This document shows positions 1 to 64,000 of a stretch of DNA of 64,000 nt, one piece after another. Numbering within the stretch: the first letter of the stretch is position 1; the number at the start of each line of letters is the position of its first letter. The translations under genes were made by a program, and so were the position numbers. The notes under the pieces are model-generated. The model was not told the origin of the DNA, did not search any database, and saw nothing but the letters and a program-made list of their open reading frames with translations. This DNA is from Alistipes sp. (GTDB lineage: Bacteria > Bacteroidota > Bacteroidia > Bacteroidales > Rikenellaceae): NCBI GenBank assembly GCA_017629035.1, contig JAGBXX010000023.1:124001-188000 (forward strand), given 5' to 3'.

Positions 1-3000
1 TCGGAGTGTTGCTCGCTGAAATTATCAGTCATAAAGAAGCTGGTAGGCGGTAACTGATGCTCGTCGCCCACAATCACTACGCTCTTGCCTCTCAATATAG
101 CAGTCACCGCCTCGCAAGTAGGCATTTGCGAAGCCTCATCAAAGATAACCAAGTCAAACTGTGGCCAATTCGCTCCAAGATATTGCGATACTGAAAGCGG
201 ACTCATCAGCATTGCAGGACACATTCTCGATATAAGGTCTGGAATTGTCTCAAAGAGCTTGCGGATAGATACTCCACGACAACCATTTCTGATACACTTC
301 TGCAAGAAGCCTACATCGGAACTCTGTGAGGCCTCCTTACGAAGCGCAGACAACATTGCCGACAACCTAACGACCAACTCTCGGCGAGTCAACTCCTCAA
401 ACTCCTTGCATAGTTTGCGAAAACGCTTAATCTTATCCTCAAACAGTATTGACTGGAAGAAACTCAACTCCTTGTCCTGGGATATATAGTGGTTTGCGCA
501 CTGCTTGTATAGGCTCTTTCGATAAACATTGACAATGTCGAAGTGAGCAAACAGACCTCTCTCAAATGCCTCAACGACTGTCACAAGTCCATTATCGTAC
601 ACCTGCTTACGAACAACGTTATACGCCACCTTACTACGCAAATTAACAAGGTCTTTGCTCCATCGTTTGATGGTTTTAGCAATACCATCAAGCCAATCCA
701 CACCATCCTGTTTCACTGATGCAACAGCCAACTCCTCAAGCGCAGAAACATTTGCAGAGAAATCCTTATATGAGGTAATATAATCGTTCAGCTGTTTACT
801 ATTCTGCTCCCTGAATTGACAGCATCCACTAGCTATATGAGCCAACATATCGCTGTCATTCAACTGCAATGCACACAAAGCTGATTGCAGCTCACCTAAT
901 CTCTCGTAGTATAATTGGAATGTTGATGCGTTCAGGTTCCTCAGCTCTCGTTTGATATTATAGGTACTGCCGAGATAATCGATAATATCATTGACCTCGC
1001 CCTGCAATTTATGTATTGCACTGATTTTGTCGCACAATGCTGTAACCTCGTTGTCGCTCACTCGCGCTCCGCTTTTTGAGTATGAGGAGAGAGTGTTCGC
1101 AACTGCACGACGGTCAAGATATTTTGCCAAGAACCACTTCTGCTCTGCCTCCATCCAACGCTGGCGCAATGCGGTGTAGTTCACATCAAGGATATGCTCA
1201 TTATACTGGGCAAACAGTTCTGACTGTTGAGCCTCGAGTTTGCCCTGTAATTCGGCAACCTCTTTTAAGGTCTTCAGCAGATTATCACCCAGCGAAGAAA
1301 TGAGAGTTGAAGGCAACTTCTCTCCGAGAATAAACTCTGCAACAAGCACCAGTGCCTCATACTGTTCCTTTGACAATTTGTCGGCATTGTATTCTATCAA
1401 TGACGCAACAGACCTGGCAAGAGTATGCAGGTTATTTACCTTGCCGGAAATCTCACCGACAAGGCTCTGAATCTGCTCCCTGATATCGGGCGAATAGACC
1501 AACATACCAATCTCTTGCAATGAGTTGTTGTATTCATAGACTACGCTTGCTGCCGATTGGAAATCCTCAAGCAGTTCAGTATGGTCACACAATAACTCCG
1601 GCGTTAGGGCGTCAATGTATTCATCCGAGATTTTAATTGTGCTATTTTCGGGAACATCTATTGCCGAATATTGCGCAAAACAGTCATAGATAGACAATCC
1701 GCAAGGATAAACCTTGTGGAGTCGCTCAACGTGTGCATTTAGCTCTCGTTTGAGTTCATCAAGATGTGAAGCCTCTTTTGCAAAAGCATCATCACCCATC
1801 TGTTGCACAACCTCTGAAGTCTTGCGAAGCTGGTCCATCACCAAGCTCTTCTTAGTTTTGTTGGAGTGCAACTCCAAACAGAATGGATCAAGGCCAATAG
1901 CAGTAAGGCGTTTTTGTACAACCTCCAATGCAGCCATCTTCTCAGCAACAAGCAGTACTCGTTTGCCGTGGAAGAGGGCGTTGGAGATGATATTGGTAAT
2001 AGTTTGCGACTTTCCCGTTCCCGGAGGGCCGTGCAAAACAAAACTCTTGCCCGATGCAGCCTCGTTGATTGCTGCTAACTGCGATGAGTCGGCACTGATT
2101 GGCAATGCGACATCTTCTGATGGCATCTCCACTACAATATCCGCTTCTTCTACCATATCTTCGCTTAACTTACCCGATACAAGACTATCAATCAGCGGGT
2201 GTTGGGACATCGACTCGCGATTGGTGCGGATATCGTTCCAAATCACAAAGCGGTTGAAGTCAAATATACTGATAATCGACTCCTCAATAACATCCCACTT
2301 ATCTTGCTCCATAACAGCCTTGCGAACAGCGGCAAGGATATACTTGATGTCAAGCCCTTTTTCGTTCTGAATAGCGGCTGTAACATCGGGTATCTCTATG
2401 CTGTAATTCTGTTTTAGGAACTCGAAAAGCGTTTCATTGAGCAATGGGTCCTCGCCACGGCTGACCATATAGTAGCCCTTGTTCGCCGATTTACGCTCCA
2501 ATCGTATCGGATAAAGGACAATAGGGGCAAAGTGAGGGAATGACTTGCCTGGCTCAAACCATTTCAAAAAACCAAGAGCAATATATAGCGTATTGGCTCC
2601 GCTCTCCTCAATAGAGAAACGAGCCGAACGATATAGACTTGTCAAGGTTTTGGTAAGTGTCTTTGGGTCTTGGTACGACCTCAATGTGTCTTTCTCCAAC
2701 TCCTTACGCAACAAATCCATTATAGAGTCATTGAGATTGATGCGTTCACCCAAGTCTTTGCTATCGGCAGGAGTTTCCCAATCATCGGGGCGGTCTACGA
2801 TAAGTATCTTGCGATTTTTGTAGAGCAGTTGCACCATCTCCGTAAGAGATGAGACCATAAAGCGGAGTGTATTCTTGGAGAATCGTATATTAAGCAAATT
2901 ATTGCGTATACTCAAGTCAAGTAGTCTGCGCTCCCACAAATCGAAGCGACTAAACTCATTCTCATCCTTTTGGAAAGTGAAAGTTTCGCTTACGCTCTCC

Positions 3001-4064
3001 GGAGAAGAGTGCGAGCGCTCATCTGGCTCCGGGTTTATAACCTCATACTCGTTACCATTGTATATTCGTTGAGGTATAGGCTGAACACCGGCCAATCTGG
3101 CTCGGGCAACATCAAGCACAAATGAGAACTTCTCAGTATTCTTGATATTATCATTCGCTATGATTATAGCTTGTTCAAATGGAACTTTATTACCTTCATT
3201 TGCACAGGTAGTCTCTACCAGGAGAATCTCATTAATTCCTTCGGCAATGCGCTTAGTAATTACAGACGGGTCATCATTGACACTATCTGCGAACATGTCA
3301 TTTACTAGCCAGCACCCAGCAAAGGCGTGATCATCTTGTAAAATCAACAAAGGGTGCATGCCGACTGCTTCAAGACACGAACACATCAATATCGCCATAT
3401 CCAAGCAGCAACCTCGTTTGCCACGGTCTTCACTCAACAATTCCTCGCAAGTACGAATCTTTTGACCATGTTTTGCAAGAGTGGATGTAGGATAACAATA
3501 GGTGATATTCTGTTCCGAGATAGCCTCGTACAACGCACCAATAATCATCTTTGGACGATTAGGAACATCGTGAGTATATGCGCTTAACGAGCTGCTACCA
3601 GTCCACTTGTTAAGCAATTCCGAAGCTCGCTTAATAATCGGATCAAGGGCAATATGGTGAGGCGTAACAAACGCTGCCAAATACTGCGACATGAAAGAGT
3701 TCCCCCAATATTGACAGTAATCAAGTACCTCTAATTCCTTCTTTGCTTCGGCAAGAACCTCTCCATCCTTTGATAAGACCTGAACTGTAGTCATTGCCTT
3801 GGTCTTTTCTGTAAGATTGCAAAGATACGATGTGTTTATCGACGGCTGAATATCGGGCTTCTTCCAACTCTCGTGAGCTGGCAGACTGACAATATGTTCT
3901 ACCACAGTATCAGCAAATTCATGATCAAAGGTGATTTTGACCTTTAACCTTTCATAATTATTAGGAGTATTATTTCTAACGGTAATGCTACTAATCATAG
4001 CAACATTATTTACAGCCATGGCAAAACTTGCCAATGGAATCTGCTTGATACTGACGGTTAGCAT
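1..4064 (-). CDS. DUF4011-type large SF1 (Upf1/Dna2-like) helicase, 3' end outside window
   Basis: An uninterrupted minus-strand frame runs from an ATG at 4064 to the left edge (at least 1354 residues). The SF1 helicase core is visible: Walker A GPPGTGKSQT at about residues 679-688, motif II with DEAS at about 1309-1312, and motif III GDEHQLPP just after it. Near residues 215-255 there is a transglutaminase-like stretch (GCCLDMAILMCSCLEAVG followed by DDHAF), as is common in DUF4011 helicases. The family often continues into a C-terminal nuclease or DUF3320 domain, which would lie outside the window. Such proteins occur in mobile and defence loci; their substrate is not established. The start lies 27 nt after the decayed WG-repeat gene, on the same strand, so it could be the last gene of the long accessory operon. 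Its base composition is GC-richer than that operon's middle, which argues for separate origin. Family call is secure, role is inference. Confidence 0.88.
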   Translation of the reverse strand, partial: MLTVSIKQIPLASFAMAVNNVAMISSITVRNNTPNNYERLKVKITFDHEFADTVVEHIVSLPAHESWKKPDIQPSINTSYLCNLTEKTKAMTTVQVLSKDGEVLAEAKKELEVLDYCQYWGNSFMSQYLAAFVTPHHIALDPIIKRASELLNKWTGSSSLSAYTHDVPNRPKMIIGALYEAISEQNITYCYPTSTLAKHGQKIRTCEELLSEDRGKRGCCLDMAILMCSCLEAVGMHPLLILQDDHAFAGCWLVNDMFADSVNDDPSVITKRIAEGINEILLVETTCANEGNKVPFEQAIIIANDNIKNTEKFSFVLDVARARLAGVQPIPQRIYNGNEYEVINPEPDERSHSSPESVSETFTFQKDENEFSRFDLWERRLLDLSIRNNLLNIRFSKNTLRFMVSSLTEMVQLLYKNRKILIVDRPDDWETPADSKDLGERINLNDSIMDLLRKELEKDTLRSYQDPKTLTKTLTSLYRSARFSIEESGANTLYIALGFLKWFEPGKSFPHFAPIVLYPIRLERKSANKGYYMVSRGEDPLLNETLFEFLKQNYSIEIPDVTAAIQNEKGLDIKYILAAVRKAVMEQDKWDVIEESIISIFDFNRFVIWNDIRTNRESMSQHPLIDSLVSGKLSEDMVEEADIVVEMPSEDVALPISADSSQLAAINEAASGKSFVLHGPPGTGKSQTITNIISNALFHGKRVLLVAEKMAALEVVQKRLTAIGLDPFCLELHSNKTKKSLVMDQLRKTSEVVQQMGDDAFAKEASHLDELKRELNAHVERLHKVYPCGLSIYDCFAQYSAIDVPENSTIKISDEYIDALTPELLCDHTELLEDFQSAASVVYEYNNSLQEIGMLVYSPDIREQIQSLVGEISGKVNNLHTLARSVASLIEYNADKLSKEQYEALVLVAEFILGEKLPSTLISSLGDNLLKTLKEVAELQGKLEAQQSELFAQYNEHILDVNYTALRQRWMEAEQKWFLAKYLDRRAVANTLSSYSKSGARVSDNEVTALCDKISAIHKLQGEVNDIIDYLGSTYNIKRELRNLNASTFQLYYERLGELQSALCALQLNDSDMLAHIASGCCQFREQNSKQLNDYITSYKDFSANVSALEELAVASVKQDGVDWLDGIAKTIKRWSKDLVNLRSKVAYNVVRKQVYDNGLVTVVEAFERGLFAHFDIVNVYRKSLYKQCANHYISQDKELSFFQSILFEDKIKRFRKLCKEFEELTRRELVVRLSAMLSALRKEASQSSDVGFLQKCIRNGCRGVSIRKLFETIPDLISRMCPAMLMSPLSVSQYLGANWPQFDLVIFDEASQMPTCEAVTAILRGKSVVIVGDEHQLPPTSFFMTDNFSEQHS

Positions 4065-4091
4065 ATCGTTGTTTTAAAAATTCAAATTAAC

Positions 4092-5081
4092 TTATGGCCT
4101 ATTAACTTCGATTTCTTTACATATCTTAGATACAGTAGCAGAATATTCACTATAACTTAACAAATCATCGCAAATTAAATCTACTATTACGTCACCCTTT
4201 TCATCAATAAAGCCCCACTTACCATCTTTTCTTTTTACAGGTTACCAATTCCTACAAAAACATCTTACTTCTTCATACATAGGAGATATGATCTCGTTAC
4301 CATTATCATTATTAAAACCACAACAATTATTCTTTCGCATAGAAATTAATCTATTTTCACCAATATAGCATTGTTCATAGTCATCCATTCCATCAAATAG
4401 AAAATCTAAAAAACAACATTGCCAATATTGTCGATAATTCCGTATTTACTATTTTTTAATAGCGATCGCTTTACCAATATTATTAGACGATTATATCTGT
4501 TATATATAAAAGGAATGATTGTCTTTTATTAAAGTTAAAAGCATCTATTCGCCACTCTTGGTTACAAACAATTATACCCAATTCTTCATGATAACGAAGT
4601 GTTTTTGGATTATGAGCAAATGATACTATCTCATTGTTGTGTTTATCAATGACGCCAGCCTCTCCATTTTTAATAGCAACACAATAATTACGATTCAAAA
4701 GTGAAACAATTTCGTCTCATACGCAATAGGAATTATAACATTGATATCATAATCTAATAGACCCCATTTACCGTTTTCGTATACTATCATTTGATTATAA
4801 TCCGAAAAATAATCTATAGCATCGTATCTTATAGATATTGCCTCGTAACCTAATTTGTCGATATATTACCTTTTACCATTATATCATACCAAAATACGAT
4901 ATTCATAATAATCTCCAGGGATACCTTCGCCACACCTTTTCATTCCTATGATAAAGGGAAATGACACAATTATACACGCCGATACTATCATTCCAATAAT
5001 AGTCTGAATATGATATTGAGTTTCTTGGCTGTTTGTCTCGGATTATTCCCCGCAATCGTTAATTATAAATTCATATCCCAT
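4092..5081 (-). pseudogene. decayed WG-repeat membrane protein with INxxGEIIR-type leader
   Basis: Starting at an ATG at 5081 the frame reads MGYEFIINDCGE and then hits TAA. The same frame continues with a transmembrane segment (IIGMIVSACIIVSFPFIIG), hits TGA and TAA at what should be WG-repeat positions, and resumes with ENGKWGLLDYD. Further left, after a frame change, more WG-like units appear (KNGEAGVIDKHNNEI, NSKYGIIDNIGNVV, and at the end KDGKWGFIDEKGDVIV after another in-frame TAA). I count about five repeat units broken by at least four nonsense codons and at least one frameshift. Intact, it would have been a leader, one membrane helix and a WG-repeat domain. It belongs with the leader-sharing family directly upstream. 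Decay is seen directly; original function is unknown. Confidence 0.8.
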
Positions 5082-5100
5082 ATTTTAATTTTATAAATTA

Positions 5101-5547
5101 TTAAAAGGGAAACCACATTTCCCCAGAAAGATATGAAATTAGAGCACCAAGAGCACATGTAATAATAATAAACCACAAACAGCCTTTATTTTCACTATCA
5201 CCTTTACTACTCTTTTCAATTTCCTCAAGCTTTTTCATTTCTTCCTGAGTTTTATACTGCTTGAGTTGCTCACACTCATTTTCTTTTTTGGAAATTGCTA
5301 TTTTCATTTCAGGAGTCAATGTAGGATTCTCTTTGGCTGCTGCAACTACCGTTATCGCAGTATCTCTAATACATATCCATAGGACCTTTTCATTATGAGT
5401 CTCTTTAGCTACTTTCCTTCGAATATTGGCTTTAAGTCTTTCTCCACGTAATAAAGCATTTTCATATCCGGCTAAATCGTTAGGTATCTCTGAATCCTTA
5501 ATAATTTCACCATACTCATTAATCTTGTAATTGCCACCTATTCCCAT
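5101..5547 (-). CDS. small membrane protein, INEYGEII leader family, LRV/HEAT-like helices
   Basis: 148 residues. The N-terminus carries the recurring hairpin motif (YKINEYGEIIKD, about residues 7-18). Residues 30-90 are helical and contain a unit like leucine-rich-variant repeats (ICIRDTAITVVAAAKENPTLTPEM), closely matching the equivalent part of the next gene upstream. A Lys/Glu-rich coil (about 90-115) leads to one C-terminal membrane helix (about 123-142). No catalytic motif is visible. Tail-anchored topology with a cytosolic N-terminus is likely. It is a paralog of the protein at 5575-6330 and sits near the end of the accessory operon. Function unknown; the shared leader suggests a common partner. 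Confidence 0.7.
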   Translation of the reverse strand: MGIGGNYKINEYGEIIKDSEIPNDLAGYENALLRGERLKANIRRKVAKETHNEKVLWICIRDTAITVVAAAKENPTLTPEMKIAISKKENECEQLKQYKTQEEMKKLEEIEKSSKGDSENKGCLWFIIITCALGALISYLSGEMWFPF

Positions 5548-5574
5548 AATTTAGATCCAATTATTATTAGCACA

Positions 5575-6330
5575 TTAATGGATATTTGCAGCAATTAATG
5601 CTATAAGCAAGCACAAAGCAATAAAGATAAACAGCCAAATGGAGTTTTTAGAATCTTCATTTTGTTTGGACTGAATCACATTTGCATAATGATTTTGTGA
5701 TGTAACAGTTGCTAATAGTTTACCAGACATTCTATTGAATGATAACACTATAACATCACCTGGATGAGCGAAACATTGAGTTGTACGGAAACCGAATTTG
5801 AACGTTAGCTCGCACGGATTAGATATATATACTGGCAACATTGAATTTCTCGCAACACTCGCAACTATATTATCATTGATATATATGTCTACATTTGGGT
5901 TAACAGCAAAACTCTCTGTGTATCCATGTACCATAACTTGCCCACATTGATGTGAAGATGAACTTGGTGGAGCAATAATATTTGAAGGTTTTGGTTCGCT
6001 ATTTCTTATTTTTGTAGGATTAACAGCTACTGGATTAACCGGTTTCTTTGGTCGTACAACAGAACTTTTGTCAAGAAGTCTCTGTCTAGTTACTTCCATG
6101 CGCATCTCTGGAGATAAATGAGGATTTTTCCAAACAAGTCTTCTTACAGTTATGGCTTTATCTTTTAAACATAACTCCAACACTTGTAAATTTTGTGATT
6201 CTTTCGCCAAGCGTTTTCTATCCTCAATATTAAGCGGTATACCTTTCAAATACTTATGTTCGAGAGAGAATAGGTCGTTATCTTCTCGGATTATTTCGCC
6301 ATACTCATTAACCTTAAAATCCATTCCCAT
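5575..6330 (-). CDS. membrane protein, INEYGEIIR leader, LRV-like helices plus PEGA-like beta domain
   Basis: 251 residues. The leader FKVNEYGEIIRED lies at about residues 5-17. Residues 25-85 resemble the paralog at 5101-5547 (CLKDKAITVRRLVWKNPHLSPEM is the repeat-like unit). A proline- and serine-rich linker (about 90-125) is followed by a small all-beta segment (about 128-210) with alternating strands, similar in feel to PEGA or transthyretin-like carrier domains. A C-terminal membrane helix spans about 227-247. It is encoded between two other leader-family genes with about 30-nt gaps. The linker and beta domain are absent from the shorter paralog. No enzyme signature is seen. Confidence 0.68.
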   Translation of the reverse strand: MGMDFKVNEYGEIIREDNDLFSLEHKYLKGIPLNIEDRKRLAKESQNLQVLELCLKDKAITVRRLVWKNPHLSPEMRMEVTRQRLLDKSSVVRPKKPVNPVAVNPTKIRNSEPKPSNIIAPPSSSSHQCGQVMVHGYTESFAVNPNVDIYINDNIVASVARNSMLPVYISNPCELTFKFGFRTTQCFAHPGDVIVLSFNRMSGKLLATVTSQNHYANVIQSKQNEDSKNSIWLFIFIALCLLIALIAANIH

Positions 6331-6364
6331 ATAGCTACGTACTATTAGTAATTAAAAATTATAT

Positions 6365-6889
6365 CTATTTCATACTTTTAATGGTGTGGGATATGTTAGA
6401 TAGCTTATTGAATAGATATTTAATAAAGAAGCAAATAGCAATAGTAATGACTATGGATATTATACCAACAATCATACTTCTCCAATATATTTCAGTAGTG
6501 TAATTCCCGCATCCATCCCAATGCTTTGTTACTCCTCGGTCTATTCGCATACAGCCATAAATAAAACTACATACGCTCAAAACGATAGTGAGTGCCAAAC
6601 TCCGTAGTAGTTTCACATATCGCCAGCCATAATCGGCTTTCTTTAACTCACAAGGGAAATTGTCTAATTGCAGAGTCTCAACATACTCTTTATAATCTGG
6701 TCGTTTTGCACTTTCTTTGCAAAGTTGATAACATTTCTTACGAGCTTTATATGCCGCTAAGATATCATCTTTACTAGCTCCGACTCGTATGATGTTTAAC
6801 ATTGCAGTATCCAACTCATTATATGGACGCTTTATTGTTCCATCTTCTGCAATTGCGTAATTCCCGTTAATATTACTATTCATTCCCAT
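6365..6889 (-). CDS. two-helix membrane protein with IAEDGTI variant of the shared leader
   Basis: 174 residues. The N-terminus reads MGMNSNINGNYAIAEDGTIK; YAIAEDGTIKRP is the AEDG variant of the hairpin motif found in its neighbours. Residues 25-85 are predicted helical and cytosolic. Two membrane helices follow (about 92-112 and 134-157), with a short loop containing CxxYG and WDGCG between them. It overlaps no neighbour but is only 5 nt from the next gene upstream (6895). Function not recognised; membership of the leader family is the main clue. Confidence 0.65.
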   Translation of the reverse strand: MGMNSNINGNYAIAEDGTIKRPYNELDTAMLNIIRVGASKDDILAAYKARKKCYQLCKESAKRPDYKEYVETLQLDNFPCELKKADYGWRYVKLLRSLALTIVLSVCSFIYGCMRIDRGVTKHWDGCGNYTTEIYWRSMIVGIISIVITIAICFFIKYLFNKLSNISHTIKSMK

Positions 6890-6894
6890 AATAA

Positions 6895-7413
6895 TTATAA
6901 ATCATATAATGTAAAATTAAAATTCTTATTAGAATGATAGACATATAGATTTCCTCTATAAGAACTACCATCAAATACGCCTTCAAAAGTACCAGTCTTT
7001 TCGCCAGAAGCATTATATTCATCTAGCCTCAGGATGTCATTTACTACGGTTCCGTGTAAAGTTAGCTTATTGTTGGCCCCATTTTTAAGATAGTAATACC
7101 AGCCTGAATAAATACTGTTCCCTTCATATTTTAAGTACATTTTAACAGTTAATGAACTTCCAATAATACCATTAAGATAGACTTCATAGCCATTCTGTAT
7201 ACTTGCTGGTGGATTACAATTATAATTGTTTTGGTTTTTGCTTAGCATGTAGCTACTTAAGTTATTACTCAACAAAAATCCCATAATAACCAAAACAAGC
7301 AAGATAATGAAGTACAAAAAAATTTTATTTTTCTTCTGCGGCTTTTTATTTCTGGCAGTATCATCAGCTCTGATAATCTCGCCATACTCATTAATCTTAA
7401 AATCTGCTCCCAC
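6895..7413 (-). CDS. single-pass membrane protein, INEYGEIIR leader, lipocalin-like outer domain
   Basis: 172 residues. The leader FKINEYGEIIRADD (about 5-18) is followed by a basic stretch (RNKKPQKKNK) and one membrane helix (about 30-50), so the leader should be cytosolic and residues 60-172 periplasmic. The outer part is rich in alternating strands with Gly/Tyr turns (YLKYEGNSIYSGWYYY, GTFEGVFDGSSYRGNLYVY), as in small calycin or MORN-like beta domains. No catalytic residues are apparent. Separated by 33 nt from the GYF_2 gene upstream. Confidence 0.66.
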   Translation of the reverse strand: MGADFKINEYGEIIRADDTARNKKPQKKNKIFLYFIILLVLVIMGFLLSNNLSSYMLSKNQNNYNCNPPASIQNGYEVYLNGIIGSSLTVKMYLKYEGNSIYSGWYYYLKNGANNKLTLHGTVVNDILRLDEYNASGEKTGTFEGVFDGSSYRGNLYVYHSNKNFNFTLYDL

Positions 7414-7446
7414 TTCTAATTTAAGGAATTAGTTATCTTTTATCTA

Positions 7447-7740
7447 CTATTTTCTTATTATTGTTCCGTCTTCAGCAATGCGGAATCCCAAATGAGGATT
7501 AAACTTCTCATCGAAGCATTCAAAATACTTCGCCTCATACCACTCGTCATTAAGCGTGTTAGTAGTAATCAATGTATCTTCAAGTAAAGGATATTCCTTA
7601 ATCTCAGACAAGGAAAAGGGGCCAAAGACCGTTTCTTCGAAATTCACATAAAACTGCAGGTCAGGAGATGAAAAGACATCTCCTGATCCAGTAGTCTCCA
7701 TCTTCTTTTTACTGCCAAAGAGGCGTTTAAAGAATCCCAT
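7447..7740 (-). CDS. GYF_2-domain protein with C-terminal IAEDGTIIR motif
   Basis: 97 residues. A basic N-terminus (MGFFKRLFGSKKK) precedes a GYF_2 (DUF4339-type) domain at about 28-75: LQFYVNFEETVFGPFSL, then a Leu-rich helix and a W-Y-E-A turn. GYF-type domains usually bind short peptides. The last residues (GFRIAEDGTIIRK) are the same hairpin motif found at the N-terminus of neighbouring proteins, here at the C-terminus, showing that the motif is a movable module. The gene is 9 nt from the DUF4234 gene upstream. Likely an adaptor; partner unknown. Confidence 0.75.
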   Translation of the reverse strand: MGFFKRLFGSKKKMETTGSGDVFSSPDLQFYVNFEETVFGPFSLSEIKEYPLLEDTLITTNTLNDEWYEAKYFECFDEKFNPHLGFRIAEDGTIIRK

Positions 7741-7749
7741 AATCGATAA

Positions 7750-8298
7750 TTACGCCTTTTGGCCGAATGTGTTAAGATTATATATTTTATTGACTGTGTT
7801 ATGTTGCTTTACATAGCGAGACATTACGAATATTCCCCATATAATTTGAGCAACATAAAGTATCATTGCAATCGTTGATGCGTATCGTGATGCAAATGAT
7901 AATATAAATGTGATTAACATTAGAAACACCAAACTACCACCACTTAGTATTCCGCCTTGGCTTCTGTTTCTAGTTAGATACTCATACTCTCTATTTGCCC
8001 ATTTGTAATACCAAACGAACCCATAGATACCTAGCGTAATAATGGAGAGAAATATCGCACCCCAAAACCCTCTTGTATGCTTGCCATCTTCTGCACAAGA
8101 GATGTTAGTTTCTTTTGCCATTGCAAACATAACAACTACTCCATATATGCCTAATGTAAGGAAAGATAGTAGCCATATCTTCCACACTTTACGATTTGTA
8201 GGTAGCACCTGTGGAGTGGTTCCTTTTACTTGAGAGAAGAAATAGTCCTCTCTAATTATTTCGCCGTATTCGTTAATCGTATAATTTATTTGTCCCAT
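7750..8298 (-). CDS. DUF4234-like polytopic membrane protein with INEYGEIIR leader
   Basis: 182 residues. YTINEYGEIIREDY lies at about 6-19. Two copies of the DUF4234 signature follow: FLTLGIYGVVVMFAMAKE (about 46-63) and IITLGIYGFVWYYKWANRE (about 86-104), then two more membrane helices (about 120-160). Four membrane segments in total. DUF4234 proteins are uncharacterised small membrane proteins. The leader again places it in the family encoded on either side. It directly follows the E1-like gene (gap about 27 nt), linking the leader family to the conjugation genes. Confidence 0.75.
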   Translation of the reverse strand: MGQINYTINEYGEIIREDYFFSQVKGTTPQVLPTNRKVWKIWLLSFLTLGIYGVVVMFAMAKETNISCAEDGKHTRGFWGAIFLSIITLGIYGFVWYYKWANREYEYLTRNRSQGGILSGGSLVFLMLITFILSFASRYASTIAMILYVAQIIWGIFVMSRYVKQHNTVNKIYNLNTFGQKA

Positions 8299-8325
8299 AA
8301 TAATATGGTGTTAATAATCAAATAA

Positions 8326-9447
8326 TTATTCTTCTTTAGGAGCATAAGGCACCTCTATACTTGTCGTAACCTGTAAAGGGTACGAGAAGATTTCTGCATT
8401 ATCTCCACCAATTTTAGGATTATTTGTGTTGCAAATTAGAGTATATTGGGTAAGATGGCCCAGCAAGCGAGTAGTGTAGTTAGGATTATTCCTATTCAAA
8501 ATGTCAAGAGCCAACTTAATTGCAATAACCGTAACAAAATCAATATCTACTGAAATGCCAGGTTCAAAAATTGCCTTTTCCAACTCTTCCTCATTGGTAT
8601 AGAATTTTCTATTTTGATTTACACGCCCAGATGTATCACCTAACGCATACATGAAATCCTCATAATCGGGCATTCCATCAGGCAGGCAATAGAAAATCTC
8701 GCCAGCAAAGGCTCTCTCCCAGCATCCAATTGACATAAGAGGCATACCAACCTCCTTTGCAATCTTATTTGCATACAAATCACCTTCTCGATTATCTGCA
8801 CCGCCTATTACAATTGTATTCTCATCGCAGAACTCATCAAACACATTAAGAGGAACTTCTTGAACTGTCATATTCTGAGTAACCACATGTGCTGAAGGGT
8901 TAATCTGCAGAATACGTTCTTTTACTGCATCGGTTTTATATTTACCTACATCCAAAATTCCACACTGGTGACGGCAAATATTATGATATCCGAGAATGTC
9001 GTTGTCTATTAACAAGAATCTACCGACACCGGCTTTCGCAAGTTCTAACGCAACTAAACTTCCAACAGAGCCGCAGCCAACTAACATTGCACCTGTTTTC
9101 AGCATCATATCTGATTCCAAGATGCCGACATTACGTGAGAAAATATCTAACTTGAGCGAATAAGGCTCTTTTTTACATACAACGCCCTCGCAATCAATAA
9201 ACTGAATGCAATCATTTTCAAAATATCCAATAAGTCCTTTGTTTGGATTATTAGTAGGCTTGTTTTCTACAACTTCACCTAATTCAATAAGGTTAGAGTA
9301 GCTACTATCGCTTTTCGTTGTAACAATGTTATAATGGTTACTGTTTTCAATATGTAAACCATATATCTTACCTACATATTTATCCTTTTCTAATTCAAGA
9401 GGGAAATATACAGTAGGCTTAATCTTTCGTTTTCCTAAAGTAATCAT
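8326..9447 (-). CDS. ThiF/E1-like ubiquitin-activating enzyme
   Basis: 373 residues. An N-terminal domain of about 115 residues is unassigned. The adenylation domain then shows the Rossmann loop VGCGSVGS (123-130), acidic D148/D150 after the second strand (LLIDND), the arginine of NICRH (R159), K169/K171 of GKYKTDAVKE, and D218 of GGADNREGD; all are hallmarks of E1/ThiF/MoeB adenylation enzymes. C242 in SIGCWER is a candidate conjugating cysteine but this is inference. It would adenylate the C-terminus of a ubiquitin-like protein. The gene is 5 nt downstream of the JAMM peptidase gene and near the E2-like gene, the classical E1-E2-JAB arrangement of bacterial ubiquitin-like systems. No zinc CxxC pairs typical of some MoeB proteins are seen. 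Confidence 0.9.
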   Translation of the reverse strand: MITLGKRKIKPTVYFPLELEKDKYVGKIYGLHIENSNHYNIVTTKSDSSYSNLIELGEVVENKPTNNPNKGLIGYFENDCIQFIDCEGVVCKKEPYSLKLDIFSRNVGILESDMMLKTGAMLVGCGSVGSLVALELAKAGVGRFLLIDNDILGYHNICRHQCGILDVGKYKTDAVKERILQINPSAHVVTQNMTVQEVPLNVFDEFCDENTIVIGGADNREGDLYANKIAKEVGMPLMSIGCWERAFAGEIFYCLPDGMPDYEDFMYALGDTSGRVNQNRKFYTNEEELEKAIFEPGISVDIDFVTVIAIKLALDILNRNNPNYTTRLLGHLTQYTLICNTNNPKIGGDNAEIFSYPLQVTTSIEVPYAPKEE

Positions 9448-9452
9448 AGTCG

Positions 9453-11027
9453 TTATAAATTTTCTGATTTAAAAGACACATCTCCCGCTCTGTGACGATT
9501 ATAAGAATCTACCCACTTATAGAGATGTTTGATTGTTTCAGCACCATTCATACGTTTATCTTTGCTGGCAAATTCAAGATACATATCCCCATTATCATCA
9601 GTCTTTATATAAGATGATTTGAGTCCATTCTCAGATGTAAACATTTCTGCCAGCTCCGGCATGATAAAATATATTCGAATTGAGCCATCATTGATGTAAT
9701 TTGTAGAATAGATCATCTGATAAGCCAAGGTGTGTTCTTGACGGGTAATATGTCTATCAGTGATGACTGTGTAAACAAGCTTACCTTCTTCAAAACTACA
9801 TTCAGCATTTGTCTCCGCATTACGTATTGCAGTATCCTCATCGTAGAATAAATCCTTTCGTTTCTGATACCAAGGCATATTCTGATACGCTTTGATAAAC
9901 TCAATTAGATTTAATACTCCAATACTTATCAAACTCAACAACAAACCAAGAAGTATTATCAAAGCAATAAATGCTAATGATAATTTTATTGGCGATAGTA
10001 AGAGGATAAGAAAAGCCAGAGCAAAACTTCCTATTCCGCAGTAAACATACTCTTTACGACATAATGGAATAAATATCAGGCTTATCACCAATGCACTAAT
10101 TGCAATAAAACCATATTTAACAACATCAATTAAAGTATGCTGTTTGATATATACTGCTGCCCTAGCTTTCTGTTTAATTATCTCTTTTTCTGTTTTTTTG
10201 TCTATCTCCGTTATTACCTCTGTAGCTTCTCTTACACAAACGCCTTTTGAATCGGTAGAGTTGTATACAAGTTCAAAAAGGGTACTCTGCTTACTTGCAC
10301 TATCACCAACAATATTTTGGCTTGTTTGTATGACTACAAAAAACAACAAGAAGAGTGTAGACAACAGGATAAGTACGGCTGATTTTAGATATTTTACATC
10401 ACTCTTTTTCGGTTGAATCGCTATTGAAGTCTCGCTGGTTGAGTTTGACTTTTGCTCTGACATACTCCCGATATTCGTCCAATCGTTTTTTTTTTCAGGA
10501 TAAGGAGCAGGATTAAGTCCCTTCTCGGGGAAATGTCTCAATTTGAAATAATCTTCAGGAATCAAGTCATCTCCAACCTCAACATCGACAATTTCGTAAT
10601 GCAAAGGGTTGGATACATGACGCATAGTCAATCTAAAGTTTGGATCTACATTAACCAATCCTGAAATAGCACCACAAGACCTTAAACCAGCAAAAATACG
10701 ATTTGTTCCATCATCAGTCCCTGAGAAAGTATCCATACTACCTGGGTGTCTGTGCCACAAACCAAGCAGTTCCAGTTTATTTTCATATTTTGAGGCAACA
10801 GATTCTGCAAGGTAATTAACAAACTTTTCATCATATTCAAAATATGCATATTGATGAACAGAATCTATACCAGGAGGTATCACTTCCATAACGACCCAAA
10901 ATCCATTGTCTAACACATGGCCTAATAAAATACCACCTGTTTCAATAGGGTCTTTACGGAAAGTCTCATCGATAATGGCGTTATAGGCCTTATCTGAGAA
11001 TATTACAATTTGACAATATTTACCCAT
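9453..11027 (-). CDS. JAMM/JAB isopeptidase with membrane segments and an inactive E2-like C-terminal domain
   Basis: 524 residues. Residues 1-170 form a JAB/MPN+ domain with E29 (ETGG), H92 and H94 in WHRHPGSMDTFSGTDD, S102 and D105, the full zinc-metallopeptidase set, so it should be an active deubiquitinase-like enzyme. About five membrane helices lie at 215-365. Residues about 390-515 resemble the C-terminal domain of the E2-like protein encoded next to it: the pattern SIRIYFIMPEL and the following GDMYLEF align with SVRVYLIQPDI and NQLYLC. The cysteine position is E485 here, so this second domain is probably a non-catalytic UEV-like fold. It likely tethers deconjugation or processing to the inner membrane. 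Gaps to E1 (5 nt) and E2 (11 nt) indicate co-translation. Confidence 0.87.
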   Translation of the reverse strand: MGKYCQIVIFSDKAYNAIIDETFRKDPIETGGILLGHVLDNGFWVVMEVIPPGIDSVHQYAYFEYDEKFVNYLAESVASKYENKLELLGLWHRHPGSMDTFSGTDDGTNRIFAGLRSCGAISGLVNVDPNFRLTMRHVSNPLHYEIVDVEVGDDLIPEDYFKLRHFPEKGLNPAPYPEKKNDWTNIGSMSEQKSNSTSETSIAIQPKKSDVKYLKSAVLILLSTLFLLFFVVIQTSQNIVGDSASKQSTLFELVYNSTDSKGVCVREATEVITEIDKKTEKEIIKQKARAAVYIKQHTLIDVVKYGFIAISALVISLIFIPLCRKEYVYCGIGSFALAFLILLLSPIKLSLAFIALIILLGLLLSLISIGVLNLIEFIKAYQNMPWYQKRKDLFYDEDTAIRNAETNAECSFEEGKLVYTVITDRHITRQEHTLAYQMIYSTNYINDGSIRIYFIMPELAEMFTSENGLKSSYIKTDDNGDMYLEFASKDKRMNGAETIKHLYKWVDSYNRHRAGDVSFKSENL

Positions 11028-11038
11028 ACACGTCTACA

Positions 11039-11830
11039 TTAAAGAACACCGTGAGTATTGAACTGCTCTTGTGATAAATCACCTGTCAGTACCAACTCAA
11101 ATGACATGAGCCACTTAACTGCCCATGCAATTACAGATGCCGCAGATGTTGTTTCTTTACCAGTTTTAATATTACCAGCTTCCGCAGTACACAAGTAAAG
11201 TTGGTTATTGCTATCCATAAGCAGATGCAAAGGTCTCCAACCAAGATCTTTAATTAGTTCATCAATATCCGGCTGAATTAGGTATACGCGAACAGAACTA
11301 CCCATAACCTGCTGAGGGTGGTTATTATTGTATACAGCCATAATATGCCACTCGTTATCACCGAGGATACCAATGTTAAGAGAACCAACCCAAGCCAAAC
11401 GGCCATCATCTAATTTATCCAAAGTGAATCCTGGGAATGCGTGATTCATTGCAGCCTTTTCTGCCATAAGGAGTCCCGGATCCTTCTCATACCACTGAGC
11501 TACTGCCAATTTGCCTTTGGGAATCACAATTGAAGATGAGTCATCTCCCTTAGTAACATTGCCATCAGGGGCAATTGTAACTTTTTTACCCTCGAGCAAC
11601 TTCTTCTTGAGTTCCTCACGCTTTTTCTTCAAAATATCATCATCGGCTGCCAACTTTCCTTTCGGAATTACGATAGACGATGAGTCATCGCCCTTAGTTA
11701 CATTACCGTCAGGAGCAATTGTTACTTTCTTTCCTTCAAGCAATTTCTTCTTGAGTTCTTCACGCTTTGCTTTCAATGTTGCATCATCAGCTGCCATCTT
11801 AGTGGCAGGAATAGAAATCATCTTTTCCAT
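11039..11830 (-). CDS. E2-like ubiquitin-conjugating protein with two N-terminal 48-aa repeats
   Basis: 263 residues. After a short start (MEKMISIPATKM) there are two almost identical 48-residue repeats (13-60 and 61-108), each with a KREELKKKLLEGKK helix and a VTIAPDGNVTKGDD hairpin. Residues about 120-250 fit the E2/UBC pattern: GRLAWVGSLNIG, a strand and YNNNHPQQV turn, SVRVYLIQPDI, then H202 and NQLYLC. C214 is the only cysteine in the protein and falls at the E2 active-site position after the conserved His. This supports an active E2-like transfer enzyme; the assignment is by pattern, not by search. It overlaps no gene and is 19 nt from the small gene upstream, with a near-identical start region. 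Confidence 0.75.
   Translation of the reverse strand: MEKMISIPATKMAADDATLKAKREELKKKLLEGKKVTIAPDGNVTKGDDSSSIVIPKGKLAADDDILKKKREELKKKLLEGKKVTIAPDGNVTKGDDSSSIVIPKGKLAVAQWYEKDPGLLMAEKAAMNHAFPGFTLDKLDDGRLAWVGSLNIGILGDNEWHIMAVYNNNHPQQVMGSSVRVYLIQPDIDELIKDLGWRPLHLLMDSNNQLYLCTAEAGNIKTGKETTSAASVIAWAVKWLMSFELVLTGDLSQEQFNTHGVL
11507..11794 (-). repeat. two tandem 144-bp coding repeats inside the E2-like gene
   Basis: Units 11651-11794 and 11507-11650 encode 48-residue copies that differ at only a few positions near the start of the unit, while the DNA differs at many synonymous third positions (for example TTCAAGCAATTTC versus CTCGAGCAACTTC on the plus strand). The protein sequence is therefore held constant by selection, or the duplication is old. 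Confidence 0.9.
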
Positions 11831-11846
11831 AAGTTTATATTTTTAA
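11793..11846 (-). repeat. duplicated gene-start segment (second copy 12095-12148)
   Basis: About 54 bp covering the pre-start region and the first 14 codons is almost identical between the E2-like gene and the membrane-protein gene upstream; the plus strand reads ATCTTAGTGGCAGGAATAG in both. Similarity extends upstream of both ATGs, so DNA and not only protein was copied. Confidence 0.85.
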
Positions 11847-11849
11847 TAG

Positions 11850-12131
11850 TTATTTATTTTTAATTGCTGCATAAATTGCAAAGAATACGATCAACGCAAT
11901 TACCATAATCAATGCGGCCCCAGCACCATTAAAACGGGCCATAAGGAAAGCGCCTGCTATCAAGCCTATAATACCTAAAAACAATTGTCCCCATTTTACC
12001 TTTTTCTTATCTGGGTTACTATTGTTATTGTATTGCGAACTTTGAAGTTTTCTCTTTAACTCCTCTTGCTTTTGCCTTAAAGAATCATCGCCAGCCATCT
12101 TAGTGGCAGGAATAGAAATATTCTTTTCCAT
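11850..12131 (-). CDS. small two-helix membrane protein sharing the E2 start and EELK motif
   Basis: 93 residues. The start MEKNISIPATKMAGDD is nearly identical to that of the E2-like protein, followed by RQKQEELKRKLQSS, the shared amphipathic motif. After a charged linker come two membrane helices (about 50-68 and 70-88). The DNA around both starts is also near-identical (see the repeat at 11793-11846 and 12095-12148). It could anchor the E2-like protein or its partner to the membrane through the shared N-terminal module. Function not recognised. Confidence 0.7.
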   Translation of the reverse strand: MEKNISIPATKMAGDDSLRQKQEELKRKLQSSQYNNNSNPDKKKVKWGQLFLGIIGLIAGAFLMARFNGAGAALIMVIALIVFFAIYAAIKNK

Positions 12132-12151
12132 AAGTTTATGTTTTTAAAAGT

Positions 12152-12373
12152 TTATTCACTTTCTACTATAACACCAGTCGTTATAAATTTATCTATTAAT
12201 CTCCTATACTCTTGTAGCGAACTACTTTCATAATCAAGAATCCTTGCTGAAATATTCCTAATAGCATCCAATAAACTCTTAATATCGTCATTTGATTCTG
12301 TATGAAGGTCATTTTCAATAGACTCTATTCGTTGGCCAATAACCAACAAATCCCCAGACATATCCAAAGCCAA
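12152..12373 (-). CDS. small helical protein of unknown function
   Basis: About 73 residues from a TTG at 12373, or 69 from the in-frame ATG at 12361, which I prefer. Predicted all-helical (SIENDLHTESNDDIKSLLDAI, SSSLQEYRRLIDKF), no membrane helix, no cysteine and no Gly-Gly tail, so it does not look like a ubiquitin-like modifier. Its 5' part overlaps, in another frame, the radical-SAM-like remnant at 12315-12464. It may be a fragment of a larger ancestral gene. Low certainty that it is independently translated. Confidence 0.45.
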   Translation of the reverse strand: MALDMSGDLLVIGQRIESIENDLHTESNDDIKSLLDAIRNISARILDYESSSLQEYRRLIDKFITTGVIVESE

Positions 12374-12464
12374 CTAAAGTTGTAATTCCATCTCCATCAC
12401 GTAATATACGATGTCTATTAATGGCAAATATTGGGTAGGTCTTAATATTCTTGCTTTCCATCAT
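12315..12464 (-). pseudogene. remnant resembling the N-terminus of a radical SAM (4Fe-4S) protein
   Basis: ATG at 12464 opens a 49-codon frame beginning MMESKNIKTYPIFAINRHRI and continuing LRDGDGITTLVGFG. From family knowledge, INRHR..DG.GxTTLV immediately before GCPLxCxxC is typical of PflA/YjjW-like radical SAM proteins in Bacteroidales. Here the frame runs on into unrelated residues (GYVWGFVGYWPTN) and stops, and no CxxxCxxC cluster motif follows. I read it as a gene start left after deletion of the catalytic part. It could alternatively be a short translated leader. Confidence 0.5.
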
Positions 12465-12484
12465 CAAGTAGCTGTTAAACTAAT

Positions 12485-12679
12485 TTATTCCTCTTTTACT
12501 TGAAAGTTATTCGATAATCCATCCAGAAGAAAGTAAACTCTTTTTAGTTCTTCCTGTTTTTGCTTAAGTCTACTATCAAAATCATCCATATTTTGACCTG
12601 CTTCGTTAGGGATATTGACACTCTGATATACTTTCATCAAAGATTCATTGTCAAATAGGGCATTGACAGTTTCATTCAA
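12485..12679 (-). CDS. small EELK-motif protein, start uncertain
   Basis: About 64 residues from a TTG start; no in-frame ATG exists. The C-terminal part DSRLKQKQEELKRVYFLL is the shared amphipathic motif. The frame is open back to the stop of the upstream gene and would read TTVWEQWILNETVNALFDN without needing a start. An ATG that overlaps the upstream gene's TGA (CAATGA at about 12716) opens a different frame (MKSYQYNCLGAMDFE then stop) just before this one, so a single-base indel may separate a coupled start from the body. Either a TTG start or a frameshifted gene. Confidence 0.5.
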   Translation of the reverse strand: MNETVNALFDNESLMKVYQSVNIPNEAGQNMDDFDSRLKQKQEELKRVYFLLDGLSNNFQVKEE

Positions 12680-12715
12680 AATCCATTGCTCCCAGACAGT
12701 TGTATTGATAAGATT

Positions 12716-12913
12716 TCATTGTGGTATCGTAATTTGTTTACTCCGGTAATCAAAAATTCCTTTTTGCCTCAACTCATCTCTTTTCTTCATCATCATATCT
12801 GGAGAAGGAAGCACAATAGTTTCCTCTGTTGTATCTAAAAAACTCTCTTGCGCATCATTACTTATACACTCCGTCGCCAATTTGCCAGCAGGGGAATGAT
12901 TATTGGGTGTCAT
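12716..12913 (-). CDS. small EELK-like motif protein
   Basis: 65 residues. SPAGKLATE near the start and MMMKKRDELRQKGIFDY near the end mirror the module order (PxxK-[ML]-A then K-R-E-E-L) of the E2 repeats. The C-terminus ends in QITIPQ, again like the IP motifs elsewhere in the cluster. Its start overlaps the end of the upstream 50-aa gene by 14 nt, implying coupled translation. No membrane helix. Function unknown. Confidence 0.6.
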   Translation of the reverse strand: MTPNNHSPAGKLATECISNDAQESFLDTTEETIVLPSPDMMMKKRDELRQKGIFDYRSKQITIPQ

Positions 12914-13052
12914 ATGTCGATTTAGATATCTTTGCTTCCCATTTTTCTAAGAGACTTTTCTCTTTATCTGTAGGAATGAATGGTACACCTTTTAACCGTG
13001 CTTTAAGTTCCTCTCTTTTTAATTTTAAAACTTCTTCTCTAATCTCGTCCAT
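12900..13052 (-). CDS. 50-aa EELK-motif protein
   Basis: ATG at 13052, stop at 12900-12902. The protein begins MDEIREEVLKLKREELKARL, an amphipathic helix with the cluster's KREELKxxL signature, followed by KGVPFIPTDKEKSL and a second helix with WEAKI. It lies 5 nt after the 176-aa gene and overlaps the next gene by 14 nt, so spacing supports real translation despite its length. Likely a minimal version of the module repeated in the E2-like protein. Confidence 0.6.
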   Translation of the reverse strand: MDEIREEVLKLKREELKARLKGVPFIPTDKEKSLLEKWEAKISKSTYDTQ

Positions 13053-13057
13053 AACGA

Positions 13058-13588
13058 TCAGAACTTAAAATCCTTATAATAATCATCTTGACTACGATAA
13101 TCCATTATCTGTTTAATCTCTTCATTTGAGTATTGTCCCGGACGCGTACCATTATCCGGTTCAAAGAAAGTTCCTTCTTCTCTCCAATAATCACGCTCTC
13201 TTTTTTCATTATGTACTACGCCATCTCTTTCTTGGATTTCCTTAAATGCCTCAACGGGTATGCTTACTCCATATTTATCTCTCACACTTCCAGTATATGA
13301 TGCACCCGCAGCACACATAAATGTCAAATCTGCTGGTATTCCAGTAAGTTGCTCCATTTTTTGCATCTGCTCATCAAGAAATACCAACAAATCATTTATG
13401 CCTTTTCCAGATATTCCTGAACCACCATGTATATAAAGTTCCATCTTCTCTTTATAGGCATTCATATAATTATCATAATATCGTTGCTGCACAGCATCTT
13501 TCCAATCTTGTGCTGTCACATCACTTTGTACTTCGATTTGCCTCTGCACCTCTTGCACCTGCATTGCAAAATCTGGTATATTACTCAT
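13058..13588 (-). CDS. uncharacterised 176-aa protein of the WXG cluster
   Basis: 176 residues, mostly helical at the N-terminus (QVQEVQRQIEVQSDVTAQDW) with a glycine-rich loop (IHGGSGISGKG, about 53-63) and a CAAGASYTG segment (about 92-100). The C-terminal third is charged (DYWREEGTFFEPDNG). No membrane helix or signal peptide. Its ATG overlaps the stop of the Cys-rich gene upstream (ATGA), so the two are translationally coupled and may form a complex. It could be a chaperone or a secreted substrate of the WXG100/FtsK apparatus; neither is shown by sequence. Confidence 0.6.
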   Translation of the reverse strand: MSNIPDFAMQVQEVQRQIEVQSDVTAQDWKDAVQQRYYDNYMNAYKEKMELYIHGGSGISGKGINDLLVFLDEQMQKMEQLTGIPADLTFMCAAGASYTGSVRDKYGVSIPVEAFKEIQERDGVVHNEKRERDYWREEGTFFEPDNGTRPGQYSNEEIKQIMDYRSQDDYYKDFKF

Positions 13589-14430
13589 CGCGAAAAATCG
13601 TTTCTGATAATTTGTATATCCGCTCTTGTATACTCTCTTTCTCTTGTATTATTGCAAATACATGCGATTGGAGGTCTTCCACATCGAGGACATCTTATAA
13701 CTCTATTGGCATCAGCAATCTGACGGCTACCATAGTTTTCGTTTTGTTGACGCTCAATTACTTTTTGAACGGCGTTATTAAATCGTTCTTTTTTCTCTTC
13801 AGGACTTAGTGTTTGGCTCGAGCCGTTAGTCACATCGATGTCAGTAGGAGTTGCTGAAAAACATGAAGCCTGCGTAGACATATTATATCGAAGATATTTC
13901 TCAACTACAGCAAGAATATCTCGCATCTTAGAAGTTGCTTTATCCGTGTGGTCCTTTGCTAAGGCTTCCATTAATTTCTCACCTCCAGGAGGAATTATGA
14001 AGCCTGGAACCTTTTTATATTCATCTATTTCATGCTCACAGCCATCACATATACACTTCGCCTTTTCATACTTTTCTTGGCATCTATTGCGTCTTTCTCG
14101 ACATCGTTCTACTATAGAAGCCTCACTATCGCAAGACGGTGTATAGTATCCACCATGTGTATTACCATCTTCATCCTCGTATTCATCAACCCAGCGTTGT
14201 GATGCAACACAGGAACTATGAGCTCTCTCCGCTTCTGCCAATGCTTCTTCAGCCTCACGCAGTTCCTCCTCAAGCACCTTCATTTGATTTTTTAATGCTT
14301 CAATAACCCCTTTTAAATAGGCGTCTACTTGCTCTAATATTTTAAGGATAGAGTCGGCACTATACTCCAAGGTGTTATTTAGTTCTATAAGCGATTGGTG
14401 ATCGCGAATATGTGCTGATGGTTCACTCAT
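13585..14430 (-). CDS. coiled-coil Cys-rich protein with zinc-ribbon-like C-terminus
   Basis: 281 residues. Residues 1-75 form a helical WXG/LXG-like N-terminus ending in a strong coiled coil (LEEELREAEEALAEAERAH). A cysteine cluster follows at about 73-135 (C of HSSC, PSCDSE, ERCRERRNRC, KCICDGC), then a helical middle, and near the C-terminus a zinc-ribbon-like CPRCGRPPIACIC (about 248-260). Cysteine density is unusual for a Bacteroidota cytosolic protein and suggests metal binding. Located directly downstream of the two WXG100-like genes, where effectors or adaptors of type VII systems are often encoded. Function is inference. Confidence 0.6.
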   Translation of the reverse strand: MSEPSAHIRDHQSLIELNNTLEYSADSILKILEQVDAYLKGVIEALKNQMKVLEEELREAEEALAEAERAHSSCVASQRWVDEYEDEDGNTHGGYYTPSCDSEASIVERCRERRNRCQEKYEKAKCICDGCEHEIDEYKKVPGFIIPPGGEKLMEALAKDHTDKATSKMRDILAVVEKYLRYNMSTQASCFSATPTDIDVTNGSSQTLSPEEKKERFNNAVQKVIERQQNENYGSRQIADANRVIRCPRCGRPPIACICNNTREREYTRADIQIIRNDFSR

Positions 14431-14449
14431 AATCTTTTAGTAAGTTAAA

Positions 14450-14743
14450 TCAACGACCCAATCCTGCTTTGGCGGCCTCATATTTAAGGGCTAGTTCAAT
14501 ATATGGTGGAAGATAATTATTAGCCCAATTCAGATATTTTTCGGAAAGTTCACTTATGAGTTCTCTACTTGATTTAAAATCATCTTCAAACTCCGAAAAT
14601 TTATCATCCAACCAAGACTCACCCAAATTAGCCTCGTTATTTTTTAATGTTTCATATGTTTCATTCAACTTTTCAGATAGTTTTCTTAAATTAGATTGAA
14701 GATCTATAAGAGATTTTGAACTAACATGTGCAAAGCTGTCCAT
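14450..14743 (-). CDS. WXG100-like helical-hairpin protein (second of pair)
   Basis: 97 residues, all helical, with a central turn motif GESWLDDKF placing W44 near the midpoint, as in WXG100 (EsxA/EsxB) proteins; the third turn residue is Asp rather than Gly. The pattern resembles the turn QEWKDPQF of its neighbour (14763-15035), so the two may form a heterodimer. No signal peptide. The C-terminus (KAGLGR) is not the usual YxxxD/E secretion signal in that exact form, although YIELALKYE lies just before it. Encoded next to the FtsK/SpoIIIE ATPase, which in type VII systems recognises such proteins. Confidence 0.72.
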   Translation of the reverse strand: MDSFAHVSSKSLIDLQSNLRKLSEKLNETYETLKNNEANLGESWLDDKFSEFEDDFKSSRELISELSEKYLNWANNYLPPYIELALKYEAAKAGLGR

Positions 14744-14762
14744 AATTATTGTGATTTATTAA

Positions 14763-15035
14763 TTACAAATTTTCGTATTCATATACTATATCATAAAGGC
14801 CTCTTAGAACATCATCTTCATACTCCTCTATCTTTTTGCATAAGGGCTCTATTTGTTCTTTATCTTTGCTAAATTCATCGTAATACTTCTTGAATTGAGG
14901 ATCTTTCCATTCCTGAGAAACTTCGTCAATCGCATTTTCTGTAGCTCTCAACTGTTCCCTCAAATCCTCTACTGTATCTAATAACTCGTTTCGAAATTTC
15001 TTCAGTGAAGTGGAGTTAGTTATAACACTAGCCAT
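14763..15035 (-). CDS. WXG100-like helical-hairpin protein (first of pair)
   Basis: 90 residues, helix-turn-helix with QEWKDPQFKKYYDEF at the centre (W43) and a C-terminal segment ending DIVYEYENL. Size, central Trp and lack of signal peptide match WXG100 proteins; the WxD turn replaces WxG. The start lies 9 nt downstream of the ATPase gene stop, so ATPase and substrate candidates are co-transcribed. Likely a substrate or structural partner of the translocase. Confidence 0.72.
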   Translation of the reverse strand: MASVITNSTSLKKFRNELLDTVEDLREQLRATENAIDEVSQEWKDPQFKKYYDEFSKDKEQIEPLCKKIEEYEDDVLRGLYDIVYEYENL

Positions 15036-15044
15036 AATCTTATT

Positions 15045-18000
15045 TTATTTGTATGGTTTAAACTTGATATTGATATTTCTGTTGTTATCCCTGAAATATG
15101 CTCTAAACACAGAACTTGGGCGATTGAAAACAAAGAGTTTGCTAGCAATTGAAGAGCCTACAATCTTGTTAGAGTCATTTTCTGTCATTTGCAATGCTAC
15201 ACGGTATGTAAAGCTTGATAGAGGGTTACCTATTCGTGAAAGGTTATCCCAATTATCACACTGCATGATAGTAAATACACCTACGGCTGGACCATTTTTT
15301 AAGATATAATCAAGTAACATTCCGCTTTCCGATACATCATCACCTCGTCGCCCGCCTTTATCAAACATTCTTGCTAATTGAAACGCATATATTGATAAGT
15401 ATATGTGATTTTGTAGACACTCTTCATCCTTTCGACGTTCATCAATTTCTTCTTTAATAGCAGTGAGAGACTCTATAATCTCGGTTGTTTTTGAAACTAT
15501 CTGAGAACTGAATGGTAGCGATTCAAATACACTTTGCAGTTCTTCATTCAATGTATCATCGCGACGCATAAAGTTCAAAGTTACAAATGTTGCACTTTGA
15601 TCAGTATGAGCTGTAGATGCTGAAATTGTTGCGTAATAAGCGATTCTTTGTGCAACATGTGGTTCTCCTCCCAATATCAAGATGTTATTGGCAGATTCTT
15701 TGCGTAATATTGCACATATGTCTGTTTCGTGAATAGATATTGACTCTCCTAAATATATTCCGACGGACTCTGGCATGCTTGAAGGAATCTGATGGCATCT
15801 AGCCACTCTTCTATTTTTAAACTCTGGCAAATCATTACCTCGGAATACGACCATATCGTGTTTCCTCTGATAATGTGAATTATCTGCAAACTCTGATATC
15901 TGATTTAACAATTTATCAATATCTATCTTTGTAACTAAGAAGCCCTGGACCTTATGATTATCATAAGGTGAGCCAGATTCAGAATTATATATACATTCTC
16001 CTGTATGCAACTGAGGAACCTTTCCGCTAATTGGCAATGTGATTAGAGATGAAAAATCCACAGGAGAACTCTTAAAGACAACTCTATTAGCAATTAGATC
16101 TTTTGGTAAAATCGACGAAGATGGAAGTTTCTGAGTAGCCAAAACCAAATTAATTCCAAATTTTCTGAACTCTTGAATAATAGTATGAATCTTGGCGTTA
16201 GCTTCTCGGCTTATCAAATCGTTCTCAATTTCAAATATCTTTTGGAACTCGTCAATAACAACCAACAGTCTAGGAATGTGTAGAGACGGGTTCTTCGCCT
16301 TCAAATCTACAATGTTGCTAACATCGTTGCTTCTACAGAGTTCCATTCGTCTCGCACCTTCCTCTACCAACTCATTTAATATGCTGAGACCGAATTCTCG
16401 CTCTGCTTCTGGAGCAATCACACGTGCATGTGGCAAATTATGAAGTGCATACGAATTAAACTCAACGCCTGAAAAGTCTATTAAATACATATTTAACTCA
16501 TCAGGAGAGTAATTGATAGCGGCATTACAAATTAGAGCATGGAGGAATACGCTCTTACCAGAACCTGGAATACCTATTACTACAGCTGAATTCTGACCAC
16601 TTTCTTGAGTGATTTTTAATTTTTGGATTTGCCTATCCTCTGACATTCCAAATGGTATTTCAATATACTTAGCACTTTTTCTTTGCCACCACTCAGATTG
16701 GTTAGTCATATAGTCAGCAAACAATATAGCCTCTTCTTTGCGGATTTCGACGCCCGAATTGACATACTGAACTATCTTGCGTAAATGTTCTTCCGCAAAT
16801 GAATCAAAGTCTATTTGCTCATTATTTTTTGTCAAATCATAGACGAAGCAAACACGCTCAAGCTGTCCAATATTGCTACTGTTGTATATTTTGCGTGTAT
16901 CTTCAGAACAATCAATCTTATCTTCATTAACTAACATTACAACATTTACACCAGCCCGAATACCATTCTTCAATATTTTTTGCAATAGAGAGATGGATTC
17001 ACTATTAAACCCTATTGGAAAGTCCTTTATGACAATCACATGATACGGTTCCTTATTCTCTTTAGCTTGGTTATAATCATACAATGATTTAATAGAGCCT
17101 AATAAAAGGTTCTGGATTATATTGCCTATGTGTCTTTCTTTCTCATCCAAGTATTTTCGGATATCTTCAGGCCTTGCTAAAATCTGGAAAATATTCCTGT
17201 TTAGAAACTTAAACACATCACAAGTTCCATCCATTTCTTCAGCATCAATCATGGCAACATTTAGTTTGCCAGGGGATGATGATGCCATTAAGCGACCTAC
17301 TAATGAATTTACAATTTGATGAGCTTTCTGTTTGGTGATATTGTTATGTCGGATTATTAAATTTTGGTTATTCAATAATTCAACATAGCAATTTTCGCTT
17401 ATGGTTATATTTTCTCCAAGTATTGCAAATCTGTGTTCTTTCTTTCCAACCATTACTAATGATGATGGCATAGTTCCCTTGTCATCAATACTATCCCATA
17501 GAGACATATCGGCCTTTGATGTCTCATATAGATGGTTGAAATATGCCTCATAATAGGATTGCCCGCTACTATAAACATTTTTAATCGCTACCAATATGTC
17601 TCTTTGCAAACTCTCATAGGCCTGTTTAACTTCGCGTTTCTTAACAGCATTTTTTTCTAATTCTTCAGCTTGTATCTTCTTGTATTTTGCAATTATTTCG
17701 GCACGACGTGTACTTAAAGTTGCTTTAAGGGAAGCTATTGCAATGTCTACATTTTTAGAGTTCTTAATAGATTCTATTTGCTGATTTATAGTCTCAATTA
17801 AAGCACGTTCTTCCTCATTTGACTCTTTAACACATGTTCTATGAGTCGCTTGAGCACTGTTATCTAACAACATTATATCATTCTCGAAAGAAGACTGAAT
17901 TCGAAGTGTCTTTTCGGCTACAATACCCAGTACTTGTTTTAAAGAATTAATGAATTTTGAGTATTCTTCTATGTAATATTGTTTTTCTAACTCAACAGTA

Positions 18001-18662
18001 GGGAATACTTTTTGGTATACTATCTTTTGACCATCTGCTGCTTGAATAGTATTCTTAATTAATACACACAACTCATTGCTAAGCTCACTATATTTTGACA
18101 CGCTATCAATAGCCATATCATACACAGGGGTATCAGGCTCAACATCGATGGCATCATCCAGTTTATTTTGTAATCTTACCAATTGGTCTTTCAGTTGTAC
18201 AATTTCTGCCTCTTGTTCTTCAATAATTTCTTCAAGTTCGTCTGTGTTTGGTATTTCAACTATAGGAGTATCAACCTTATTGTCTTCCTCCGATAATAAA
18301 TCTATAGCTGATAACAGCCCTTTAATTTCGCTGGCATGTAACCAACTATTCATATTGTCTATGCTCAACAAAGAGTTCGCTTCTATATCTAAAAAGGAGA
18401 GTTCGGGCAATGAATATGGACCATAATTATCCTCACCCAACCTTAGATAATATATTGCATTATAAATATCAACATCACCATTAGAATTATCGTCATGGGC
18501 AATAAAATCAACTAACTCTGAATATGATTCTACGGGAGCCCATTCTTCTGATAATGTAGAGTAAACTTGGGCATTCGGCATTAACCCAAATGTTTTCATT
18601 TGCTCCAATTCGTATGGACCGAAATGTTGTCCATCTAGCTCAACAAAATAGTGCGTATTCAT
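15045..18662 (-). CDS. FtsK/SpoIIIE (EssC-like) ATPase with two N-terminal GYF_2 domains
   Basis: 1205 residues. Two GYF_2 domains open the protein (HYFVELDGQHFGPYEL at about 4-19 and YYLRLGEDNYGPYSL at about 71-85). Coiled coil follows (about 130-175 and 300-360). A first, degenerate ATPase-like module lies at about 400-620. The second has intact Walker A IGIPGSGKS (about 694-702) and Walker B LLVVIDEFQ (about 797-805) plus ATQKLPSSS sensor-like residues, as in FtsK/SpoIIIE. A third module near 1000-1200 has GGEPHVAQR where a P-loop would be, so it is probably non-catalytic. This order of tandem ATPase modules resembles EssC/EccC of type VII secretion, but I see no membrane helices or FHA domains. 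GYF_2 domains may dock it to membrane partners. Confidence 0.87.
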   Translation of the reverse strand: MNTHYFVELDGQHFGPYELEQMKTFGLMPNAQVYSTLSEEWAPVESYSELVDFIAHDDNSNGDVDIYNAIYYLRLGEDNYGPYSLPELSFLDIEANSLLSIDNMNSWLHASEIKGLLSAIDLLSEEDNKVDTPIVEIPNTDELEEIIEEQEAEIVQLKDQLVRLQNKLDDAIDVEPDTPVYDMAIDSVSKYSELSNELCVLIKNTIQAADGQKIVYQKVFPTVELEKQYYIEEYSKFINSLKQVLGIVAEKTLRIQSSFENDIMLLDNSAQATHRTCVKESNEEERALIETINQQIESIKNSKNVDIAIASLKATLSTRRAEIIAKYKKIQAEELEKNAVKKREVKQAYESLQRDILVAIKNVYSSGQSYYEAYFNHLYETSKADMSLWDSIDDKGTMPSSLVMVGKKEHRFAILGENITISENCYVELLNNQNLIIRHNNITKQKAHQIVNSLVGRLMASSSPGKLNVAMIDAEEMDGTCDVFKFLNRNIFQILARPEDIRKYLDEKERHIGNIIQNLLLGSIKSLYDYNQAKENKEPYHVIVIKDFPIGFNSESISLLQKILKNGIRAGVNVVMLVNEDKIDCSEDTRKIYNSSNIGQLERVCFVYDLTKNNEQIDFDSFAEEHLRKIVQYVNSGVEIRKEEAILFADYMTNQSEWWQRKSAKYIEIPFGMSEDRQIQKLKITQESGQNSAVVIGIPGSGKSVFLHALICNAAINYSPDELNMYLIDFSGVEFNSYALHNLPHARVIAPEAEREFGLSILNELVEEGARRMELCRSNDVSNIVDLKAKNPSLHIPRLLVVIDEFQKIFEIENDLISREANAKIHTIIQEFRKFGINLVLATQKLPSSSILPKDLIANRVVFKSSPVDFSSLITLPISGKVPQLHTGECIYNSESGSPYDNHKVQGFLVTKIDIDKLLNQISEFADNSHYQRKHDMVVFRGNDLPEFKNRRVARCHQIPSSMPESVGIYLGESISIHETDICAILRKESANNILILGGEPHVAQRIAYYATISASTAHTDQSATFVTLNFMRRDDTLNEELQSVFESLPFSSQIVSKTTEIIESLTAIKEEIDERRKDEECLQNHIYLSIYAFQLARMFDKGGRRGDDVSESGMLLDYILKNGPAVGVFTIMQCDNWDNLSRIGNPLSSFTYRVALQMTENDSNKIVGSSIASKLFVFNRPSSVFRAYFRDNNRNINIKFKPYK

Positions 18663-18668
18663 AATTAC

Positions 18669-18941
18669 TTATGCTAAAATTCTTAATATTTCTTTTGCTT
18701 TACTTTTACTGAAACCTCTAGCTCTAATCCATTCTCCACCTTTACTAGAAATAAGAACATCGGCGAAAAATAAGCCGCTACTTAATGAAACACTTGCAAC
18801 ATTATGCCTAGCAATAACTATTGTCGTATAACCAAGTACATAACCTTTGTAATAAATGACATTATAATCATCTATTTCTAGCATATCGGGATATAATGCA
18901 TTCTGATCTGATGACACACGACTTGCTATGAATGTTGGCAT
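18669..18941 (-). CDS. bacterial PH-like domain protein
   Basis: 90 residues. The strand-rich pattern (MLEIDDYNVIYYKG, TTIVIARHNVASVSLSSGLFF, GEWIRARGFSKSKAKEILRI) matches small bacterial PH (bPH) domains: a seven-strand barrel closed by a C-terminal helix. Such domains bind peptides or lipids at membranes. It is encoded between the ATPase and the GYF_2 membrane protein with gaps of 6 and 4 nt, so it is probably a subunit or adaptor of the same complex. Confidence 0.65.
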   Translation of the reverse strand: MPTFIASRVSSDQNALYPDMLEIDDYNVIYYKGYVLGYTTIVIARHNVASVSLSSGLFFADVLISSKGGEWIRARGFSKSKAKEILRILA

Positions 18942-18945
18942 AATA

Positions 18946-19428
18946 TTAGTTCGTTGATGATAGTTTAATGCTGTAATATATTAGTTGTATTAGTGAAATT
19001 ATAAAGAATGGAATAGCAACAATTACAGAAACAATCATAAATGAAATAATTTTCATCACAAAGCCCATTCCTCCTCGATCAAAAGAAGTTCCCGCAAATA
19101 TGTTACTCCGCCACGTCTCTCCAACTCCGATAATAGCTAATCCTGCAAGACCTAAAGTTAATACCCCGATTAAAGCGGCTTTCCTTTTTTGCTTATATAT
19201 TAATCGTCGATTATCATATAACGGTTGACGTACTTGAATGTTAGTATGTTGATTAGTTGAATTAAACAAATATCTCAATTCGGGCATTTCAGCAGCATTT
19301 GTCCAATCTGAATCTGCACGACTTACCAATGTATCTGGTAACAGCCCGAGATTTGAGACTTCATCAAGAGAATAAGGCCCAAAAACTTGATTATCAAGAG
19401 CTACATAATATTGATTTGTATTTGCCAT
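18946..19428 (-). CDS. GYF_2 domain plus two-helix membrane protein
   Basis: 160 residues. N-terminal GYF_2 domain (QYYVALDNQVFGPYSLDEV, about 6-24, through W and the following LRYLF) similar to those of the ATPase. A basic linker (RRLIYKQKRK) leads to membrane segments at about 84-102 and 122-152. Because the ATPase itself lacks membrane helices, this protein is a plausible membrane anchor that shares its domain type. It lies 4 nt downstream of the UpxY-like gene. Confidence 0.72.
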   Translation of the reverse strand: MANTNQYYVALDNQVFGPYSLDEVSNLGLLPDTLVSRADSDWTNAAEMPELRYLFNSTNQHTNIQVRQPLYDNRRLIYKQKRKAALIGVLTLGLAGLAIIGVGETWRSNIFAGTSFDRGGMGFVMKIISFMIVSVIVAIPFFIISLIQLIYYSIKLSSTN

Positions 19429-19432
19429 CTTT

Positions 19433-20014
19433 TTACATCATAACATTCTCAATACAATCTTTAGAAAGATGCGTAGTTGCATAACCTAATAAGTCTAAAT
19501 GTATGGCAATATCTGAATTTCTCACACCACAACAATACCCAATGAAGCCTTTAAGGGGACCTTTCACAATCCTGACCGCATCACCAATCTCAATGTGTGC
19601 ACTAAAAGCAACAGGAGATTCAGAATGCCTTAATAGAAATTTTATCTGCTCGATCTGTTCATCTGGAATTGGAGTTGCCAATTCATTAGTCCCAGGATAG
19701 GTTAAAAATTTCATTATGAACGGCAATCGACGAAATTCATCTTCTTCATCTTTAGCGAGACGAACAAAAACAACCATAGGTATTACAATCCTATCTATCT
19801 TTTTCTTGCGGTCACTCCACTGGTGTTCTTCCGTTTGGATCGCCACATAATTTTCTATTCCAAGTTTGTCTAGTTTTGTCGCAACTTTCTTTTCACAATT
19901 AGTATGAACAAGAGCCGCAACCCAGCGTTTGGGGTACGCTTCGCGGTCGTTTGTCACATTGACAAGCGAGTTTTTGTTATTGCGTATACCGCCCTCAACT
20001 TCTACCTTGTTCAT
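19433..20014 (-). CDS. UpxY-like NusG-family transcription antiterminator
   Basis: 193 residues. After a 28-residue extension, the NusG N-terminal (NGN) domain is recognisable: RWVAALVHTNCEKKVATKL, then KIDRIVIPMVVFVRL and the FLTYPGTNE segment. A KOW-like domain follows (IGDAVRIVKGPLKGFIGYC, about 143-161). Specialised NusG paralogs of this type (UpxY in Bacteroides capsule loci) act on the leader of their own long operon to prevent premature termination. Here it is the first gene of a run of about 15 kb on one strand, fitting that role. It is preceded by about 600 bp of AT-rich non-coding DNA. Confidence 0.87.
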   Translation of the reverse strand: MNKVEVEGGIRNNKNSLVNVTNDREAYPKRWVAALVHTNCEKKVATKLDKLGIENYVAIQTEEHQWSDRKKKIDRIVIPMVVFVRLAKDEEDEFRRLPFIMKFLTYPGTNELATPIPDEQIEQIKFLLRHSESPVAFSAHIEIGDAVRIVKGPLKGFIGYCCGVRNSDIAIHLDLLGYATTHLSKDCIENVMM

Positions 20015-20282
20015 TGTAAATTGGGCATAAAACTTATGAGCTCTATAAAAGAACCCCGAAATTTTATGTAAATTTAATATAAATATTCTAAATAGACACT
20101 ATTATGTCCTAATTATTTTTTAACATTTTACCCTCAACTGTTTTACAAATGAACATTGTCATTATTTTTAAAAACTGTTTTTACAGATTTTTACTTACTT
20201 GAAAGCATCGAGCAGTAGCTATAAATGAACTTAATACACAACTCATCTATGATTAAGAGCTGAAACTAAAACGGACAATATT

Positions 20283-20302
20283 ACTTTAAAACGTTTTAAA
20301 GT
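20283..20302. promoter_or_regulatory. perfect 20-bp palindrome
   Basis: ACTTTAAAACGTTTTAAAGT is a perfect dyad without spacer, about 270 bp upstream of the UpxY-like gene start. Likely a binding site for a dimeric regulator; no regulator is identified. Confidence 0.5.
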
Positions 20303-20535
20303 TTACACATTTATATCCCTAAATATTATTAGATATTAACACATTGAACCATTCAAAAAATTTCAAAAAAATCTGTAATTAAGACCTTAGATACATAGCT
20401 AAATGACTGATAATCAAATCAAGAAAAATTTAATACTCACACATTATTGATACGCATTAAAGCCGCATGGGCAATAATATTGAATATTGTAAGGATACCA
20501 CAAAAGAGGATGAATCATAAAAATTTCCAATTATT

Positions 20536-20602
20536 GCGTAAAATCAACGCAGAAAACTTGCAAATATCAAGAAAACTATCTACCTTTGCGTAAAATTAAC
20601 GC
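20536..20602. promoter_or_regulatory. two 15-bp inverted repeats flanking a plus-strand promoter
   Basis: GCGTAAAATCAACGC (20536-20550) and GCGTAAAATTAACGC (20588-20602) are near-identical, each with GCGT/ACGC half-sites, 52 bp apart. The second overlaps the end of the promoter box TACCTTTG (20581-20588) and the expected start of transcription. The layout suggests repression by a dimeric protein bridging two sites. Confidence 0.55.
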
Positions 20603-20626
20603 ATTAAAAAGTAATTAATAAAAAAT

Positions 20627-20772
20627 ATGGCTACGTTCATCAGTGACCGCATACTGCGAGATACTATCGAGGCATTGCGTATTGAACGACTTACCGAGCG
20701 CTAAGCAAGTACCTTTTCAATACAGCGAAGCATGCAGAGTTAAAGGATGGAGTTTTCAAACTGAAATTATAA
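20627..20772 (+). pseudogene. internally deleted small gene
   Basis: ATG at 20627 encodes 25 residues (MATFISDRILRDTIEALRIE then RLTER) and stops. In another frame the DNA continues as KYLFNTAKHAELKDGVFKLKL and stops at 20772, which looks like the C-terminus of the same kind of protein. The middle appears deleted. It sits directly behind the promoter/operator pair. Family not recognised. Confidence 0.45.
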
Positions 20773-20799
20773 TAATAACATTAAATATAGATTGCAGCT

Positions 20800-21198
20800 A
20801 TGTACAATAGAGAGTATACACCAGAGCATATTACAGCTCTTGCCGAGAATGAGATTTTTGTCTTTGGATCAAACCTTGAGGGCATACACGGAGGGGGTGC
20901 CGCTCGCCTTGCGCTTAAGAGTTTTGGTGCCGTGATGGGTAAGGGAGTCGGACTGCATGGTAACAGCTACGCCATACCCACTATGCAGGGTGGCGTAGAT
21001 ACCATTCAACCATATATCAATGAGTTTTTGGAGTTTGCAAAGGAGCACAGCGATCTACGCTTTTATGTAACAAAGATTGGCTGTGGCATTGCTGGCTTCA
21101 AAGTGAGGGACATAGCACCACTCTTCGCCGATGCGGTAGATATAGAGAACATAATCCTACCCAGAGAGTTTGTTGAGATAATTACAACAGGGCATTAG
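20800..21198 (+). CDS. A1S_2505-family macro-like protein
   Basis: 132 residues. NEIFVFGSNLEGIHGGGAAR (about 18-37) and GKGVGLHGNSYAIPTM, then FYVTKIGCGIAGF, are the signature blocks of the A1S_2505 'phage non-structural protein' family, which has a macro-domain-like fold (ADP-ribose-binding loops rich in Gly). Its catalytic activity is not established. The next gene is an ADP-ribosylglycohydrolase, so a joint role in ADP-ribose turnover is plausible. Short, cytosolic, no signal peptide. Confidence 0.8.
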   Translation: MYNREYTPEHITALAENEIFVFGSNLEGIHGGGAARLALKSFGAVMGKGVGLHGNSYAIPTMQGGVDTIQPYINEFLEFAKEHSDLRFYVTKIGCGIAGFKVRDIAPLFADAVDIENIILPREFVEIITTGH

Positions 21199-21287
21199 AG
21201 TATTATTGAGAACAACGACCTCGACGCCACACCAAGGCCTACCAGCAACTTATCAAGGAATATTTTAATTAAAACATAAAACTAACC

Positions 21288-22148
21288 ATGAAACGACTAT
21301 TTAACCACGAGCCATATAAATATAATGGCGATATCTTGAAGCAGGTGCATCGAGGCATACTAGGAGCCATCATTGGCGATATTGTAGGCTCTGTACACGA
21401 ATTCAAACGAAACAAGGAGTACAACTTTGAGCTCTTTACTGATGCTAACGACTTCACTGATGATACGGTGATGACTATTGCAGTGGCCGATTGGCTCATG
21501 TCCACGCCTCAGCCTATAAGCAATGTCACACTACCTGCCATTATGCGTAGCTGGGGCAGAAAATATCTGTGGCGTGGCTACGGAGGCATGTTCCATCGTT
21601 GGCTTGTGTCGGACTATGAGAGAGATCAGCAACCATACAACTCCTTCGGCAATGGATCAGGAATGCGAGTAAGTGCATGCGGTTTCTTTGCTCAGTCGCT
21701 CGACGAGGCGTTGCATCTCGCTAAACTCTCGGCCGAGGTGTCGCACAACCACCCCGAGGGTATCAAGGGCGCACAGGCTGTCGCCTCGGCGATATTCCTC
21801 GCTCGTCAGCATACGCCCAAGGAGAGTATACGTGAGTACATCGCTCGTCAGTTTGGCTACGACATGGATCGCACGTGCGACAGCATACGCCCCAACTATG
21901 ATTTCGACGAGACCTGTCAGGGCACATGCCCCGAGGCTATAATTGCCTTTCTGGATAGCACCGACTTTGAGGATGCCATCCGCCTGTCAGTATCACTGGG
22001 TGGCGATGCAGACACCCTCGGCGCAATAACTGGCGGTATCGCAGCCGCTTACTATGGCGTACCTGATGATATTGCCCGCAAAGCTCTCGAATACATCCCC
22101 GAGGATATGGTTAAGGTGCTCACTACATTCTCGAGCTACACGATATAA
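21288..22148 (+). CDS. ADP-ribosylglycohydrolase family protein
   Basis: 286 residues, the usual family length. Metal-binding motifs of DraG/ARH enzymes are intact: ILGAIIGDIVGS (about 24-35), TDDTVMTIAVADWL (about 57-70), and the C-terminal GGDADTLGAITGGIAAAYYG (about 247-266). The family removes ADP-ribose from proteins or hydrolyses related bonds using two Mg ions. It follows the macro-like gene with a 90-bp gap, likely the same transcript from the promoter at 20581. Could counter endogenous or phage ADP-ribosylation, or serve NAD metabolism; the context does not decide. Confidence 0.88.
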   Translation: MKRLFNHEPYKYNGDILKQVHRGILGAIIGDIVGSVHEFKRNKEYNFELFTDANDFTDDTVMTIAVADWLMSTPQPISNVTLPAIMRSWGRKYLWRGYGGMFHRWLVSDYERDQQPYNSFGNGSGMRVSACGFFAQSLDEALHLAKLSAEVSHNHPEGIKGAQAVASAIFLARQHTPKESIREYIARQFGYDMDRTCDSIRPNYDFDETCQGTCPEAIIAFLDSTDFEDAIRLSVSLGGDADTLGAITGGIAAAYYGVPDDIARKALEYIPEDMVKVLTTFSSYTI

Positions 22149-22197
22149 CCAACTAAGGATCAATAAACTATCTACAAATTACTTAGAACACACTACG

Positions 22198-22427
22198 TTC
22201 ACGGGTTACATTTTGTAACCCGTGAATGGGTGAATGAGAGTCCGAAACGGGATTATTGTCCACCGTGGTCACGGGTTACATTTTTGTAACCCGTGATTCT
22301 TTTATAGAGTGGCAGAGGATGTTTGCTGGCCACTTTATTCGTGGGTTACATTTTTGTAACCCGTGATTGTTTTAGAGAGTATATCAGAGGATATTTGCTG
22401 GTATGGGTTACAAAAATGTAACCCGTG
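22198..22427. repeat. array of four hairpin palindromes
   Basis: Copies at 22198-22226 (perfect, 13-bp arms around TTT), 22269-22296 (12-bp arms), 22339-22366 (two arm mismatches) and 22402-22427 (loop reversed to AAAA). Core: CACGGGTTACA, T-rich loop, TGTAACCCGTG. Period about 63-71 bp, and the spacers also share sequence (TTTTA.AGAGT, AGAGGAT.TTTGCTGG), so this is a tandem array of longer units and not scattered sites. No gene covers it. Confidence 0.9.
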
Positions 22428-22783
22428 AGTTTGTGGGTGGTAAATATGGAGGTTGGTTTGCAAATGTCGTATAATCTTTATAACTTGCCGAAGCAAATTA
22501 CTGCCGTGGACGGCAAAACAGAAAGTACACCTACTTTGCTGATGGCACAAAGTGTTGGAAGTCGGCTACACTTGTGCGGCTTTACTCTATTGTGTTCTTT
22601 ACGGCATCCTTACACTCATTTTCTTGTTACATAGGATTTACTATGTACCGCCAAAATATGATGTAAATCTACCACAAAACAACACAAAATAGTTTTGCAG
22701 ACTACTATAAGAAACCAGAACATATATTAGACTCAGCAATAGATATAATAAGTTGTACTAGACCCGAAGCAGCCATACTTGGA
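22428..22783. other. non-coding or decayed stretch
   Basis: No convincing complete gene. The last part of the region is open in the frame of the small ORF that follows but has no start codon. Confidence 0.5.
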
Positions 22784-22912
22784 ATGATAATGTCATATAC
22801 ATCTGAAAAAGGTACTAAGTTTATATTAGATTTAGAAACAGAACTGCAAAGAAAGATAGATAGGTTATACTATGAAATGATAAATCTTATGAATGGAGGG
22901 TTTTTAACATGA
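22784..22912 (+). CDS. small ORF or 3' fragment coupled to the next gene
   Basis: The frame is open from about 22653 without an ATG (reading QNSFADYYKKPEHILDSAI and on), with the first ATG at 22784, giving 42 residues (MIMSYTSEKGTKFILDLETE at its start). Its TGA overlaps the ATG of the secreted-protein gene (ATGA at 22909-22912). The overlap suggests real translation; the lack of an upstream start suggests a 5'-truncated gene. Confidence 0.35.
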   Translation: MIMSYTSEKGTKFILDLETELQRKIDRLYYEMINLMNGGFLT

Positions 22913-23628
22913 AAAAGTGTTTAATAATGTGCTTCTTTTTATGTTTGCTTAACAGCAATGCATTTGCAGCAGATAGAGATGCGTCAAAATGTCCATCTGA
23001 CTTCTCGATGGCAGAACATAAAATTAATAGTTTTAACGAGATTACACCTTCACCAAAAGTTTACAATTTCCATGATGTAGTGCAGCATATCAGCAATACA
23101 TCGTATCGAATCACAGATATAGATTATGATGAAAGTGTCAGTATTGCATATAGTAAACCTATAAATAAAAAGTCAGAAGTTGTACGAAATCATTATGCTA
23201 AACTTGCTCAGACTGTTGATGAATTGAATTTAGTAAACTACCAATGCGACACCATACAAATATATGATTTTTGGTCTGAATGGATTGTTGGTGATGTATA
23301 TAATAGTCCATATTCGAATTATCATTTAGACCTTAAGTGTCGCAAAGGCCTCTATGAATTGGTTGACTATAAATTGCAACCAAAACATTTTGATGAAGAG
23401 TATGTGAATGAGAAAAATCGTGCGCTCTATGAAGAGATTAGAAAAAAGAACTACCCTGATCTTGACGCACTACCACTTACATACGATTGGGAGATGTTAA
23501 GATATAATTGCTGGGATGATCAAAAGATGATTAGAAATTTTGGCAAAACTACCGATGTATGCGAAACTCTTATTCGCATAATTATCAAAGATAATCGTAT
23601 TGTATATTGCGATAGATGGGATTGGTAG
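22909..23628 (+). CDS. secreted protein of unknown function, AT-rich orphan
   Basis: 239 residues. A Sec signal peptide is clear (KKCLIMCFFLCLLNSNAFAA, cleavage near residue 21). The mature part contains paired Cys (CPSDF, NYQCDT, LKCRKG, NCWDD, DVCET) and no known catalytic motif. It is much more AT-rich than the genes to its right and uses codons such as AAA, ATA and GAT freely, like the 4-20 kb region. Probably a recently acquired periplasmic or exported protein. Confidence 0.6.
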   Translation: MKKCLIMCFFLCLLNSNAFAADRDASKCPSDFSMAEHKINSFNEITPSPKVYNFHDVVQHISNTSYRITDIDYDESVSIAYSKPINKKSEVVRNHYAKLAQTVDELNLVNYQCDTIQIYDFWSEWIVGDVYNSPYSNYHLDLKCRKGLYELVDYKLQPKHFDEEYVNEKNRALYEEIRKKNYPDLDALPLTYDWEMLRYNCWDDQKMIRNFGKTTDVCETLIRIIIKDNRIVYCDRWDW

Positions 23629-23700
23629 ACACCTTTTTATATTGCACCTACACAGGAATGCTCGTATAGGTGTCCATAAGAAAATCGAAATTTACATTTT

Positions 23701-23877
23701 ATGACTAAAACCACCCGCATCGTATGCTTGTGCATACTCGGTGCGGTGGGGACACTTTGTAGTGTCTCCACCATCAATGCACGAAAAGAGAATCTACCAA
23801 GCTACATCTTAGCCAGGTGCTCGGCGACGATACGGGCAGCACAAGCAACATACTCCACGCATGGGCGTTTCTTGTAG
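23701..23877 (+). pseudogene. orphan signal-peptide fragment
   Basis: ATG at 23701 encodes a typical signal sequence (TKTTRIVCLCILGAVGTLCS, then VSTINA) and then runs into the 3' end of the minus-strand gene at 23802, where the reading frame makes no sense and stops at 23877. It looks like the 5' end of a secreted-protein gene cut off at a rearrangement junction. Confidence 0.35.
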
Positions 23878-24284
23878 TACTCAGGCGTACGCTCCGAGGG
23901 CATTGGAGTCTCGGCACGCTCGACCATAGGCTCGAGGCCAAGCAAACGGCGACAGACGATATCGCCATTCTCCGAACGAAATGCGTCGGCAAACTGCTGA
24001 ACAAGAGCGTAATTCTGCTTACGCTCCTCGAGGTTTGATGGATCGGCAGAGGGGGCAATGGCACCAGCCACGAAGGCCATGCCACTCACAGTACCACACA
24101 CCTCACGCATACGTCCCATACCACCACCAAAGGGTGCTGCAAGGCGAGCCAACATCTCGGGCGACATCTGCATAACATCGTCAAAGGCCATCACCACAGC
24201 TTGTGCACAATTATATCCCGACTTGAAGTAGTTCTGAGCACGTTCTACACGCTCATCAACATTTATATATAGTTGCTTTTCCAT
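23802..24284 (-). CDS. C_GCAxxG_C_C family protein
   Basis: 160 residues from the ATG at 24284 (MEKQLYINVDERVERAQNYF). An upstream extension to 24440 is open but would overlap the divergent promoter and gene, so it is rejected. Cysteine motifs of this putative redox family are visible: GYNCAQAVVMAF (about 25-36), then PFGGGMGRMREVCGTVSG (about 56-73), and C of DIVCRRL and KRPCVEYV near the end. The family is usually assumed to be involved in redox or metal chemistry; no reaction is established. Confidence 0.82.
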   Translation of the reverse strand: MEKQLYINVDERVERAQNYFKSGYNCAQAVVMAFDDVMQMSPEMLARLAAPFGGGMGRMREVCGTVSGMAFVAGAIAPSADPSNLEERKQNYALVQQFADAFRSENGDIVCRRLLGLEPMVERAETPMPSERTPEYYKKRPCVEYVACAARIVAEHLAKM

Positions 24285-24294
24285 ATTATTTAAG

Positions 24295-24302
24295 TATCTT
24301 TG
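24295..24302 (+). promoter_or_regulatory. TAnnTTTG promoter box for the HSDR_N_2 gene
   Basis: TATCTTTG lies 26 nt before the ATG at 24328, with a TTGC about 19 nt upstream. Matches the Bacteroidota sigma-A -7 element. Confidence 0.6.
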
Positions 24303-24327
24303 CCACAAATATAGCACTTTTTTAGAT

Positions 24328-24792
24328 ATGTCGCAATTGGCCAAGCTCAACTTTCCACCCATACATCTTCGTGCTCGACGTGGTGTAAATGGTCGTACCG
24401 AGGTATTCGACTCGGTGCGTGGTCGTTGGCTAGTGCTCACGCCCGAGGAGTGGGTACGACGTCACGTGGTTGAGTATCTGCGCACAGAGTGTGGCTATGC
24501 TCCACAGCTCATCGTCGAGGAGCACCCCATACCGCTCAATGGCATGGCGCAGCGTGCCGACATTGTAGTTATAGGTGCTGACGCCAAGCCCCACATGGTG
24601 GTGGAGTGCAAAGAGCCCAATGTAAAAATTGACCGCCAAGTGCTTGACCAGGTAGTGCGCTACAACTCGGTGCTAAGGTGCAAATATATAGTCATGACAA
24701 ACGGCATAGAGACATACTGCTACATGAAAGAGGGCGAGAACTACACGCCAATAAACCACTTTCCGCACTGCGAAATCAGCAGAACCAAATAA
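24328..24792 (+). CDS. HSDR_N_2 type I restriction R-subunit N-terminal-like protein
   Basis: 154 residues. The stretch from TEVFDSVRGRWLVLTPEEWV through QRADIVVIGADAKPHMVVECKEPN (about 72-95) carries a PD-(D/E)xK-like core (D of RADIVV, ExK of ECK), followed by DQVVRYNSVLRCKYIVMTNG. Stand-alone proteins of this type are very common in Bacteroidales, without an adjacent restriction system, so restriction activity should not be assumed. Divergently transcribed from the C_GCAxxG gene. Confidence 0.82.
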   Translation: MSQLAKLNFPPIHLRARRGVNGRTEVFDSVRGRWLVLTPEEWVRRHVVEYLRTECGYAPQLIVEEHPIPLNGMAQRADIVVIGADAKPHMVVECKEPNVKIDRQVLDQVVRYNSVLRCKYIVMTNGIETYCYMKEGENYTPINHFPHCEISRTK

Positions 24793-24829
24793 AATAGGGG
24801 TATTCTACTACCCTATTACCACATTTTTC
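24793..24829 (+). terminator. weak hairpin followed by T-rich tract
   Basis: AATAGGG and CCCTATT form a 7-bp stem around an 11-nt loop just after the stop codon, followed by ACCACATTTTT. Confidence 0.4.
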
Positions 24830-24862
24830 TCCTTGTTTACTTGCTATCTTCATTTTAGTTTG

Positions 24863-24870
24863 TAACTTTG
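24863..24870 (+). promoter_or_regulatory. TAnnTTTG promoter box for panC-panD
   Basis: TAACTTTG, 22 nt before the panC ATG, with TTGC about 18 nt upstream. Confidence 0.6.
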
Positions 24871-24892
24871 CCGCATCATTTATCATAAGAAT

Positions 24893-25729
24893 ATGATTGT
24901 AGTAAACAGAGTATCTGAACTAAATGCGGCACTTGCAAACCTTGAGAAGCAGGGTGTTGGCTTTGTGCCTACAATGGGAGCACTCCACGCAGGCCACCGT
25001 TCGCTCGTTGAGCGTGCACGTCGTGAGAACGACACTGTTGTGGTGAGTGTCTTTGTCAACCCAACACAATTTAATGACAAGAACGACCTAAAGAACTACC
25101 CTCGCACTCCTGAGGCCGACTGCGCTATCTTGGAGGCTGCAGGTGCAGATATAGTCTTTATGCCAACAGTCGAGGATATCTATCCAGAGCCTGACACTCG
25201 CGAGTTCGACTTCGGTCTCGTGGACAAGGTTATGGAGGGCGCTACACGTCCTGGCCACTTCAATGGTGTTGCACAGGTTGTAAGCCGTCTATTCGACATC
25301 GTAAAGCCTGAGCGTGCATACTTCGGCGAGAAAGACTTCCAGCAGATTGCAGTTATCAAGGCAATGGTCGAGCAGCTCAACATCGATGTCAACATCGTTG
25401 AGTGTCCTATCGTTCGTGCTGAGGATGGTTTGGCACTATCGTCACGCAACGAGCTTCTCACTCCTGAGCACCGCCAGGCAGCACCACACATCTACGCAAC
25501 TATCAAGCAGTGTGCCGAGAAGATGACAACAATGACTTCACAGGAGCTCACCGAGTGGGTAATATCGACTATCGACTCTAACCCACTGCTCAAGACAATC
25601 TATTTCGAGGCTGTCGATGCACGCACAATGCAGAAGGTGGAGCGCTGGGAGGATTCAGAGCGTATTCAGGGTTGCTGCGCTATTCAGGCCGGCGAGATAC
25701 GTCTTATCGACAATATCAAGATTAAGTAA
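24893..25729 (+). CDS. panC: pantothenate synthetase
   Basis: 278 residues, full family length. Condenses pantoate with beta-alanine using ATP, the last step of vitamin B5 synthesis. The nucleotidyltransferase motifs are present: [10 protein letters not shown] (HAGH at about 32-35), [14 protein letters not shown] (about 147-153) and the KMSKS-like LALSSRN. Followed 13 nt later by panD, which supplies beta-alanine, so the pair forms a biosynthetic operon. Start supported by a promoter box 22 nt upstream. Confidence 0.97.
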
Positions 25730-25742
25730 CTCAGACCCAACT

Positions 25743-26093
25743 ATGTATATTGAGAGAATGAAATCAAAGATTCACCGTGTACGTGTGACAGAGGCGAATC
25801 TTAACTATGTGGGTAGCATCACCATCGACGAGGATTTGATGGATGCCGCAGGCCTTATCGAGGGCGAGAAGGTGCAGATCGTGAACAACAACAATGGCGA
25901 GCGTATCGAGACCTATGTAATCAAGGGCGAGCGTGGTAGCGGCTGTATCTGTCTTAATGGTGCAGCAGCACGCAAGACTGCTGTTGGCGACATCGTAATC
26001 ATCATGGGCTACGGCTTCATGGATTTCGAGGAGGCTAAGACCTTCCAGCCTAAGGTGGTATTCCCTGACGAGCGCACAAATCGTCTTCTATAA
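25743..26093 (+). CDS. panD: aspartate 1-decarboxylase
   Basis: 116 residues from ATG at 25743. The self-cleavage site G24-S25 in NYVGSITID falls at exactly the canonical position with this start (S25 becomes the pyruvoyl group), and the conserved LNGAAAR (Asn-Gly-Ala-Ala) block is present at about 74-80. Makes beta-alanine from aspartate for PanC encoded just upstream. Confidence 0.96.
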
Positions 26094-26117
26094 GGAGTCG
26101 TTTGGCTCAAAAATAGC

Positions 26118-26152
26118 AGTTGTCGGCACAAGAGTGTCGGCAACTTTTTTTG
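26118..26152 (+). terminator. terminator after panD
   Basis: AGTTGTCGGCAC and GTGTCGGCAACT form a stem (one wobble pair) with a 6-nt loop, followed by a run of T. Confidence 0.8.
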
Positions 26153-26249
26153 TTGTTACATAGCACCAAAAACTCCCTCATAAGTCGACATTTTGGCACG
26201 ACAATCAAATATTTACCCACATTTGATTTTGTATTGCAAATTTTATTCG

Positions 26250-26257
26250 TATCTTTG
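26250..26257 (+). promoter_or_regulatory. TAnnTTTG promoter box for the HU-CCDC81 gene
   Basis: TATCTTTG with TTTG 18 nt upstream; 22 nt before the ATG at 26279. Confidence 0.65.
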
Positions 26258-26278
26258 CACGTTATATTTATATAACGC

Positions 26279-27202
26279 ATGGAGCTACTTACAAACATAA
26301 TCACCGGATACCTTAAGCACAACAAGCGTCTTGTTGTGCCCAAACTTGGTGCATTTATCGTAAAGCAGCCCGGAGGCACAATCATCTTCTCGGAGCTTAT
26401 GCGCAACGATGATGGTGTGCTTCGCTCCCTACTCGTGGCCTACGGATGCAACGAGCTCGCAGCAAATGGCATGATTGACCGTTTCTCGTTCGAGATTCGT
26501 CACAAGATATCCTTAGGCGAGACCTACACAATCGCTGACTTTGGCGAGTTCTCGAGCGGAGAGAACAACACCATACATTTCAAGCACAAGCGTGAGCCAA
26601 AGGTCTATGGTGGCACAATCAAGCCACCAATCGATCGTCTTACCGAGGAGAAGCTCAAGCATCAGCGTATACAGCGCATACGTCAGCAGCAGAGCGAAAA
26701 TCTCACAGGACACAGCACACATCGCAAGCTCAAGAGCTCACAGGCAATATCAACAAACAATCATCGTCACAACAACGATGACGACATGGAGCTCGGCAAG
26801 CCCGACAAGTATCTGCGTGGCCTGAAGTACGAGAATCGCAAGAACCGCAACAACGACGACGAGCGTTTTGGCGGCGATCGCCCAAAGCGCCTGGGTGGAA
26901 GCAACGCAGTATTCCTACTCATAGTAGCGATAATTCTCGGCGTTGGCGGATGGTTTATATGGCGATGGACCGAGCAGAATAACACCACTCCCGAGGTTGA
27001 GAGTGTAACAACAGAGCAGGAGGTTGTAGAGCCCGCAGACTCACTCAACAGCACAGCGCCAGAGCAGGCACCGGCTACAACGACATTAGTAGAGCCTATT
27101 CTGCCCACATCACTTCCGGCAATGACGCCCTCAGTGGTCACTCCCCTCTTGCCCACAACGATAACAACACAGCAGCCAGCAACAGCGGCAGCAAAGATAT
27201 AG
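26279..27202 (+). CDS. HU-CCDC81 domain membrane protein
   Basis: 307 residues. Residues 1-110 match the HU-like CCDC81 domain found in Bacteroidota (LLTNIITGYLKHNKRLVVPK, GAFIV, then TYTIADFGEF). A charged, basic linker (about 125-205) includes KRLGGSN before one membrane helix (about 209-229), and a low-complexity Thr/Pro/Val tail follows, probably periplasmic. Many relatives carry a C-terminal SPOR domain that binds denuded peptidoglycan; none is recognisable in this tail. Possibly links DNA or cytosolic structures to the envelope. Leads the sigma-54 activator gene by 18 nt. Confidence 0.78.
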   Translation: MELLTNIITGYLKHNKRLVVPKLGAFIVKQPGGTIIFSELMRNDDGVLRSLLVAYGCNELAANGMIDRFSFEIRHKISLGETYTIADFGEFSSGENNTIHFKHKREPKVYGGTIKPPIDRLTEEKLKHQRIQRIRQQQSENLTGHSTHRKLKSSQAISTNNHRHNNDDDMELGKPDKYLRGLKYENRKNRNNDDERFGGDRPKRLGGSNAVFLLIVAIILGVGGWFIWRWTEQNNTTPEVESVTTEQEVVEPADSLNSTAPEQAPATTTLVEPILPTSLPAMTPSVVTPLLPTTITTQQPATAAAKI

Positions 27203-27220
27203 AGCTAAGCAATTAGGCAC

Positions 27221-28438
27221 ATGACATCAAACGAACTACTTACAGCCAAGCAACGTTTTGGCATCATTGGCAACTCCGAGGCACTCAACAATGCCCTGGA
27301 GATAGCCATGCGTGTAGCCCCCACCGACCTCTCGGTGTTGGTTACGGGCGAGAGCGGCGTGGGTAAAGAGTTCTTCCCACAGGTGATTCATGCCTACTCT
27401 TCACGCAAGCACAAGAAGTATATCGCAGTAAACTGTGGTGCGATCCCCGAGGGCACTATCGATTCGGAGCTTTTTGGCCACGAGAAGGGCTCATTTACCG
27501 GCGCTATCGAGAGCCGCAAAGGATACTTCGAGGAGGCTGATGGCGGAACAATATTCCTTGACGAGGTTGGCGAGCTCCCACTATCTACCCAGGTACGACT
27601 CTTGCGTGTGCTGCAGACTGGGGAGTTTATGCGTGTAGGCTCGGCAAAGGTGCAGAAGACCGATGTTCGTGTTGTTGCTGCAACAAACAACAACCTATTG
27701 CAGTCAATAGCCGAGGGACGCTTCCGTGAGGATCTGTACTACCGTCTAAATACTGTGCCTATCAGCGTACCAGCACTCAGAGAGCGCAAGGGCGATATCT
27801 ACCTACTTTTCCGCAAGTTTGCAAGCGATGTAGCCACACAGTATCGCATGCCAGCAATCACACTCGATGAGAGTGCACGAGCACTCCTGGAGAACTACCA
27901 CTGGCGTGGCAACATCCGTCAGTTGAAGAATGTTGCCGAGCAGATTTCTGCCATCGAGCAGCGTCGTGATATCAGCGCCGATGTACTTCGCAGATACCTC
28001 CCCGACGAGGGTTACAATATTCACCCCGTAAATAGCAACGCCTCGGAGCAGTATAACAACCTTAACGAGCGAGAGCTGCTATACAAGATATTGTTCGACA
28101 TGCGCAACGACATCAACGATCTTAAGCGCATGATGACCGAGGCGATGATGGGACGCACAGACCACCATGAGGCGACACCCGTGCGCCACGATGTTGCAGG
28201 CCTACTCCCTGAGCCACACCACACCCTACCACAGCGCTACGCCGAGAGCGAGGTAGTGGAGGTGTTCGATGAGCCAGCAAGAGAGTTTACCAAGGATGAT
28301 ATGCAACGTGAGCAGATTCTCAAGGCACTACGCAACAATGGCTATCGACGTAAGGATGCTGCACGAGAACTCTTTATCTCGGAGCGCACGCTATATCGAC
28401 GCATGAAAGCACTTGGAATTGACGATGATATAAAATAG
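27221..28438 (+). CDS. sigma-54-dependent transcriptional activator without receiver domain
   Basis: 405 residues. AAA+ sigma-54 interaction domain at about 15-250: Walker A VTGESGVGKEFF (about 42-53), the GAFTGA-type loop as GSFTGAIE (about 89-96), Walker B GGTIFLDEVGEL (about 107-118), and the LRERKGDI arginine-finger region. A linker (about 270-365) precedes a Fis-type HTH (QILKALRNNGYRRKDAAREL, then RTLYRRMKALGI). There is no N-terminal response-regulator or GAF domain, so control is probably by abundance or a partner. Such stand-alone regulators next to lptE and secG are common in Bacteroidales. Confidence 0.93.
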   Translation: MTSNELLTAKQRFGIIGNSEALNNALEIAMRVAPTDLSVLVTGESGVGKEFFPQVIHAYSSRKHKKYIAVNCGAIPEGTIDSELFGHEKGSFTGAIESRKGYFEEADGGTIFLDEVGELPLSTQVRLLRVLQTGEFMRVGSAKVQKTDVRVVAATNNNLLQSIAEGRFREDLYYRLNTVPISVPALRERKGDIYLLFRKFASDVATQYRMPAITLDESARALLENYHWRGNIRQLKNVAEQISAIEQRRDISADVLRRYLPDEGYNIHPVNSNASEQYNNLNERELLYKILFDMRNDINDLKRMMTEAMMGRTDHHEATPVRHDVAGLLPEPHHTLPQRYAESEVVEVFDEPAREFTKDDMQREQILKALRNNGYRRKDAARELFISERTLYRRMKALGIDDDIK

Positions 28439-28441
28439 ACG

Positions 28442-28975
28442 ATGATGAAGCGACTTTATAACAGAGTATTGATGATATTGGTAGCAACAGCTATTGCCAT
28501 ATTGGCAGCAAGCTGTGGCTATAAGGTGACTTACAACCTCTCGGGTGGTTCTATCCCTCCCGAGGCCAAGACCTTCTCGGTGGCATACTTCCCTAACAAT
28601 GCACCGATGGTTGCACCTACACTTAGCAACGTGCTCACCGAGGGTTTGCGTGACAAATTCTCACGTCAGACACGCCTTCAGCAGGTTGAGGAGGGTGGCG
28701 ACTTTGCCTTCGAGGGTGAGATCTCGAACTACACTTCGACAACAGCCTCCGTATCAAGTGGCGACTATGCGCTCCAAAACCGACTCACAATTACCGTGAA
28801 GGTTAGCTTCCAGAATGCTGTTGATCAGACCCTGTCGTTCAGCAACAAGACATTCTCGGCCTATGCCGACTACGACTCATCGCAGCTTCTTATCGACGTT
28901 CAGGATCAGCTGATCGAGGATATTGTTGAGGACTTAGTAAACGATATTTATATGGCCGCAGCCGGCAACTGGTAG
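28442..28975 (+). CDS. lptE: LPS-assembly lipoprotein LptE
   Basis: 177 residues. Lipoprotein signal peptide with lipobox LAASC (C25). The mature part (YKVTYNLSGGSIPPEAKTFS, then PTLSNVLTEGLRDKF and EGEISNYT) follows the Bacteroidota LptE pattern. It should partner LptD at the outer membrane in LPS transport. Starts 3 nt after the activator gene and abuts the next gene by 1 nt. Confidence 0.88.
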   Translation: MMKRLYNRVLMILVATAIAILAASCGYKVTYNLSGGSIPPEAKTFSVAYFPNNAPMVAPTLSNVLTEGLRDKFSRQTRLQQVEEGGDFAFEGEISNYTSTTASVSSGDYALQNRLTITVKVSFQNAVDQTLSFSNKTFSAYADYDSSQLLIDVQDQLIEDIVEDLVNDIYMAAAGNW

Positions 28976-28976
28976 T

Positions 28977-29462
28977 ATGGCAACACTTTACGATATTATA
29001 TATAAGAATACCCAGGCAAGCAGCAACGACATCGAGCAGATCGTGGCCCGCTACCCATGGTGGAGCGCAGCACGCCTACGCTTATATCGCACAAAGGGCG
29101 AGAAGAGCGATGCACGCACACGTCTCATTGCATCACTCCACCCTCTTGGTGCAATAGGCAGGGAGAGTGTAGATATCCAGAAGCTAACATTCCTCACGGC
29201 CGACGACCGTATAGATAAATTCCTACACCGTGACAACTACCGCATTGTTGCCGAAGATGGTGATGCAGAGGATATCTCCGAGGTAAAAATCGACGACGAA
29301 GAGGAGATGGTGAGCGAAGAATTGGCAGAAATATACCTAAATCAGGGGTTATATGACGAAGCAATCGACACTTATCGTCGATTAAGTTTGCTAAATTCAG
29401 AAAAAAGTATTTACTTTGCGGGACTAATTGCAAAAATTGAAGAGAAAAAAGTTAACAACTAA
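28977..29462 (+). CDS. conserved Bacteroidales protein with TPR-like C-terminus
   Basis: 161 residues. No signal peptide. An N-terminal helical part (YPWWSAARLRLYRTKGEKSD) and a C-terminal helical pair with a TPR-like unit (LAEIYLNQGLYDEAIDTYRR, about 119-138). Consistently found between lptE and secG in related genomes as far as I recall, but no function is known to me. Probably protein-protein interaction. Confidence 0.7.
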   Translation: MATLYDIIYKNTQASSNDIEQIVARYPWWSAARLRLYRTKGEKSDARTRLIASLHPLGAIGRESVDIQKLTFLTADDRIDKFLHRDNYRIVAEDGDAEDISEVKIDDEEEMVSEELAEIYLNQGLYDEAIDTYRRLSLLNSEKSIYFAGLIAKIEEKKVNN

Positions 29463-29487
29463 CATAGAATAATTAAATTCATAAACT

Positions 29488-29895
29488 ATGTATACATTTT
29501 GCATTATCATGATCGCTATCGCAAGTGTCCTCTTGATACTTGCTGTATTGGTTCAGGCTCCTAAGAGCGGTATGGCTGCTAACTTCGGTGCTGCAAACCA
29601 GACAATGGGTGTTCGCCAGACATCTGACTTCCTCGAGAAGTTCACATGGGCAATGGTGGCTGCTATCGTATTGTTCACACTCCTTTCAGTAACAGCAACT
29701 CCTAGCAAGGAGGTTGAGCAGAAGGCTTTCAACCCAATCGAGGAGTCTAAGGCTACTACTGAGGTTGAGGAGACTGCTACTCTCGAGATCCCTGCTGACG
29801 GCGCAGCTGTAGAGGCTGAGGCAAAGGCTGAGGGCGAGGAGGCTGCAGCAGCTGAGCAGACAACTGAGGCTCCAGCTGAGACACCTGCTGAGTAA
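29488..29895 (+). CDS. secG: preprotein translocase subunit SecG
   Basis: 135 residues. Two membrane helices (about 2-20 and 53-72) with the SecG-like loop LVQAPKSGMAANFGAANQ between them. A long acidic, Ala/Glu-rich C-terminal tail (about 85-135) is typical for Bacteroidota SecG. Part of the SecYEG channel. Confidence 0.92.
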   Translation: MYTFCIIMIAIASVLLILAVLVQAPKSGMAANFGAANQTMGVRQTSDFLEKFTWAMVAAIVLFTLLSVTATPSKEVEQKAFNPIEESKATTEVEETATLEIPADGAAVEAEAKAEGEEAAAAEQTTEAPAETPAE

Positions 29896-29916
29896 TCAGA
29901 AGCTGATCAACGCTTA

Positions 29917-29950
29917 AAATGTCCAACTATCATGGTTGGACATTTTTTTT
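29917..29950 (+). terminator. terminator after secG
   Basis: TGTCCAAC and GTTGGACA stem around TATCATG, followed by eight T. Confidence 0.88.
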
Positions 29951-30012
29951 GTTAACACGGCACAATCGTTGCACACTATCATATACCTATATTATATTAA
30001 TAGTTATGAGAT

Positions 30013-30171
30013 ATGAAAAAATATGTTTGCACCGTGTGCCACTACGTCTACGATCCTGAGAAGGGCGATCCCGACAATGGCATAGCTCCAGGAACACCAT
30101 TCGACGAACTACCCTACGACTGGACCTGTCCTCTCTGCGGACTGGGAAAAGATGTATTCGAGCAAGAGTAA
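30013..30171 (+). CDS. rubredoxin
   Basis: 52 residues: begins [19 protein letters not shown] and ends with [14 protein letters not shown]. Two CxxC pairs (C6/C9 and C39/C42) bind a single iron; [15 protein letters not shown] is the classic linker. Small cytosolic electron carrier, often used in oxygen or peroxide detoxification in anaerobes. Flanked by a terminator upstream and a hairpin downstream, so it is a separate transcription unit. Confidence 0.95.
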
Positions 30172-30181
30172 TCGCAATTGA

Positions 30182-30208
30182 GGGCTATCCAACCAGTGAG
30201 GATAGCCC
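30182..30208 (+). terminator. perfect 9-bp hairpin after rubredoxin
   Basis: GGGCTATCC and GGATAGCCC around an AACCAGTGA loop, 11 nt past the stop. There is no T-run, so it may stabilise the 3' end instead of terminating transcription. Confidence 0.5.
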
Positions 30209-30280
30209 ACAATGCAGTAAAAGAGTTGAAATAAAAGATAAAAAATAGGCGTAAGTAGTTGCAAAATAAAAAATTATTAC

Positions 30281-30288
30281 TATCTTTG
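30281..30288 (+). promoter_or_regulatory. TAnnTTTG promoter box for rpsF-rpsR-rplI
   Basis: TATCTTTG with TTGC about 19 nt upstream; 39 nt before rpsF. Confidence 0.65.
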
Positions 30289-30327
30289 CCACGCTTTATG
30301 CACAAAACTTTAATTAATTAAACAATT

Positions 30328-30672
30328 ATGAACAATTACGAAACCGTTTTCATTGTCACTCCCGTCCTCTCTGACGCACAGGTGCAGGAGGTTGCTGACA
30401 AATTCCAGGGCGTAATCACCGAGAACGGCGGTCAGATTGTGAATGTGGAGAACTGGGGCCTCAAGAAGCTCGCTTATCCTATTCAGAAGAAGACTACCGG
30501 CTTCTACTTCCTTGTAGAGTTCACTGGTGAGGGCTCAATCATCAACACTCTCGAGACTCAGTATCGTCGCGACGAGCGTATCATTCGTTTCTTAACTTTC
30601 AAGCAGGACAAGTTCGCTGTTGAGTACTCTCAGAAGCGTCGTGCTAAGCTTGCTAACAAAACTCAGGAGTAA
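30328..30672 (+). CDS. rpsF: 30S ribosomal protein S6
   Basis: 114 residues. [19 protein letters not shown] start, [19 protein letters not shown] (about 45-63) and [12 protein letters not shown] are typical of bS6. Central-domain protein binding S18 in the small subunit. First gene of the rpsF-rpsR-rplI operon. Confidence 0.97.
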
Positions 30673-30674
30673 TC

Positions 30675-30956
30675 ATGGCAGAGAACACACAGCAGGGTGC
30701 ATCAGAGATCCGCTATCTCAACCCAGTATCAGTAGACGTTAAGAAGAAGAAGTACTGCCGCTTTAAGAAGCTCGGTATCAAGTACGTAGATTATAAGGAT
30801 GGTGAGTTCTTGAAGAAGTTCCTCAACGAGCAGGGTAAGATTTTGCCTCGTCGTCTCACGGGTACTTCTCAGAAGTTCCAGAAGAAGGTTGCTCAGGCAG
30901 TTAAGCGTGCTCGTCACCTCGCAATCCTTCCATTCGTAACAGATTGTATGAAATAA
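30675..30956 (+). CDS. rpsR: 30S ribosomal protein S18
   Basis: 93 residues; [18 protein letters not shown] and [20 protein letters not shown] blocks are diagnostic. Forms a heterodimer with S6. Starts 2 nt after rpsF. Confidence 0.97.
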
Positions 30957-30974
30957 TAAAGAGGAGGATAGACT

Positions 30975-31412
30975 ATGGAAGTAATTCTTATCAAAGACGT
31001 AGAGAACTTGGGCTACGCAAACGACATCGTTAACGTACGTCCTGGCTATGCCAACAACTACTTGATTCCTCAGGGTTTCGCTAAGTCTGCAACAGCTTCT
31101 GCAAAGAAGGTACTCGCTGAGAACCTTCGTCAGCGCGCTCACAAGGACGCTAAGATCCTTGCTGACGCTCAGGCTTTGGCTGAGACTATCAACAACCTTC
31201 ACCTCACTATCACAGCTAAGGCTGAGGAGGAGAAGATTTTCGGTGCTGTAACAGCTGCTGACCTTGCTGCTGCACTTCAGGAGAAGGGTATCGAGGTTGA
31301 TCGCAAGAACATCACTGTAGACTCAGTTAAGACTCTTGGTGAGTTCGAGGCTACTGCTAAGCTTCACCGCGAGGTTAAGGCTACTATCAAGTTCGCTGTT
31401 GTAGCTGAGTAA
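30975..31412 (+). CDS. rplI: 50S ribosomal protein L9
   Basis: 145 residues. MEVILIKDVENLGYANDIVN and VRPGYANNYLIPQGFA are the L9 N-terminal domain that binds 23S rRNA; a long connecting helix and a C-terminal domain (KIFGAVTAADLAAALQEKG) follow. Third gene of the operon, closed by a strong terminator. Confidence 0.97.
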   Translation: MEVILIKDVENLGYANDIVNVRPGYANNYLIPQGFAKSATASAKKVLAENLRQRAHKDAKILADAQALAETINNLHLTITAKAEEEKIFGAVTAADLAAALQEKGIEVDRKNITVDSVKTLGEFEATAKLHREVKATIKFAVVAE

Positions 31413-31458
31413 TTATCGATTATAGAGGATCTCGCACGAGATTCAAACTATAACACAA

Positions 31459-31490
31459 GACCCCGAGGATAACCTCGGGGTTCTTTGTTT
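31459..31490 (+). terminator. terminator after rplI
   Basis: CCCCGAGG and CCTCGGGG 8-bp stem with ATAA loop, then TTCTTTGTTT. Confidence 0.9.
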
Positions 31491-31566
31491 TAGCACAATG
31501 AGCTATTTTTGCTTCGAGGTGCAATAATAATTTAATTCAGGCGCTCGTTTATTCAAAAATATTGTG

Positions 31567-31574
31567 TAACTTTG
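31567..31574 (+). promoter_or_regulatory. TAnnTTTG promoter box for bamD
   Basis: TAACTTTG, 37 nt before the ATG at 31612; upstream element (GTTTATT) is weak. Confidence 0.5.
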
Positions 31575-31611
31575 TGCGCTTATATATAAGCGCAAGAACA
31601 AGAGACTAAAA

Positions 31612-32424
31612 ATGAAGCGTTTTATTGGATACATAGTAGCCATCGTGGCAGTAGCATCAACAATAGTGTCATGCGACGGAGTCAACAAGGCTCTCAAGAC
31701 CAACGACCCACAGTATGCTTACGAGAAGGCGCTCGAGTACTACTCTCAGGGTAAGTGGAGCCAGGCTTCAGATCTATTTACTGCATGCCGTCACATCTAT
31801 GTTGGCTCACCACGCGAGGACTCGCTCTCGTTCTACAATGCACACTGCAAATTCAAGGAGCGCAACTACGACGAGGCATCGAGAATGCTCGATGATTACC
31901 GCCACAAGTTTCTACGCAGTGGTTTTCTCGAGGATGCCGAGGGTATGTACGCACTATGCCACTACTACATGTCGCCAGACCCAGAGCGTGACCAGACAGT
32001 AACAACACAGGCCATCATCGCCATCACAGAGTTCATGTCACGCTACCCCGAGTCGGACAAGTGCCCAGAGTTTGAGGAGATGCTCAAAACACTCACCGAG
32101 CGACTCATGGAGAAGAGCTACCTCAATGCCTACACCTACTTCAAGATTGGTCGCTACAAGTCGGCAATCGTGGCATTCAAGAACTCTCTCAAGCAGTATC
32201 CCGATAGCCCACGCAAGGAGGATATAATGTACTACACAACAGTAGCTGCCTACCGACTTGCTGAGAACTCTATCGAATCAAAGCAGATGGATCGCTATCT
32301 CGCAACTCTGGACTACTACTATTCGTTCATCGCCGAGTTCCCAGAGTCGAAGCGCTGCAAGGAGCTAAAAAATATCGAAGAGAACTCACGTGACTTTATC
32401 GACAAGAGTCGAGAGACAAAGTAG
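31612..32424 (+). CDS. bamD: outer-membrane protein assembly factor BamD
   Basis: 270 residues. Lipoprotein signal with lipobox STIVSC (C21). TPR-like repeats follow, with YEKALEYYSQGKWSQASDLF (about 37-56), the ERNYDEASRMLDDYRHKFL unit and KIGRYKSAIVAFKNSLKQYP. Works with BamA to insert beta-barrels into the outer membrane. The conserved order with the omega-like gene, coaBC and recN downstream is typical for Bacteroidales. Confidence 0.92.
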   Translation: MKRFIGYIVAIVAVASTIVSCDGVNKALKTNDPQYAYEKALEYYSQGKWSQASDLFTACRHIYVGSPREDSLSFYNAHCKFKERNYDEASRMLDDYRHKFLRSGFLEDAEGMYALCHYYMSPDPERDQTVTTQAIIAITEFMSRYPESDKCPEFEEMLKTLTERLMEKSYLNAYTYFKIGRYKSAIVAFKNSLKQYPDSPRKEDIMYYTTVAAYRLAENSIESKQMDRYLATLDYYYSFIAEFPESKRCKELKNIEENSRDFIDKSRETK

Positions 32425-32472
32425 AGGATAGTAACTAAACCGAAGCAAAAATAATAAACAACATATAACGCT

Positions 32473-32793
32473 ATGGAGATTAAGAAGAACATTCCCAGCA
32501 ACACAATCACACGCAAGCTCGTGGATCTTGACGAGCCTACAGGCAACATCTACAAGAGCATTAACATCATCGCTCGCCGTGCCAACCAGATTGCTACAGA
32601 GCTCAAGGCTGAGATCAACCGCAAGCTCGCTGACTTCTCAACACCAAACGACAACTCTGTAGAGGAGACATTCGAGAACCGTGAGCAGATCGAGATCTCT
32701 CGCTACTACGAGCGTCTTCCAAAGCCAGCAATCATCGCTACTGAGGAGTTCCTTGATGGTGAGGTAGGCTTCCGTCACGGCAACGAGAAATAG
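32473..32793 (+). CDS. RNA polymerase omega-like (RpoZ/RPB6) protein
   Basis: 106 residues. NIYKSINIIARRANQIATEL (about 25-44) matches the omega/RPB6 helix that latches the beta-prime C-terminus. The C-terminal extension is acidic. Position between bamD and coaBC is where the Bacteroidales omega-like protein is found. Likely a small RNA polymerase subunit. Confidence 0.82.
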   Translation: MEIKKNIPSNTITRKLVDLDEPTGNIYKSINIIARRANQIATELKAEINRKLADFSTPNDNSVEETFENREQIEISRYYERLPKPAIIATEEFLDGEVGFRHGNEK

Positions 32794-32840
32794 TACCAAC
32801 CAGCTATCCACAACCGAAGGATAGTTCAACGAAGCGTATT

Positions 32841-34037
32841 ATGCTCAACGGAAAACACATCATACTCGGCATAACTGGCAGCATAGCAGCTTACAAGGCA
32901 GCTATGCTGTGCCGTCTTTTAGTCAAGGAGGGTGCCGAGGTTCGTGTCATCATGACACCTCTGGCAAAGCAGTTCATCACGCCACTTACCATGGCAACAC
33001 TCTCAAAGCACCCTATTCTCGTAGAGTTCTTCAACCCCGAGAATGGCGAGTGGAATTCGCACGTGTCGCTGGGTGAGTGGGCCGATATGTTGCTCATTGC
33101 CCCTGCAACGGCAAACACCATGGCTAAGATGACAACAGGCATTGCCGACAACTTGCTACTTACGACCTATCTCTCGGCACGTTCGAAGGTGGCTATTGCT
33201 CCAGCTATGGATCTCGACATGTATGCCCATGTCACTACGCAGCAAAATCTCAAGACTCTTGCTGAGCGTGGCGTGGCTATCATCGAGCCAGGTGCAGGCG
33301 AGCTCGCAAGTGGACTCGTGGGCAAGGGTCGCATGGCAGAGCCTGAGGAGATTATCGAGCAGGTAAAGGCAATATTTGCAGCAGAGTGCAAGAGAACGCT
33401 ATCGGGAAAGCGATATATCGTCACTGCTGGCGCAACCATTGAGCCTATCGACCCCGTGCGTTACATCACAAACCACTCTACTGGCAAGATGGGTTATGCC
33501 ATTGCAGAGGAGTTGGCACGTCGTGGCGCAGAGGTGAAGCTTATCACTGGCCGCACAGCGCTACCAACACCTCAGGGTGTGGAGCGTATCGACGTACTCT
33601 CGGCCGAGGATATGTATAACGCTACAGTTAAGGAGTGGGAGTTGGCCGATGGCGCAGTTATGTGTGCCGCTGTTGCCGACTACACACCTAAGAGTGTTGC
33701 CGACCACAAGCTCAAGAAGTCGGATGATGATCTCACGATTGAGCTATGTCGCACAAAGGATATTGCCAAGGAGCTTGGCTCGAATAAGGGCAACCGCACC
33801 TTGGTGGGCTTTGCGCTCGAGACCGACAATGAGAGGGCAAATGCCGAGGGTAAGCTCCAGCGCAAAAACCTCGACTTTGTTGTGCTCAACTCATTGCGTG
33901 ATAAGGGTGCAGGCTTTGGTGGCGACACTAACAAGATTACCATTATCGACAACAATAGCCGCGAGGAGCATCCGCTGATGTCTAAGCACGACACAGCAAA
34001 GGTTATTGTCGATAAGATTGAACGAGTAACACGATAA
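32841..34037 (+). CDS. coaBC: bifunctional phosphopantothenoylcysteine decarboxylase/synthetase
   Basis: 398 residues. Flavin-dependent decarboxylase half (1-185): ITGSIAAYKAA, the catalytic His in SHVSLGEWAD (about 74-83), PATANTMAKM and APAMDLDMY. Synthetase half (about 190-398): VTAGATIEPIDPVRYITNHS and STGKMGYAIAEELA. Converts phosphopantothenate to phosphopantetheine in coenzyme A synthesis, the same pathway as panC-panD earlier in the window. Confidence 0.96.
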   Translation: MLNGKHIILGITGSIAAYKAAMLCRLLVKEGAEVRVIMTPLAKQFITPLTMATLSKHPILVEFFNPENGEWNSHVSLGEWADMLLIAPATANTMAKMTTGIADNLLLTTYLSARSKVAIAPAMDLDMYAHVTTQQNLKTLAERGVAIIEPGAGELASGLVGKGRMAEPEEIIEQVKAIFAAECKRTLSGKRYIVTAGATIEPIDPVRYITNHSTGKMGYAIAEELARRGAEVKLITGRTALPTPQGVERIDVLSAEDMYNATVKEWELADGAVMCAAVADYTPKSVADHKLKKSDDDLTIELCRTKDIAKELGSNKGNRTLVGFALETDNERANAEGKLQRKNLDFVVLNSLRDKGAGFGGDTNKITIIDNNSREEHPLMSKHDTAKVIVDKIERVTR

Positions 34038-34043
34038 CACGCT

Positions 34044-35684
34044 ATGCTCAAGAGCCTTACCATAGAGAACTACGCACTTATCGAGTCGCTACACGTGGAG
34101 TGGAACGAGCACCTGAACATCATCACTGGTGAGACGGGTGCTGGTAAGTCTATTCTACTTGGTGCACTCGGCATGTTGCTTGGTGCCAAGAACGAGGGTC
34201 AGGCTACCAAAGACCTCACAAAGAATTGTGTCATCGAGGCAACATTCTCTATCGAGGGATACAATCTTGAGCAGGTATTCGAGGATAACGACCTGGACTA
34301 CGAGAGTGAGATCACCATACGTCGTATAATCACCCCTGCGGGCAAGAGTCGTTCGTTCGTAGGTGATATGCCGGTGCCACTCACCACGCTCAAGGAGCTT
34401 GGCTCGCACCTCGTGGATATCCACTCGCAACACCAAAACCTCATACTCTCGTCTGAGGATTTCCGTATATCTACGCTCGACACGTTGGCCGAGAATAGAG
34501 CCACAAAAGAGCAATACACTACCCTACTTGCCAAGCGCAATGCTCTCAACACTAAATACCGAGAGCTCGAGGCTGAGTATAGTGCAGCACGCAAGGATGA
34601 GGAGTGGCTGCGCCATATTGTCGAGGAGCTTCGTGCCGCAAAGCTCAAGGAGAATGAGCAAGCCGAAACGGAGCAGAAGCTCGCAATACTCGAGAGCGCA
34701 GATCGCATAGGCGAGGCTCTCACCGCACTTCGCAATACTCTCGATGACGAGGAGCTCGGAGCGCTCACTACGCTCACACGCTCACAGCGAGAGTTCGAGT
34801 CTATTGGTGAGAACTACCCCGAGGGTGCAAATATCGCCGAGCGTCTAAAGTCGGTATTAGCTGAGCTTAAGGATATTAGCAGCACAGCCAGCGACGAGTC
34901 AGAGCGTATCGAGGCTGACCCTGAGCAACTTCAGCGACTTAGCGACAGACTCAACACAATCTACTCGCTCGAGATGAAACATCGTGCCGAGAGCTACGAT
35001 GACCTCCTTGCAAAGGCTGCCGAGTTCGAGAGTCGCCTGGCGTCGATTGACAATAGCGACACAGAGCTTCGTGAGCTTCGTGAACGCATCGTGGAGGCTG
35101 AAAACGAGTGCCGCAAGATTGCTGAGGAGCTTCGTGAGTCACGCAAGGGTGTATGCAAGAGGTTCGAGGAGCATATTGTCACAATGCTCCGCCAGCTCGG
35201 AATGGAGGATGCGCAATTTGTTGTCGAGATCACACCTACGGATACATTCACACCTACGGGTTGCGACAGCGTTGCCTACCTCTTCACGGCAAACCGCACA
35301 ACTCGCCCAGCACCTATCGAGCGTATCGCCTCGGGTGGTGAGCTATCACGTGTAATGCTTGCGCTCAAGGCTATGCTCGTTGAGAAGATTAAGCTCCCAA
35401 CTGTCATCTTCGACGAGATTGACACAGGTGTTTCGGGCCGCATTGCCGACGCCATGGGCCATATCATATCATCGATGGCCGAGGGTATGCAGGTTATCGA
35501 CATCACGCACCTTCCGCAGGTTGCCTCAAAGCGAGGTGCTCACTTTGTGGTGTACAAGAGCGAGGGTCGAACAAATATACAGCGTCTTAGCGAGAAGGAG
35601 CGACGCGACGAGATTGCAAAGATGCTCTCGGGCAGCGAGATTACCGAAGCAGCACGCAAGCAAGCAAAAATCCTCTTGGGCTAA
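34044..35684 (+). CDS. recN: DNA repair protein RecN
   Basis: 546 residues. SMC-like ATPase: Walker A ITGETGAGKSILLGALG (about 28-44), a long coiled-coil middle (about 150-370), ABC signature IASGGELSRVMLALK (about 429-443) and Walker B PTVIFDEIDTGVSGR (about 452-466). Acts in double-strand break repair. Six nt after coaBC; its stop codon lies within the terminator hairpin. Confidence 0.96.
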   Translation: MLKSLTIENYALIESLHVEWNEHLNIITGETGAGKSILLGALGMLLGAKNEGQATKDLTKNCVIEATFSIEGYNLEQVFEDNDLDYESEITIRRIITPAGKSRSFVGDMPVPLTTLKELGSHLVDIHSQHQNLILSSEDFRISTLDTLAENRATKEQYTTLLAKRNALNTKYRELEAEYSAARKDEEWLRHIVEELRAAKLKENEQAETEQKLAILESADRIGEALTALRNTLDDEELGALTTLTRSQREFESIGENYPEGANIAERLKSVLAELKDISSTASDESERIEADPEQLQRLSDRLNTIYSLEMKHRAESYDDLLAKAAEFESRLASIDNSDTELRELRERIVEAENECRKIAEELRESRKGVCKRFEEHIVTMLRQLGMEDAQFVVEITPTDTFTPTGCDSVAYLFTANRTTRPAPIERIASGGELSRVMLALKAMLVEKIKLPTVIFDEIDTGVSGRIADAMGHIISSMAEGMQVIDITHLPQVASKRGAHFVVYKSEGRTNIQRLSEKERRDEIAKMLSGSEITEAARKQAKILLG

Positions 35685-35700
35685 CCCCAAGAGGATTTTT
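35669..35700. terminator. bidirectional terminator between recN and the convergent lipoprotein gene
   Basis: AATCCTCTTGGG and CCCAAGAGGATT 12-bp stem with a short loop containing the recN stop; T-rich on the plus strand and, read the other way, ATTTTTGC on the minus strand. Confidence 0.88.
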
Positions 35701-35732
35701 ATTTAGCAACTATCACTAAAGAGCAAGGAGCA

Positions 35733-36113
35733 CTACTCGGCACTCTCAAACTCAAGCTCGTAGACCTTAAACTCTGGCTTAGTGATAGCACCTGTAGCTG
35801 CATCTATAGCCCATCCAAGAACATCGCAGAGGTTAATCACAGAAACAGCGTTGAATTTCTTATCAATATACAACATAAGAGGCTTGTAACCAACAGCTTC
35901 AGCCTTGACTATGGTCTCGTCAAAGCCTCGATCAATCTTTGTAGTATAAGGGAAGGTGACATCGCTATGCTTGCGACCATCGATAGTTAAGTCAGCAGTC
36001 GTGTTGATATTGCTATCAAACGTAATCTTTGCCTTTGCTCCACAGAATACTGTCGCACATGATGTTAGCGACATTGCACAGAAGATTAGTGCAGAATAGA
36101 TAATTTTTTTCAT
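35733..36113 (-). CDS. small lipoprotein with PEGA-like domain
   Basis: 126 residues from the ATG at 36113 (MKKIIYSALIFCAMSLTSCA); an upstream in-frame ATG at 36143 would spoil the signal peptide. Lipobox SLTSC (C19). The mature part, with ITFDSNINTTADLTIDGRKH, a DVTFPYTTKIDRG turn and EAVGYKPLML, resembles PEGA-type beta domains. C-terminal region hydrophobic (VSVINLCDVLGWAIDAATG). Function unknown; anchored in the envelope. Confidence 0.72.
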   Translation of the reverse strand: MKKIIYSALIFCAMSLTSCATVFCGAKAKITFDSNINTTADLTIDGRKHSDVTFPYTTKIDRGFDETIVKAEAVGYKPLMLYIDKKFNAVSVINLCDVLGWAIDAATGAITKPEFKVYELEFESAE

Positions 36114-36143
36114 TGTAAGATTAGGTTCCGTGCGTCCCAACAC

Positions 36144-36443
36144 GATGTTAGTTAATTATTAATAATAGACACAAAAAAGCGTGGGACAAAACTCATCTAC
36201 TGCTTTCTGAGGCTCTGGTAAACCTGAACAACCCAATAGAGAATGAAGCCCACGCCAAACGACGTGAGCGTCAAACTTTACTCCACAGTTGTTCAAAAAA
36301 TTTACCAGATTTTCAGAAAGCGAGGAAATAAAGCTAACGCTTATGTATGTAATTGCATGCCAGTAATTAAGGCATACTATGTTTCAAAATATTATCGTCT
36401 ATAGGCAATACTTTTTTGTTAACAATAGTTTTGCGTATCTATA
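36144..36443. other. intergenic region with imperfect long inverted repeat
   Basis: No gene. Arms at 36202-36232 and 36288-36321 are inverted copies of about 31/34 bp (GCTTTCTGA, CTGGTAAA and TGAACAAC in the left arm). On the minus strand the left part encodes a gene tail (FGVGFILYWVVQVYQSLRKQ then stop) and the right arm, read outward on the plus strand, encodes a similar VVQKIYQIFRK. So the arms are inverted copies of the 3' end of one small-membrane-protein gene. Confidence 0.55.
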
Positions 36444-37154
36444 TTATAATAACTTCTTCTTTGATGGAATTACCAAAAACTCCTTGAGGTAAAAGGGCTC
36501 GAAGTAGGCAAGATCCTCGAACTTTTCGGCCTTGAACGACTCCTCGGCAAGACGCACAATACCACGTGCCGAGGGCGACACGCCTACACATATTGCATCG
36601 CTCAACACCTCGGTACACTTCTCGGCACCATTGCCAAAGATGATGAGCTTACCCTTGTCACGCCACTGCTTGAAACTATCCTCAGTAACAACCTCGGCAA
36701 CAACCTCGGAGAGTGGATTGCACTCGTTACCAAAGATCTGGGCATATACCTCCATGCGTCGAGCGTCGACCATAGGACATAGATAGCCATTTGCCCACTC
36801 CTCATCATCAATATCGAGGATACCTGCATCGAAATCCTCACGAGCAACCTCCGAGAGAGCGTCGAGCGAGCCCACGGCGATAAGAGGAATATTTAGAGCA
36901 TAGCACATACCCTTAGCAAACGATACTCCAATGCGCAAGCCGGTGTAGGAGCCAGGACCCTTACCCACGGCAATAGCATCGAGGTCGGCAGGCTGAACAC
37001 CCGTTTCACGCAATAGTTCATCGACAAAAAGTGCTACCTTCTTGGCATGATCACGACCCTCATCGCTCTCACGAAGTGCCATGAGCTCGCCATCGTTAGC
37101 AAGGGCTACAGAACAGATGTCAGTACCTGTTTCAATAGATAATATAAGTGCCAT
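36444..37154 (-). CDS. tsaB: tRNA t6A modification protein TsaB
   Basis: 236 residues. ASKHA-fold start ILSIETGTDICSVALA (about 3-18) and the family motif GKGPGSYTGLRIG (about 64-76). Scaffold partner of TsaD in threonylcarbamoyl-adenosine synthesis on ANN-decoding tRNAs. Probably transcribed with smpB, whose stop is 10 nt upstream. Confidence 0.94.
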   Translation of the reverse strand: MALILSIETGTDICSVALANDGELMALRESDEGRDHAKKVALFVDELLRETGVQPADLDAIAVGKGPGSYTGLRIGVSFAKGMCYALNIPLIAVGSLDALSEVAREDFDAGILDIDDEEWANGYLCPMVDARRMEVYAQIFGNECNPLSEVVAEVVTEDSFKQWRDKGKLIIFGNGAEKCTEVLSDAICVGVSPSARGIVRLAEESFKAEKFEDLAYFEPFYLKEFLVIPSKKKLL

Positions 37155-37164
37155 AAATAATTGG

Positions 37165-37629
37165 TTATCTGCGATTAATCTTCAATGCCTTATCCATCTC
37201 ACGCTTGGCATCATTCTCCTTAATATACTCACGCTTGTCGTAAGCCTTACGACCACGTGCAAGGCCGATAGCAACCTTTGCCAGGCCTCGGTCATTGAGG
37301 AATAGGCGTAGGCCAACAACCGTAAGACCACGATCCTGCAACGAGCGCTGCAGCTTGTTAAGCTCCTTGCGATTGAGTAGCAACTTGCGGTCACGCTTAG
37401 GCACATGGTTGTTGCACGTGCCCCATGTGTACTCAGCGATGTTCACATTACGAATCCAGAGCTCATTGCGCTCAAAATAGCAATATGAGTCAACAAGCGA
37501 AGCCTTGCCCAAGCGCAACGACTTGATCTCGGTGCCAACAAGCACAATACCAGCGATATACTCCTCGATAATCTCGTAGTCGAAGGTAGCTCGCTTGTTT
37601 CGTATATTTACATTTTTATAATCTGCCAT
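37165..37629 (-). CDS. smpB: SsrA-binding protein SmpB
   Basis: 154 residues. [34 protein letters not shown] and [12 protein letters not shown] blocks, with a basic C-terminal tail ([16 protein letters not shown]). Binds tmRNA for ribosome rescue. Promoter box TACCTTTG (plus-strand 37697-37704) lies upstream. Confidence 0.96.
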
Positions 37630-37696
37630 ATCAATATTTATCTCATCTCACACACCTCTCGGCACATATTTTGCCAAAGAGAGAGTGGGTGTTCGG

Positions 37697-37704
37697 CAAA
37701 GGTA
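37697..37704 (-). promoter_or_regulatory. TAnnTTTG promoter box for smpB-tsaB
   Basis: Minus strand TACCTTTG, 67 nt before the smpB ATG. The upstream element is unclear. Confidence 0.45.
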
Positions 37705-37810
37705 ACTAATTCTTTTATCTTTGATATGTTTTACACATCTTTAGTTTATTTTCTGTTTGCACACCGCCTGCGTAGTGATACGTGGGGCCGAGCACCCTCT
37801 TTTTAGAGAG

Positions 37811-39811
37811 CTAAATCAGTCTATTTGTAACATTAGCAAGGGCGTGGCGCACAGCAAGGAACTTGGTGAGCGCAGCCATGATACTCGATAGCTGCTCGTC
37901 GCTAAGTCCAGGGGTGTGCAGCTGCTTGCGCAACTCGCCGATACGCTGATCAACCGTGCGCCATTTGAAGAGTGCCACAACCGAGGGTACACCATCGGCC
38001 AGCTGCTCCTGAACACTCTCCGTATGCACATCCTTCTGCTCCCAGATGCGACTTATCACATAGTTATCATCCGAGGTGAGCAGATCAACAGCCATGCGTG
38101 AAACCTCGGGGTTATAGTGGTTAACAAACCTAGTAACATCGACCTCCACGCCTACTCCAAGACGATCAAACTCCTTGTGATACTCGTCGTAGATCTCGCT
38201 ATATACTGGATAGCTGAGACGCAAGCCATCGGTATCGAGCTCGCCAAAGATATGGTCGGCAACATTGTAGTCGTAGAACTGCTTGGTCTGGTCATCGAGC
38301 ACAGCAAAGTTCATGTGACCATACTTAAGCAGATACTTAACAATCTCACGCTCAAGAGTCTGCATCGACGTGCCGATAGATGTATCTTGTGGCAGTCGGC
38401 TATCGTTGGGTCGTGGTGTTAGTGGAATACTCTCCATCTGCTCTCGCTGACGCTCAAGGCTCTGATGACGGCGCACAAACTCCTGACCCTCACGGCCAGC
38501 ACGTGCACCTGTGCGTGCAAGCGACACCTCGGAGCTAAGATTATCAGCCGACACATCCATAATCTCGGCGCAGTACTTAACATACTCCTGACGCTTGATA
38601 TTGTCGGGGATAAGGGCAATGCTCTCAATCATGGCACGTATCGCCTCGGTGCGCTGCTGCGGATCACGTGCATCGCCAAGCAGAAGGCGTGCCTTGAATG
38701 CAAGGAAGTCTTGGGCCTCACGTGAGACGTAGTCACGCAACTCATCCGAAGTGTGCGCACGAGCAAAGGTATCGGGGTCGTGCTCCTCAGGAAGTAGCAC
38801 AATACGCACGTTCATACCCTCCTTGAGGATAAGGTCCACACCACGCAATGCCGCCTTGACACCCGCAGGATCGCCATCGTACATAAGCGTGATATTCTTC
38901 GTGAAGCGACCAACAAGGCGAATCTGCTCCTCCGTGAGCGATGTGCCAGACGAGGCAACAACATTCTCCACGCCTGCCTGATGCATAGAGATAACATCGG
39001 CATAGCCCTCGACCATGATCACAAGGTTCTCCTGCTGGATAGCCTTCTTAGCAAAGAAGAGGCCGTAGAGCTCACGGCTCTTTGAGTATATCTCGCTCTC
39101 AGGTGAATTCTGGTACTTGGCCACCTTTTTATCTGTACGCAGCGTACGACCACCAAATGCAACAACACGTCCCGAGACATTATGCACAGGGAATATCACT
39201 CTGTCGTAGAACCTATCACGCAGTTCAGAGTCACCCTCACGCTTGAGGCTAAGGCCTGTGCTGAGCAAGAACTCCTCCTTGTAGCCTGCCGAACGAGCAT
39301 CGTTCGAGAAGCGATTGCCTCGAGAGGGGCAGAATCCAAGGCCGAATTTGCGGATAGTTGCGTCGCTAAAGCCACGCAGCGACGAGAAATAGGTGAGCGC
39401 AACAGCACGTCCCTCATCCTCATTGTACATATATCGCTGGAAGTAGTCCGCAGCCCACTGATTGAGTGCAAACATACTCTCTCGATTATTGTTACGAGCA
39501 ATATCCTCCTCGCTCATAGCCTCCTCACGCACCTCGATACCGTAGCGTTTGGCGAGCATCTTGAGCGCCTCAGGATAGGTCACGCTCTCGCTCTCCATGA
39601 TAAAGTTAACGGCATTACCCGCCTTACCACAACCGAAACACTTGTATATACCACGAGCAGGCGAGACCACAAACGATGGGGTCTTCTCCTGGTGGAATGG
39701 GCAGCACGCCTGATAGTTGGCACCACGGCGCTTGAGCGTGACGTAGTCGCCAACAATATCAACGATATTGGCAGCTGCAAATATTCGGTCTATGGTATCT
39801 CTATCAATCAT
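37811..39811 (-). CDS. dnaG: DNA primase
   Basis: 666 residues from the ATG at 39811 (MIDRDTIDRIFAAANIVDIV); the extension to 39868 lies upstream of the promoter and is unlike any primase. CHC2 zinc finger (CCPFH and YKCFGCGKAG), catalytic core with Toprim motifs VIMVEGYADVISMH (about 260) and LMYDGDPAG (about 305), and a C-terminal DnaB-binding helical domain. Synthesises primers at the replication fork. Confidence 0.95.
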   Translation of the reverse strand: MIDRDTIDRIFAAANIVDIVGDYVTLKRRGANYQACCPFHQEKTPSFVVSPARGIYKCFGCGKAGNAVNFIMESESVTYPEALKMLAKRYGIEVREEAMSEEDIARNNNRESMFALNQWAADYFQRYMYNEDEGRAVALTYFSSLRGFSDATIRKFGLGFCPSRGNRFSNDARSAGYKEEFLLSTGLSLKREGDSELRDRFYDRVIFPVHNVSGRVVAFGGRTLRTDKKVAKYQNSPESEIYSKSRELYGLFFAKKAIQQENLVIMVEGYADVISMHQAGVENVVASSGTSLTEEQIRLVGRFTKNITLMYDGDPAGVKAALRGVDLILKEGMNVRIVLLPEEHDPDTFARAHTSDELRDYVSREAQDFLAFKARLLLGDARDPQQRTEAIRAMIESIALIPDNIKRQEYVKYCAEIMDVSADNLSSEVSLARTGARAGREGQEFVRRHQSLERQREQMESIPLTPRPNDSRLPQDTSIGTSMQTLEREIVKYLLKYGHMNFAVLDDQTKQFYDYNVADHIFGELDTDGLRLSYPVYSEIYDEYHKEFDRLGVGVEVDVTRFVNHYNPEVSRMAVDLLTSDDNYVISRIWEQKDVHTESVQEQLADGVPSVVALFKWRTVDQRIGELRKQLHTPGLSDEQLSSIMAALTKFLAVRHALANVTNRLI

Positions 39812-39816
39812 TCGTG

Positions 39817-39824
39817 CAAAGATA
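39817..39824 (-). promoter_or_regulatory. TAnnTTTG promoter box immediately before dnaG
   Basis: Minus strand TATCTTTG ends 5 nt before the dnaG ATG, so transcription should start at or next to the start codon, giving a leaderless mRNA if this box is used. Confidence 0.5.
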
Positions 39825-39950
39825 CAAAAAAAGTGGTAACAACGAGCACCTGGAAAAGAAAAAGCCACACCAACAAAATACTTTTAGACAAAAAGCTACG
39901 TTTATCGGATAGAGGATGAAAATATTTTTTGGAAGATTATTTTTTTTTAC

Positions 39951-39958
39951 TAACTTTG
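39951..39958 (+). promoter_or_regulatory. TAnnTTTG promoter box for glyA
   Basis: TAACTTTG with TTTTGG about 20 nt upstream; leader of about 60 nt to the ATG at 40024. Confidence 0.65.
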
Positions 39959-40023
39959 TACGATAGCAAGCTGCACAGCGTGCTACAATATATAAGAAAT
40001 ATAAACTAAAACATAACCATAAA

Positions 40024-41304
40024 ATGAACAAAGACACAATGATTTTTGATTTGATCGCCGAGGAGCGTTCACGTCAAACTAAAGGCATCGAGCTTATCGC
40101 ATCTGAGAACTTCGTTAGCGACCAGGTAATGGCAGCTATGGGTTCAGTATGCACAAATAAATATGCTGAGGGCTACCCTGCTGCTCGCTACTATGGCGGT
40201 TGCGAGGTAGTTGACAAGATTGAAAATCTCGCTATCGAGCGCATCTGCAAGCTCTATGGCGCTGAGTATGCCAACGTTCAGCCTCACTCAGGCGCACAGG
40301 CAAATATGGCAGTATTCTTTGCTTGCCTCAAGCCAGGCGACACATTCATGGGTCTTGACCTCTCACACGGCGGTCACCTCTCACACGGTTCGCCAGTTAA
40401 CATGTCAGGTATGTACTTCAACGCCGTAGGCTACAAGCTCTCTGAGGAGACTGGCAATATCGACTACGACGAGATGGAGCGCCTTGCACTCGAGCACAAG
40501 CCAAAGCTCATCATCGGTGGTGCTTCGGCATTCTCTCGTGAGTGGGACTACAAGCGTATGCGTGAGATCGCTGACAAGGTAGGTGCTTTGTTGCTCGTTG
40601 ATATGGCCCACACAGCAGGTCTTATCGCTGCAGGTTTGTTGAACAACCCTGTTGAGCACGCTCACATCGTAACATCTACAACACACAAGACTCTCCGTGG
40701 TCCACGTGGTGGTATCATCCTTATGGGCAAGGATTTCGACAACCCATGGGGCTACACAACTCCTAAGGGCGTAGTTAAGAAGATGTCGCAGATCTTGAAC
40801 TCTGCAGTATTCCCAGGCATCCAGGGTGGTCCACTCGAGCACGTAATCGCAGCTAAGGCTGTAGCATTCGGCGAGGCACTCACCCCAGAGTATGTAGAGT
40901 ACCAGAAGCAGGTTGTTAAGAACTCTCAGGCATTGGCCGAGGCTCTTACAAAGCGTGGTTACAAGATCGTATCAGGCGGTACAGACAACCACCTCATGTT
41001 GGTAGACCTCCGCACTAAGTTCCCAGAGCTCACTGGTAAGCTTGCGGAGAAGTGCTTGGTGGCAGCCGACATCACAACTAACAAGAACATGGTACCATTC
41101 GACTCACGCACACCTTTTACAACATCTGGTTTGCGTTTCGGTACTCCTGCAATTACCACACGTGGTTTGAAGGAGGATAAGATGGACTACATTGCTGAGC
41201 TTATCGACCGCGTACTCTCAGATCCTGAGAACGAGGAGAATATCGCAGCAGTTCGCAAGGATGTAAATGCCTTGATGAACGAGTACCCATTGTTCGCTTG
41301 GTAA
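40024..41304 (+). CDS. glyA: serine hydroxymethyltransferase
   Basis: 426 residues. PLP lysine in [13 protein letters not shown] (K at about 222), [10 protein letters not shown] (about 21-30), [16 protein letters not shown] and HSGAQAN. Interconverts serine and glycine and charges tetrahydrofolate with one-carbon units. Codon bias is strong, as for a highly expressed gene. Monocistronic between a promoter and a terminator. Confidence 0.98.
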
Positions 41305-41330
41305 TCAGACTTACCTTAAGGAATTAACTT

Positions 41331-41364
41331 CGAGGCTGCCTATTGCTGAAATTAGGCAGCCTCG
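41331..41364 (+). terminator. terminator after glyA
   Basis: CGAGGCTGCCTA and TAGGCAGCCTCG, 12-bp perfect stem. Confidence 0.85.
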
Positions 41365-41379
41365 TTAAATTAACGATAA

Positions 41380-42201
41380 ATGGATCTAATCCTACCATTC
41401 TTGCGAGATATCCACAACAACGACAACAATAAGTGGTATCTTGCAAACTCCCAGAGATACGTCGAAGCGTTCGACCGCAATGCTAAGTACATCGAGAAGC
41501 TCATTAGGCTTATCGGTGAGTTCGACCCTTCGATCTCACGCCTCAAGCTCTATCAGTGCAGTTTCAGCCTCATGCGTGATCAACGCATAAAGCTCGACGA
41601 CCGTGAGTTTAACGACTTTTTCAGCGGCAGCTTCACACGTGGTGGCAAGCATAGCGGCTATGCCAGCTACTACTACCAGATATCGCCCGAGCCTTCGAGC
41701 AGCGGAGGATCGTTTCTGGCTGTGGGCATCTACCGCCCCAACAAGGAGCTCATGGATTACATACGCCGAGAGATCACCAAGATGCCCGAGGAGTTCGACC
41801 AGATGGTCAAGAGCACAGGGTTTGAGCTATATCTCAAAGATGCATTGCTGCGTGTTCCTGGAGGCTTTAATGCAGACCCACGTTTTGAGCCATACATCTT
41901 CATGCGACACATGCTCCTAATACGCCGAGTGGATATATCATGGTTCGAGCAGGAGGATTGGTGCGAGCGCACTGCCGAGGTATTCAAGGAGTGTAAACCT
42001 TTTATCGACTTTTTGAACCGCACAATAGATCTCTACCGTGAGGAGAGCCCACTACCTGTGGGTCACGCCCTGCGTCCACTACGACGACTAAAGCGTGAAA
42101 CTATGCTTAGCAACGCAGACTCGATCATGGATCAGCGCAAGGAGTCTAAGGCACAATTTACCGATAATCTCAGTGAGATAGATAACAACATAGAGGATTA
42201 G
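41380..42201 (+). CDS. DUF2461 domain protein
   Basis: 273 residues. ILPFLRDIHNNDNNKWYLAN at the start, ISRLKLYQCSFSLMRDQR (the family's IYRDxRFS-like region) and FLAVGIYRPNKELMDYIRRE in the middle match DUF2461 (TIGR02453-like). Function of the family is unknown. Charged, soluble, no signal peptide. Separate unit between two terminators. Confidence 0.82.
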   Translation: MDLILPFLRDIHNNDNNKWYLANSQRYVEAFDRNAKYIEKLIRLIGEFDPSISRLKLYQCSFSLMRDQRIKLDDREFNDFFSGSFTRGGKHSGYASYYYQISPEPSSSGGSFLAVGIYRPNKELMDYIRREITKMPEEFDQMVKSTGFELYLKDALLRVPGGFNADPRFEPYIFMRHMLLIRRVDISWFEQEDWCERTAEVFKECKPFIDFLNRTIDLYREESPLPVGHALRPLRRLKRETMLSNADSIMDQRKESKAQFTDNLSEIDNNIED

Positions 42202-42224
42202 ATTATAATAGATCGAATCAAACC

Positions 42225-42268
42225 AAATCGCCATTAGTATAAATATGTATCTAATGGCGATTTTTTTG
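42225..42268 (+). terminator. terminator after the DUF2461 gene
   Basis: AAATCGCCATTAG and CTAATGGCGATTT stem with a T-run. Confidence 0.88.
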
Positions 42269-42343
42269 TTTATTTTGTACTTTTTATCATATAATGTTAA
42301 TAACTTATATGCGACATAACGAATTGATCTAAAAACTTCGATA

Positions 42344-42351
42344 TATCTTTG
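42344..42351 (+). promoter_or_regulatory. TAnnTTTG promoter box for the lipoprotein pair
   Basis: TATCTTTG with TTG about 18 nt upstream; 85-nt leader to 42437. Confidence 0.55.
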
Positions 42352-42436
42352 AACTATGTTTGCGAGATAATTGGTGTATACATATTTAATATATAAGAAC
42401 TAAACCTTATAAACTTTTAATAACTATCCTAAAAAG

Positions 42437-43678
42437 ATGAACAAAATTTTCAAAAGTGAATCCATTCTCTTTGCTGCACTATCACTACTCGTGATTGGTG
42501 GTTGTAGCAACGACGGACCACAGGACGAGCCAAATCCTACGCCTGTGCAGAGCGATGTAGAATTTAAAGTTGAGAGTCTTGAATACGACTCTGTAGAGGT
42601 GACCATCACTCCAAAGTCGGACGACGTAACCTACTACGCATTCCTTCACCCCGACACCGAGGAGTTCATGGGACGTGAAGAGGTTGAGATCTACGTTGAC
42701 CTTCGCTGGTCTGACTACTTTGAGGACTTCCTCACCTCGGGTGAGCAGACACTCAAGTTTCAGGGTCTTATAGGTCACTCATACTACCGTGTTGTCTACT
42801 TCGAGTTCGATGAGGCGACAGGCAACAAGGTGGGTAGCATCCACTACTCTGACCGCATAGCTACTCCCGACGCTCCAGAGGAGATTGACCTCGAGATTTC
42901 AGACATCAAGGGCATGTCGGCAAAGATCTCTGTGACACCTCCAACAGAGGATCTACGCTACTTTGTATGGGTGTACACAATGGACAACTACGAGCGCTAT
43001 CAGCACTCAAGCGATTATGAGTTGCTCAGCTACGACTACTCATACTGGGCATACGCATCGCAGATGTATGGCATCACTCTCGAGGAGATGATTGAGTTCG
43101 ACACCAACAAGGGTACAAAAACATATAGCACCGACGATTTCTTGCTCGTAGCCGAGTGGGATACCGAGTATCTCGTATGGGCTTACGGTGTAACAACATC
43201 GGGCGAGGTGACAACCAACATCACTCGTCGCACATTCAAGACTGCGGCTCCCGTGCCTTCAGACATGACATTTGAGGTACCAAACATCGACGTAACATGG
43301 TACGAGGAGGAGACTGCAGAGGGTCCTCTTCGTGGTTGGAGAGCTAAGGCAACAATCATCCCATCGAACAAGGAGGAGAGATATTTCGCCACAATCACCA
43401 ATAAGAACTGGTACGACTGGTATTTCACCGAGGATAACGACGGTCGTAGCGATGATGACTATATCATGAACCAGATTCTCTACAACGCACAGAAGCCATC
43501 TTCGGAGCTTCCAACGATGTTCAAGAGTGGCGATATCGAGTTTGACTGCTTCACCGAGCGTGAGATATTGCTCAAGCCAGATCGCGAGTATGCAGTATTC
43601 ATATTCGGTATGGACGACAATGGCGCAACAACAAGCCTCAATGTATATCCATTCACAACTGGCTCTATGCCTCAGTAA
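42437..43678 (+). CDS. surface lipoprotein with FN3/BACON-like domains
   Basis: 413 residues. Lipobox VIGGC (C23), then a short linker (SNDGPQDEPNPTP). Three beta-sandwich-like domains: first VEFKVESLEYDSVEVTITPK, second DLEISDIKGMSAKISVTPP, third MTFEVPNIDVTWY. Each follows the pattern V..ITP..DD..YYA..., an aromatic-rich module. Acidic residues are abundant after the lipid cysteine, as in lipoproteins exported to the surface of Bacteroidota. Paralog of the next gene. Confidence 0.72.
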   Translation: MNKIFKSESILFAALSLLVIGGCSNDGPQDEPNPTPVQSDVEFKVESLEYDSVEVTITPKSDDVTYYAFLHPDTEEFMGREEVEIYVDLRWSDYFEDFLTSGEQTLKFQGLIGHSYYRVVYFEFDEATGNKVGSIHYSDRIATPDAPEEIDLEISDIKGMSAKISVTPPTEDLRYFVWVYTMDNYERYQHSSDYELLSYDYSYWAYASQMYGITLEEMIEFDTNKGTKTYSTDDFLLVAEWDTEYLVWAYGVTTSGEVTTNITRRTFKTAAPVPSDMTFEVPNIDVTWYEEETAEGPLRGWRAKATIIPSNKEERYFATITNKNWYDWYFTEDNDGRSDDDYIMNQILYNAQKPSSELPTMFKSGDIEFDCFTEREILLKPDREYAVFIFGMDDNGATTSLNVYPFTTGSMPQ

Positions 43679-43706
43679 TATACTAACCTAAAAATACTAA
43701 AACACC

Positions 43707-45944
43707 ATGAAAAGATTTTTAACTCATTCAATGTGGGTATTGCTTGCAGCTGCGCTCTTCACCACAGCCTGCAACGACACCCCCGAACCAGAACCAGAGC
43801 CAAAACCAGAGACTAAGCTCGAGTTGGCATTTAGCGCTGGCGAGGTGACATCGTCATCTATCGCATTTACAATCACACCAAACATCGACGATGCAACATA
43901 CTATGCTGCACTCTACCCTGCTGCCAAGCTCGGCTCTGAGCGTGATATCGCTGTCGAGGCGGCACTCCTCACTATGGAGCAGTCGTACACAGGCAAGCAG
44001 ACTATCCTCACCGAGGAGCTCGATGCAGAGAGCGAGTACAAAGCCCTCTACTTTGGCTACGACGCCGAGGCTAAGACCTACACAACAGAGTTCTTCGTGA
44101 GCGAGGCTATCAAGACCGCAGATTTCGAGATCAACGAGAGCCTCGAGGCTGAGTATGTTGCCGAGAGCGCTACATGGCGTGATGCACAGGTTAGCATCAC
44201 TCCATCGGACAACTCTATGGAGTACATCGTGGGTATCATGGAGCGTGCAGAGTGGGATGAGCTCTACGCAGCAGACCCTGCATCAATCGTAACTGAGCGC
44301 ATCCGTCTTTGGGAGCTCGACCTCGAGTATGGCTTGGAGATCTACCCTGACCTCGACACATGGCAGAAGTACATGCAGCTCTACCAGCAGAGCGGTGCTC
44401 AGACTCTCTACGCCAGCGACTACTACAATCTACGTTGGAGCAGCGACTATGTAATGTATGCATTCGGCATGAACGACGAGGGTTACCAGACTACTGATGT
44501 TATTATTGTTGAGTTCTCAACAACAACACCTGAGGCTTCGTCTAACTCAATATCTATCACACTTGACCAGGTATCAGAGGGCGCAGTAGCATTCACTGTT
44601 AACGCATCTAACAACGATCCATACTTCGTATCTATCCAGGATAAGCGCTATGTAGAGCGTTTTGGCGAGGGTAAGCAGGAGTCATGGGAGGATATGATCT
44701 GGGATCTCACATTCAGCAAGACTGACGACCAGATTGCAGCAAACATCTTCAACGGCACCCAGGAGCTCACAAACGAGTCTATCAACAAGAGCCTTAACAA
44801 ACTCAACGAGTACCAGATTCTTGTATGGGGCTTCAACGAGGGTCCTACTACCGAGGTTTATATCTCTGATGTATTCAAGCCAGAGGCTGAGGTTGTCGAG
44901 GTTAACCTTTGGTTGCAGATCGACGAGGTTACACACCAGAGTGTGACTTGCTCAGTTGAGACAAATGTCGACGATGCTACATACTACGCTGCATGCATCA
45001 CTGCCGAGCAGTTTGGCGACGACTACGGCTCAACATACTTCTACGAGGTTTTGGCAAACGTGCCTGAGCTCTACACTGGCTCACAGACTCTCACGTTCGA
45101 GGGTCTTAACCCTGAGTCGGACTACTATGTTGTAGCATTTGGTTACAATGCAGAGCTTGGCGAGGCTACTACATTCCTTGAGTATGAGTATGTACGCACA
45201 ATGCCTACACCATCTGACGGTCTCTTCACCATCGCCGTTACCGACATCACTTGGCGTGATGCTGTGATCTCTGTTGCTACAGAGCTCAACGATGGCTACA
45301 TCTTCGGCATCTACACTACTGAGGAGTTCGCAGCTACCACACCTGAGGATATCCTTGCAAAGCGCCGCTCTATTTGGGAGGACTATGCAGCATCATACGG
45401 CAGCGCTTGGACTGACTTCATGGGTTATGATATGAAGTACGGCAACAAGACTCTCTACGCAAAGGATGATATCCAGAAGCTTCGTTGGGCTACAGACTAC
45501 GTATTCTACTGCATCGCTTTGGATGCAGAGGGTAATGCCGTGTCACAGATGGCAACAAAGGAGTTCAAAACTGCTACACCTGAGGCATCTGACTGCACAT
45601 TTGATATCTCTATCGACTCGATGACAAAGTCATCTGTAAACTTCACAGTTACACCTTCTGACCCTAATGCTCAGTACTACGTGACTGTTCAGCGTACATC
45701 GGTATTGGGATCTTATGGCCCAGATCAGGCAAACTCTTACGACGACCTTATCGAGTACCTTATCCCTGACTACGACAACCAGATCGAGCAGCGTCTGTTT
45801 ACTGGCACAAAGTCTATTTCTAACTCACAGCTCAACAACTCTGTTAGCGGCTTCTACGAGTACAAGATTGTTGTATGGGGCTTCGACAATGGTCCTACAA
45901 CTACAGTCTTCATGTCAGAGGCTTTCAAGCCAACTGATCAGTAG
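43707..45944 (+). CDS. large surface lipoprotein, internal duplication of three-domain module
   Basis: 745 residues. Signal with lipobox TTAC (C22) and an EPEPEPKPE linker. Six beta-sandwich-like domains arranged as two copies of a three-domain module (about 38-388 and 389-742). Matching landmarks are DDATYYAALYPA and DDATYYAACITA, ATWRDAQVSITP and ITWRDAVISVAT, and YQILVWGFNEGPTTEVY and YKIVVWGFDNGPTTTVF. The preceding gene encodes one such module. Probably binds a ligand at the cell surface; no enzyme motif. Confidence 0.74.
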   Translation: MKRFLTHSMWVLLAAALFTTACNDTPEPEPEPKPETKLELAFSAGEVTSSSIAFTITPNIDDATYYAALYPAAKLGSERDIAVEAALLTMEQSYTGKQTILTEELDAESEYKALYFGYDAEAKTYTTEFFVSEAIKTADFEINESLEAEYVAESATWRDAQVSITPSDNSMEYIVGIMERAEWDELYAADPASIVTERIRLWELDLEYGLEIYPDLDTWQKYMQLYQQSGAQTLYASDYYNLRWSSDYVMYAFGMNDEGYQTTDVIIVEFSTTTPEASSNSISITLDQVSEGAVAFTVNASNNDPYFVSIQDKRYVERFGEGKQESWEDMIWDLTFSKTDDQIAANIFNGTQELTNESINKSLNKLNEYQILVWGFNEGPTTEVYISDVFKPEAEVVEVNLWLQIDEVTHQSVTCSVETNVDDATYYAACITAEQFGDDYGSTYFYEVLANVPELYTGSQTLTFEGLNPESDYYVVAFGYNAELGEATTFLEYEYVRTMPTPSDGLFTIAVTDITWRDAVISVATELNDGYIFGIYTTEEFAATTPEDILAKRRSIWEDYAASYGSAWTDFMGYDMKYGNKTLYAKDDIQKLRWATDYVFYCIALDAEGNAVSQMATKEFKTATPEASDCTFDISIDSMTKSSVNFTVTPSDPNAQYYVTVQRTSVLGSYGPDQANSYDDLIEYLIPDYDNQIEQRLFTGTKSISNSQLNNSVSGFYEYKIVVWGFDNGPTTTVFMSEAFKPTDQ

Positions 45945-45966
45945 TATTCCGACTAATGATACAAAA

Positions 45967-46000
45967 ATATCCCGCCTGAGCAGTTCAGGCGGGATATTTA
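45967..46000. terminator. bidirectional terminator between convergent genes
   Basis: ATATCCCGCCTGA and TCAGGCGGGATAT, 13-bp stem with GCAGT loop, between the lipoprotein gene and gpmI. Confidence 0.9.
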
Positions 46001-46018
46001 TTATATGTAGCTCGACGA

Positions 46019-47545
46019 CTACTTGTACTCTACGAGTGACTCACCAGTCATCTCAGCAGGCTTTGCAAGACCCATGAGATCGAGAACCGTAGGAGCAACA
46101 TCGGCAAGGATACCATCCTTAACCTTTGCAACACGATCCGACACTACAACAATAGGCACTGGGTTGAGCGAGTGCGCAGTGTTAGGTGTGCCATCAGCAT
46201 TTACGGCGTTGTCAGCATTACCATGGTCGGCAATCTGAACAACCTCGTAGCCATTAGCCTTAGCAGCCTCAACAACATCCTTAACACACTCGTCGACAGC
46301 CTTAACAGCCTTCTCGATAGCCTCGTACACACCTGTATGACCCACCATGTCGCCATTAGCAAAGTTCAAGCAGATGAAGTCGTACTTCTGCTCACCGAGA
46401 GCCTCGACCAACTTATCCTTAACCTCGTAAGCTGACATCTCTGGCTGAAGGTCGTATGTAGCAACCTTTGGCGAAGCTACCAAGATACGCTCCTCATTGG
46501 CAAACTCCTCCTCACGGCCACCGTTAAGGAAGAATGTAACGTGTGCATACTTCTCGGTCTCGGCAATACGCAACTGCTTCAAGCCCTGCGCTGCAACATA
46601 CTCACCGATGGTATTTGCAACATTCTCCTTATCGAAGAGGATGTGCAAGCCCTGGAACTTAGCATCGTATGGAGTCATACAGCAGTAGTACAAAGGCATG
46701 GTGTGCATACCCTCCTCAGGCATATCCTGCTGAGTAAGCACGATAGTAAGCTCCTTGGCACGATCGTTACGGTAGTTGAAGAAGATAACTACGTCGTTAG
46801 GCTTGATAGTGCCGATAGCATTGCCCTCGGCGTCAACATTAATGATAGGATTAACAAACTCGTCGGTAACACCCTCGTCGTACGACTTCTGCATAGCTGC
46901 AACCATATCTGTCGACTTCTCACCTACGCCATTTACAAGCTGGTCGTAAGCAATCTTAACACGCTCCCAACGCTTATCACGATCCATAGCATAGTAGCGA
47001 CCGATGATCGAAGCAATCTTACCTGTCGACTTAGCCATGTGCTCCTCAAGAGCTGCGATAAAGCCCTTACCGCTACGTGGGTCAGTATCACGACCATCCA
47101 TGAAGCAGTGTACATAGGTATTCTCGATACCGTAGTGCTTAGAGATATCACATAGTTTGAAGAGGTGGTCGAGTGATGAGTGAACACCACCATCAGATAC
47201 AAGACCCATGAAGTGAACATTCACACCATTTGCCTTGGCATACTCAAAGGCAGCAACAATCTCCTTGTTCTCAAGGATAGAGTTATCACGGCATGCACGA
47301 TTAATCTTCACCAAATCCTGGTATACAACACGACCAGCACCAATATTGAGGTGACCCACCTCAGAATTACCCATCTGACCCTCAGGCAAACCTACGTTCT
47401 CGCCGTCAGTTTTGAGCTCAGCATGGGGGTATGCAGCAGTCATTTGATTGATATACTCAGGGTTGGTTGAGTAGATAACGTCCGACTTAGTGTGGTCGCC
47501 ATTGCCCCAACCATCCAAAATCATCAATAAAACTTTATTGCTCAT
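46019..47545 (-). CDS. gpmI: 2,3-bisphosphoglycerate-independent phosphoglycerate mutase
   Basis: 508 residues, normal length. Alkaline-phosphatase fold: [10 protein letters not shown] (metal Asp), [12 protein letters not shown] with the catalytic Ser, [10 protein letters not shown], and [11 protein letters not shown] near the C-terminus. Glycolysis step 3-PG to 2-PG using Mn. Downstream of alaS with a 26-nt gap, same strand, so probably one operon. Confidence 0.97.
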
Positions 47546-47571
47546 AATATTAACAGTTCTAACCTAATTTC

Positions 47572-50187
47572 TTACTTAACTTTCTCCATGATAAGCTCTA
47601 CAGCCTTATCAACAGCTGCCTGCAAGCCATCAGGATTCTTACCACCAGCAGTAGCATAGTGCTTCTGACCACCGCCACCACCATTCATCAACTTAGCAGC
47701 CTCACGAACAGTAGCACCTGCATCTACACCGAGAGCTACGATATCATCCGAGAGCATGATGTTGAGTGTTGGCTTGCCATCAGAGAGGTTACCAACAATC
47801 ATCACAAGACGCTCTGATACACGCTGACGCAAAGCAAATGCCAAATCCTTCATAACCTCAGGCTGGAACTTTGTAAGTCGAGAGATAAGCATGATGCCAT
47901 CCTTTGGCTGTACTGTTGATGCGATGTGCTCAGCAAGTGATGTAACCTTCTCCTTACGCATCTCCTCGATCTCACGACCAAGAGCTGCGTTGCTCTCAAC
48001 CATCTTCTCGATAGCCTGAACAATCTTTGGGCTACGGATAATCTGCTCAACAGAGCCGATAACATCCTGTGCAGCATAAACCATGCTCTCAGCAGCCTCG
48101 CCTGTAACAGCCTCGATACGACGTACACCAGCAGAGATAGCGCTCTCAGATACAATCTTGAACAAACCGATAGTACCTGTTGCAGATGTATGGGTACCAC
48201 CACAAAGCTCAGTCGAAGGACCGAAGTTCACGATACGTACCTTGTCACCATACTTCTCACCAAAGAGCATGATTGCGCCAGCTGCCTCAGCCTCGGCCAT
48301 TGTAGCCTCACGGTTCTCGACGAGTGGGTAGTTAGTACGGATAAGCTTGTTCACAAGGCGCTCAACCTCACGAATCTCCTCAGGCGTTACCTTCTGGAAG
48401 TGTGAGAAGTCGAAACGCAAGCCCTGAGGTGTCACCATAGAACCCTTCTGCTCAACGTGAGTACCAAGGACTGTGCGCAATGCATAGTCTACAAGGTGGG
48501 TTGCAGTATGGTTGTTTGCAGCCTTCTGGCGTGCATCAGCATTTACAACAGCACGGAACTCAGCTGCAGGGTTCTCAGGGAGCTGCTTAGCGATATGGAT
48601 GATAAGACCATTCTCCTTCTCAGTAGCGATGATCTCAATCTTCTCGTTAGCGTTCTCGATATAACCAATATCACCAATCTGACCACCAGAGTTACCATAG
48701 AATGGAGTGTGGTCGAATACAAGCTGGTATGTCACATTGTTCTTGCTCTTAACACGGCGGTAGCGAGCAATGCGAATATCTGCCTCGAGGTTGTCGTAGC
48801 CGATAAACTCGCTCTCGGCGATTGTCATAATCTCCTGCCAGTCGTCGATATCCTGCTGAGCAGCATTACGTGAACGCTCCTTCTGCACCTGAAGCTCCTT
48901 CTCGAACTCCTCGATATCTACCTCAACACCCTGCTCCTTAGCGATAAGCTCGGTAAGGTCGATAGGGAAGCCATAAGTGTCGTACAACACGAAAGCATCC
49001 TTACCTGAGATCTTGCCGTTAGCAGACTTCTTAATCACACCCTCAAGCAAGTTGATACCTGTTGCGAGTGTGCGGAGGAATGATGCCTCCTCCTCCTCGA
49101 TAACACGCTCGATGAGTGTCTGCTGAGCAACGAGCTCTGGGAACTGGTGACCCATCTGCTTAACAAGGCCGTCTACGAGCTTGCAGATAAATGGCTCGTT
49201 GAAGCCGAGGTATGTGTAGCCGTAGCGTACTGCACGGCGCAAGATACGACGGATAACATAACCTGCCTTAGCATTTGCAGGAAGCTGACCATCGGCAATA
49301 GAGAATGAGATTGCACGCAAGTGGTCAGCAATAACACGCATAGCCACGTCGCACTTCTCATCCTTACCATACTCCTTACCCGAAAGCGCAGCGATGCGAG
49401 CGATAGTTGGCTGGAAAACGTCAGTATCGTAGTTTGACTTCTTACCCTGCAAAATCATGCAAAGACGCTCAAAGCCCATACCTGTATCTACGTTCTTTGC
49501 TGGAAGTGGCTCGAGCGAACCATTAGCCTTGCGGTTGTACTGCATGAATACAAGGTTCCAGATCTCGATAACCTGTGGGTGGCTCATGTTGACCATCTCA
49601 CGACCAGGGATCTTAGCTACCTCCTCCGCGTCACGCAAGTCGAAGTGGATCTCGCTACATGGACCGCAAGGACCTGTCTCGCCCATCTCCCAGAAGTTAT
49701 CCTTCTTGTTACCACGGATGATGTGGTCCTCGGGCAAGAACTGCTTCCAGTAGTCGTAAGCCTCCTGGTCGAAGGCTACACCATCCTCCTGGCTACCCTC
49801 GAACACTGTAGCATACATACGGCTCTTGTCGAGTTTGTACACCTCAGTGAGAAGCTCCCATGCCCACTCGATTGCCTCCTTCTTGAAATAGTCGCCATAC
49901 GACCAGTTGCCGAGCATCTCGAACATTGTGTGGTGATAGGTATCGTGACCTACCTCCTCCAAGTCGTTGTGCTTACCCGACACACGAAGACACTTCTGAG
50001 TATCTGCCACACGAGGGAACTTGCGGGGAGCGTTGCCCAAGAAGATATCCTTGAACTGGTTCATACCCGCATTTGTAAACATCAATGTAGGATCATTCTT
50101 TACGACCATAGGAGCCGATGGAACGATCTCGTGACCCTTCGATGCGAAGAAGTCTAAGAATGCTTGTCTAACCTTATTTGAATCCAT
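47572..50187 (-). CDS. alaS: alanyl-tRNA synthetase
   Basis: 871 residues. Class II core with [16 protein letters not shown] and [15 protein letters not shown], the editing-domain zinc motifs NNHTATHLV and [12 protein letters not shown], and the C-terminal C-Ala domain rich in Gly ([17 protein letters not shown]). Charges tRNA-Ala and clears mischarged serine/glycine. Highly biased codons. Promoter box on the minus strand (plus coordinates 50227-50234). Confidence 0.98.
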
Positions 50188-50226
50188 ATTTTGTATGATT
50201 ATTTATATCTATTTTTAAATCGGTTG

Positions 50227-50234
50227 CAAAATTA
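50227..50234 (-). promoter_or_regulatory. TAnnTTTG promoter box for alaS-gpmI
   Basis: Minus strand TAATTTTG, 39 nt before the alaS ATG; interleaved with the -33 element (TTGC) of the divergent promoter. Confidence 0.5.
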
Positions 50235-50247
50235 AACAAATTTTCCT

Positions 50248-50255
50248 TATCTTTG
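50248..50255 (+). promoter_or_regulatory. TAnnTTTG promoter box for the M23 peptidase pair
   Basis: TATCTTTG with TTGC 20 nt upstream; 39 nt before 50295. Confidence 0.6.
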
Positions 50256-50294
50256 TTTCGTCAAACCGACTTTTTTAATATTTTTATTTAAAAG

Positions 50295-51233
50295 ATGAGC
50301 AGTGATAAATTTAACAGATTAAAGTTTGAGCCAAACAACTGGTCCAAAGGGGCTAGAATAGCGTTCAAATTGTTTGTTGCGATGATCATTGCTGCTCTGA
50401 GCAACATCATCATTTCGACATGGTGGGAGACACCTAAAATGTCGAGCATTCGCCGTGACAACAGACGTTTAGAGAAACGATACGAGATTCTCCAGGGCAA
50501 GATTGCATCGGCCGAGCGAACACTCGCCGACATCAAACATCGTGACCAGTATGTCTATCGCCCACTTTTGGGTATCGACACACTCAACCTGCCTGTGGTA
50601 TACTCAGACTATGTAGATAGCAAATACGAGCATCTGCAGGATGACGAGTACTATGGCGAGTTGACAATATCGACTTGGAAGAGCATGGATAGGCTCATGC
50701 GTAAGATTTACTACTCATCGCTTGCTCTGGATGCCACTCAGAAACTCGCCGAGAACAAGACCGAGTACTCATCAATCATCCCTGCCATATGGCCTATCGA
50801 CCGCACACGACTCAAAAATGTGAGCAGTCTTTATGGCATGCGTAACCACCCCACACTCGGAATTATGCGTATGCACGAGGGTGTCGACCTCACAGCGCCT
50901 ATCGGAACGGCTGTTTATGCCACCGGCAACGGTACTGTCAGCCAGTCGCAGACACGCAACGGATATGGTGAGCTTATCGAGATTGACCACGGATTTGGCT
51001 ACAAGACTCGCTACGCACACCTCTCTGCACGTTTTGTCAAGCCTGGCGAGAAGGTTACTCGTGGACAGGTGATTGGCGAGGTGGGCAACACAGGTGTATC
51101 GTCGGGACCTCACCTACACTATGAGGTACGCTATCGTGAGAGCTCGGTTAACCCTATCCACTTCTTCAACAAGGATATGTCGGCCGAGGCATACAAGGAG
51201 CTCATGGAACAGATCGAAAAGTCGTCTAAATAG
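50295..51233 (+). CDS. M23 family metallopeptidase, membrane anchored (first of pair)
   Basis: 312 residues. One membrane helix (about 24-44), a coiled segment (RRDNRRLEKRYEILQGKIAS), then an M23/LytM domain: GMRNHPTLGIMRMHEGVDLT with the metal-binding H and D (about 193-205) and PHLHYEVRYR (HxH at about 273-275). Zinc residues complete, so likely an active peptidoglycan endopeptidase or an activator. Immediately followed by a paralog. Confidence 0.92.
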   Translation: MSSDKFNRLKFEPNNWSKGARIAFKLFVAMIIAALSNIIISTWWETPKMSSIRRDNRRLEKRYEILQGKIASAERTLADIKHRDQYVYRPLLGIDTLNLPVVYSDYVDSKYEHLQDDEYYGELTISTWKSMDRLMRKIYYSSLALDATQKLAENKTEYSSIIPAIWPIDRTRLKNVSSLYGMRNHPTLGIMRMHEGVDLTAPIGTAVYATGNGTVSQSQTRNGYGELIEIDHGFGYKTRYAHLSARFVKPGEKVTRGQVIGEVGNTGVSSGPHLHYEVRYRESSVNPIHFFNKDMSAEAYKELMEQIEKSSK

Positions 51234-52196
51234 TTGATTATGAAAGCACAAAAAACATCATCAAATAGAGCCAAAGTGGCAAGACGACAATATATGCGTC
51301 GTATAATGCCAAACCTTTACCGAGGTCTGGTGTGGGCCGCTATGATTATCGGCTGGTACGTGGTATTCACTCTAGCAATCGACATGCCCGCAGAGTACAA
51401 ACTCCGACACTCTGTCGATGATATGCGCACTGAGTACGAGAAACTCGAGAAACGATACAAGAATCTCTCATTGGTGCTCGACAATGTAGAGGAGCGTGAC
51501 AAAAATGTGTTCCGCAAGCTATTCCAGTCAGACCCTTACGATCTGAATGCTAAGGATGAGAATACACGTAGTGAGCTCAACGCCCAGCTAATGGAGATGA
51601 GCAATGCCAATTTGCAGGATATTCTCACATCGAGAGTGAGGAGCGTAAACCAGCAGGTGGAGCGCCTTATGAACTCATACGAGGAGTTTGGCGACGCTGT
51701 GGTTCATGACCACATGACGATTAGCTGTATCCCCTCAATCCAGCCAGTAAACAATAGCAGACTAACTCTGCTTGCGTCGGGTAAAAAACCTTTAATTAAC
51801 CCATTCCATCGTTCTATGACTGAGCACCATGGAGTAGATTACCTCGTACCCGAAGGAACAGCTGTTTTTGCCACCGCCGACGGCCGTATCGAGAACCTCT
51901 CGGAGAAGAATTCGACCAACGGCAAGTCGATAACCATAGACCATGGCAATGGCTACAAAACCACCTACTCTCACCTCCTCGATATTCGTGTATCGGAGGG
52001 TGAGCGAGTGAAGCGTGGCGACATCATCGCTCTATCTGGAAATAGCGGTCTTTCGTTTGCCCCACACCTCCACTACGAGGTGAGCCTTTATGGCACTCGT
52101 GTTGACCCTGTTCACTACTTCTTCATGGAACTCTCGGCTGAGGACTACCAGCGCATAATTCGCATTGCTCTATCAAGTATGCAATCATTCGATTAG
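51234..52196 (+). CDS. M23 family metallopeptidase, membrane anchored (second of pair)
   Basis: 320 residues. Same layout as the upstream paralog: membrane helix (about 33-51), coiled coil (RTEYEKLEKRYKNLSLVLDN) and LytM domain with EHHGVDYLVPEGTAV and APHLHYEVSLYG, zinc ligands intact. The pair probably functions together in cell-wall remodelling. A gap of 0 nt suggests translational coupling. Confidence 0.92.
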   Translation: MIMKAQKTSSNRAKVARRQYMRRIMPNLYRGLVWAAMIIGWYVVFTLAIDMPAEYKLRHSVDDMRTEYEKLEKRYKNLSLVLDNVEERDKNVFRKLFQSDPYDLNAKDENTRSELNAQLMEMSNANLQDILTSRVRSVNQQVERLMNSYEEFGDAVVHDHMTISCIPSIQPVNNSRLTLLASGKKPLINPFHRSMTEHHGVDYLVPEGTAVFATADGRIENLSEKNSTNGKSITIDHGNGYKTTYSHLLDIRVSEGERVKRGDIIALSGNSGLSFAPHLHYEVSLYGTRVDPVHYFFMELSAEDYQRIIRIALSSMQSFD

Positions 52197-52197
52197 T

Positions 52198-52758
52198 ATG
52201 GCTCAGATAAAGTTAATCCTCCTTGACTTCGACGGCACCCTTGTCGACACTCGCAGAGCCAACGCTCAAGCATACATCGAGACACTCTCCGAGGTGGGCA
52301 TAACACTCAGCGAAGAGGAGTATCTCAAGAGATTCTTTGGCGTTCGATGCATCGAGTTCATGAAGATGGTGGGTATCGAGGGCGATGACAACATCCAAAG
52401 AGTTCGCAGACGCAAGGTCGAGCTATATCCCAAATACTTCGATAGCGTAGTTCTCAACCACGAGCTTTGGGGGTGGTGCAACATGATGCGCCGCATGGGA
52501 GCGCAAGTGTGGATAGTGTCTACAGGTCACATAGATAACATACGCAATGTAATGCGTCACTTGAATATCGAGGATGGTATCGACGGCATCATCTCGGGCG
52601 ACGATGTCACAAACCCTAAGCCACATCCCGACTGCTTTCTCGAGGCAATGCGACGAGTGGGTGTCACACCTGCAGAGAGCATAATATTCGAGGACTCTGA
52701 AGTAGGTATCGAGGCAGCACGCCGCAGTGGAGCACCATTCTCAATTATCAAGTTGTGA
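52198..52758 (+). CDS. HAD-superfamily hydrolase, phosphoglycolate phosphatase/PgmB-like
   Basis: 186 residues from the ATG at 52198, which gives LILLDFDGTLVDTRRA at residues 6-21 (nucleophile D10 in DFDGT). Motif II VSTGH, motif III KPHPDCFLEAM (K at about 141) and motif IV IIFEDSEVGIEAAR are present. Small helical cap after motif I. Substrate cannot be told; probably a phosphomonoesterase. Confidence 0.88.
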   Translation: MAQIKLILLDFDGTLVDTRRANAQAYIETLSEVGITLSEEEYLKRFFGVRCIEFMKMVGIEGDDNIQRVRRRKVELYPKYFDSVVLNHELWGWCNMMRRMGAQVWIVSTGHIDNIRNVMRHLNIEDGIDGIISGDDVTNPKPHPDCFLEAMRRVGVTPAESIIFEDSEVGIEAARRSGAPFSIIKL

Positions 52759-52793
52759 TGATATAGTCTAAATTCGTGGGAATATAGAACTAA

Positions 52794-52828
52794 AAATCGT
52801 TAAACACTTTGGTGTTTAGCGATTTTTT
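52794..52828 (+). terminator. terminator after the HAD gene
   Basis: AAATCGTTAAACAC and GTGTTTAGCGATTT stem (one wobble) with TTTG loop, then T-run. Confidence 0.88.
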
Positions 52829-52865
52829 CGTATATTAGCAGTTGAAATTTTAAGCGTCATCAACC

Positions 52866-53588
52866 ATGAAACGTATACTCATCGCACTTGTCCTCATGCT
52901 TTGCATCGCAGAAATCTCTGCGCAGCAGAGCGTTGGAGCAGAGACTCAGCAGATTAGCAACCCCGTCAAGCAGTGGACATCGAGCTTCACGGCAATAGAC
53001 GTAGATGCTCCAATCAAGCTCACGCTCATCCCCATATCTGACAACGATGCACCATACATCGTCTACGACACCAAGGGTAACGAGACATCGAAGTTCACTG
53101 CCGAGGTAGACAAGGGGCATGTGCTAAAGATCCGTGAGCGCAACGACCCTAAGCGCACCACAACAACCGAGGTGAGCGTATACTTCAACTCGCTCACCGA
53201 CATCAAGATATCACGTGCCAACACATACGTCGAGGATGTGATTGAGGGCAAAATCATAGATATCGTAATATCGAACGATGCTACATTTGTTGCCCAGATA
53301 GATGTCAAGGACCTGAAGATAAGCATTAGTGGCAACTGCTGCGTTGAACTCAGCGGCGAGGCACTATATCACACTGCCGATGTTGCTACGGCCAAGTATA
53401 ACGCCACCTCGCTCAGCACAATGTCGACAATAGTCGAGGCTCACCACAATGCCGAGGTGCGCATCGATGCAGAGCAGCGCCTTGAGGCTAAAAGCACAAC
53501 GGGAGGTAAGATATTCTACAAGTCTGAGCCCGAGCTACTTCGCACCGAGAAGACACTATTTGGAGTTGATATAGCACAGATAAAATAA
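52866..53588 (+). CDS. GIN-domain (DUF2807-like) secreted protein
   Basis: 240 residues. Signal peptide (KRILIALVLMLCIAEISAQQ, cleavage about residue 19). The rest is repeated beta strands as in the right-handed helix of GIN domains: TAIDVDAPIKLTLIP, LTDIKISRANTYVED, KDLKISISGNCCVELS. Such proteins are widespread envelope proteins in Bacteroidota, function unclear. Immediately upstream of the nuclease pair but probably unrelated. Confidence 0.78.
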   Translation: MKRILIALVLMLCIAEISAQQSVGAETQQISNPVKQWTSSFTAIDVDAPIKLTLIPISDNDAPYIVYDTKGNETSKFTAEVDKGHVLKIRERNDPKRTTTTEVSVYFNSLTDIKISRANTYVEDVIEGKIIDIVISNDATFVAQIDVKDLKISISGNCCVELSGEALYHTADVATAKYNATSLSTMSTIVEAHHNAEVRIDAEQRLEAKSTTGGKIFYKSEPELLRTEKTLFGVDIAQIK

Positions 53589-53601
53589 TCCCTCACGAAA
53601 G

Positions 53602-56433
53602 ATGATTAAATCGTTTCAGCAAGAGTTGGCTGAGAGGCTCCTTGAACGCCATTCAGGGGACCTCTCTTCGCTTGTTATGTTATTCCCATCGCTGCGTGCT
53701 CGCACATTCTTCAACAACGCTCTCTCGAGCTTAGTAACCAAGCCTACATGGCAGCCAAAGTGGACCACCATCGACGAGCTTATGGAGAGTGCATCAGGCC
53801 TTGTGCGTGGCCAACGCATACGCCTGATTGCTGAGCTACACAACATATACGTCAAGTACCACCCCAACGAGGATTTCGACAAGTTCTACTTCTGGGGCGA
53901 CATGCTCATAGCCGATTTCGACATGATCGACAAGTACTGCGTCGACGCATCGCAGCTACTGCGCAACCTCGAGGATATCAAAGAGCTCGAGGCCGACGTG
54001 TCGTATCTTACACCCGAGCAGCTTCGCATCATATCGTTCTGGAAGAGCATTGGCGACAACGACTCGCTGAGCGAGCAGAAGCGTCGCTTCCTCAAGATAT
54101 GGCGCAGCCTTCCACACATCTACACCGAATATCGTGAGCGTCTCACGTCGCTCGGCTTTGCATACACAGGCATGATATATCGCACTGCCATTGAGCGTAT
54201 CAAGAGTGGCCAGGAGACGAACATACCTAAACGTCGCTATGTGATAGCGGGATTTAACGCACTCTCGGAGTGCGAAAAGCAGCTATTCGAATACCTCTCA
54301 CGTAGCGAGGCTGGCGCAGAGTTCTACTGGGACTACGATAGCTACTATACCGACAATCGCTCACACGAGGCGGGCACATTCTTGCGTGATAACCTCAAGC
54401 AGTTCCCCTCGCAGGAGCATATCTCGAACGACAACTTCACAAAGGTGGAGAAAGAGATTAAATCGATAGCCTGCGTGTCGAATGTTGTGCAGTGCAAGTA
54501 TGCTGCACAGTTGCTCCGTGAGCTTGATAGCGATAAACTAGACAAGCGCACAGCCATAGTGCTTACGGATGAGAATATGCTCATCCCCATGTTGCACTCC
54601 CTACCCGAGAATATCGACAAGGTAAATATCACGATGGGTTACCCTCTCAAGATCACCCTTGCACACTCGTTCGTAGAGCGACTCATGGAGCTGCAGACAC
54701 ATGGCCGCAACCGTGACACAATATCTGTATTCTATCACGTGGATGTACAGGGCATACTGTCGCACCCATATATCGTTGATAGCGTGGGTAAGAGGGCCGA
54801 GGAGATATACTCAAAAATAGTATCCGAGCGCCTAACATCGATAGAGAGCAAACTCTTTGCTGAGGACGAGATATTAAGCGCAATATTCCAGAAACAAAAC
54901 GATTGGCTCTCATTAGCTAAATATCTACTTGAGGTACTCGGACTTGTTGGCAGCCGCCTTTCTGAAGTAGATCAGATGCACGCAGAGTACATAAGCATAG
55001 CCTATGACGAGATATCCAAGACCATGCTTTCGCTCCAGGAGTGCAACAAGAAGACGGAGCTCAGCGTATTCGTATCACTTGTTCGCAAACATCTGCAGAC
55101 AATCACCATACCCTACGAGGGCGAACCACTCGAGGGAGTGCAGATTATGGGTATTCTCGAGACCCGAAACATCGACTTTGAGAATGTCATAATACTATCA
55201 ATGACCGACACCAACTTTCCAAGTGACAAGACAGGTCAGTCGTCGTTCATACCCTACAACCTACGTGTTGCCTACGGACTCCCAACACCCGAGCAACATG
55301 AGGCGATGTATGCCTACTACTTCTATCGTCTTGTGCAGCGTGCCAAGAGTGTATCTATGCTCTACTGCTCACGTGCCGACGACAAGAGCACGGGCGAGTG
55401 TAGTAGATACATCTACCAACTTGAGTACGAGTCGCCATACAAGATCACGCATCAGTCGGTTGGTGTAGACCTCAGCGCAGATAGTGTAGAGCCTATCGTT
55501 GTGGCTAAGGGCGAACAGGAGCAGCAGATACTAAGCCGCTATCTCGAGCCTGGAGGCAAGCACTCGCTATCGCCAACAGCGCTTTTCAGATATATAGAGT
55601 GCCCGATGAAGTTCTACCTACACTCCGTGGCTAAACTCAAGCCCAAGGAGGAGATTAGCGACACCATCGACGCACTCACATTTGGTAGTATTCTCCACCT
55701 CTCAATGCAGGAGCTATACACCGAATTTAAGGATAAGCCAAACCCTATGGCCGAGATCAAGAAGAAGTGCAAGAGAGCTACAATCGAGGCCGTTGTGGAT
55801 AAAACGATTCAGGATGTCCTACACGTCGATAAAGCGTTGTTCTCGGGCGACACCATACTTGTTAGAGATATCATCATCAAGTATATAATGCGTGGTATCA
55901 TGCGATATGATGCAGACAATACCACGGGCTTTACTATCGTAGGTCTTGAGAAGGAGGTGGCATGCAGCTACCCTATTACCGATGGTCGTTCGGTGAATAT
56001 CTCGGGAATTGCGGATAGAATAGACTTTCTGCCAAATAGCAACAAGATACAAATCATTGATTACAAGAGTGGCAACACACCTCATCTGGAGTTCAATGGT
56101 CTTAGCAACTTGTTTAGAGGCACCGCCCGTGAGCGAATATCAAACATATTCCAGACACTGCTCTACGCCATGATTCTCTATCGCACGGAACAGCATGAGT
56201 CTATGCCTACGCTCTACTTTGCCTCGAAGATGCTCAACGCCGATTACTCTCCAATGATCTTGGATAAGCAGAACAACAAGCATATCGAATGTTACAGCAG
56301 CTACGCCCAGGAGTTTGAGAGCGAGCTAACAGCCGTGCTCGACGAGCTATTCGACTTTAGCACACCATTTAAGCAGACCGATGATAGCGACGCCTGCACG
56401 TATTGTGATTTCAAAACTATTTGTCAACGATGA
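53602..56433 (+). CDS. AddB-like PD-(D/E)XK nuclease/helicase subunit
   Basis: 943 residues. N-terminal inactivated helicase-like part (MLFPSLRARTFFNNAL near 28-43). C-terminal nuclease: LSPTALFRYIECPMKFYLHS (first Fe-S cysteine), GSILHLSMQELY, IADRIDFLP, IQIIDYKSGN (D and K catalytic) and final cysteines DACTYCDFKTICQR. The four-Cys cage fits AddB-type Fe-S nucleases. With the next gene it should form an AddAB/RexAB-like recombination complex acting at DNA ends. ATGA overlap with addA-like gene. Confidence 0.9.
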   Translation: MIKSFQQELAERLLERHSGDLSSLVMLFPSLRARTFFNNALSSLVTKPTWQPKWTTIDELMESASGLVRGQRIRLIAELHNIYVKYHPNEDFDKFYFWGDMLIADFDMIDKYCVDASQLLRNLEDIKELEADVSYLTPEQLRIISFWKSIGDNDSLSEQKRRFLKIWRSLPHIYTEYRERLTSLGFAYTGMIYRTAIERIKSGQETNIPKRRYVIAGFNALSECEKQLFEYLSRSEAGAEFYWDYDSYYTDNRSHEAGTFLRDNLKQFPSQEHISNDNFTKVEKEIKSIACVSNVVQCKYAAQLLRELDSDKLDKRTAIVLTDENMLIPMLHSLPENIDKVNITMGYPLKITLAHSFVERLMELQTHGRNRDTISVFYHVDVQGILSHPYIVDSVGKRAEEIYSKIVSERLTSIESKLFAEDEILSAIFQKQNDWLSLAKYLLEVLGLVGSRLSEVDQMHAEYISIAYDEISKTMLSLQECNKKTELSVFVSLVRKHLQTITIPYEGEPLEGVQIMGILETRNIDFENVIILSMTDTNFPSDKTGQSSFIPYNLRVAYGLPTPEQHEAMYAYYFYRLVQRAKSVSMLYCSRADDKSTGECSRYIYQLEYESPYKITHQSVGVDLSADSVEPIVVAKGEQEQQILSRYLEPGGKHSLSPTALFRYIECPMKFYLHSVAKLKPKEEISDTIDALTFGSILHLSMQELYTEFKDKPNPMAEIKKKCKRATIEAVVDKTIQDVLHVDKALFSGDTILVRDIIIKYIMRGIMRYDADNTTGFTIVGLEKEVACSYPITDGRSVNISGIADRIDFLPNSNKIQIIDYKSGNTPHLEFNGLSNLFRGTARERISNIFQTLLYAMILYRTEQHESMPTLYFASKMLNADYSPMILDKQNNKHIECYSSYAQEFESELTAVLDELFDFSTPFKQTDDSDACTYCDFKTICQR

Positions 56434-59400
56434 AACGAGCACAGATACTCAGCGCAAGTGCGGGATCAGGCAAGACCTATCAGCTTGCATACAAATATGT
56501 TAGAGATGTTATCGAGCAGCCCGAGATGTATCGTGCAATCCTCGCTGTAACCTTTACAAACAAGGCTACCGAGGAGATGAAATCTCGAATTCTACGAGAG
56601 ATTCACACCCTGGCCTCGGGCATGGAGAGCCCATACATGAGCTCACTATGCGAAGAGCTCGGCATGAACGACGCAATGATTCGCAAGCAGGCGATGCGTG
56701 CACGAACACTCATCCTGCACGACTACTCTCGTTTCAGCGTGCTCACGATTGATAAATTCTTCCAGCGCATCATACGTGCCTTCATCAAGGAGCTGGGCAT
56801 CGACCTCAACTACAACATCGAGCTCGACCCCACACAGCTACTCTCGCGTGGCGCCGACAACCTTATCGAGGACATTACCAGCAAGGAGGAGCTAAGAAAG
56901 TGGATGCTCGAGTTTGCCGAAGATAGACTCAACAATGGCGACAAGTGGGATATGCGTGGCGACCTACGCTCCTTGGGCAAGGAGATCTTCAAGGAGGGAA
57001 GCCGTGAGCGCACCAAGATGCGCCAGTCAAAGGAGGAGTTAGACAAGATCGTAACACGTGCTAAGGAGCGTGCCAAGACTCTCAACGACAAGATCATAGC
57101 GCTGGGCGAGCGAGCTGAAGAGATTATCGAAAGTCACAATCTCGAGCCAGATAGCTTCAAGGGGAGCTCACGCAGCTTTGTATTCAAACTCCTGAAGTAT
57201 GCCAAGGGCGACATAAGCGCTCCAACAGCCACAATGCTCAAGGCTACAGAAGATATTACGGAGTGGTATGGCAAGGGGGCGGGTGCAAACGTTTGTGATG
57301 CCGCCACCGAGCTTATGCCTATACTCCAGGATATCTGCAAGGTCTACCCCAAGGCCGAGAAGGCAGCAAACACTGCAACGTTGCTTAATGATAACTACCG
57401 CAGTTTTGCCCTTTTGGCCGATCTCGCCGAGCATATCGACACGATTTGCGGAGAGGAGAATCTCATGATTCTTAGCGAAACAAAGCATATACTCTCAACA
57501 TTTGTCGACGACAGCAACGCCCCATTTATATACGAAAAGGTGGGTAACAGGTTTGAGCGATTTATGATCGACGAGTTTCAGGATACCTCGGTGCGTGAGT
57601 GGAACAACATCTTGCCTCTGCTGCAGAATGCCATGGCGGCAAGCGACAAGTGCTCGGTGCTCATCGTGGGCGACGTGAAGCAGTCTATCTACCGTTGGCG
57701 TGGTGGCGACTGGCGACTATTGCAGGAGGTGGCACAGCGTGATCTCGGCCCCGAGAACGTGGCACTACGTCCACTCAAGGAGAACTATCGAAGTCTGGAG
57801 AAGGTCATAATGTTTAACAACAAGATGATGTCGGGAGTTGTAGAACTCGACAACAAATACCTCAACGACATACTCGATAACGCACTAAGCAACAAGGATA
57901 TAAGCAAGGAGCTTCATACATCGCTTTACAACATCATGGAGTCCGCATATACCAACCACGAGCAGACTGTTGGCCGCAAGAACAGCGACGAGGGATATGC
58001 CGAGCTCATGCTCTACGACTCTACACTCATAGACTCTCCATTTATAGAGCTAATCGAGGATGCCATAAGCCGAGGCTATAAGTATCGAGATATTCTGATT
58101 CTCGTGCGTGGCGCCAACGACAGCCGCAAGGTGGCCGACCTGCTCTTCAAATATAAAGAGGAGCGCTTTGGCTCACGTGGCGAGATAGGATTTAACATCC
58201 ACACCGCCGATGCGCTAACTATCGAGAATTGCGATGTTGCCGACTTCATCATCGCCACACTACGACTCACTGTCAACATCAACGATAGCGTGCAGCGAGG
58301 AGTATACAACAGATTTCTCGGCAACCGCTACGACCACACATTCAGCGACGAGGAGTGCGAGTTCCTAAAGCGCATATCACACCTATCACCACTCGAGGCA
58401 TTCGAGCAGATAGTGATGCAATACAGGCTCTACGAACGTAAGGATCGAATAGCCTACCTTCAGGCTATTCACGAGGGTATATACTCATTCTCGACATCAC
58501 GCATTGCCGACATTCAGCGCTACCTAACATGGTGGGATGAGCATGGACGAAATGAGACTCTAAGTGTCGACATGAACGACAACACAATCGAGATCTCGAC
58601 AATACACAAGGCCAAGGGTCTGGAGCGTGACGTGGTGATCATACCATACTGCAAGTGGGACACAGCACCCAAGGCCTCGTTGCAGCCAATCATCTGGTCA
58701 CAGGCCTCGGGCAACGATGTTGCCTCGATAGGCGAGTTCCCCGTAACCTATGGTAGCGCAATGCAGAACTCACTCTTCACCTCGGACTACTACAACGAGC
58801 TTGTAATGAGTCATGTGGATGGTATAAACCTGCTGTATGTAGCCATGACACGAGCTTCGAAGGAGCTCTATATGGTCGTGCCTACACGTCTGAATACCAA
58901 GAGCAAATCATCGGATGCTATTAATAACATCGTACCTCTACTTGCCAAGGCTATACGATCTATCGTGCCCAATGGCGAGATCATAAATGGCACAGATGGC
59001 GTAGAACGTGAGGTATACCGTTACGGCACAAAACCTGGCGGTGCAAGCGTCGCATCGAAGCGTAAGGAGCAGGGCACAATAACGCTTAGCACCTATACAT
59101 CGCATACGCCAGAGGTCAAAGTACGCTATCCAAACCACAAATTAGCCGAAGAGGGCATTGGCTTTGGTAGCGATGCTTGTCGTCTGGGTCAGCACCTGCA
59201 CAAGGTATTTGAGTGTGCTAAGTCTATCAACGAAGTGAACCTCAAAATTGAGCAGATGGCCTCGCAGTCGCTCATTGCTAGCGAGGAGGCATCACGCCTG
59301 AAAATCGCTATCGAGCAGGCCATGCAAAACGAGATTGTGCGTGAGTGGTTTACACTCGACTGGGATGATATTAAGAGCGAGGCAGAGATTATCATGGGCA

Positions 59401-59612
59401 AGAGCACACGCCGCCCCGACAGAGTGATGATCAAGCAGGGAAGAGCCGTTGTCGTGGACTACAAATTTGGCGACATCAAAGACCCGAAACATAACAAACA
59501 GGTAGCCGAGTATATGGATATACTCAAGCAGATGGAGCTCTACGACAAGATAGAGGGTTATATATGGTATATCACTCTTGATGAAGTAGTTAAAGTTAAC
59601 GACATGGAGTAA
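56430..59612 (+). CDS. AddA-like UvrD-family helicase/nuclease
   Basis: 1060 residues from the ATG at 56430 that overlaps the upstream stop. SF1A motifs: Walker A SASAGSGKTYQLAYKYV, AVTFTNKATEEM, Walker B FMIDEFQDTS, motif III GDVKQSIYRWRGG, motif V STIHKAKGLERDVV and motif VI LYVAMTRASKELY. C-terminal PD-(D/E)XK nuclease with RRPDRVMIKQGRAVVVDYKFGD. Unwinds and resects double-strand breaks with the AddB-like partner for RecA loading; can also degrade phage DNA. Confidence 0.93.
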   Translation: MKRAQILSASAGSGKTYQLAYKYVRDVIEQPEMYRAILAVTFTNKATEEMKSRILREIHTLASGMESPYMSSLCEELGMNDAMIRKQAMRARTLILHDYSRFSVLTIDKFFQRIIRAFIKELGIDLNYNIELDPTQLLSRGADNLIEDITSKEELRKWMLEFAEDRLNNGDKWDMRGDLRSLGKEIFKEGSRERTKMRQSKEELDKIVTRAKERAKTLNDKIIALGERAEEIIESHNLEPDSFKGSSRSFVFKLLKYAKGDISAPTATMLKATEDITEWYGKGAGANVCDAATELMPILQDICKVYPKAEKAANTATLLNDNYRSFALLADLAEHIDTICGEENLMILSETKHILSTFVDDSNAPFIYEKVGNRFERFMIDEFQDTSVREWNNILPLLQNAMAASDKCSVLIVGDVKQSIYRWRGGDWRLLQEVAQRDLGPENVALRPLKENYRSLEKVIMFNNKMMSGVVELDNKYLNDILDNALSNKDISKELHTSLYNIMESAYTNHEQTVGRKNSDEGYAELMLYDSTLIDSPFIELIEDAISRGYKYRDILILVRGANDSRKVADLLFKYKEERFGSRGEIGFNIHTADALTIENCDVADFIIATLRLTVNINDSVQRGVYNRFLGNRYDHTFSDEECEFLKRISHLSPLEAFEQIVMQYRLYERKDRIAYLQAIHEGIYSFSTSRIADIQRYLTWWDEHGRNETLSVDMNDNTIEISTIHKAKGLERDVVIIPYCKWDTAPKASLQPIIWSQASGNDVASIGEFPVTYGSAMQNSLFTSDYYNELVMSHVDGINLLYVAMTRASKELYMVVPTRLNTKSKSSDAINNIVPLLAKAIRSIVPNGEIINGTDGVEREVYRYGTKPGGASVASKRKEQGTITLSTYTSHTPEVKVRYPNHKLAEEGIGFGSDACRLGQHLHKVFECAKSINEVNLKIEQMASQSLIASEEASRLKIAIEQAMQNEIVREWFTLDWDDIKSEAEIIMGKSTRRPDRVMIKQGRAVVVDYKFGDIKDPKHNKQVAEYMDILKQMELYDKIEGYIWYITLDEVVKVNDME

Positions 59613-59623
59613 AACGTAATATT

Positions 59624-61312
59624 ATGATTAGGTCGATAATAGATATTATTCCCGCATCGTATCGCAGCCGTAGCCTATGGGTTATAGCTGCTATATTCGT
59701 GCGTGCAATTCTAAACTTTATCGGTCTGGCACTACTTATACCCCTGATCATCCTCGTGCTCAATCCACAAAATCAGGGTAATGTCATTGTCGATTTTCTA
59801 AGCAAGCACATAGAGTTCGACAACCACTCCAATATTGTTGCATATACCTGCGCTGCTCTCTTTGCCACAATCCTGATTAAGAATTTGGCAATACTACTTC
59901 TGCAACGCATTGAGAATAGCTATATCCTAGCGATCTACACCTCGCTCTCTCGAGCACTGCTCGTTGGCTACTACAACCGAGGCCTGAGTTTTATCAAGGA
60001 GCACAACTCCGCACACCTTGCCCGCAACATAAATGGCATAACTCTAATATTTGCCACGGGCGTACTTAGACCCCTGATGACCATAGCTGGCGAGGCGATA
60101 TTGCTCGCTCTAATATTTGCAGCACTCGCCATTTACTCGCCACTATCAGCACTACTCGCTGGCTCGATATTCGCACTTATCGTCATACTCTACTACTCCG
60201 TCATGCGCCGCAGACTCGACAATATAGGCATGGCAGAGAACGAGCAGCAGCGTCGCAAAAGCCGCATAGTGAATGAGGTATTCAGAGGTTATGTAGATAT
60301 TGAGATAAACGGAGATATTGGACAGAAGATTAGCGACTTTGATAATGCCTTAGCCGAGATTAGCGAGCTCCGCAAGCGTCATGGCTCAATAGCTACACTT
60401 CCACAGAGTTTCATAGAGTATGGCGTTACGATTGCACTGATTGCCATGGTCATCTTTGGCATGAATGGAGCTAACAATGCACTTATGCTCAGCATATTTG
60501 CCACGGCCACAATACGCCTCATACCAGCAATACGCAACATCATGACATCGTGGAGTGCTCTGCGCATAAATCGCCATACGATTGCCACTCTCAGGAGCGC
60601 AAACATCAACGAGTGCACCACGACACTTAGGGAGGATAGCGAGCGTCTGGAGATGAGCGAGTGCATAGAGCTTCGCAACGTATCATTCAAGTTTGAGAGT
60701 AGCGACAAGGCTACATTAGAGTCACTTTCGCTCAAGATATTCCGTGGCGAGAGCGTGGGTATTCAGGGTGCCTCGGGCGTTGGCAAGACCACCCTATTCA
60801 ACATAATCTTAGGGCTCTATCAACCTACTTCGGGCTCGGTATATATCGACGGTACAGAGCTTAATAGCAGCAATATACGCAAGTGGCAAAATAGCATTGG
60901 CTACGTGTCGCAGAGTCTATTTATCAGCGATGGCACACTCATCGAGAATATCGCCTTTGGCCGTAATTGCGAAGATATCGACCTCGAGGCACTGAATAGG
61001 GCTATCGATTTAGCCAACCTACGCTCATTTGTCGACTCTCTACCCGAGGGTCTGATGACACGTATTGGCGAGCAGGGAGCACGCATATCGGCGGGTCAGC
61101 GCCAGCGCATAGCAATTGCCCGAGCACTATATCGTGGCTGCAACACCCTACTTTTCGACGAGGCGACATCGTCACTCGACAGAGAGAGTGAGAGTAGCAT
61201 AAACGAGGCTATAAGAGAGCTCAAGCGTGCTAACAGCAACCTCACGATTGTGGTTATTGCACATCGTGAGAGCTCACTCGAATTTTGTGACCGCATAATT
61301 ACGCTCGAATAA
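59624..61312 (+). CDS. ABC exporter, fused permease and ATPase
   Basis: 562 residues. Six membrane helices in the first 310 residues, then a nucleotide-binding domain: Walker A IQGASGVGKTTLFNII (about 380-395), Q-loop SQSLFISDG, signature RISAGQRQRIAIARAL (about 486-501), Walker B TLLFDEATSSLD. Exporter of the MsbA/PglK type. The stop overlaps the next start (TAATG), coupling it to the HprK-like gene. Possible cargo: a peptide or lipid handled by the next two gene products. Confidence 0.9.
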   Translation: MIRSIIDIIPASYRSRSLWVIAAIFVRAILNFIGLALLIPLIILVLNPQNQGNVIVDFLSKHIEFDNHSNIVAYTCAALFATILIKNLAILLLQRIENSYILAIYTSLSRALLVGYYNRGLSFIKEHNSAHLARNINGITLIFATGVLRPLMTIAGEAILLALIFAALAIYSPLSALLAGSIFALIVILYYSVMRRRLDNIGMAENEQQRRKSRIVNEVFRGYVDIEINGDIGQKISDFDNALAEISELRKRHGSIATLPQSFIEYGVTIALIAMVIFGMNGANNALMLSIFATATIRLIPAIRNIMTSWSALRINRHTIATLRSANINECTTTLREDSERLEMSECIELRNVSFKFESSDKATLESLSLKIFRGESVGIQGASGVGKTTLFNIILGLYQPTSGSVYIDGTELNSSNIRKWQNSIGYVSQSLFISDGTLIENIAFGRNCEDIDLEALNRAIDLANLRSFVDSLPEGLMTRIGEQGARISAGQRQRIAIARALYRGCNTLLFDEATSSLDRESESSINEAIRELKRANSNLTIVVIAHRESSLEFCDRIITLE

Positions 61313-62202
61313 TGGGACATTACGACTACATAATTGCCGAGCTACGTCTTCGTTGCGACATGGAGCTAAGAGAGTATGGCCTTAGAAACTTCGAGCCATT
61401 CAGCGTGACACCTACACACTCAATGGCAGATTGCACGCTATCATTTACTGAGCATATTGACCAAGGTAGACACCTCAACGCCAAAGAGTTATACCACTCA
61501 TACCTCGAGGAGTCGAATAGCAATAACTATCTATACAGAGTCAACGATGGCTATCTCTATATAGTTGAGCCATGTGGCAACGACTCACCAGCTACGCTAT
61601 TTCATCTCGACACCACCAAGTGGCATATAACAACCAACGCAACGAGCTCAAACCCTGCGACACTTAGCTTCGGAATATGGATGATGTTTGGCATTCTGCT
61701 TGCCAAGAGTAATGCTATCGCCTTTCACTCATCGTGCATAGTGAGCAATGGCTGCGGCGTACTATTTCTTGGCGAATCGGGCACTGGTAAGAGCACGCAT
61801 ACACAGCTATGGCTGAGGCACGTAGAGGGATCATCTCTACTTAACGATGACTCGCCAATAGTCAGAATAGAGCATGACAAAATAGTTGTCTACGGCTCGC
61901 CATGGAGTGGCAAGAGGGCTTGCTACAAGGCGGAGCACTACCCCATCAAGGCCTTCTGTCGACTGAGCCAGGCGCCGCACAACAGAATCAAGCGACTGCC
62001 AACGATAGCAGCCCTGGGCGCACTGCTACCCTCAACGCCACCACAGTATGCACACGATAGCGAGCTGCAAGATGCGATACTCTCCACACTGAGTAATATT
62101 TTGCGACTGAGCGGCGTCTACCACCTCGAGTGTCTGCCCGATGCCGATGCAGCGAGAGTTGCCCATAAAACCATGATTGAAGATGCAGAGAGTATTGGAT
62201 AA
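61312..62202 (+). CDS. HPr-kinase-like protein
   Basis: 296 residues. The C-terminal half has the HprK-type P-loop GVLFLGESGTGKSTHTQLWL (about 147-166), LLNDDSPIVRI with the acidic metal site, and a GSPWSGKRACYKAEHYPIKA segment, but the N-terminal half does not look like the HprK N-domain. Stand-alone members of this family occur in RiPP-like gene neighbourhoods together with ABC transporters and PqqD-like proteins; they may phosphorylate a peptide or protein. Start overlaps the ABC gene's stop. Confidence 0.8.
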   Translation: MGHYDYIIAELRLRCDMELREYGLRNFEPFSVTPTHSMADCTLSFTEHIDQGRHLNAKELYHSYLEESNSNNYLYRVNDGYLYIVEPCGNDSPATLFHLDTTKWHITTNATSSNPATLSFGIWMMFGILLAKSNAIAFHSSCIVSNGCGVLFLGESGTGKSTHTQLWLRHVEGSSLLNDDSPIVRIEHDKIVVYGSPWSGKRACYKAEHYPIKAFCRLSQAPHNRIKRLPTIAALGALLPSTPPQYAHDSELQDAILSTLSNILRLSGVYHLECLPDADAARVAHKTMIEDAESIG

Positions 62203-62632
62203 CATAGAGAGCCTAATCCCCGTTGGCGAGAGTTTCGAACTCAGCGTAACGGGCTACAGCATGCTCCCTCTGCTTGGTAGAGCAGGCGACAAGATAATAT
62301 TGCGTCGCACGGCCGTGAGCGAAGATATCATTGGGCGTATAGCGATGTTTCGTGGGCCACGCAACAACATAGTAATACACAGAGTGTTGCGCATTGACAA
62401 CAACATCGTAACACTCAAGGGCGACGGCAACCCCTATCTCAAGGAGAGAGTAGAGCGAAGCGAGATAATAGCCGTGGTTGAGTGCGTGCTGCGAGGCAAC
62501 AAAGTTATCGACTGCAGGTCGAAATCATGGCGAGCAAAAGAGAGGATATGGCTGGCAACACCAACAATAGTAAGGAAATATATACTCGCCCTAATGCGAC
62601 GATGGATGAACTTTAGATACAAAACAAAATGA
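62183..62632 (+). CDS. S24/S26 (signal-peptidase-like) family protein
   Basis: 149 residues from the ATG at 62183, overlapping the kinase gene by 20 nt; a TTG at 62177 is an alternative. Ser nucleophile motif VTGYSMLPLL (about 22-31), VIHRVLRID (about 57) and KGDGNPYLK (about 75) follow the LexA/signal-peptidase-like core. No N-terminal membrane helix is present. Where SPase I has its catalytic Lys I see only R residues (LRRTAV), so activity needs care. Likely processes or handles something linked to the exporter. Confidence 0.78.
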   Translation: MQRVLDNIESLIPVGESFELSVTGYSMLPLLGRAGDKIILRRTAVSEDIIGRIAMFRGPRNNIVIHRVLRIDNNIVTLKGDGNPYLKERVERSEIIAVVECVLRGNKVIDCRSKSWRAKERIWLATPTIVRKYILALMRRWMNFRYKTK

Positions 62633-63111
62633 TTATGGATATAAGAATAGGACATGGCTACGATGTTCACGCACTGGCCGAGGGACTTAAACTTGTGCTT
62701 TGTGGCACCGAGATCGAACATACCAAGGGCTGCGTTGCCCACTCCGATGGCGACGTTGCCATTCATGCCATCTGCGACGCTCTGCTCGGCGCACTCGCTT
62801 TGGGTGATATAGGCAAACTATTTCCCGACACCGACGAGCGATACAAGGGCATCGACTCTCGCAAGCTACTTAAACATGTAGTTGATTTAGTTACGGACAA
62901 CGGCTACTCTATCAGCAATATAGACTGCACCATCGCCATGCAGCGACCAAAGCTCCGCCCACATATCGACACCATGCGTGAGCGCCTTGCCGAAGTCATA
63001 GGAATTGGCGTTGACCGCATCTCCGTCAAGGCTACAACCACAGAGCGCCTCGGCTTTGAGGGCCGTGAGGAGGGTGTATCGGCAACGGCTGTGACTATCC
63101 TAATAAAGTAG
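62629..63111 (+). CDS. ispF: 2-C-methyl-D-erythritol 2,4-cyclodiphosphate synthase
   Basis: 160 residues from 62629 (ATGA overlap with the previous stop); 62635 (MDIRIGHGYDVHAL) is an equally good start. GHGYDVHAL with metal Asp/His, CVAHSDGDVAIHAICDALLG (zinc and substrate site), DIGKLFPDTD and KATTTERLGFEGR are complete. MEP isoprenoid pathway. The overlap with the peptidase gene suggests readthrough from the ABC cassette, although the roles are unrelated. Confidence 0.96.
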   Translation: MIMDIRIGHGYDVHALAEGLKLVLCGTEIEHTKGCVAHSDGDVAIHAICDALLGALALGDIGKLFPDTDERYKGIDSRKLLKHVVDLVTDNGYSISNIDCTIAMQRPKLRPHIDTMRERLAEVIGIGVDRISVKATTTERLGFEGREEGVSATAVTILIK

Positions 63112-63212
63112 AGAGGCCCCGCTGCAAGGGCATGATAGCAAAGTATCGTGCGAAATATTTTGCAGAATTAAATAAAAGTAGTACATTTGCAACGTCTTTT
63201 CGAAGACCGGTT

Positions 63213-63298
63213 GCTCGGATGGTGGAATAGGTAGACACGCCGGACTTAAAATCCTGTGGGCAGTAATGCCCGTACCGGTTCGACCCCGGTTCCGAGTA
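63213..63298 (+). tRNA. tRNA-Leu (anticodon TAA)
   Basis: Acceptor arms GCTCGGA and TCCGAGT (last pair G-T), D-loop GGAATAGGTAGACAC, anticodon loop CTTAAAA, long class II variable arm (TGGGCAGTAATGCCCG), and T-arm CCGGTTCGACCCCGG. CCA is not encoded in full (ACA follows the acceptor). Ends in front of a strong terminator. Confidence 0.95.
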
Positions 63299-63303
63299 CA
63301 ACA

Positions 63304-63350
63304 AAACCCTGTAAGTAGTTGATAAACAACACTTGCAGGGTTTCTCTTTT
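63304..63350 (+). terminator. terminator after tRNA-Leu
   Basis: AAACCCTGTAAGT with matching ACTTGCAGGGTTT (one wobble pair), extended by TTG/CAA around ATAAA, then TCTCTTTT. Confidence 0.88.
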
Positions 63351-63388
63351 CCCCAAAACCTCAAAAATGGTCACTTTTGGTCACCATA

Positions 63389-63550
63389 ATGCCAAAGATG
63401 ACCACTTTTAACGTGAGCATAATTCCCATAAACAAAACAAAAAGGAGTAGAATAGTACTTAAAAAGGTGGCGAGTAAACTTTTTTCTCGTGTTGGACTTC
63501 TCCCAATAGTAGCATTTTACGCTATGAGTCTGATAATCCGCAATATATAA
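63389..63550 (+). CDS. possible 53-aa basic protein
   Basis: MPKMTTFNVSIIPINKTKRS start, then RIVLKKVASKLFSRVGLL and a hydrophobic end. No family recognised, no clear promoter, and it lies between the tRNA terminator and the next promoter. It may be a residue of an element inserted next to the tRNA. Confidence 0.25.
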   Translation: MPKMTTFNVSIIPINKTKRSRIVLKKVASKLFSRVGLLPIVAFYAMSLIIRNI

Positions 63551-63597
63551 CGGCACTATTTTTATCCATCTATTTTGGCGGAAAACTTTTATAAAGT

Positions 63598-63605
63598 TAT
63601 CTTTG
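63598..63605 (+). promoter_or_regulatory. TAnnTTTG promoter box for the terminal lipoprotein gene
   Basis: TATCTTTG with TTTG (63574-63577) exactly 20 nt upstream; 23 nt before the ATG at 63628. Confidence 0.75.
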
Positions 63606-63627
63606 TATTGTGAACAAACTTTTTAAT

Positions 63628-64000
63628 ATGAAACGACTACTTTTTATACTTGCATTGACTCTAACTCTTGTTGCTTGCAACCGCCACTCGGAGCATTGGG
63701 CGACAATAACCGAGATGGAGACTATTATCGAGGAGCGTCCCGATAGTGTGCTTAATGTATTGCAGGCTATTGATACCGATGAATTGATTGGCGACGAGGA
63801 GCGAGCGAAACACGCATTGCTATTGTCTATGGCAATGGATAAGAACTATATTGACCGAATCGACTTTGAGGTGTTGCAGCCCGCCATTGACTATTACGAA
63901 GATAAAGGCTCGGCAACGGACAAACTGCGTACATACTACTATCAAGGTCGCATCTATCATAATCGAGGCGATGAAGCCGCCGCAATGGAATCTTATGTAA
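63628..64000 (+). CDS. TPR-like lipoprotein, 3' end outside window
   Basis: At least 124 residues from the ATG at 63628, open at the right edge. Lipobox TLVAC (C17). The following helices (TEMETIIEERPDSVLNVLQA, then AKHALLLSMAMDKNYID and LRTYYYQGRIYHNRGDEAAA) look like the tetratricopeptide repeats of Bacteroidales lipoprotein sensors that in full length often end in a membrane helix plus HTH or histidine-kinase-like domain. What follows cannot be seen here. Confidence 0.8.
   Translation, partial: MKRLLFILALTLTLVACNRHSEHWATITEMETIIEERPDSVLNVLQAIDTDELIGDEERAKHALLLSMAMDKNYIDRIDFEVLQPAIDYYEDKGSATDKLRTYYYQGRIYHNRGDEAAAMESYV

Follow-up and report, generated by a model that had tools for sequence, protein, structure and literature searches.

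A minus-strand operon within a 64,000-nt stretch (hereafter the window) of the genome of Alistipes sp., a gut bacterium, combines an EccC/EssC-like ATPase, two WXG100-like proteins, an E2, a JAMM peptidase, and an E1, and ends in a series of small proteins, most of them membrane proteins (Table 1). About 23 ORFs run from 20014 to 5101 as one tight operon, with gaps of −62 to +36 nt, in agreement with the initial annotation, which had described a single minus-strand operon uniting WXG/FtsK and E1-E2-JAB genes. The limit for listing ORFs was 60 aa, and shorter ones at about 12900-13052 and 12315-12464 were found separately.

Table 1. Features of the operon, in order of transcription.
Feature	Position in window	Strand	Basis or remark
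UpxY-type transcription antiterminator, accessory head gene	19433..20014	-	NCBIfam antiterm_UpxY 4.9e-37, over cut-off
GYF_2-domain protein, two TM-like segments	18946..19428	-	Pfam GYF_2 5.5e-9
Bacterial PH-like small protein	18669..18941	-	Pfam bPH_3 E 0.0018, under cut-off
EccC/EssC-like FtsK/HerA ATPase, N-terminal GYF_2 stretches	15045..18662	-	Pfam FtsK_SpoIIIE 8e-23
WXG100-like protein a (W-x-D)	14763..15035	-	Pfam WXG100 E 0.003, under cut-off
WXG100-like protein b (W-x-D)	14450..14743	-	Pfam WXG100 E 0.014, under cut-off
281 aa protein, coiled-coil-like, Cys-rich C-terminus (by eye)	13585..14430	-	kept beside ATPase
176 aa protein	13058..13588	-	kept beside ATPase
Small ORFs specific to window	11850..13052	-	without counterpart between g08 and E2 in L026/L027; pieces of the unit that begins E2, as judged by eye, in four (12900-13052, 12716-12913, 12485-12679, 11850-12131)
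GKLA unit 1, N-terminus of E2 gene, candidate modifier	11648..11830	-	
GKLA unit 2, candidate modifier	11504..11647	-	
E2 (UBC-like) core with Cys214, His202	11039..11503	-	PADLOC E2 7.5e-11
JAMM/JAB peptidase with TM-like segments	9453..11027	-	Pfam Prok-JAB 1.5e-8
E1 (ThiF/MoeB/UBA5-like adenylating enzyme)	8326..9447	-	Pfam ThiF 3e-24
Six tail genes sharing motif A	5101..8298	-	7750-8298 (DUF4234), 7447-7740 (GYF-like), 6895-7413, 6365-6889, 5575-6330, 5101-5547

Genomic setting and conservation of the cassette

The cassette in the window is adjoined by genes for a DUF4011 helicase-nuclease, AbiH, and type I restriction, and a GC content of 0.357 versus 0.486 was also counted toward a mobile or defence setting. 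Related loci have recombinase genes as well: L026 holds a C-terminal piece, and others were recognized by eye on L038, L039, L040, and L047. From the neighbouring genes only do we infer a role in defence.

Syntenic cassettes with the same gene order are present in two rumen Prevotellaceae genomes, L026 and L027 (E1 96% and 75%, respectively). The initial annotation had named an antiterminator as head gene, and the gene is indeed of the UpxY type; however, L026 retains only a matching remnant of ~190 nt and no counterpart was found when looked for in L027, which places it outside the conserved core as an accessory gene. The GYF_2-domain protein is present in L026 (85%), with no counterpart found in L027, and the L026 copy of the PH-like protein is 97% identical. 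ORFs related to the 281 aa protein occur in L015, L026, and L027, and the L026 copy of the 176 aa protein weakly matches WXGa (6.5e-5).

Conjugation enzymes and the GKLA unit

Besides type II CBASS, bacterial E1/E2/JAB operons include those designated 6a-6e by Iyer et al. in 2006 and the Bub/Bil systems. The PADLOC models E1-E2, E2, and JAB match proteins of the present operon. In an alignment of seven E1 sequences, the GxGSVGS motif and residues D148, D150, R159, K171, and D218, which we take to be nucleotide-site elements, are all invariant, and C158 is the only invariant cysteine. The PCYxC and C-terminal CxxC motifs present in L028, L038, L039, and L040 are lost in three of the seven (the window, L026, and L027), so that a normal E1 thioester step is only putative. 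Cys214 and His202 of E2 are invariant in all six rows of its alignment, and the cysteine is also found in L047; the gene matched no E2 family in Pfam, and its alignment returned nothing meaningful against the PDB. The JAMM metal-site residues E29, H92, H94, S102, and D105 are likewise invariant (6/6 rows), and the C-terminus of this protein (9471-9875) holds an E2-like domain without the cysteine (E2-profile match 6.3e-7). Pfam and PADLOC scans of the operon named no CD-NTase cyclase family; the one 'cyclase' model of PADLOC with a match (E 0.034) overlaps nothing but the E2 region.

Across loci, the N-terminus of E2 consists of one or two units of ~50 residues, each ending in GKLA. This end is found in 10/10 unit copies (two each in the window, L026, and L027, and one each in L028, L038, L040, and L047). 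In L040 and L047, the unit is a separate gene of 63-65 residues with GKLA directly at the stop codon; a ribosome site of the GGAGG type is present, and E2 has its own start just downstream. Of the codon differences between the two units of the window, 21 are synonymous and 3 non-synonymous; in L027 the corresponding numbers are 19 and 15, and homogenisation of the units is thus not general. In the E2-fused unit, the N-terminal stretch ISIPATKMA resembles the GKLA end, which makes the unit boundary less than certain. The GKLA unit is our leading candidate for the missing modifier, and its fusion to E2 is like that of a polyubiquitin precursor. The unit could also act as a non-covalent adaptor of E2.

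The unit was compared with known folds by several routes. A ThiS-like beta-grasp was rejected, as hhalign against three ThiS/MoaD-like proteins gave no signal (probability 0.3%) and a control against WXG was equally empty. Pfam offered no family of note for the unit. In the PDB it matched nothing but designed beta-trefoils, through a short Gly/Val pattern, and we took these matches as chance. There is precedent for a modifier of another kind: according to PMC10097602, Cap2 of type II CBASS conjugates the C-terminal Gly or Ala of cGAS, a modifier without a beta-grasp fold, and Cap3, a JAB protein, cleaves tandemly fused cGAS at the first of the C-termini.

In a second reading, the system is the same but the GKLA unit is a docking or scaffold segment of E2, while E1 and E2 act on some other C-terminus, for example that of a WXG protein or of a distant Ubl, as Cap2 does on cGAS. 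Parts of the unit were recognized by eye on other proteins, namely the small ORFs of the window and a 217 aa protein of L027, as would be predicted for a docking peptide, and a search with a ThiS profile came up empty in the 85%-complete genome that carries the window. Against this stands the observation that the invariant part of the unit is its extreme C-terminus, which coincides exactly with the stop codon where the unit is free-standing, and by eye no other operon protein has a C-terminus conserved across loci. We regard the docking function as possible.

The six tail genes share motif A, a [IV][NA]E[YD]G[ET]I-like sequence within an INEYGEIIR-like peptide, which resembles the unit stretch VTIAPDGNV. 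TM-like segments are predicted in 5/6 of the tail genes of the window and in 16/19 tail proteins overall. With an expression that was loosened after inspection of L038 and L040, and hence was not blind, motif A was found only in E1 loci (0/150 ORFs of nine ATPase-only loci and 0/55 in two others); L039 has no match.

ATPase and WXG module and its pairing with the enzymes

The ATPase is matched by the NCBIfam models EccCa (3.9e-23) and EssC (9.5e-20), in both cases under the cut-off. It has a single Walker A motif (residue 697), as does each of the five E1-linked ATPases, its own included, in which flanking degenerate domains were read by eye. The WXG pair carries W-x-D instead of W-x-G, and a six-row alignment found EsxA as its best match among PDB sequences (E 7.5e-5). 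The earlier observation of an EssC-like ATPase, a WXG100-sized pair, an E1, a JAMM peptidase, and an E2-like protein is confirmed.

The initial annotation further proposed a secretion system in a diderm cell, with export or assembly controlled by ubiquitin-like conjugation. The kinship of the ATPase to EccC/EssC, the adjoining WXG pair, the TM-like segments of the tail proteins, and a protein with WXG-like and HExxH features next to the L039 ATPase are all consistent with such a function. However, no TM-like segment is predicted in any of the five E1-linked ATPases, that of the window included, and a Pfam scan of 20 operon proteins (E up to 1, at which very divergent ones could escape) named no type VII membrane component (EccB/D/E or EssA/EssB/EsaA). 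No outer-membrane partner was seen, nor was there found a YukD-like Ubl of the kind that type VII loci usually have (PMC11217815). As for the diderm cell, L039 and L040 are contigs without an assigned host class. Secretion is thus not supported by the sequences, and we consider conjugation-controlled export improbable.

The proposal of a single machine fared better. A neighbourhood survey, named beforehand as the test by which it could be refuted, found E1 beside the ATPase/WXG set in four further loci and in two module orders. Besides the two Prevotellaceae cassettes, these are L039 and L040, two mobile-looking contigs in which the E1 (46-47%) lies upstream of the ATPase/WXG set, so that the module order is opposite. 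L040 reads E2-JAB-E1-ATPase-WXG-motif A gene, and L039 reads E1-ATPase-WXG, with E2/JAB not on the contig; a reading of positions 1-579 of L039 as a terminal JAB fragment is not supported (E 0.4). Both halves are thus present in 5/7 E1 loci with informative flanks. Between the window and L026, dN/dS is 0.010-0.182 for 13/14 genes (0.010 for WXG100-like protein a), the 14th being not estimable. The cassette is very rare in the genome surveys, which are samples. The JAB protein and the E1 pair alignment found nothing in viral contigs, nor did E2 or the L039 E1 in plasmids, nor the L040 JAB in phages; in the scan of genome contigs the patterns were built from two sequences, and distant members escape there.

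The halves also occur alone, the ATPase in eight genomes without this E2 and E2-JAB-E1 without the ATPase half in L028 and L038. The ATPase would accordingly seem able to work without E1/E2/JAB, and the enzymes without the ATPase, which speaks against a single system. Two independent systems might have come to lie in one defence island by chance, or might form a selfish pair, and the division of the E1-linked ATPases into two groups on the ATPase tree (2 changes) fits this explanation as well. On the other side are the frequency of the pairing among informative loci, its two orders, and the packing into one operon. Since both halves are rare, repeated chance pairing is unlikely, and pure chance was rejected on the co-occurrence in L026, L027, L039, and L040. 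We therefore judge two independent systems to be very improbable.

A tentative model and its relation to known systems

Our preferred reading, to which we assign a probability of roughly 0.4, is that the operon encodes one rare, mobile conflict system, probably anti-phage, that conjugates the GKLA peptide. E2 would be made as a fusion of two GKLA units and E2, and the JAMM peptidase would cut after ...P[KE]GKLA, as deubiquitinases do on polyubiquitin, to give a free modifier of ~50-60 residues with a C-terminal alanine. E1 would adenylate this C-terminus and pass it to the E2 cysteine, and E2 would attach it to targets. The tail proteins, which share a unit-like peptide and mostly have a membrane segment, may serve as anchors or clients through which the reaction is brought to the membrane. 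The ATPase and its WXG partners would be a module of their own that has been added to the enzymes, and may move, unfold, or activate the tagged protein or an effector. The combination in full, namely a non-beta-grasp modifier freed from a tandem E2 fusion by JAMM, a motif that marks membrane clients, and a type VII-family ATPase/WXG arm acting on tagged proteins, is in our estimate somewhat unlikely to hold in every part. What the sequences show is the enzyme families and their active-site residues, the operon, the recurrent pairing, the conserved GKLA end, the free-standing unit in two loci, and the shared motif; the mechanistic steps, a role in defence, and covalent chemistry of any kind are what we infer.

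The operon resembles type II CBASS with Cap2/Cap3 and other E1/E2/JAB operons in having an E1, an E2 with its cysteine, and a JAMM peptidase in one operon, but differs in its separate E1 and E2, the lack of a nucleotide cyclase, the ATPase/WXG module, and the GKLA unit on E2. Another parallel is found in the FtsH-ternary conflict systems (Kaur et al. 2020, PMC7159879), for which a Ubl fused to E2 and released by JAB is proposed; those systems, which also include E1 and JAB, join the Ubl with EAD1, RING E3, and AAA+/vWA partners, whereas here the unit is short and without beta-grasp signal and the partner is FtsK/WXG. Type VII secretion systems a-j share the EccC/EssC-like ATPase domain and WXG100-like partners, but not the W-x-D motif, the ATPase without TM-like segment, or the lack of known membrane partners and YukD. 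A footnote in Zhang et al. 2012 (PMC3482391) describes 'Mobile versions of T7SS' with a solo WXG and a YueA-like ATPase that has three HerA/FtsK domains, of which the middle one is active. The present operon is similar in its Bacteroidota host, WXG-like genes, single-Walker A ATPase, and mobile settings; the portion of that article at hand does not mention an E1/E2/JAB partner, whereas here the two lie in one operon.

One operon thus links the type VII ATPase/WXG pair with ubiquitin-like conjugation, two machineries that have apparently been treated apart in the literature. The locus lets one ask if a modifier without the ubiquitin fold can serve in ubiquitin-like tagging, and it bears on the role of orphan WXG/FtsK systems in diderm bacteria. 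Because the pairing recurs in two orders, the link is testable in several hosts.

The cassette and its constituents

The operon that the initial annotation had described, with an ATPase, a WXG100-like pair, an E2, a JAMM/JAB peptidase and an E1, was confirmed and extended by ORF calls, family searches and a recurrence survey. It comprises about 23 ORFs with gaps of −62 to +36 nt, has a GC content of 0.357 compared with 0.486 in window 24001-64000, and lies in a window spanning 124001-188000 of contig C18 in a 1.8 Mb assembly of 41 contigs that is 85% complete. From its head, the order is UpxY antiterminator, GYF_2/TM protein, PH-like protein, FtsK/HerA ATPase, two WXG100-like proteins (WXGa and WXGb), a 281 aa coiled-coil-like protein, a 176 aa protein, a set of small ORFs, E2, JAMM/JAB, E1 and six small tail genes. 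Comparison with the Prevotellaceae cassettes L026 and L027 shows the small ORFs to be confined to the window. They may derive from the unit at the start of E2, as copies now in decay; the ORF with a radical SAM-like start is probably a remnant.

Coordinates of the cassette and neighbouring features (window positions)
Feature	Position	Strand	Basis	Remarks
Operon	20014 to 5101	minus		
Small ORFs	11850-13052			
Short ORF, start resembling radical SAM protein N-terminus	12315-12464	minus	by eye	
Stop-broken ORF, WG-repeat-like	about 4115-5081	minus	by eye	starts MGYEFIINDCGE + stop (motif A); directly 3' of tail genes
DUF4011/AAA_11/AAA_12/MTES_1575 helicase-nuclease	1-4064	minus	family matches	extends beyond window
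ADP-ribosylglycohydrolase	21288-22148	plus	6e-37	adjoins operon head

The window E1 matches ThiF (3e-24), and a four-row E1 profile matched UBA5 (3.6e-14), MccB (8e-13), Cap2 (4e-9) and BubCD (6e-7) among PDB sequences. The E2 has no match among Pfam families and matches the PADLOC E2 models (best 7.5e-11); its cysteine, like the JAMM residues of JAB, is invariant in all six aligned rows. The ATPase matches the EccC/EssC families and the EccC5 and YukB structures. The WXG pair, which has a W-x-D motif, falls below the Pfam cut-off, its first PDB match being EsxA (7.5e-5). Relative to L026, dN/dS is 0.010-0.182 in 13 of 14 genes (WXGa 0.010, E2 0.011, E1 0.038, ATPase 0.059, JAB 0.136), the remaining gene, g22, giving no estimate; the cassette is working rather than decaying.

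Recurrence of the two halves

The initial annotation had read the two gene sets as a single machine, and a neighbourhood survey did find them together elsewhere: both halves are present in five of the seven E1 loci with informative flanks, the window's own included, in two module orders. An E1-pair scan of 84,980 genomes yielded three loci, two of which, L026 (an Alloprevotella sp. from the rumen of roe deer) and L027 (RUG071, a Prevotellaceae genome of a rumen set), carry ATPase-WXGa-WXGb-281aa-176aa-E2-JAB-E1-tail in the same order as the window. The third, L028 (the same locus as L025), consists of E2-JAB-E1-TM protein, both ATPase and WXG genes being absent within about 20 kb. The same arrangement, again without the ATPase, was found at L038 in a search of 395 phylum genomes, flanked on both sides by genes that are recombinase-like by eye. 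L039, an unverified faecal scaffold (tblastn, phage records), has an E1 (47%), an ATPase (2.2e-46) and a WXG-like protein, then recombinases, and L040, from a viral-contig scan, has the unit, E2, JAB, E1 (46%), ATPase (3.6e-34), WXG (1.2e-4), a motif A TM protein and Sel1-repeat proteins; in both, the enzymes precede the ATPase, an arrangement opposite to that of the Prevotellaceae loci. L047, with the unit and E2 at the contig end, is uninformative as to the ATPase.

Some findings speak against one machine. ATPase homologues turned up in 4 genomes of a family sample of 200 and in 6 of 393 from the order, each tally including the own genome, and five of eight other ATPase loci have a WXG-like neighbour (phmmer). 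None of these eight has an E1, E2 or JAB of this kind at the ATPase locus, and an E2 profile, with both controls positive, found no match in their eight genomes. The E1-linked ATPases form two groups in the ATPase tree, which carries a long-branch warning; in the E1 tree one change is enough, but support is only 63/65. The link between E1/E2/JAB and the ATPase has either two origins or a history of loss in some lineages. We consider it highly probable (roughly 0.85) that the two halves constitute one unit.

The constituents vary among loci. By a crude hydropathy test, the E1-linked ATPases, which have one Walker A, lack TM-like segments in five of five cases; one such segment is found in four of eight ATPase-only homologues (L014, L015, L016, L017). 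An E2-like domain at the JAB C-terminus (window 6.3e-7, L026 1.1e-12), without the cysteine in the window alignment, was not found by profile search in the JABs of L027, L028, L038 and L040. PCYxC-type and C-terminal CxxC cysteines, of the zinc type, are present in the E1s of L028, L038, L039 and L040 and jointly lost in those of the window and of the Prevotellaceae loci L026 and L027. Adjoining the ATPase of L039 is a single protein (6322-7368) with a WXG-like N-terminus (W-x-D) and an HExxH stretch, which may be an effector.

The GKLA unit and motif A

Units of about 50 residues, ending in GKLA, occupy the E2 N-terminus, two in the window, L026 and L027 and one in L028 and L038, and every fused copy has its GKLA end immediately upstream of the E2 core. 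At L040 and L047 the unit is a separate ORF of 63 and 65 aa, respectively, ending ...APEGKLA-stop and followed by AGGAGG or GGAGG, respectively, and E2's own start. The GKLA end is found in all ten copies, and an eight-row alignment has invariant R, L, G, V, G, V and a terminal P-x-GKLA. Synonymous/non-synonymous codon differences between copies number 21/3 (window), 18/3 (L026) and 19/15 (L027). Being short, unvarying at its C-terminus, joined in tandem to the E2 of a JAMM-containing cascade and free-standing elsewhere, the unit looks like a processed modifier. Since it has no similarity to ThiS, it would be a very small or non-beta-grasp modifier, or else an adaptor. According to PMC10097602, conjugated cGAS in CBASS has a Gly or Ala end, at which Cap3 cuts a tandem fusion; similar cleavage is proposed for a Ubl-E2 fusion with JAB in PMC7159879. 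We place the modifier reading just short of even odds.

The bodies of the tail genes vary (DUF4234, GYF-like, Sel1, MORN and others), and common to them is motif A (e.g. INEYGEIIR, IAEDGTIIR), placed N-terminally, internally or at the extreme C-terminus. When the own genome was searched with two exact DNA patterns of the motif, these gave 3 and 2 matches, all within the operon (reversed controls, 0 and 1). A loosened expression matched the six tail genes and one unrelated ORF among 71 in the window (0.135 expected from shuffling), and, across six E1 loci with 131 ORFs in all, 13 tail proteins (14 matches) and one unrelated ORF; matches were absent from L039, from 150 ORFs of nine ATPase-only loci and from 55 ORFs of two other plasmid loci. 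TM-like segments are present in 16 of 19 motif A proteins. Because motif A accompanies E1/E2/JAB even without the ATPase (L028, L038), its partner is probably one of these three proteins. One motif A protein (L027 12164-13123) combines Sel1 repeats with a match to elongation factor Tu domain 2 (1.9e-6, below cut-off).

Genomic setting and overall reading

On one flank of the cassette, a 1710 aa DUF4011/AAA/MTES_1575 protein is followed beyond the window edge by AbiH and the type I restriction subunits HsdS and HsdR, which together form a defence island; a DUF4011 gene start likewise lies 3' of the L026 cassette (91% over 101 nt). The whole system is very rare. Among 180 genomes of the genus, and likewise among 315 of the class, no genome but the own has the E2; it occurs in the own and one other of 395 phylum genomes, and in 1 of 79 genomes of that relative's family; JAB occurs in the own and one other of 393 order genomes. 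JAB relatives at about 45% are found on Gloeothece plasmids, the one record examined listing no ThiF or FtsK genes in 30 kb. On the Caballeronia plasmid pSBC2-5 (L024, 6543-16526), WXG100 and FtsK genes adjoin VWA, PP2C and Ser/Thr kinase genes in the record annotation, a further orphan WXG/FtsK system, tied to phospho-signalling instead.

In Zhang et al. 2012 (PMC3482391), solo WXG proteins with a YueA-like ATPase, from Bacteroidetes and others, are termed 'mobile versions of T7SS'. A search of the open literature, including passages of PMC1779556, PMC3482391, PMC7159879, PMC10097602 and PMC11217815, found no account of E1/E2/JAB joined to FtsK/WXG or of the GKLA unit. Defence, rather than secretion, has in our view an even chance of being the main use. 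The complete chain, whose steps are correlated, is proposed tentatively, as slightly less likely than the modifier itself: JAMM would free the GKLA unit, which would pass through E1 and the E2 cysteine to its targets, with the tail proteins as anchors or clients, and the ATPase/WXG arm would act on the tagged protein or an effector, probably in defence of the cell.
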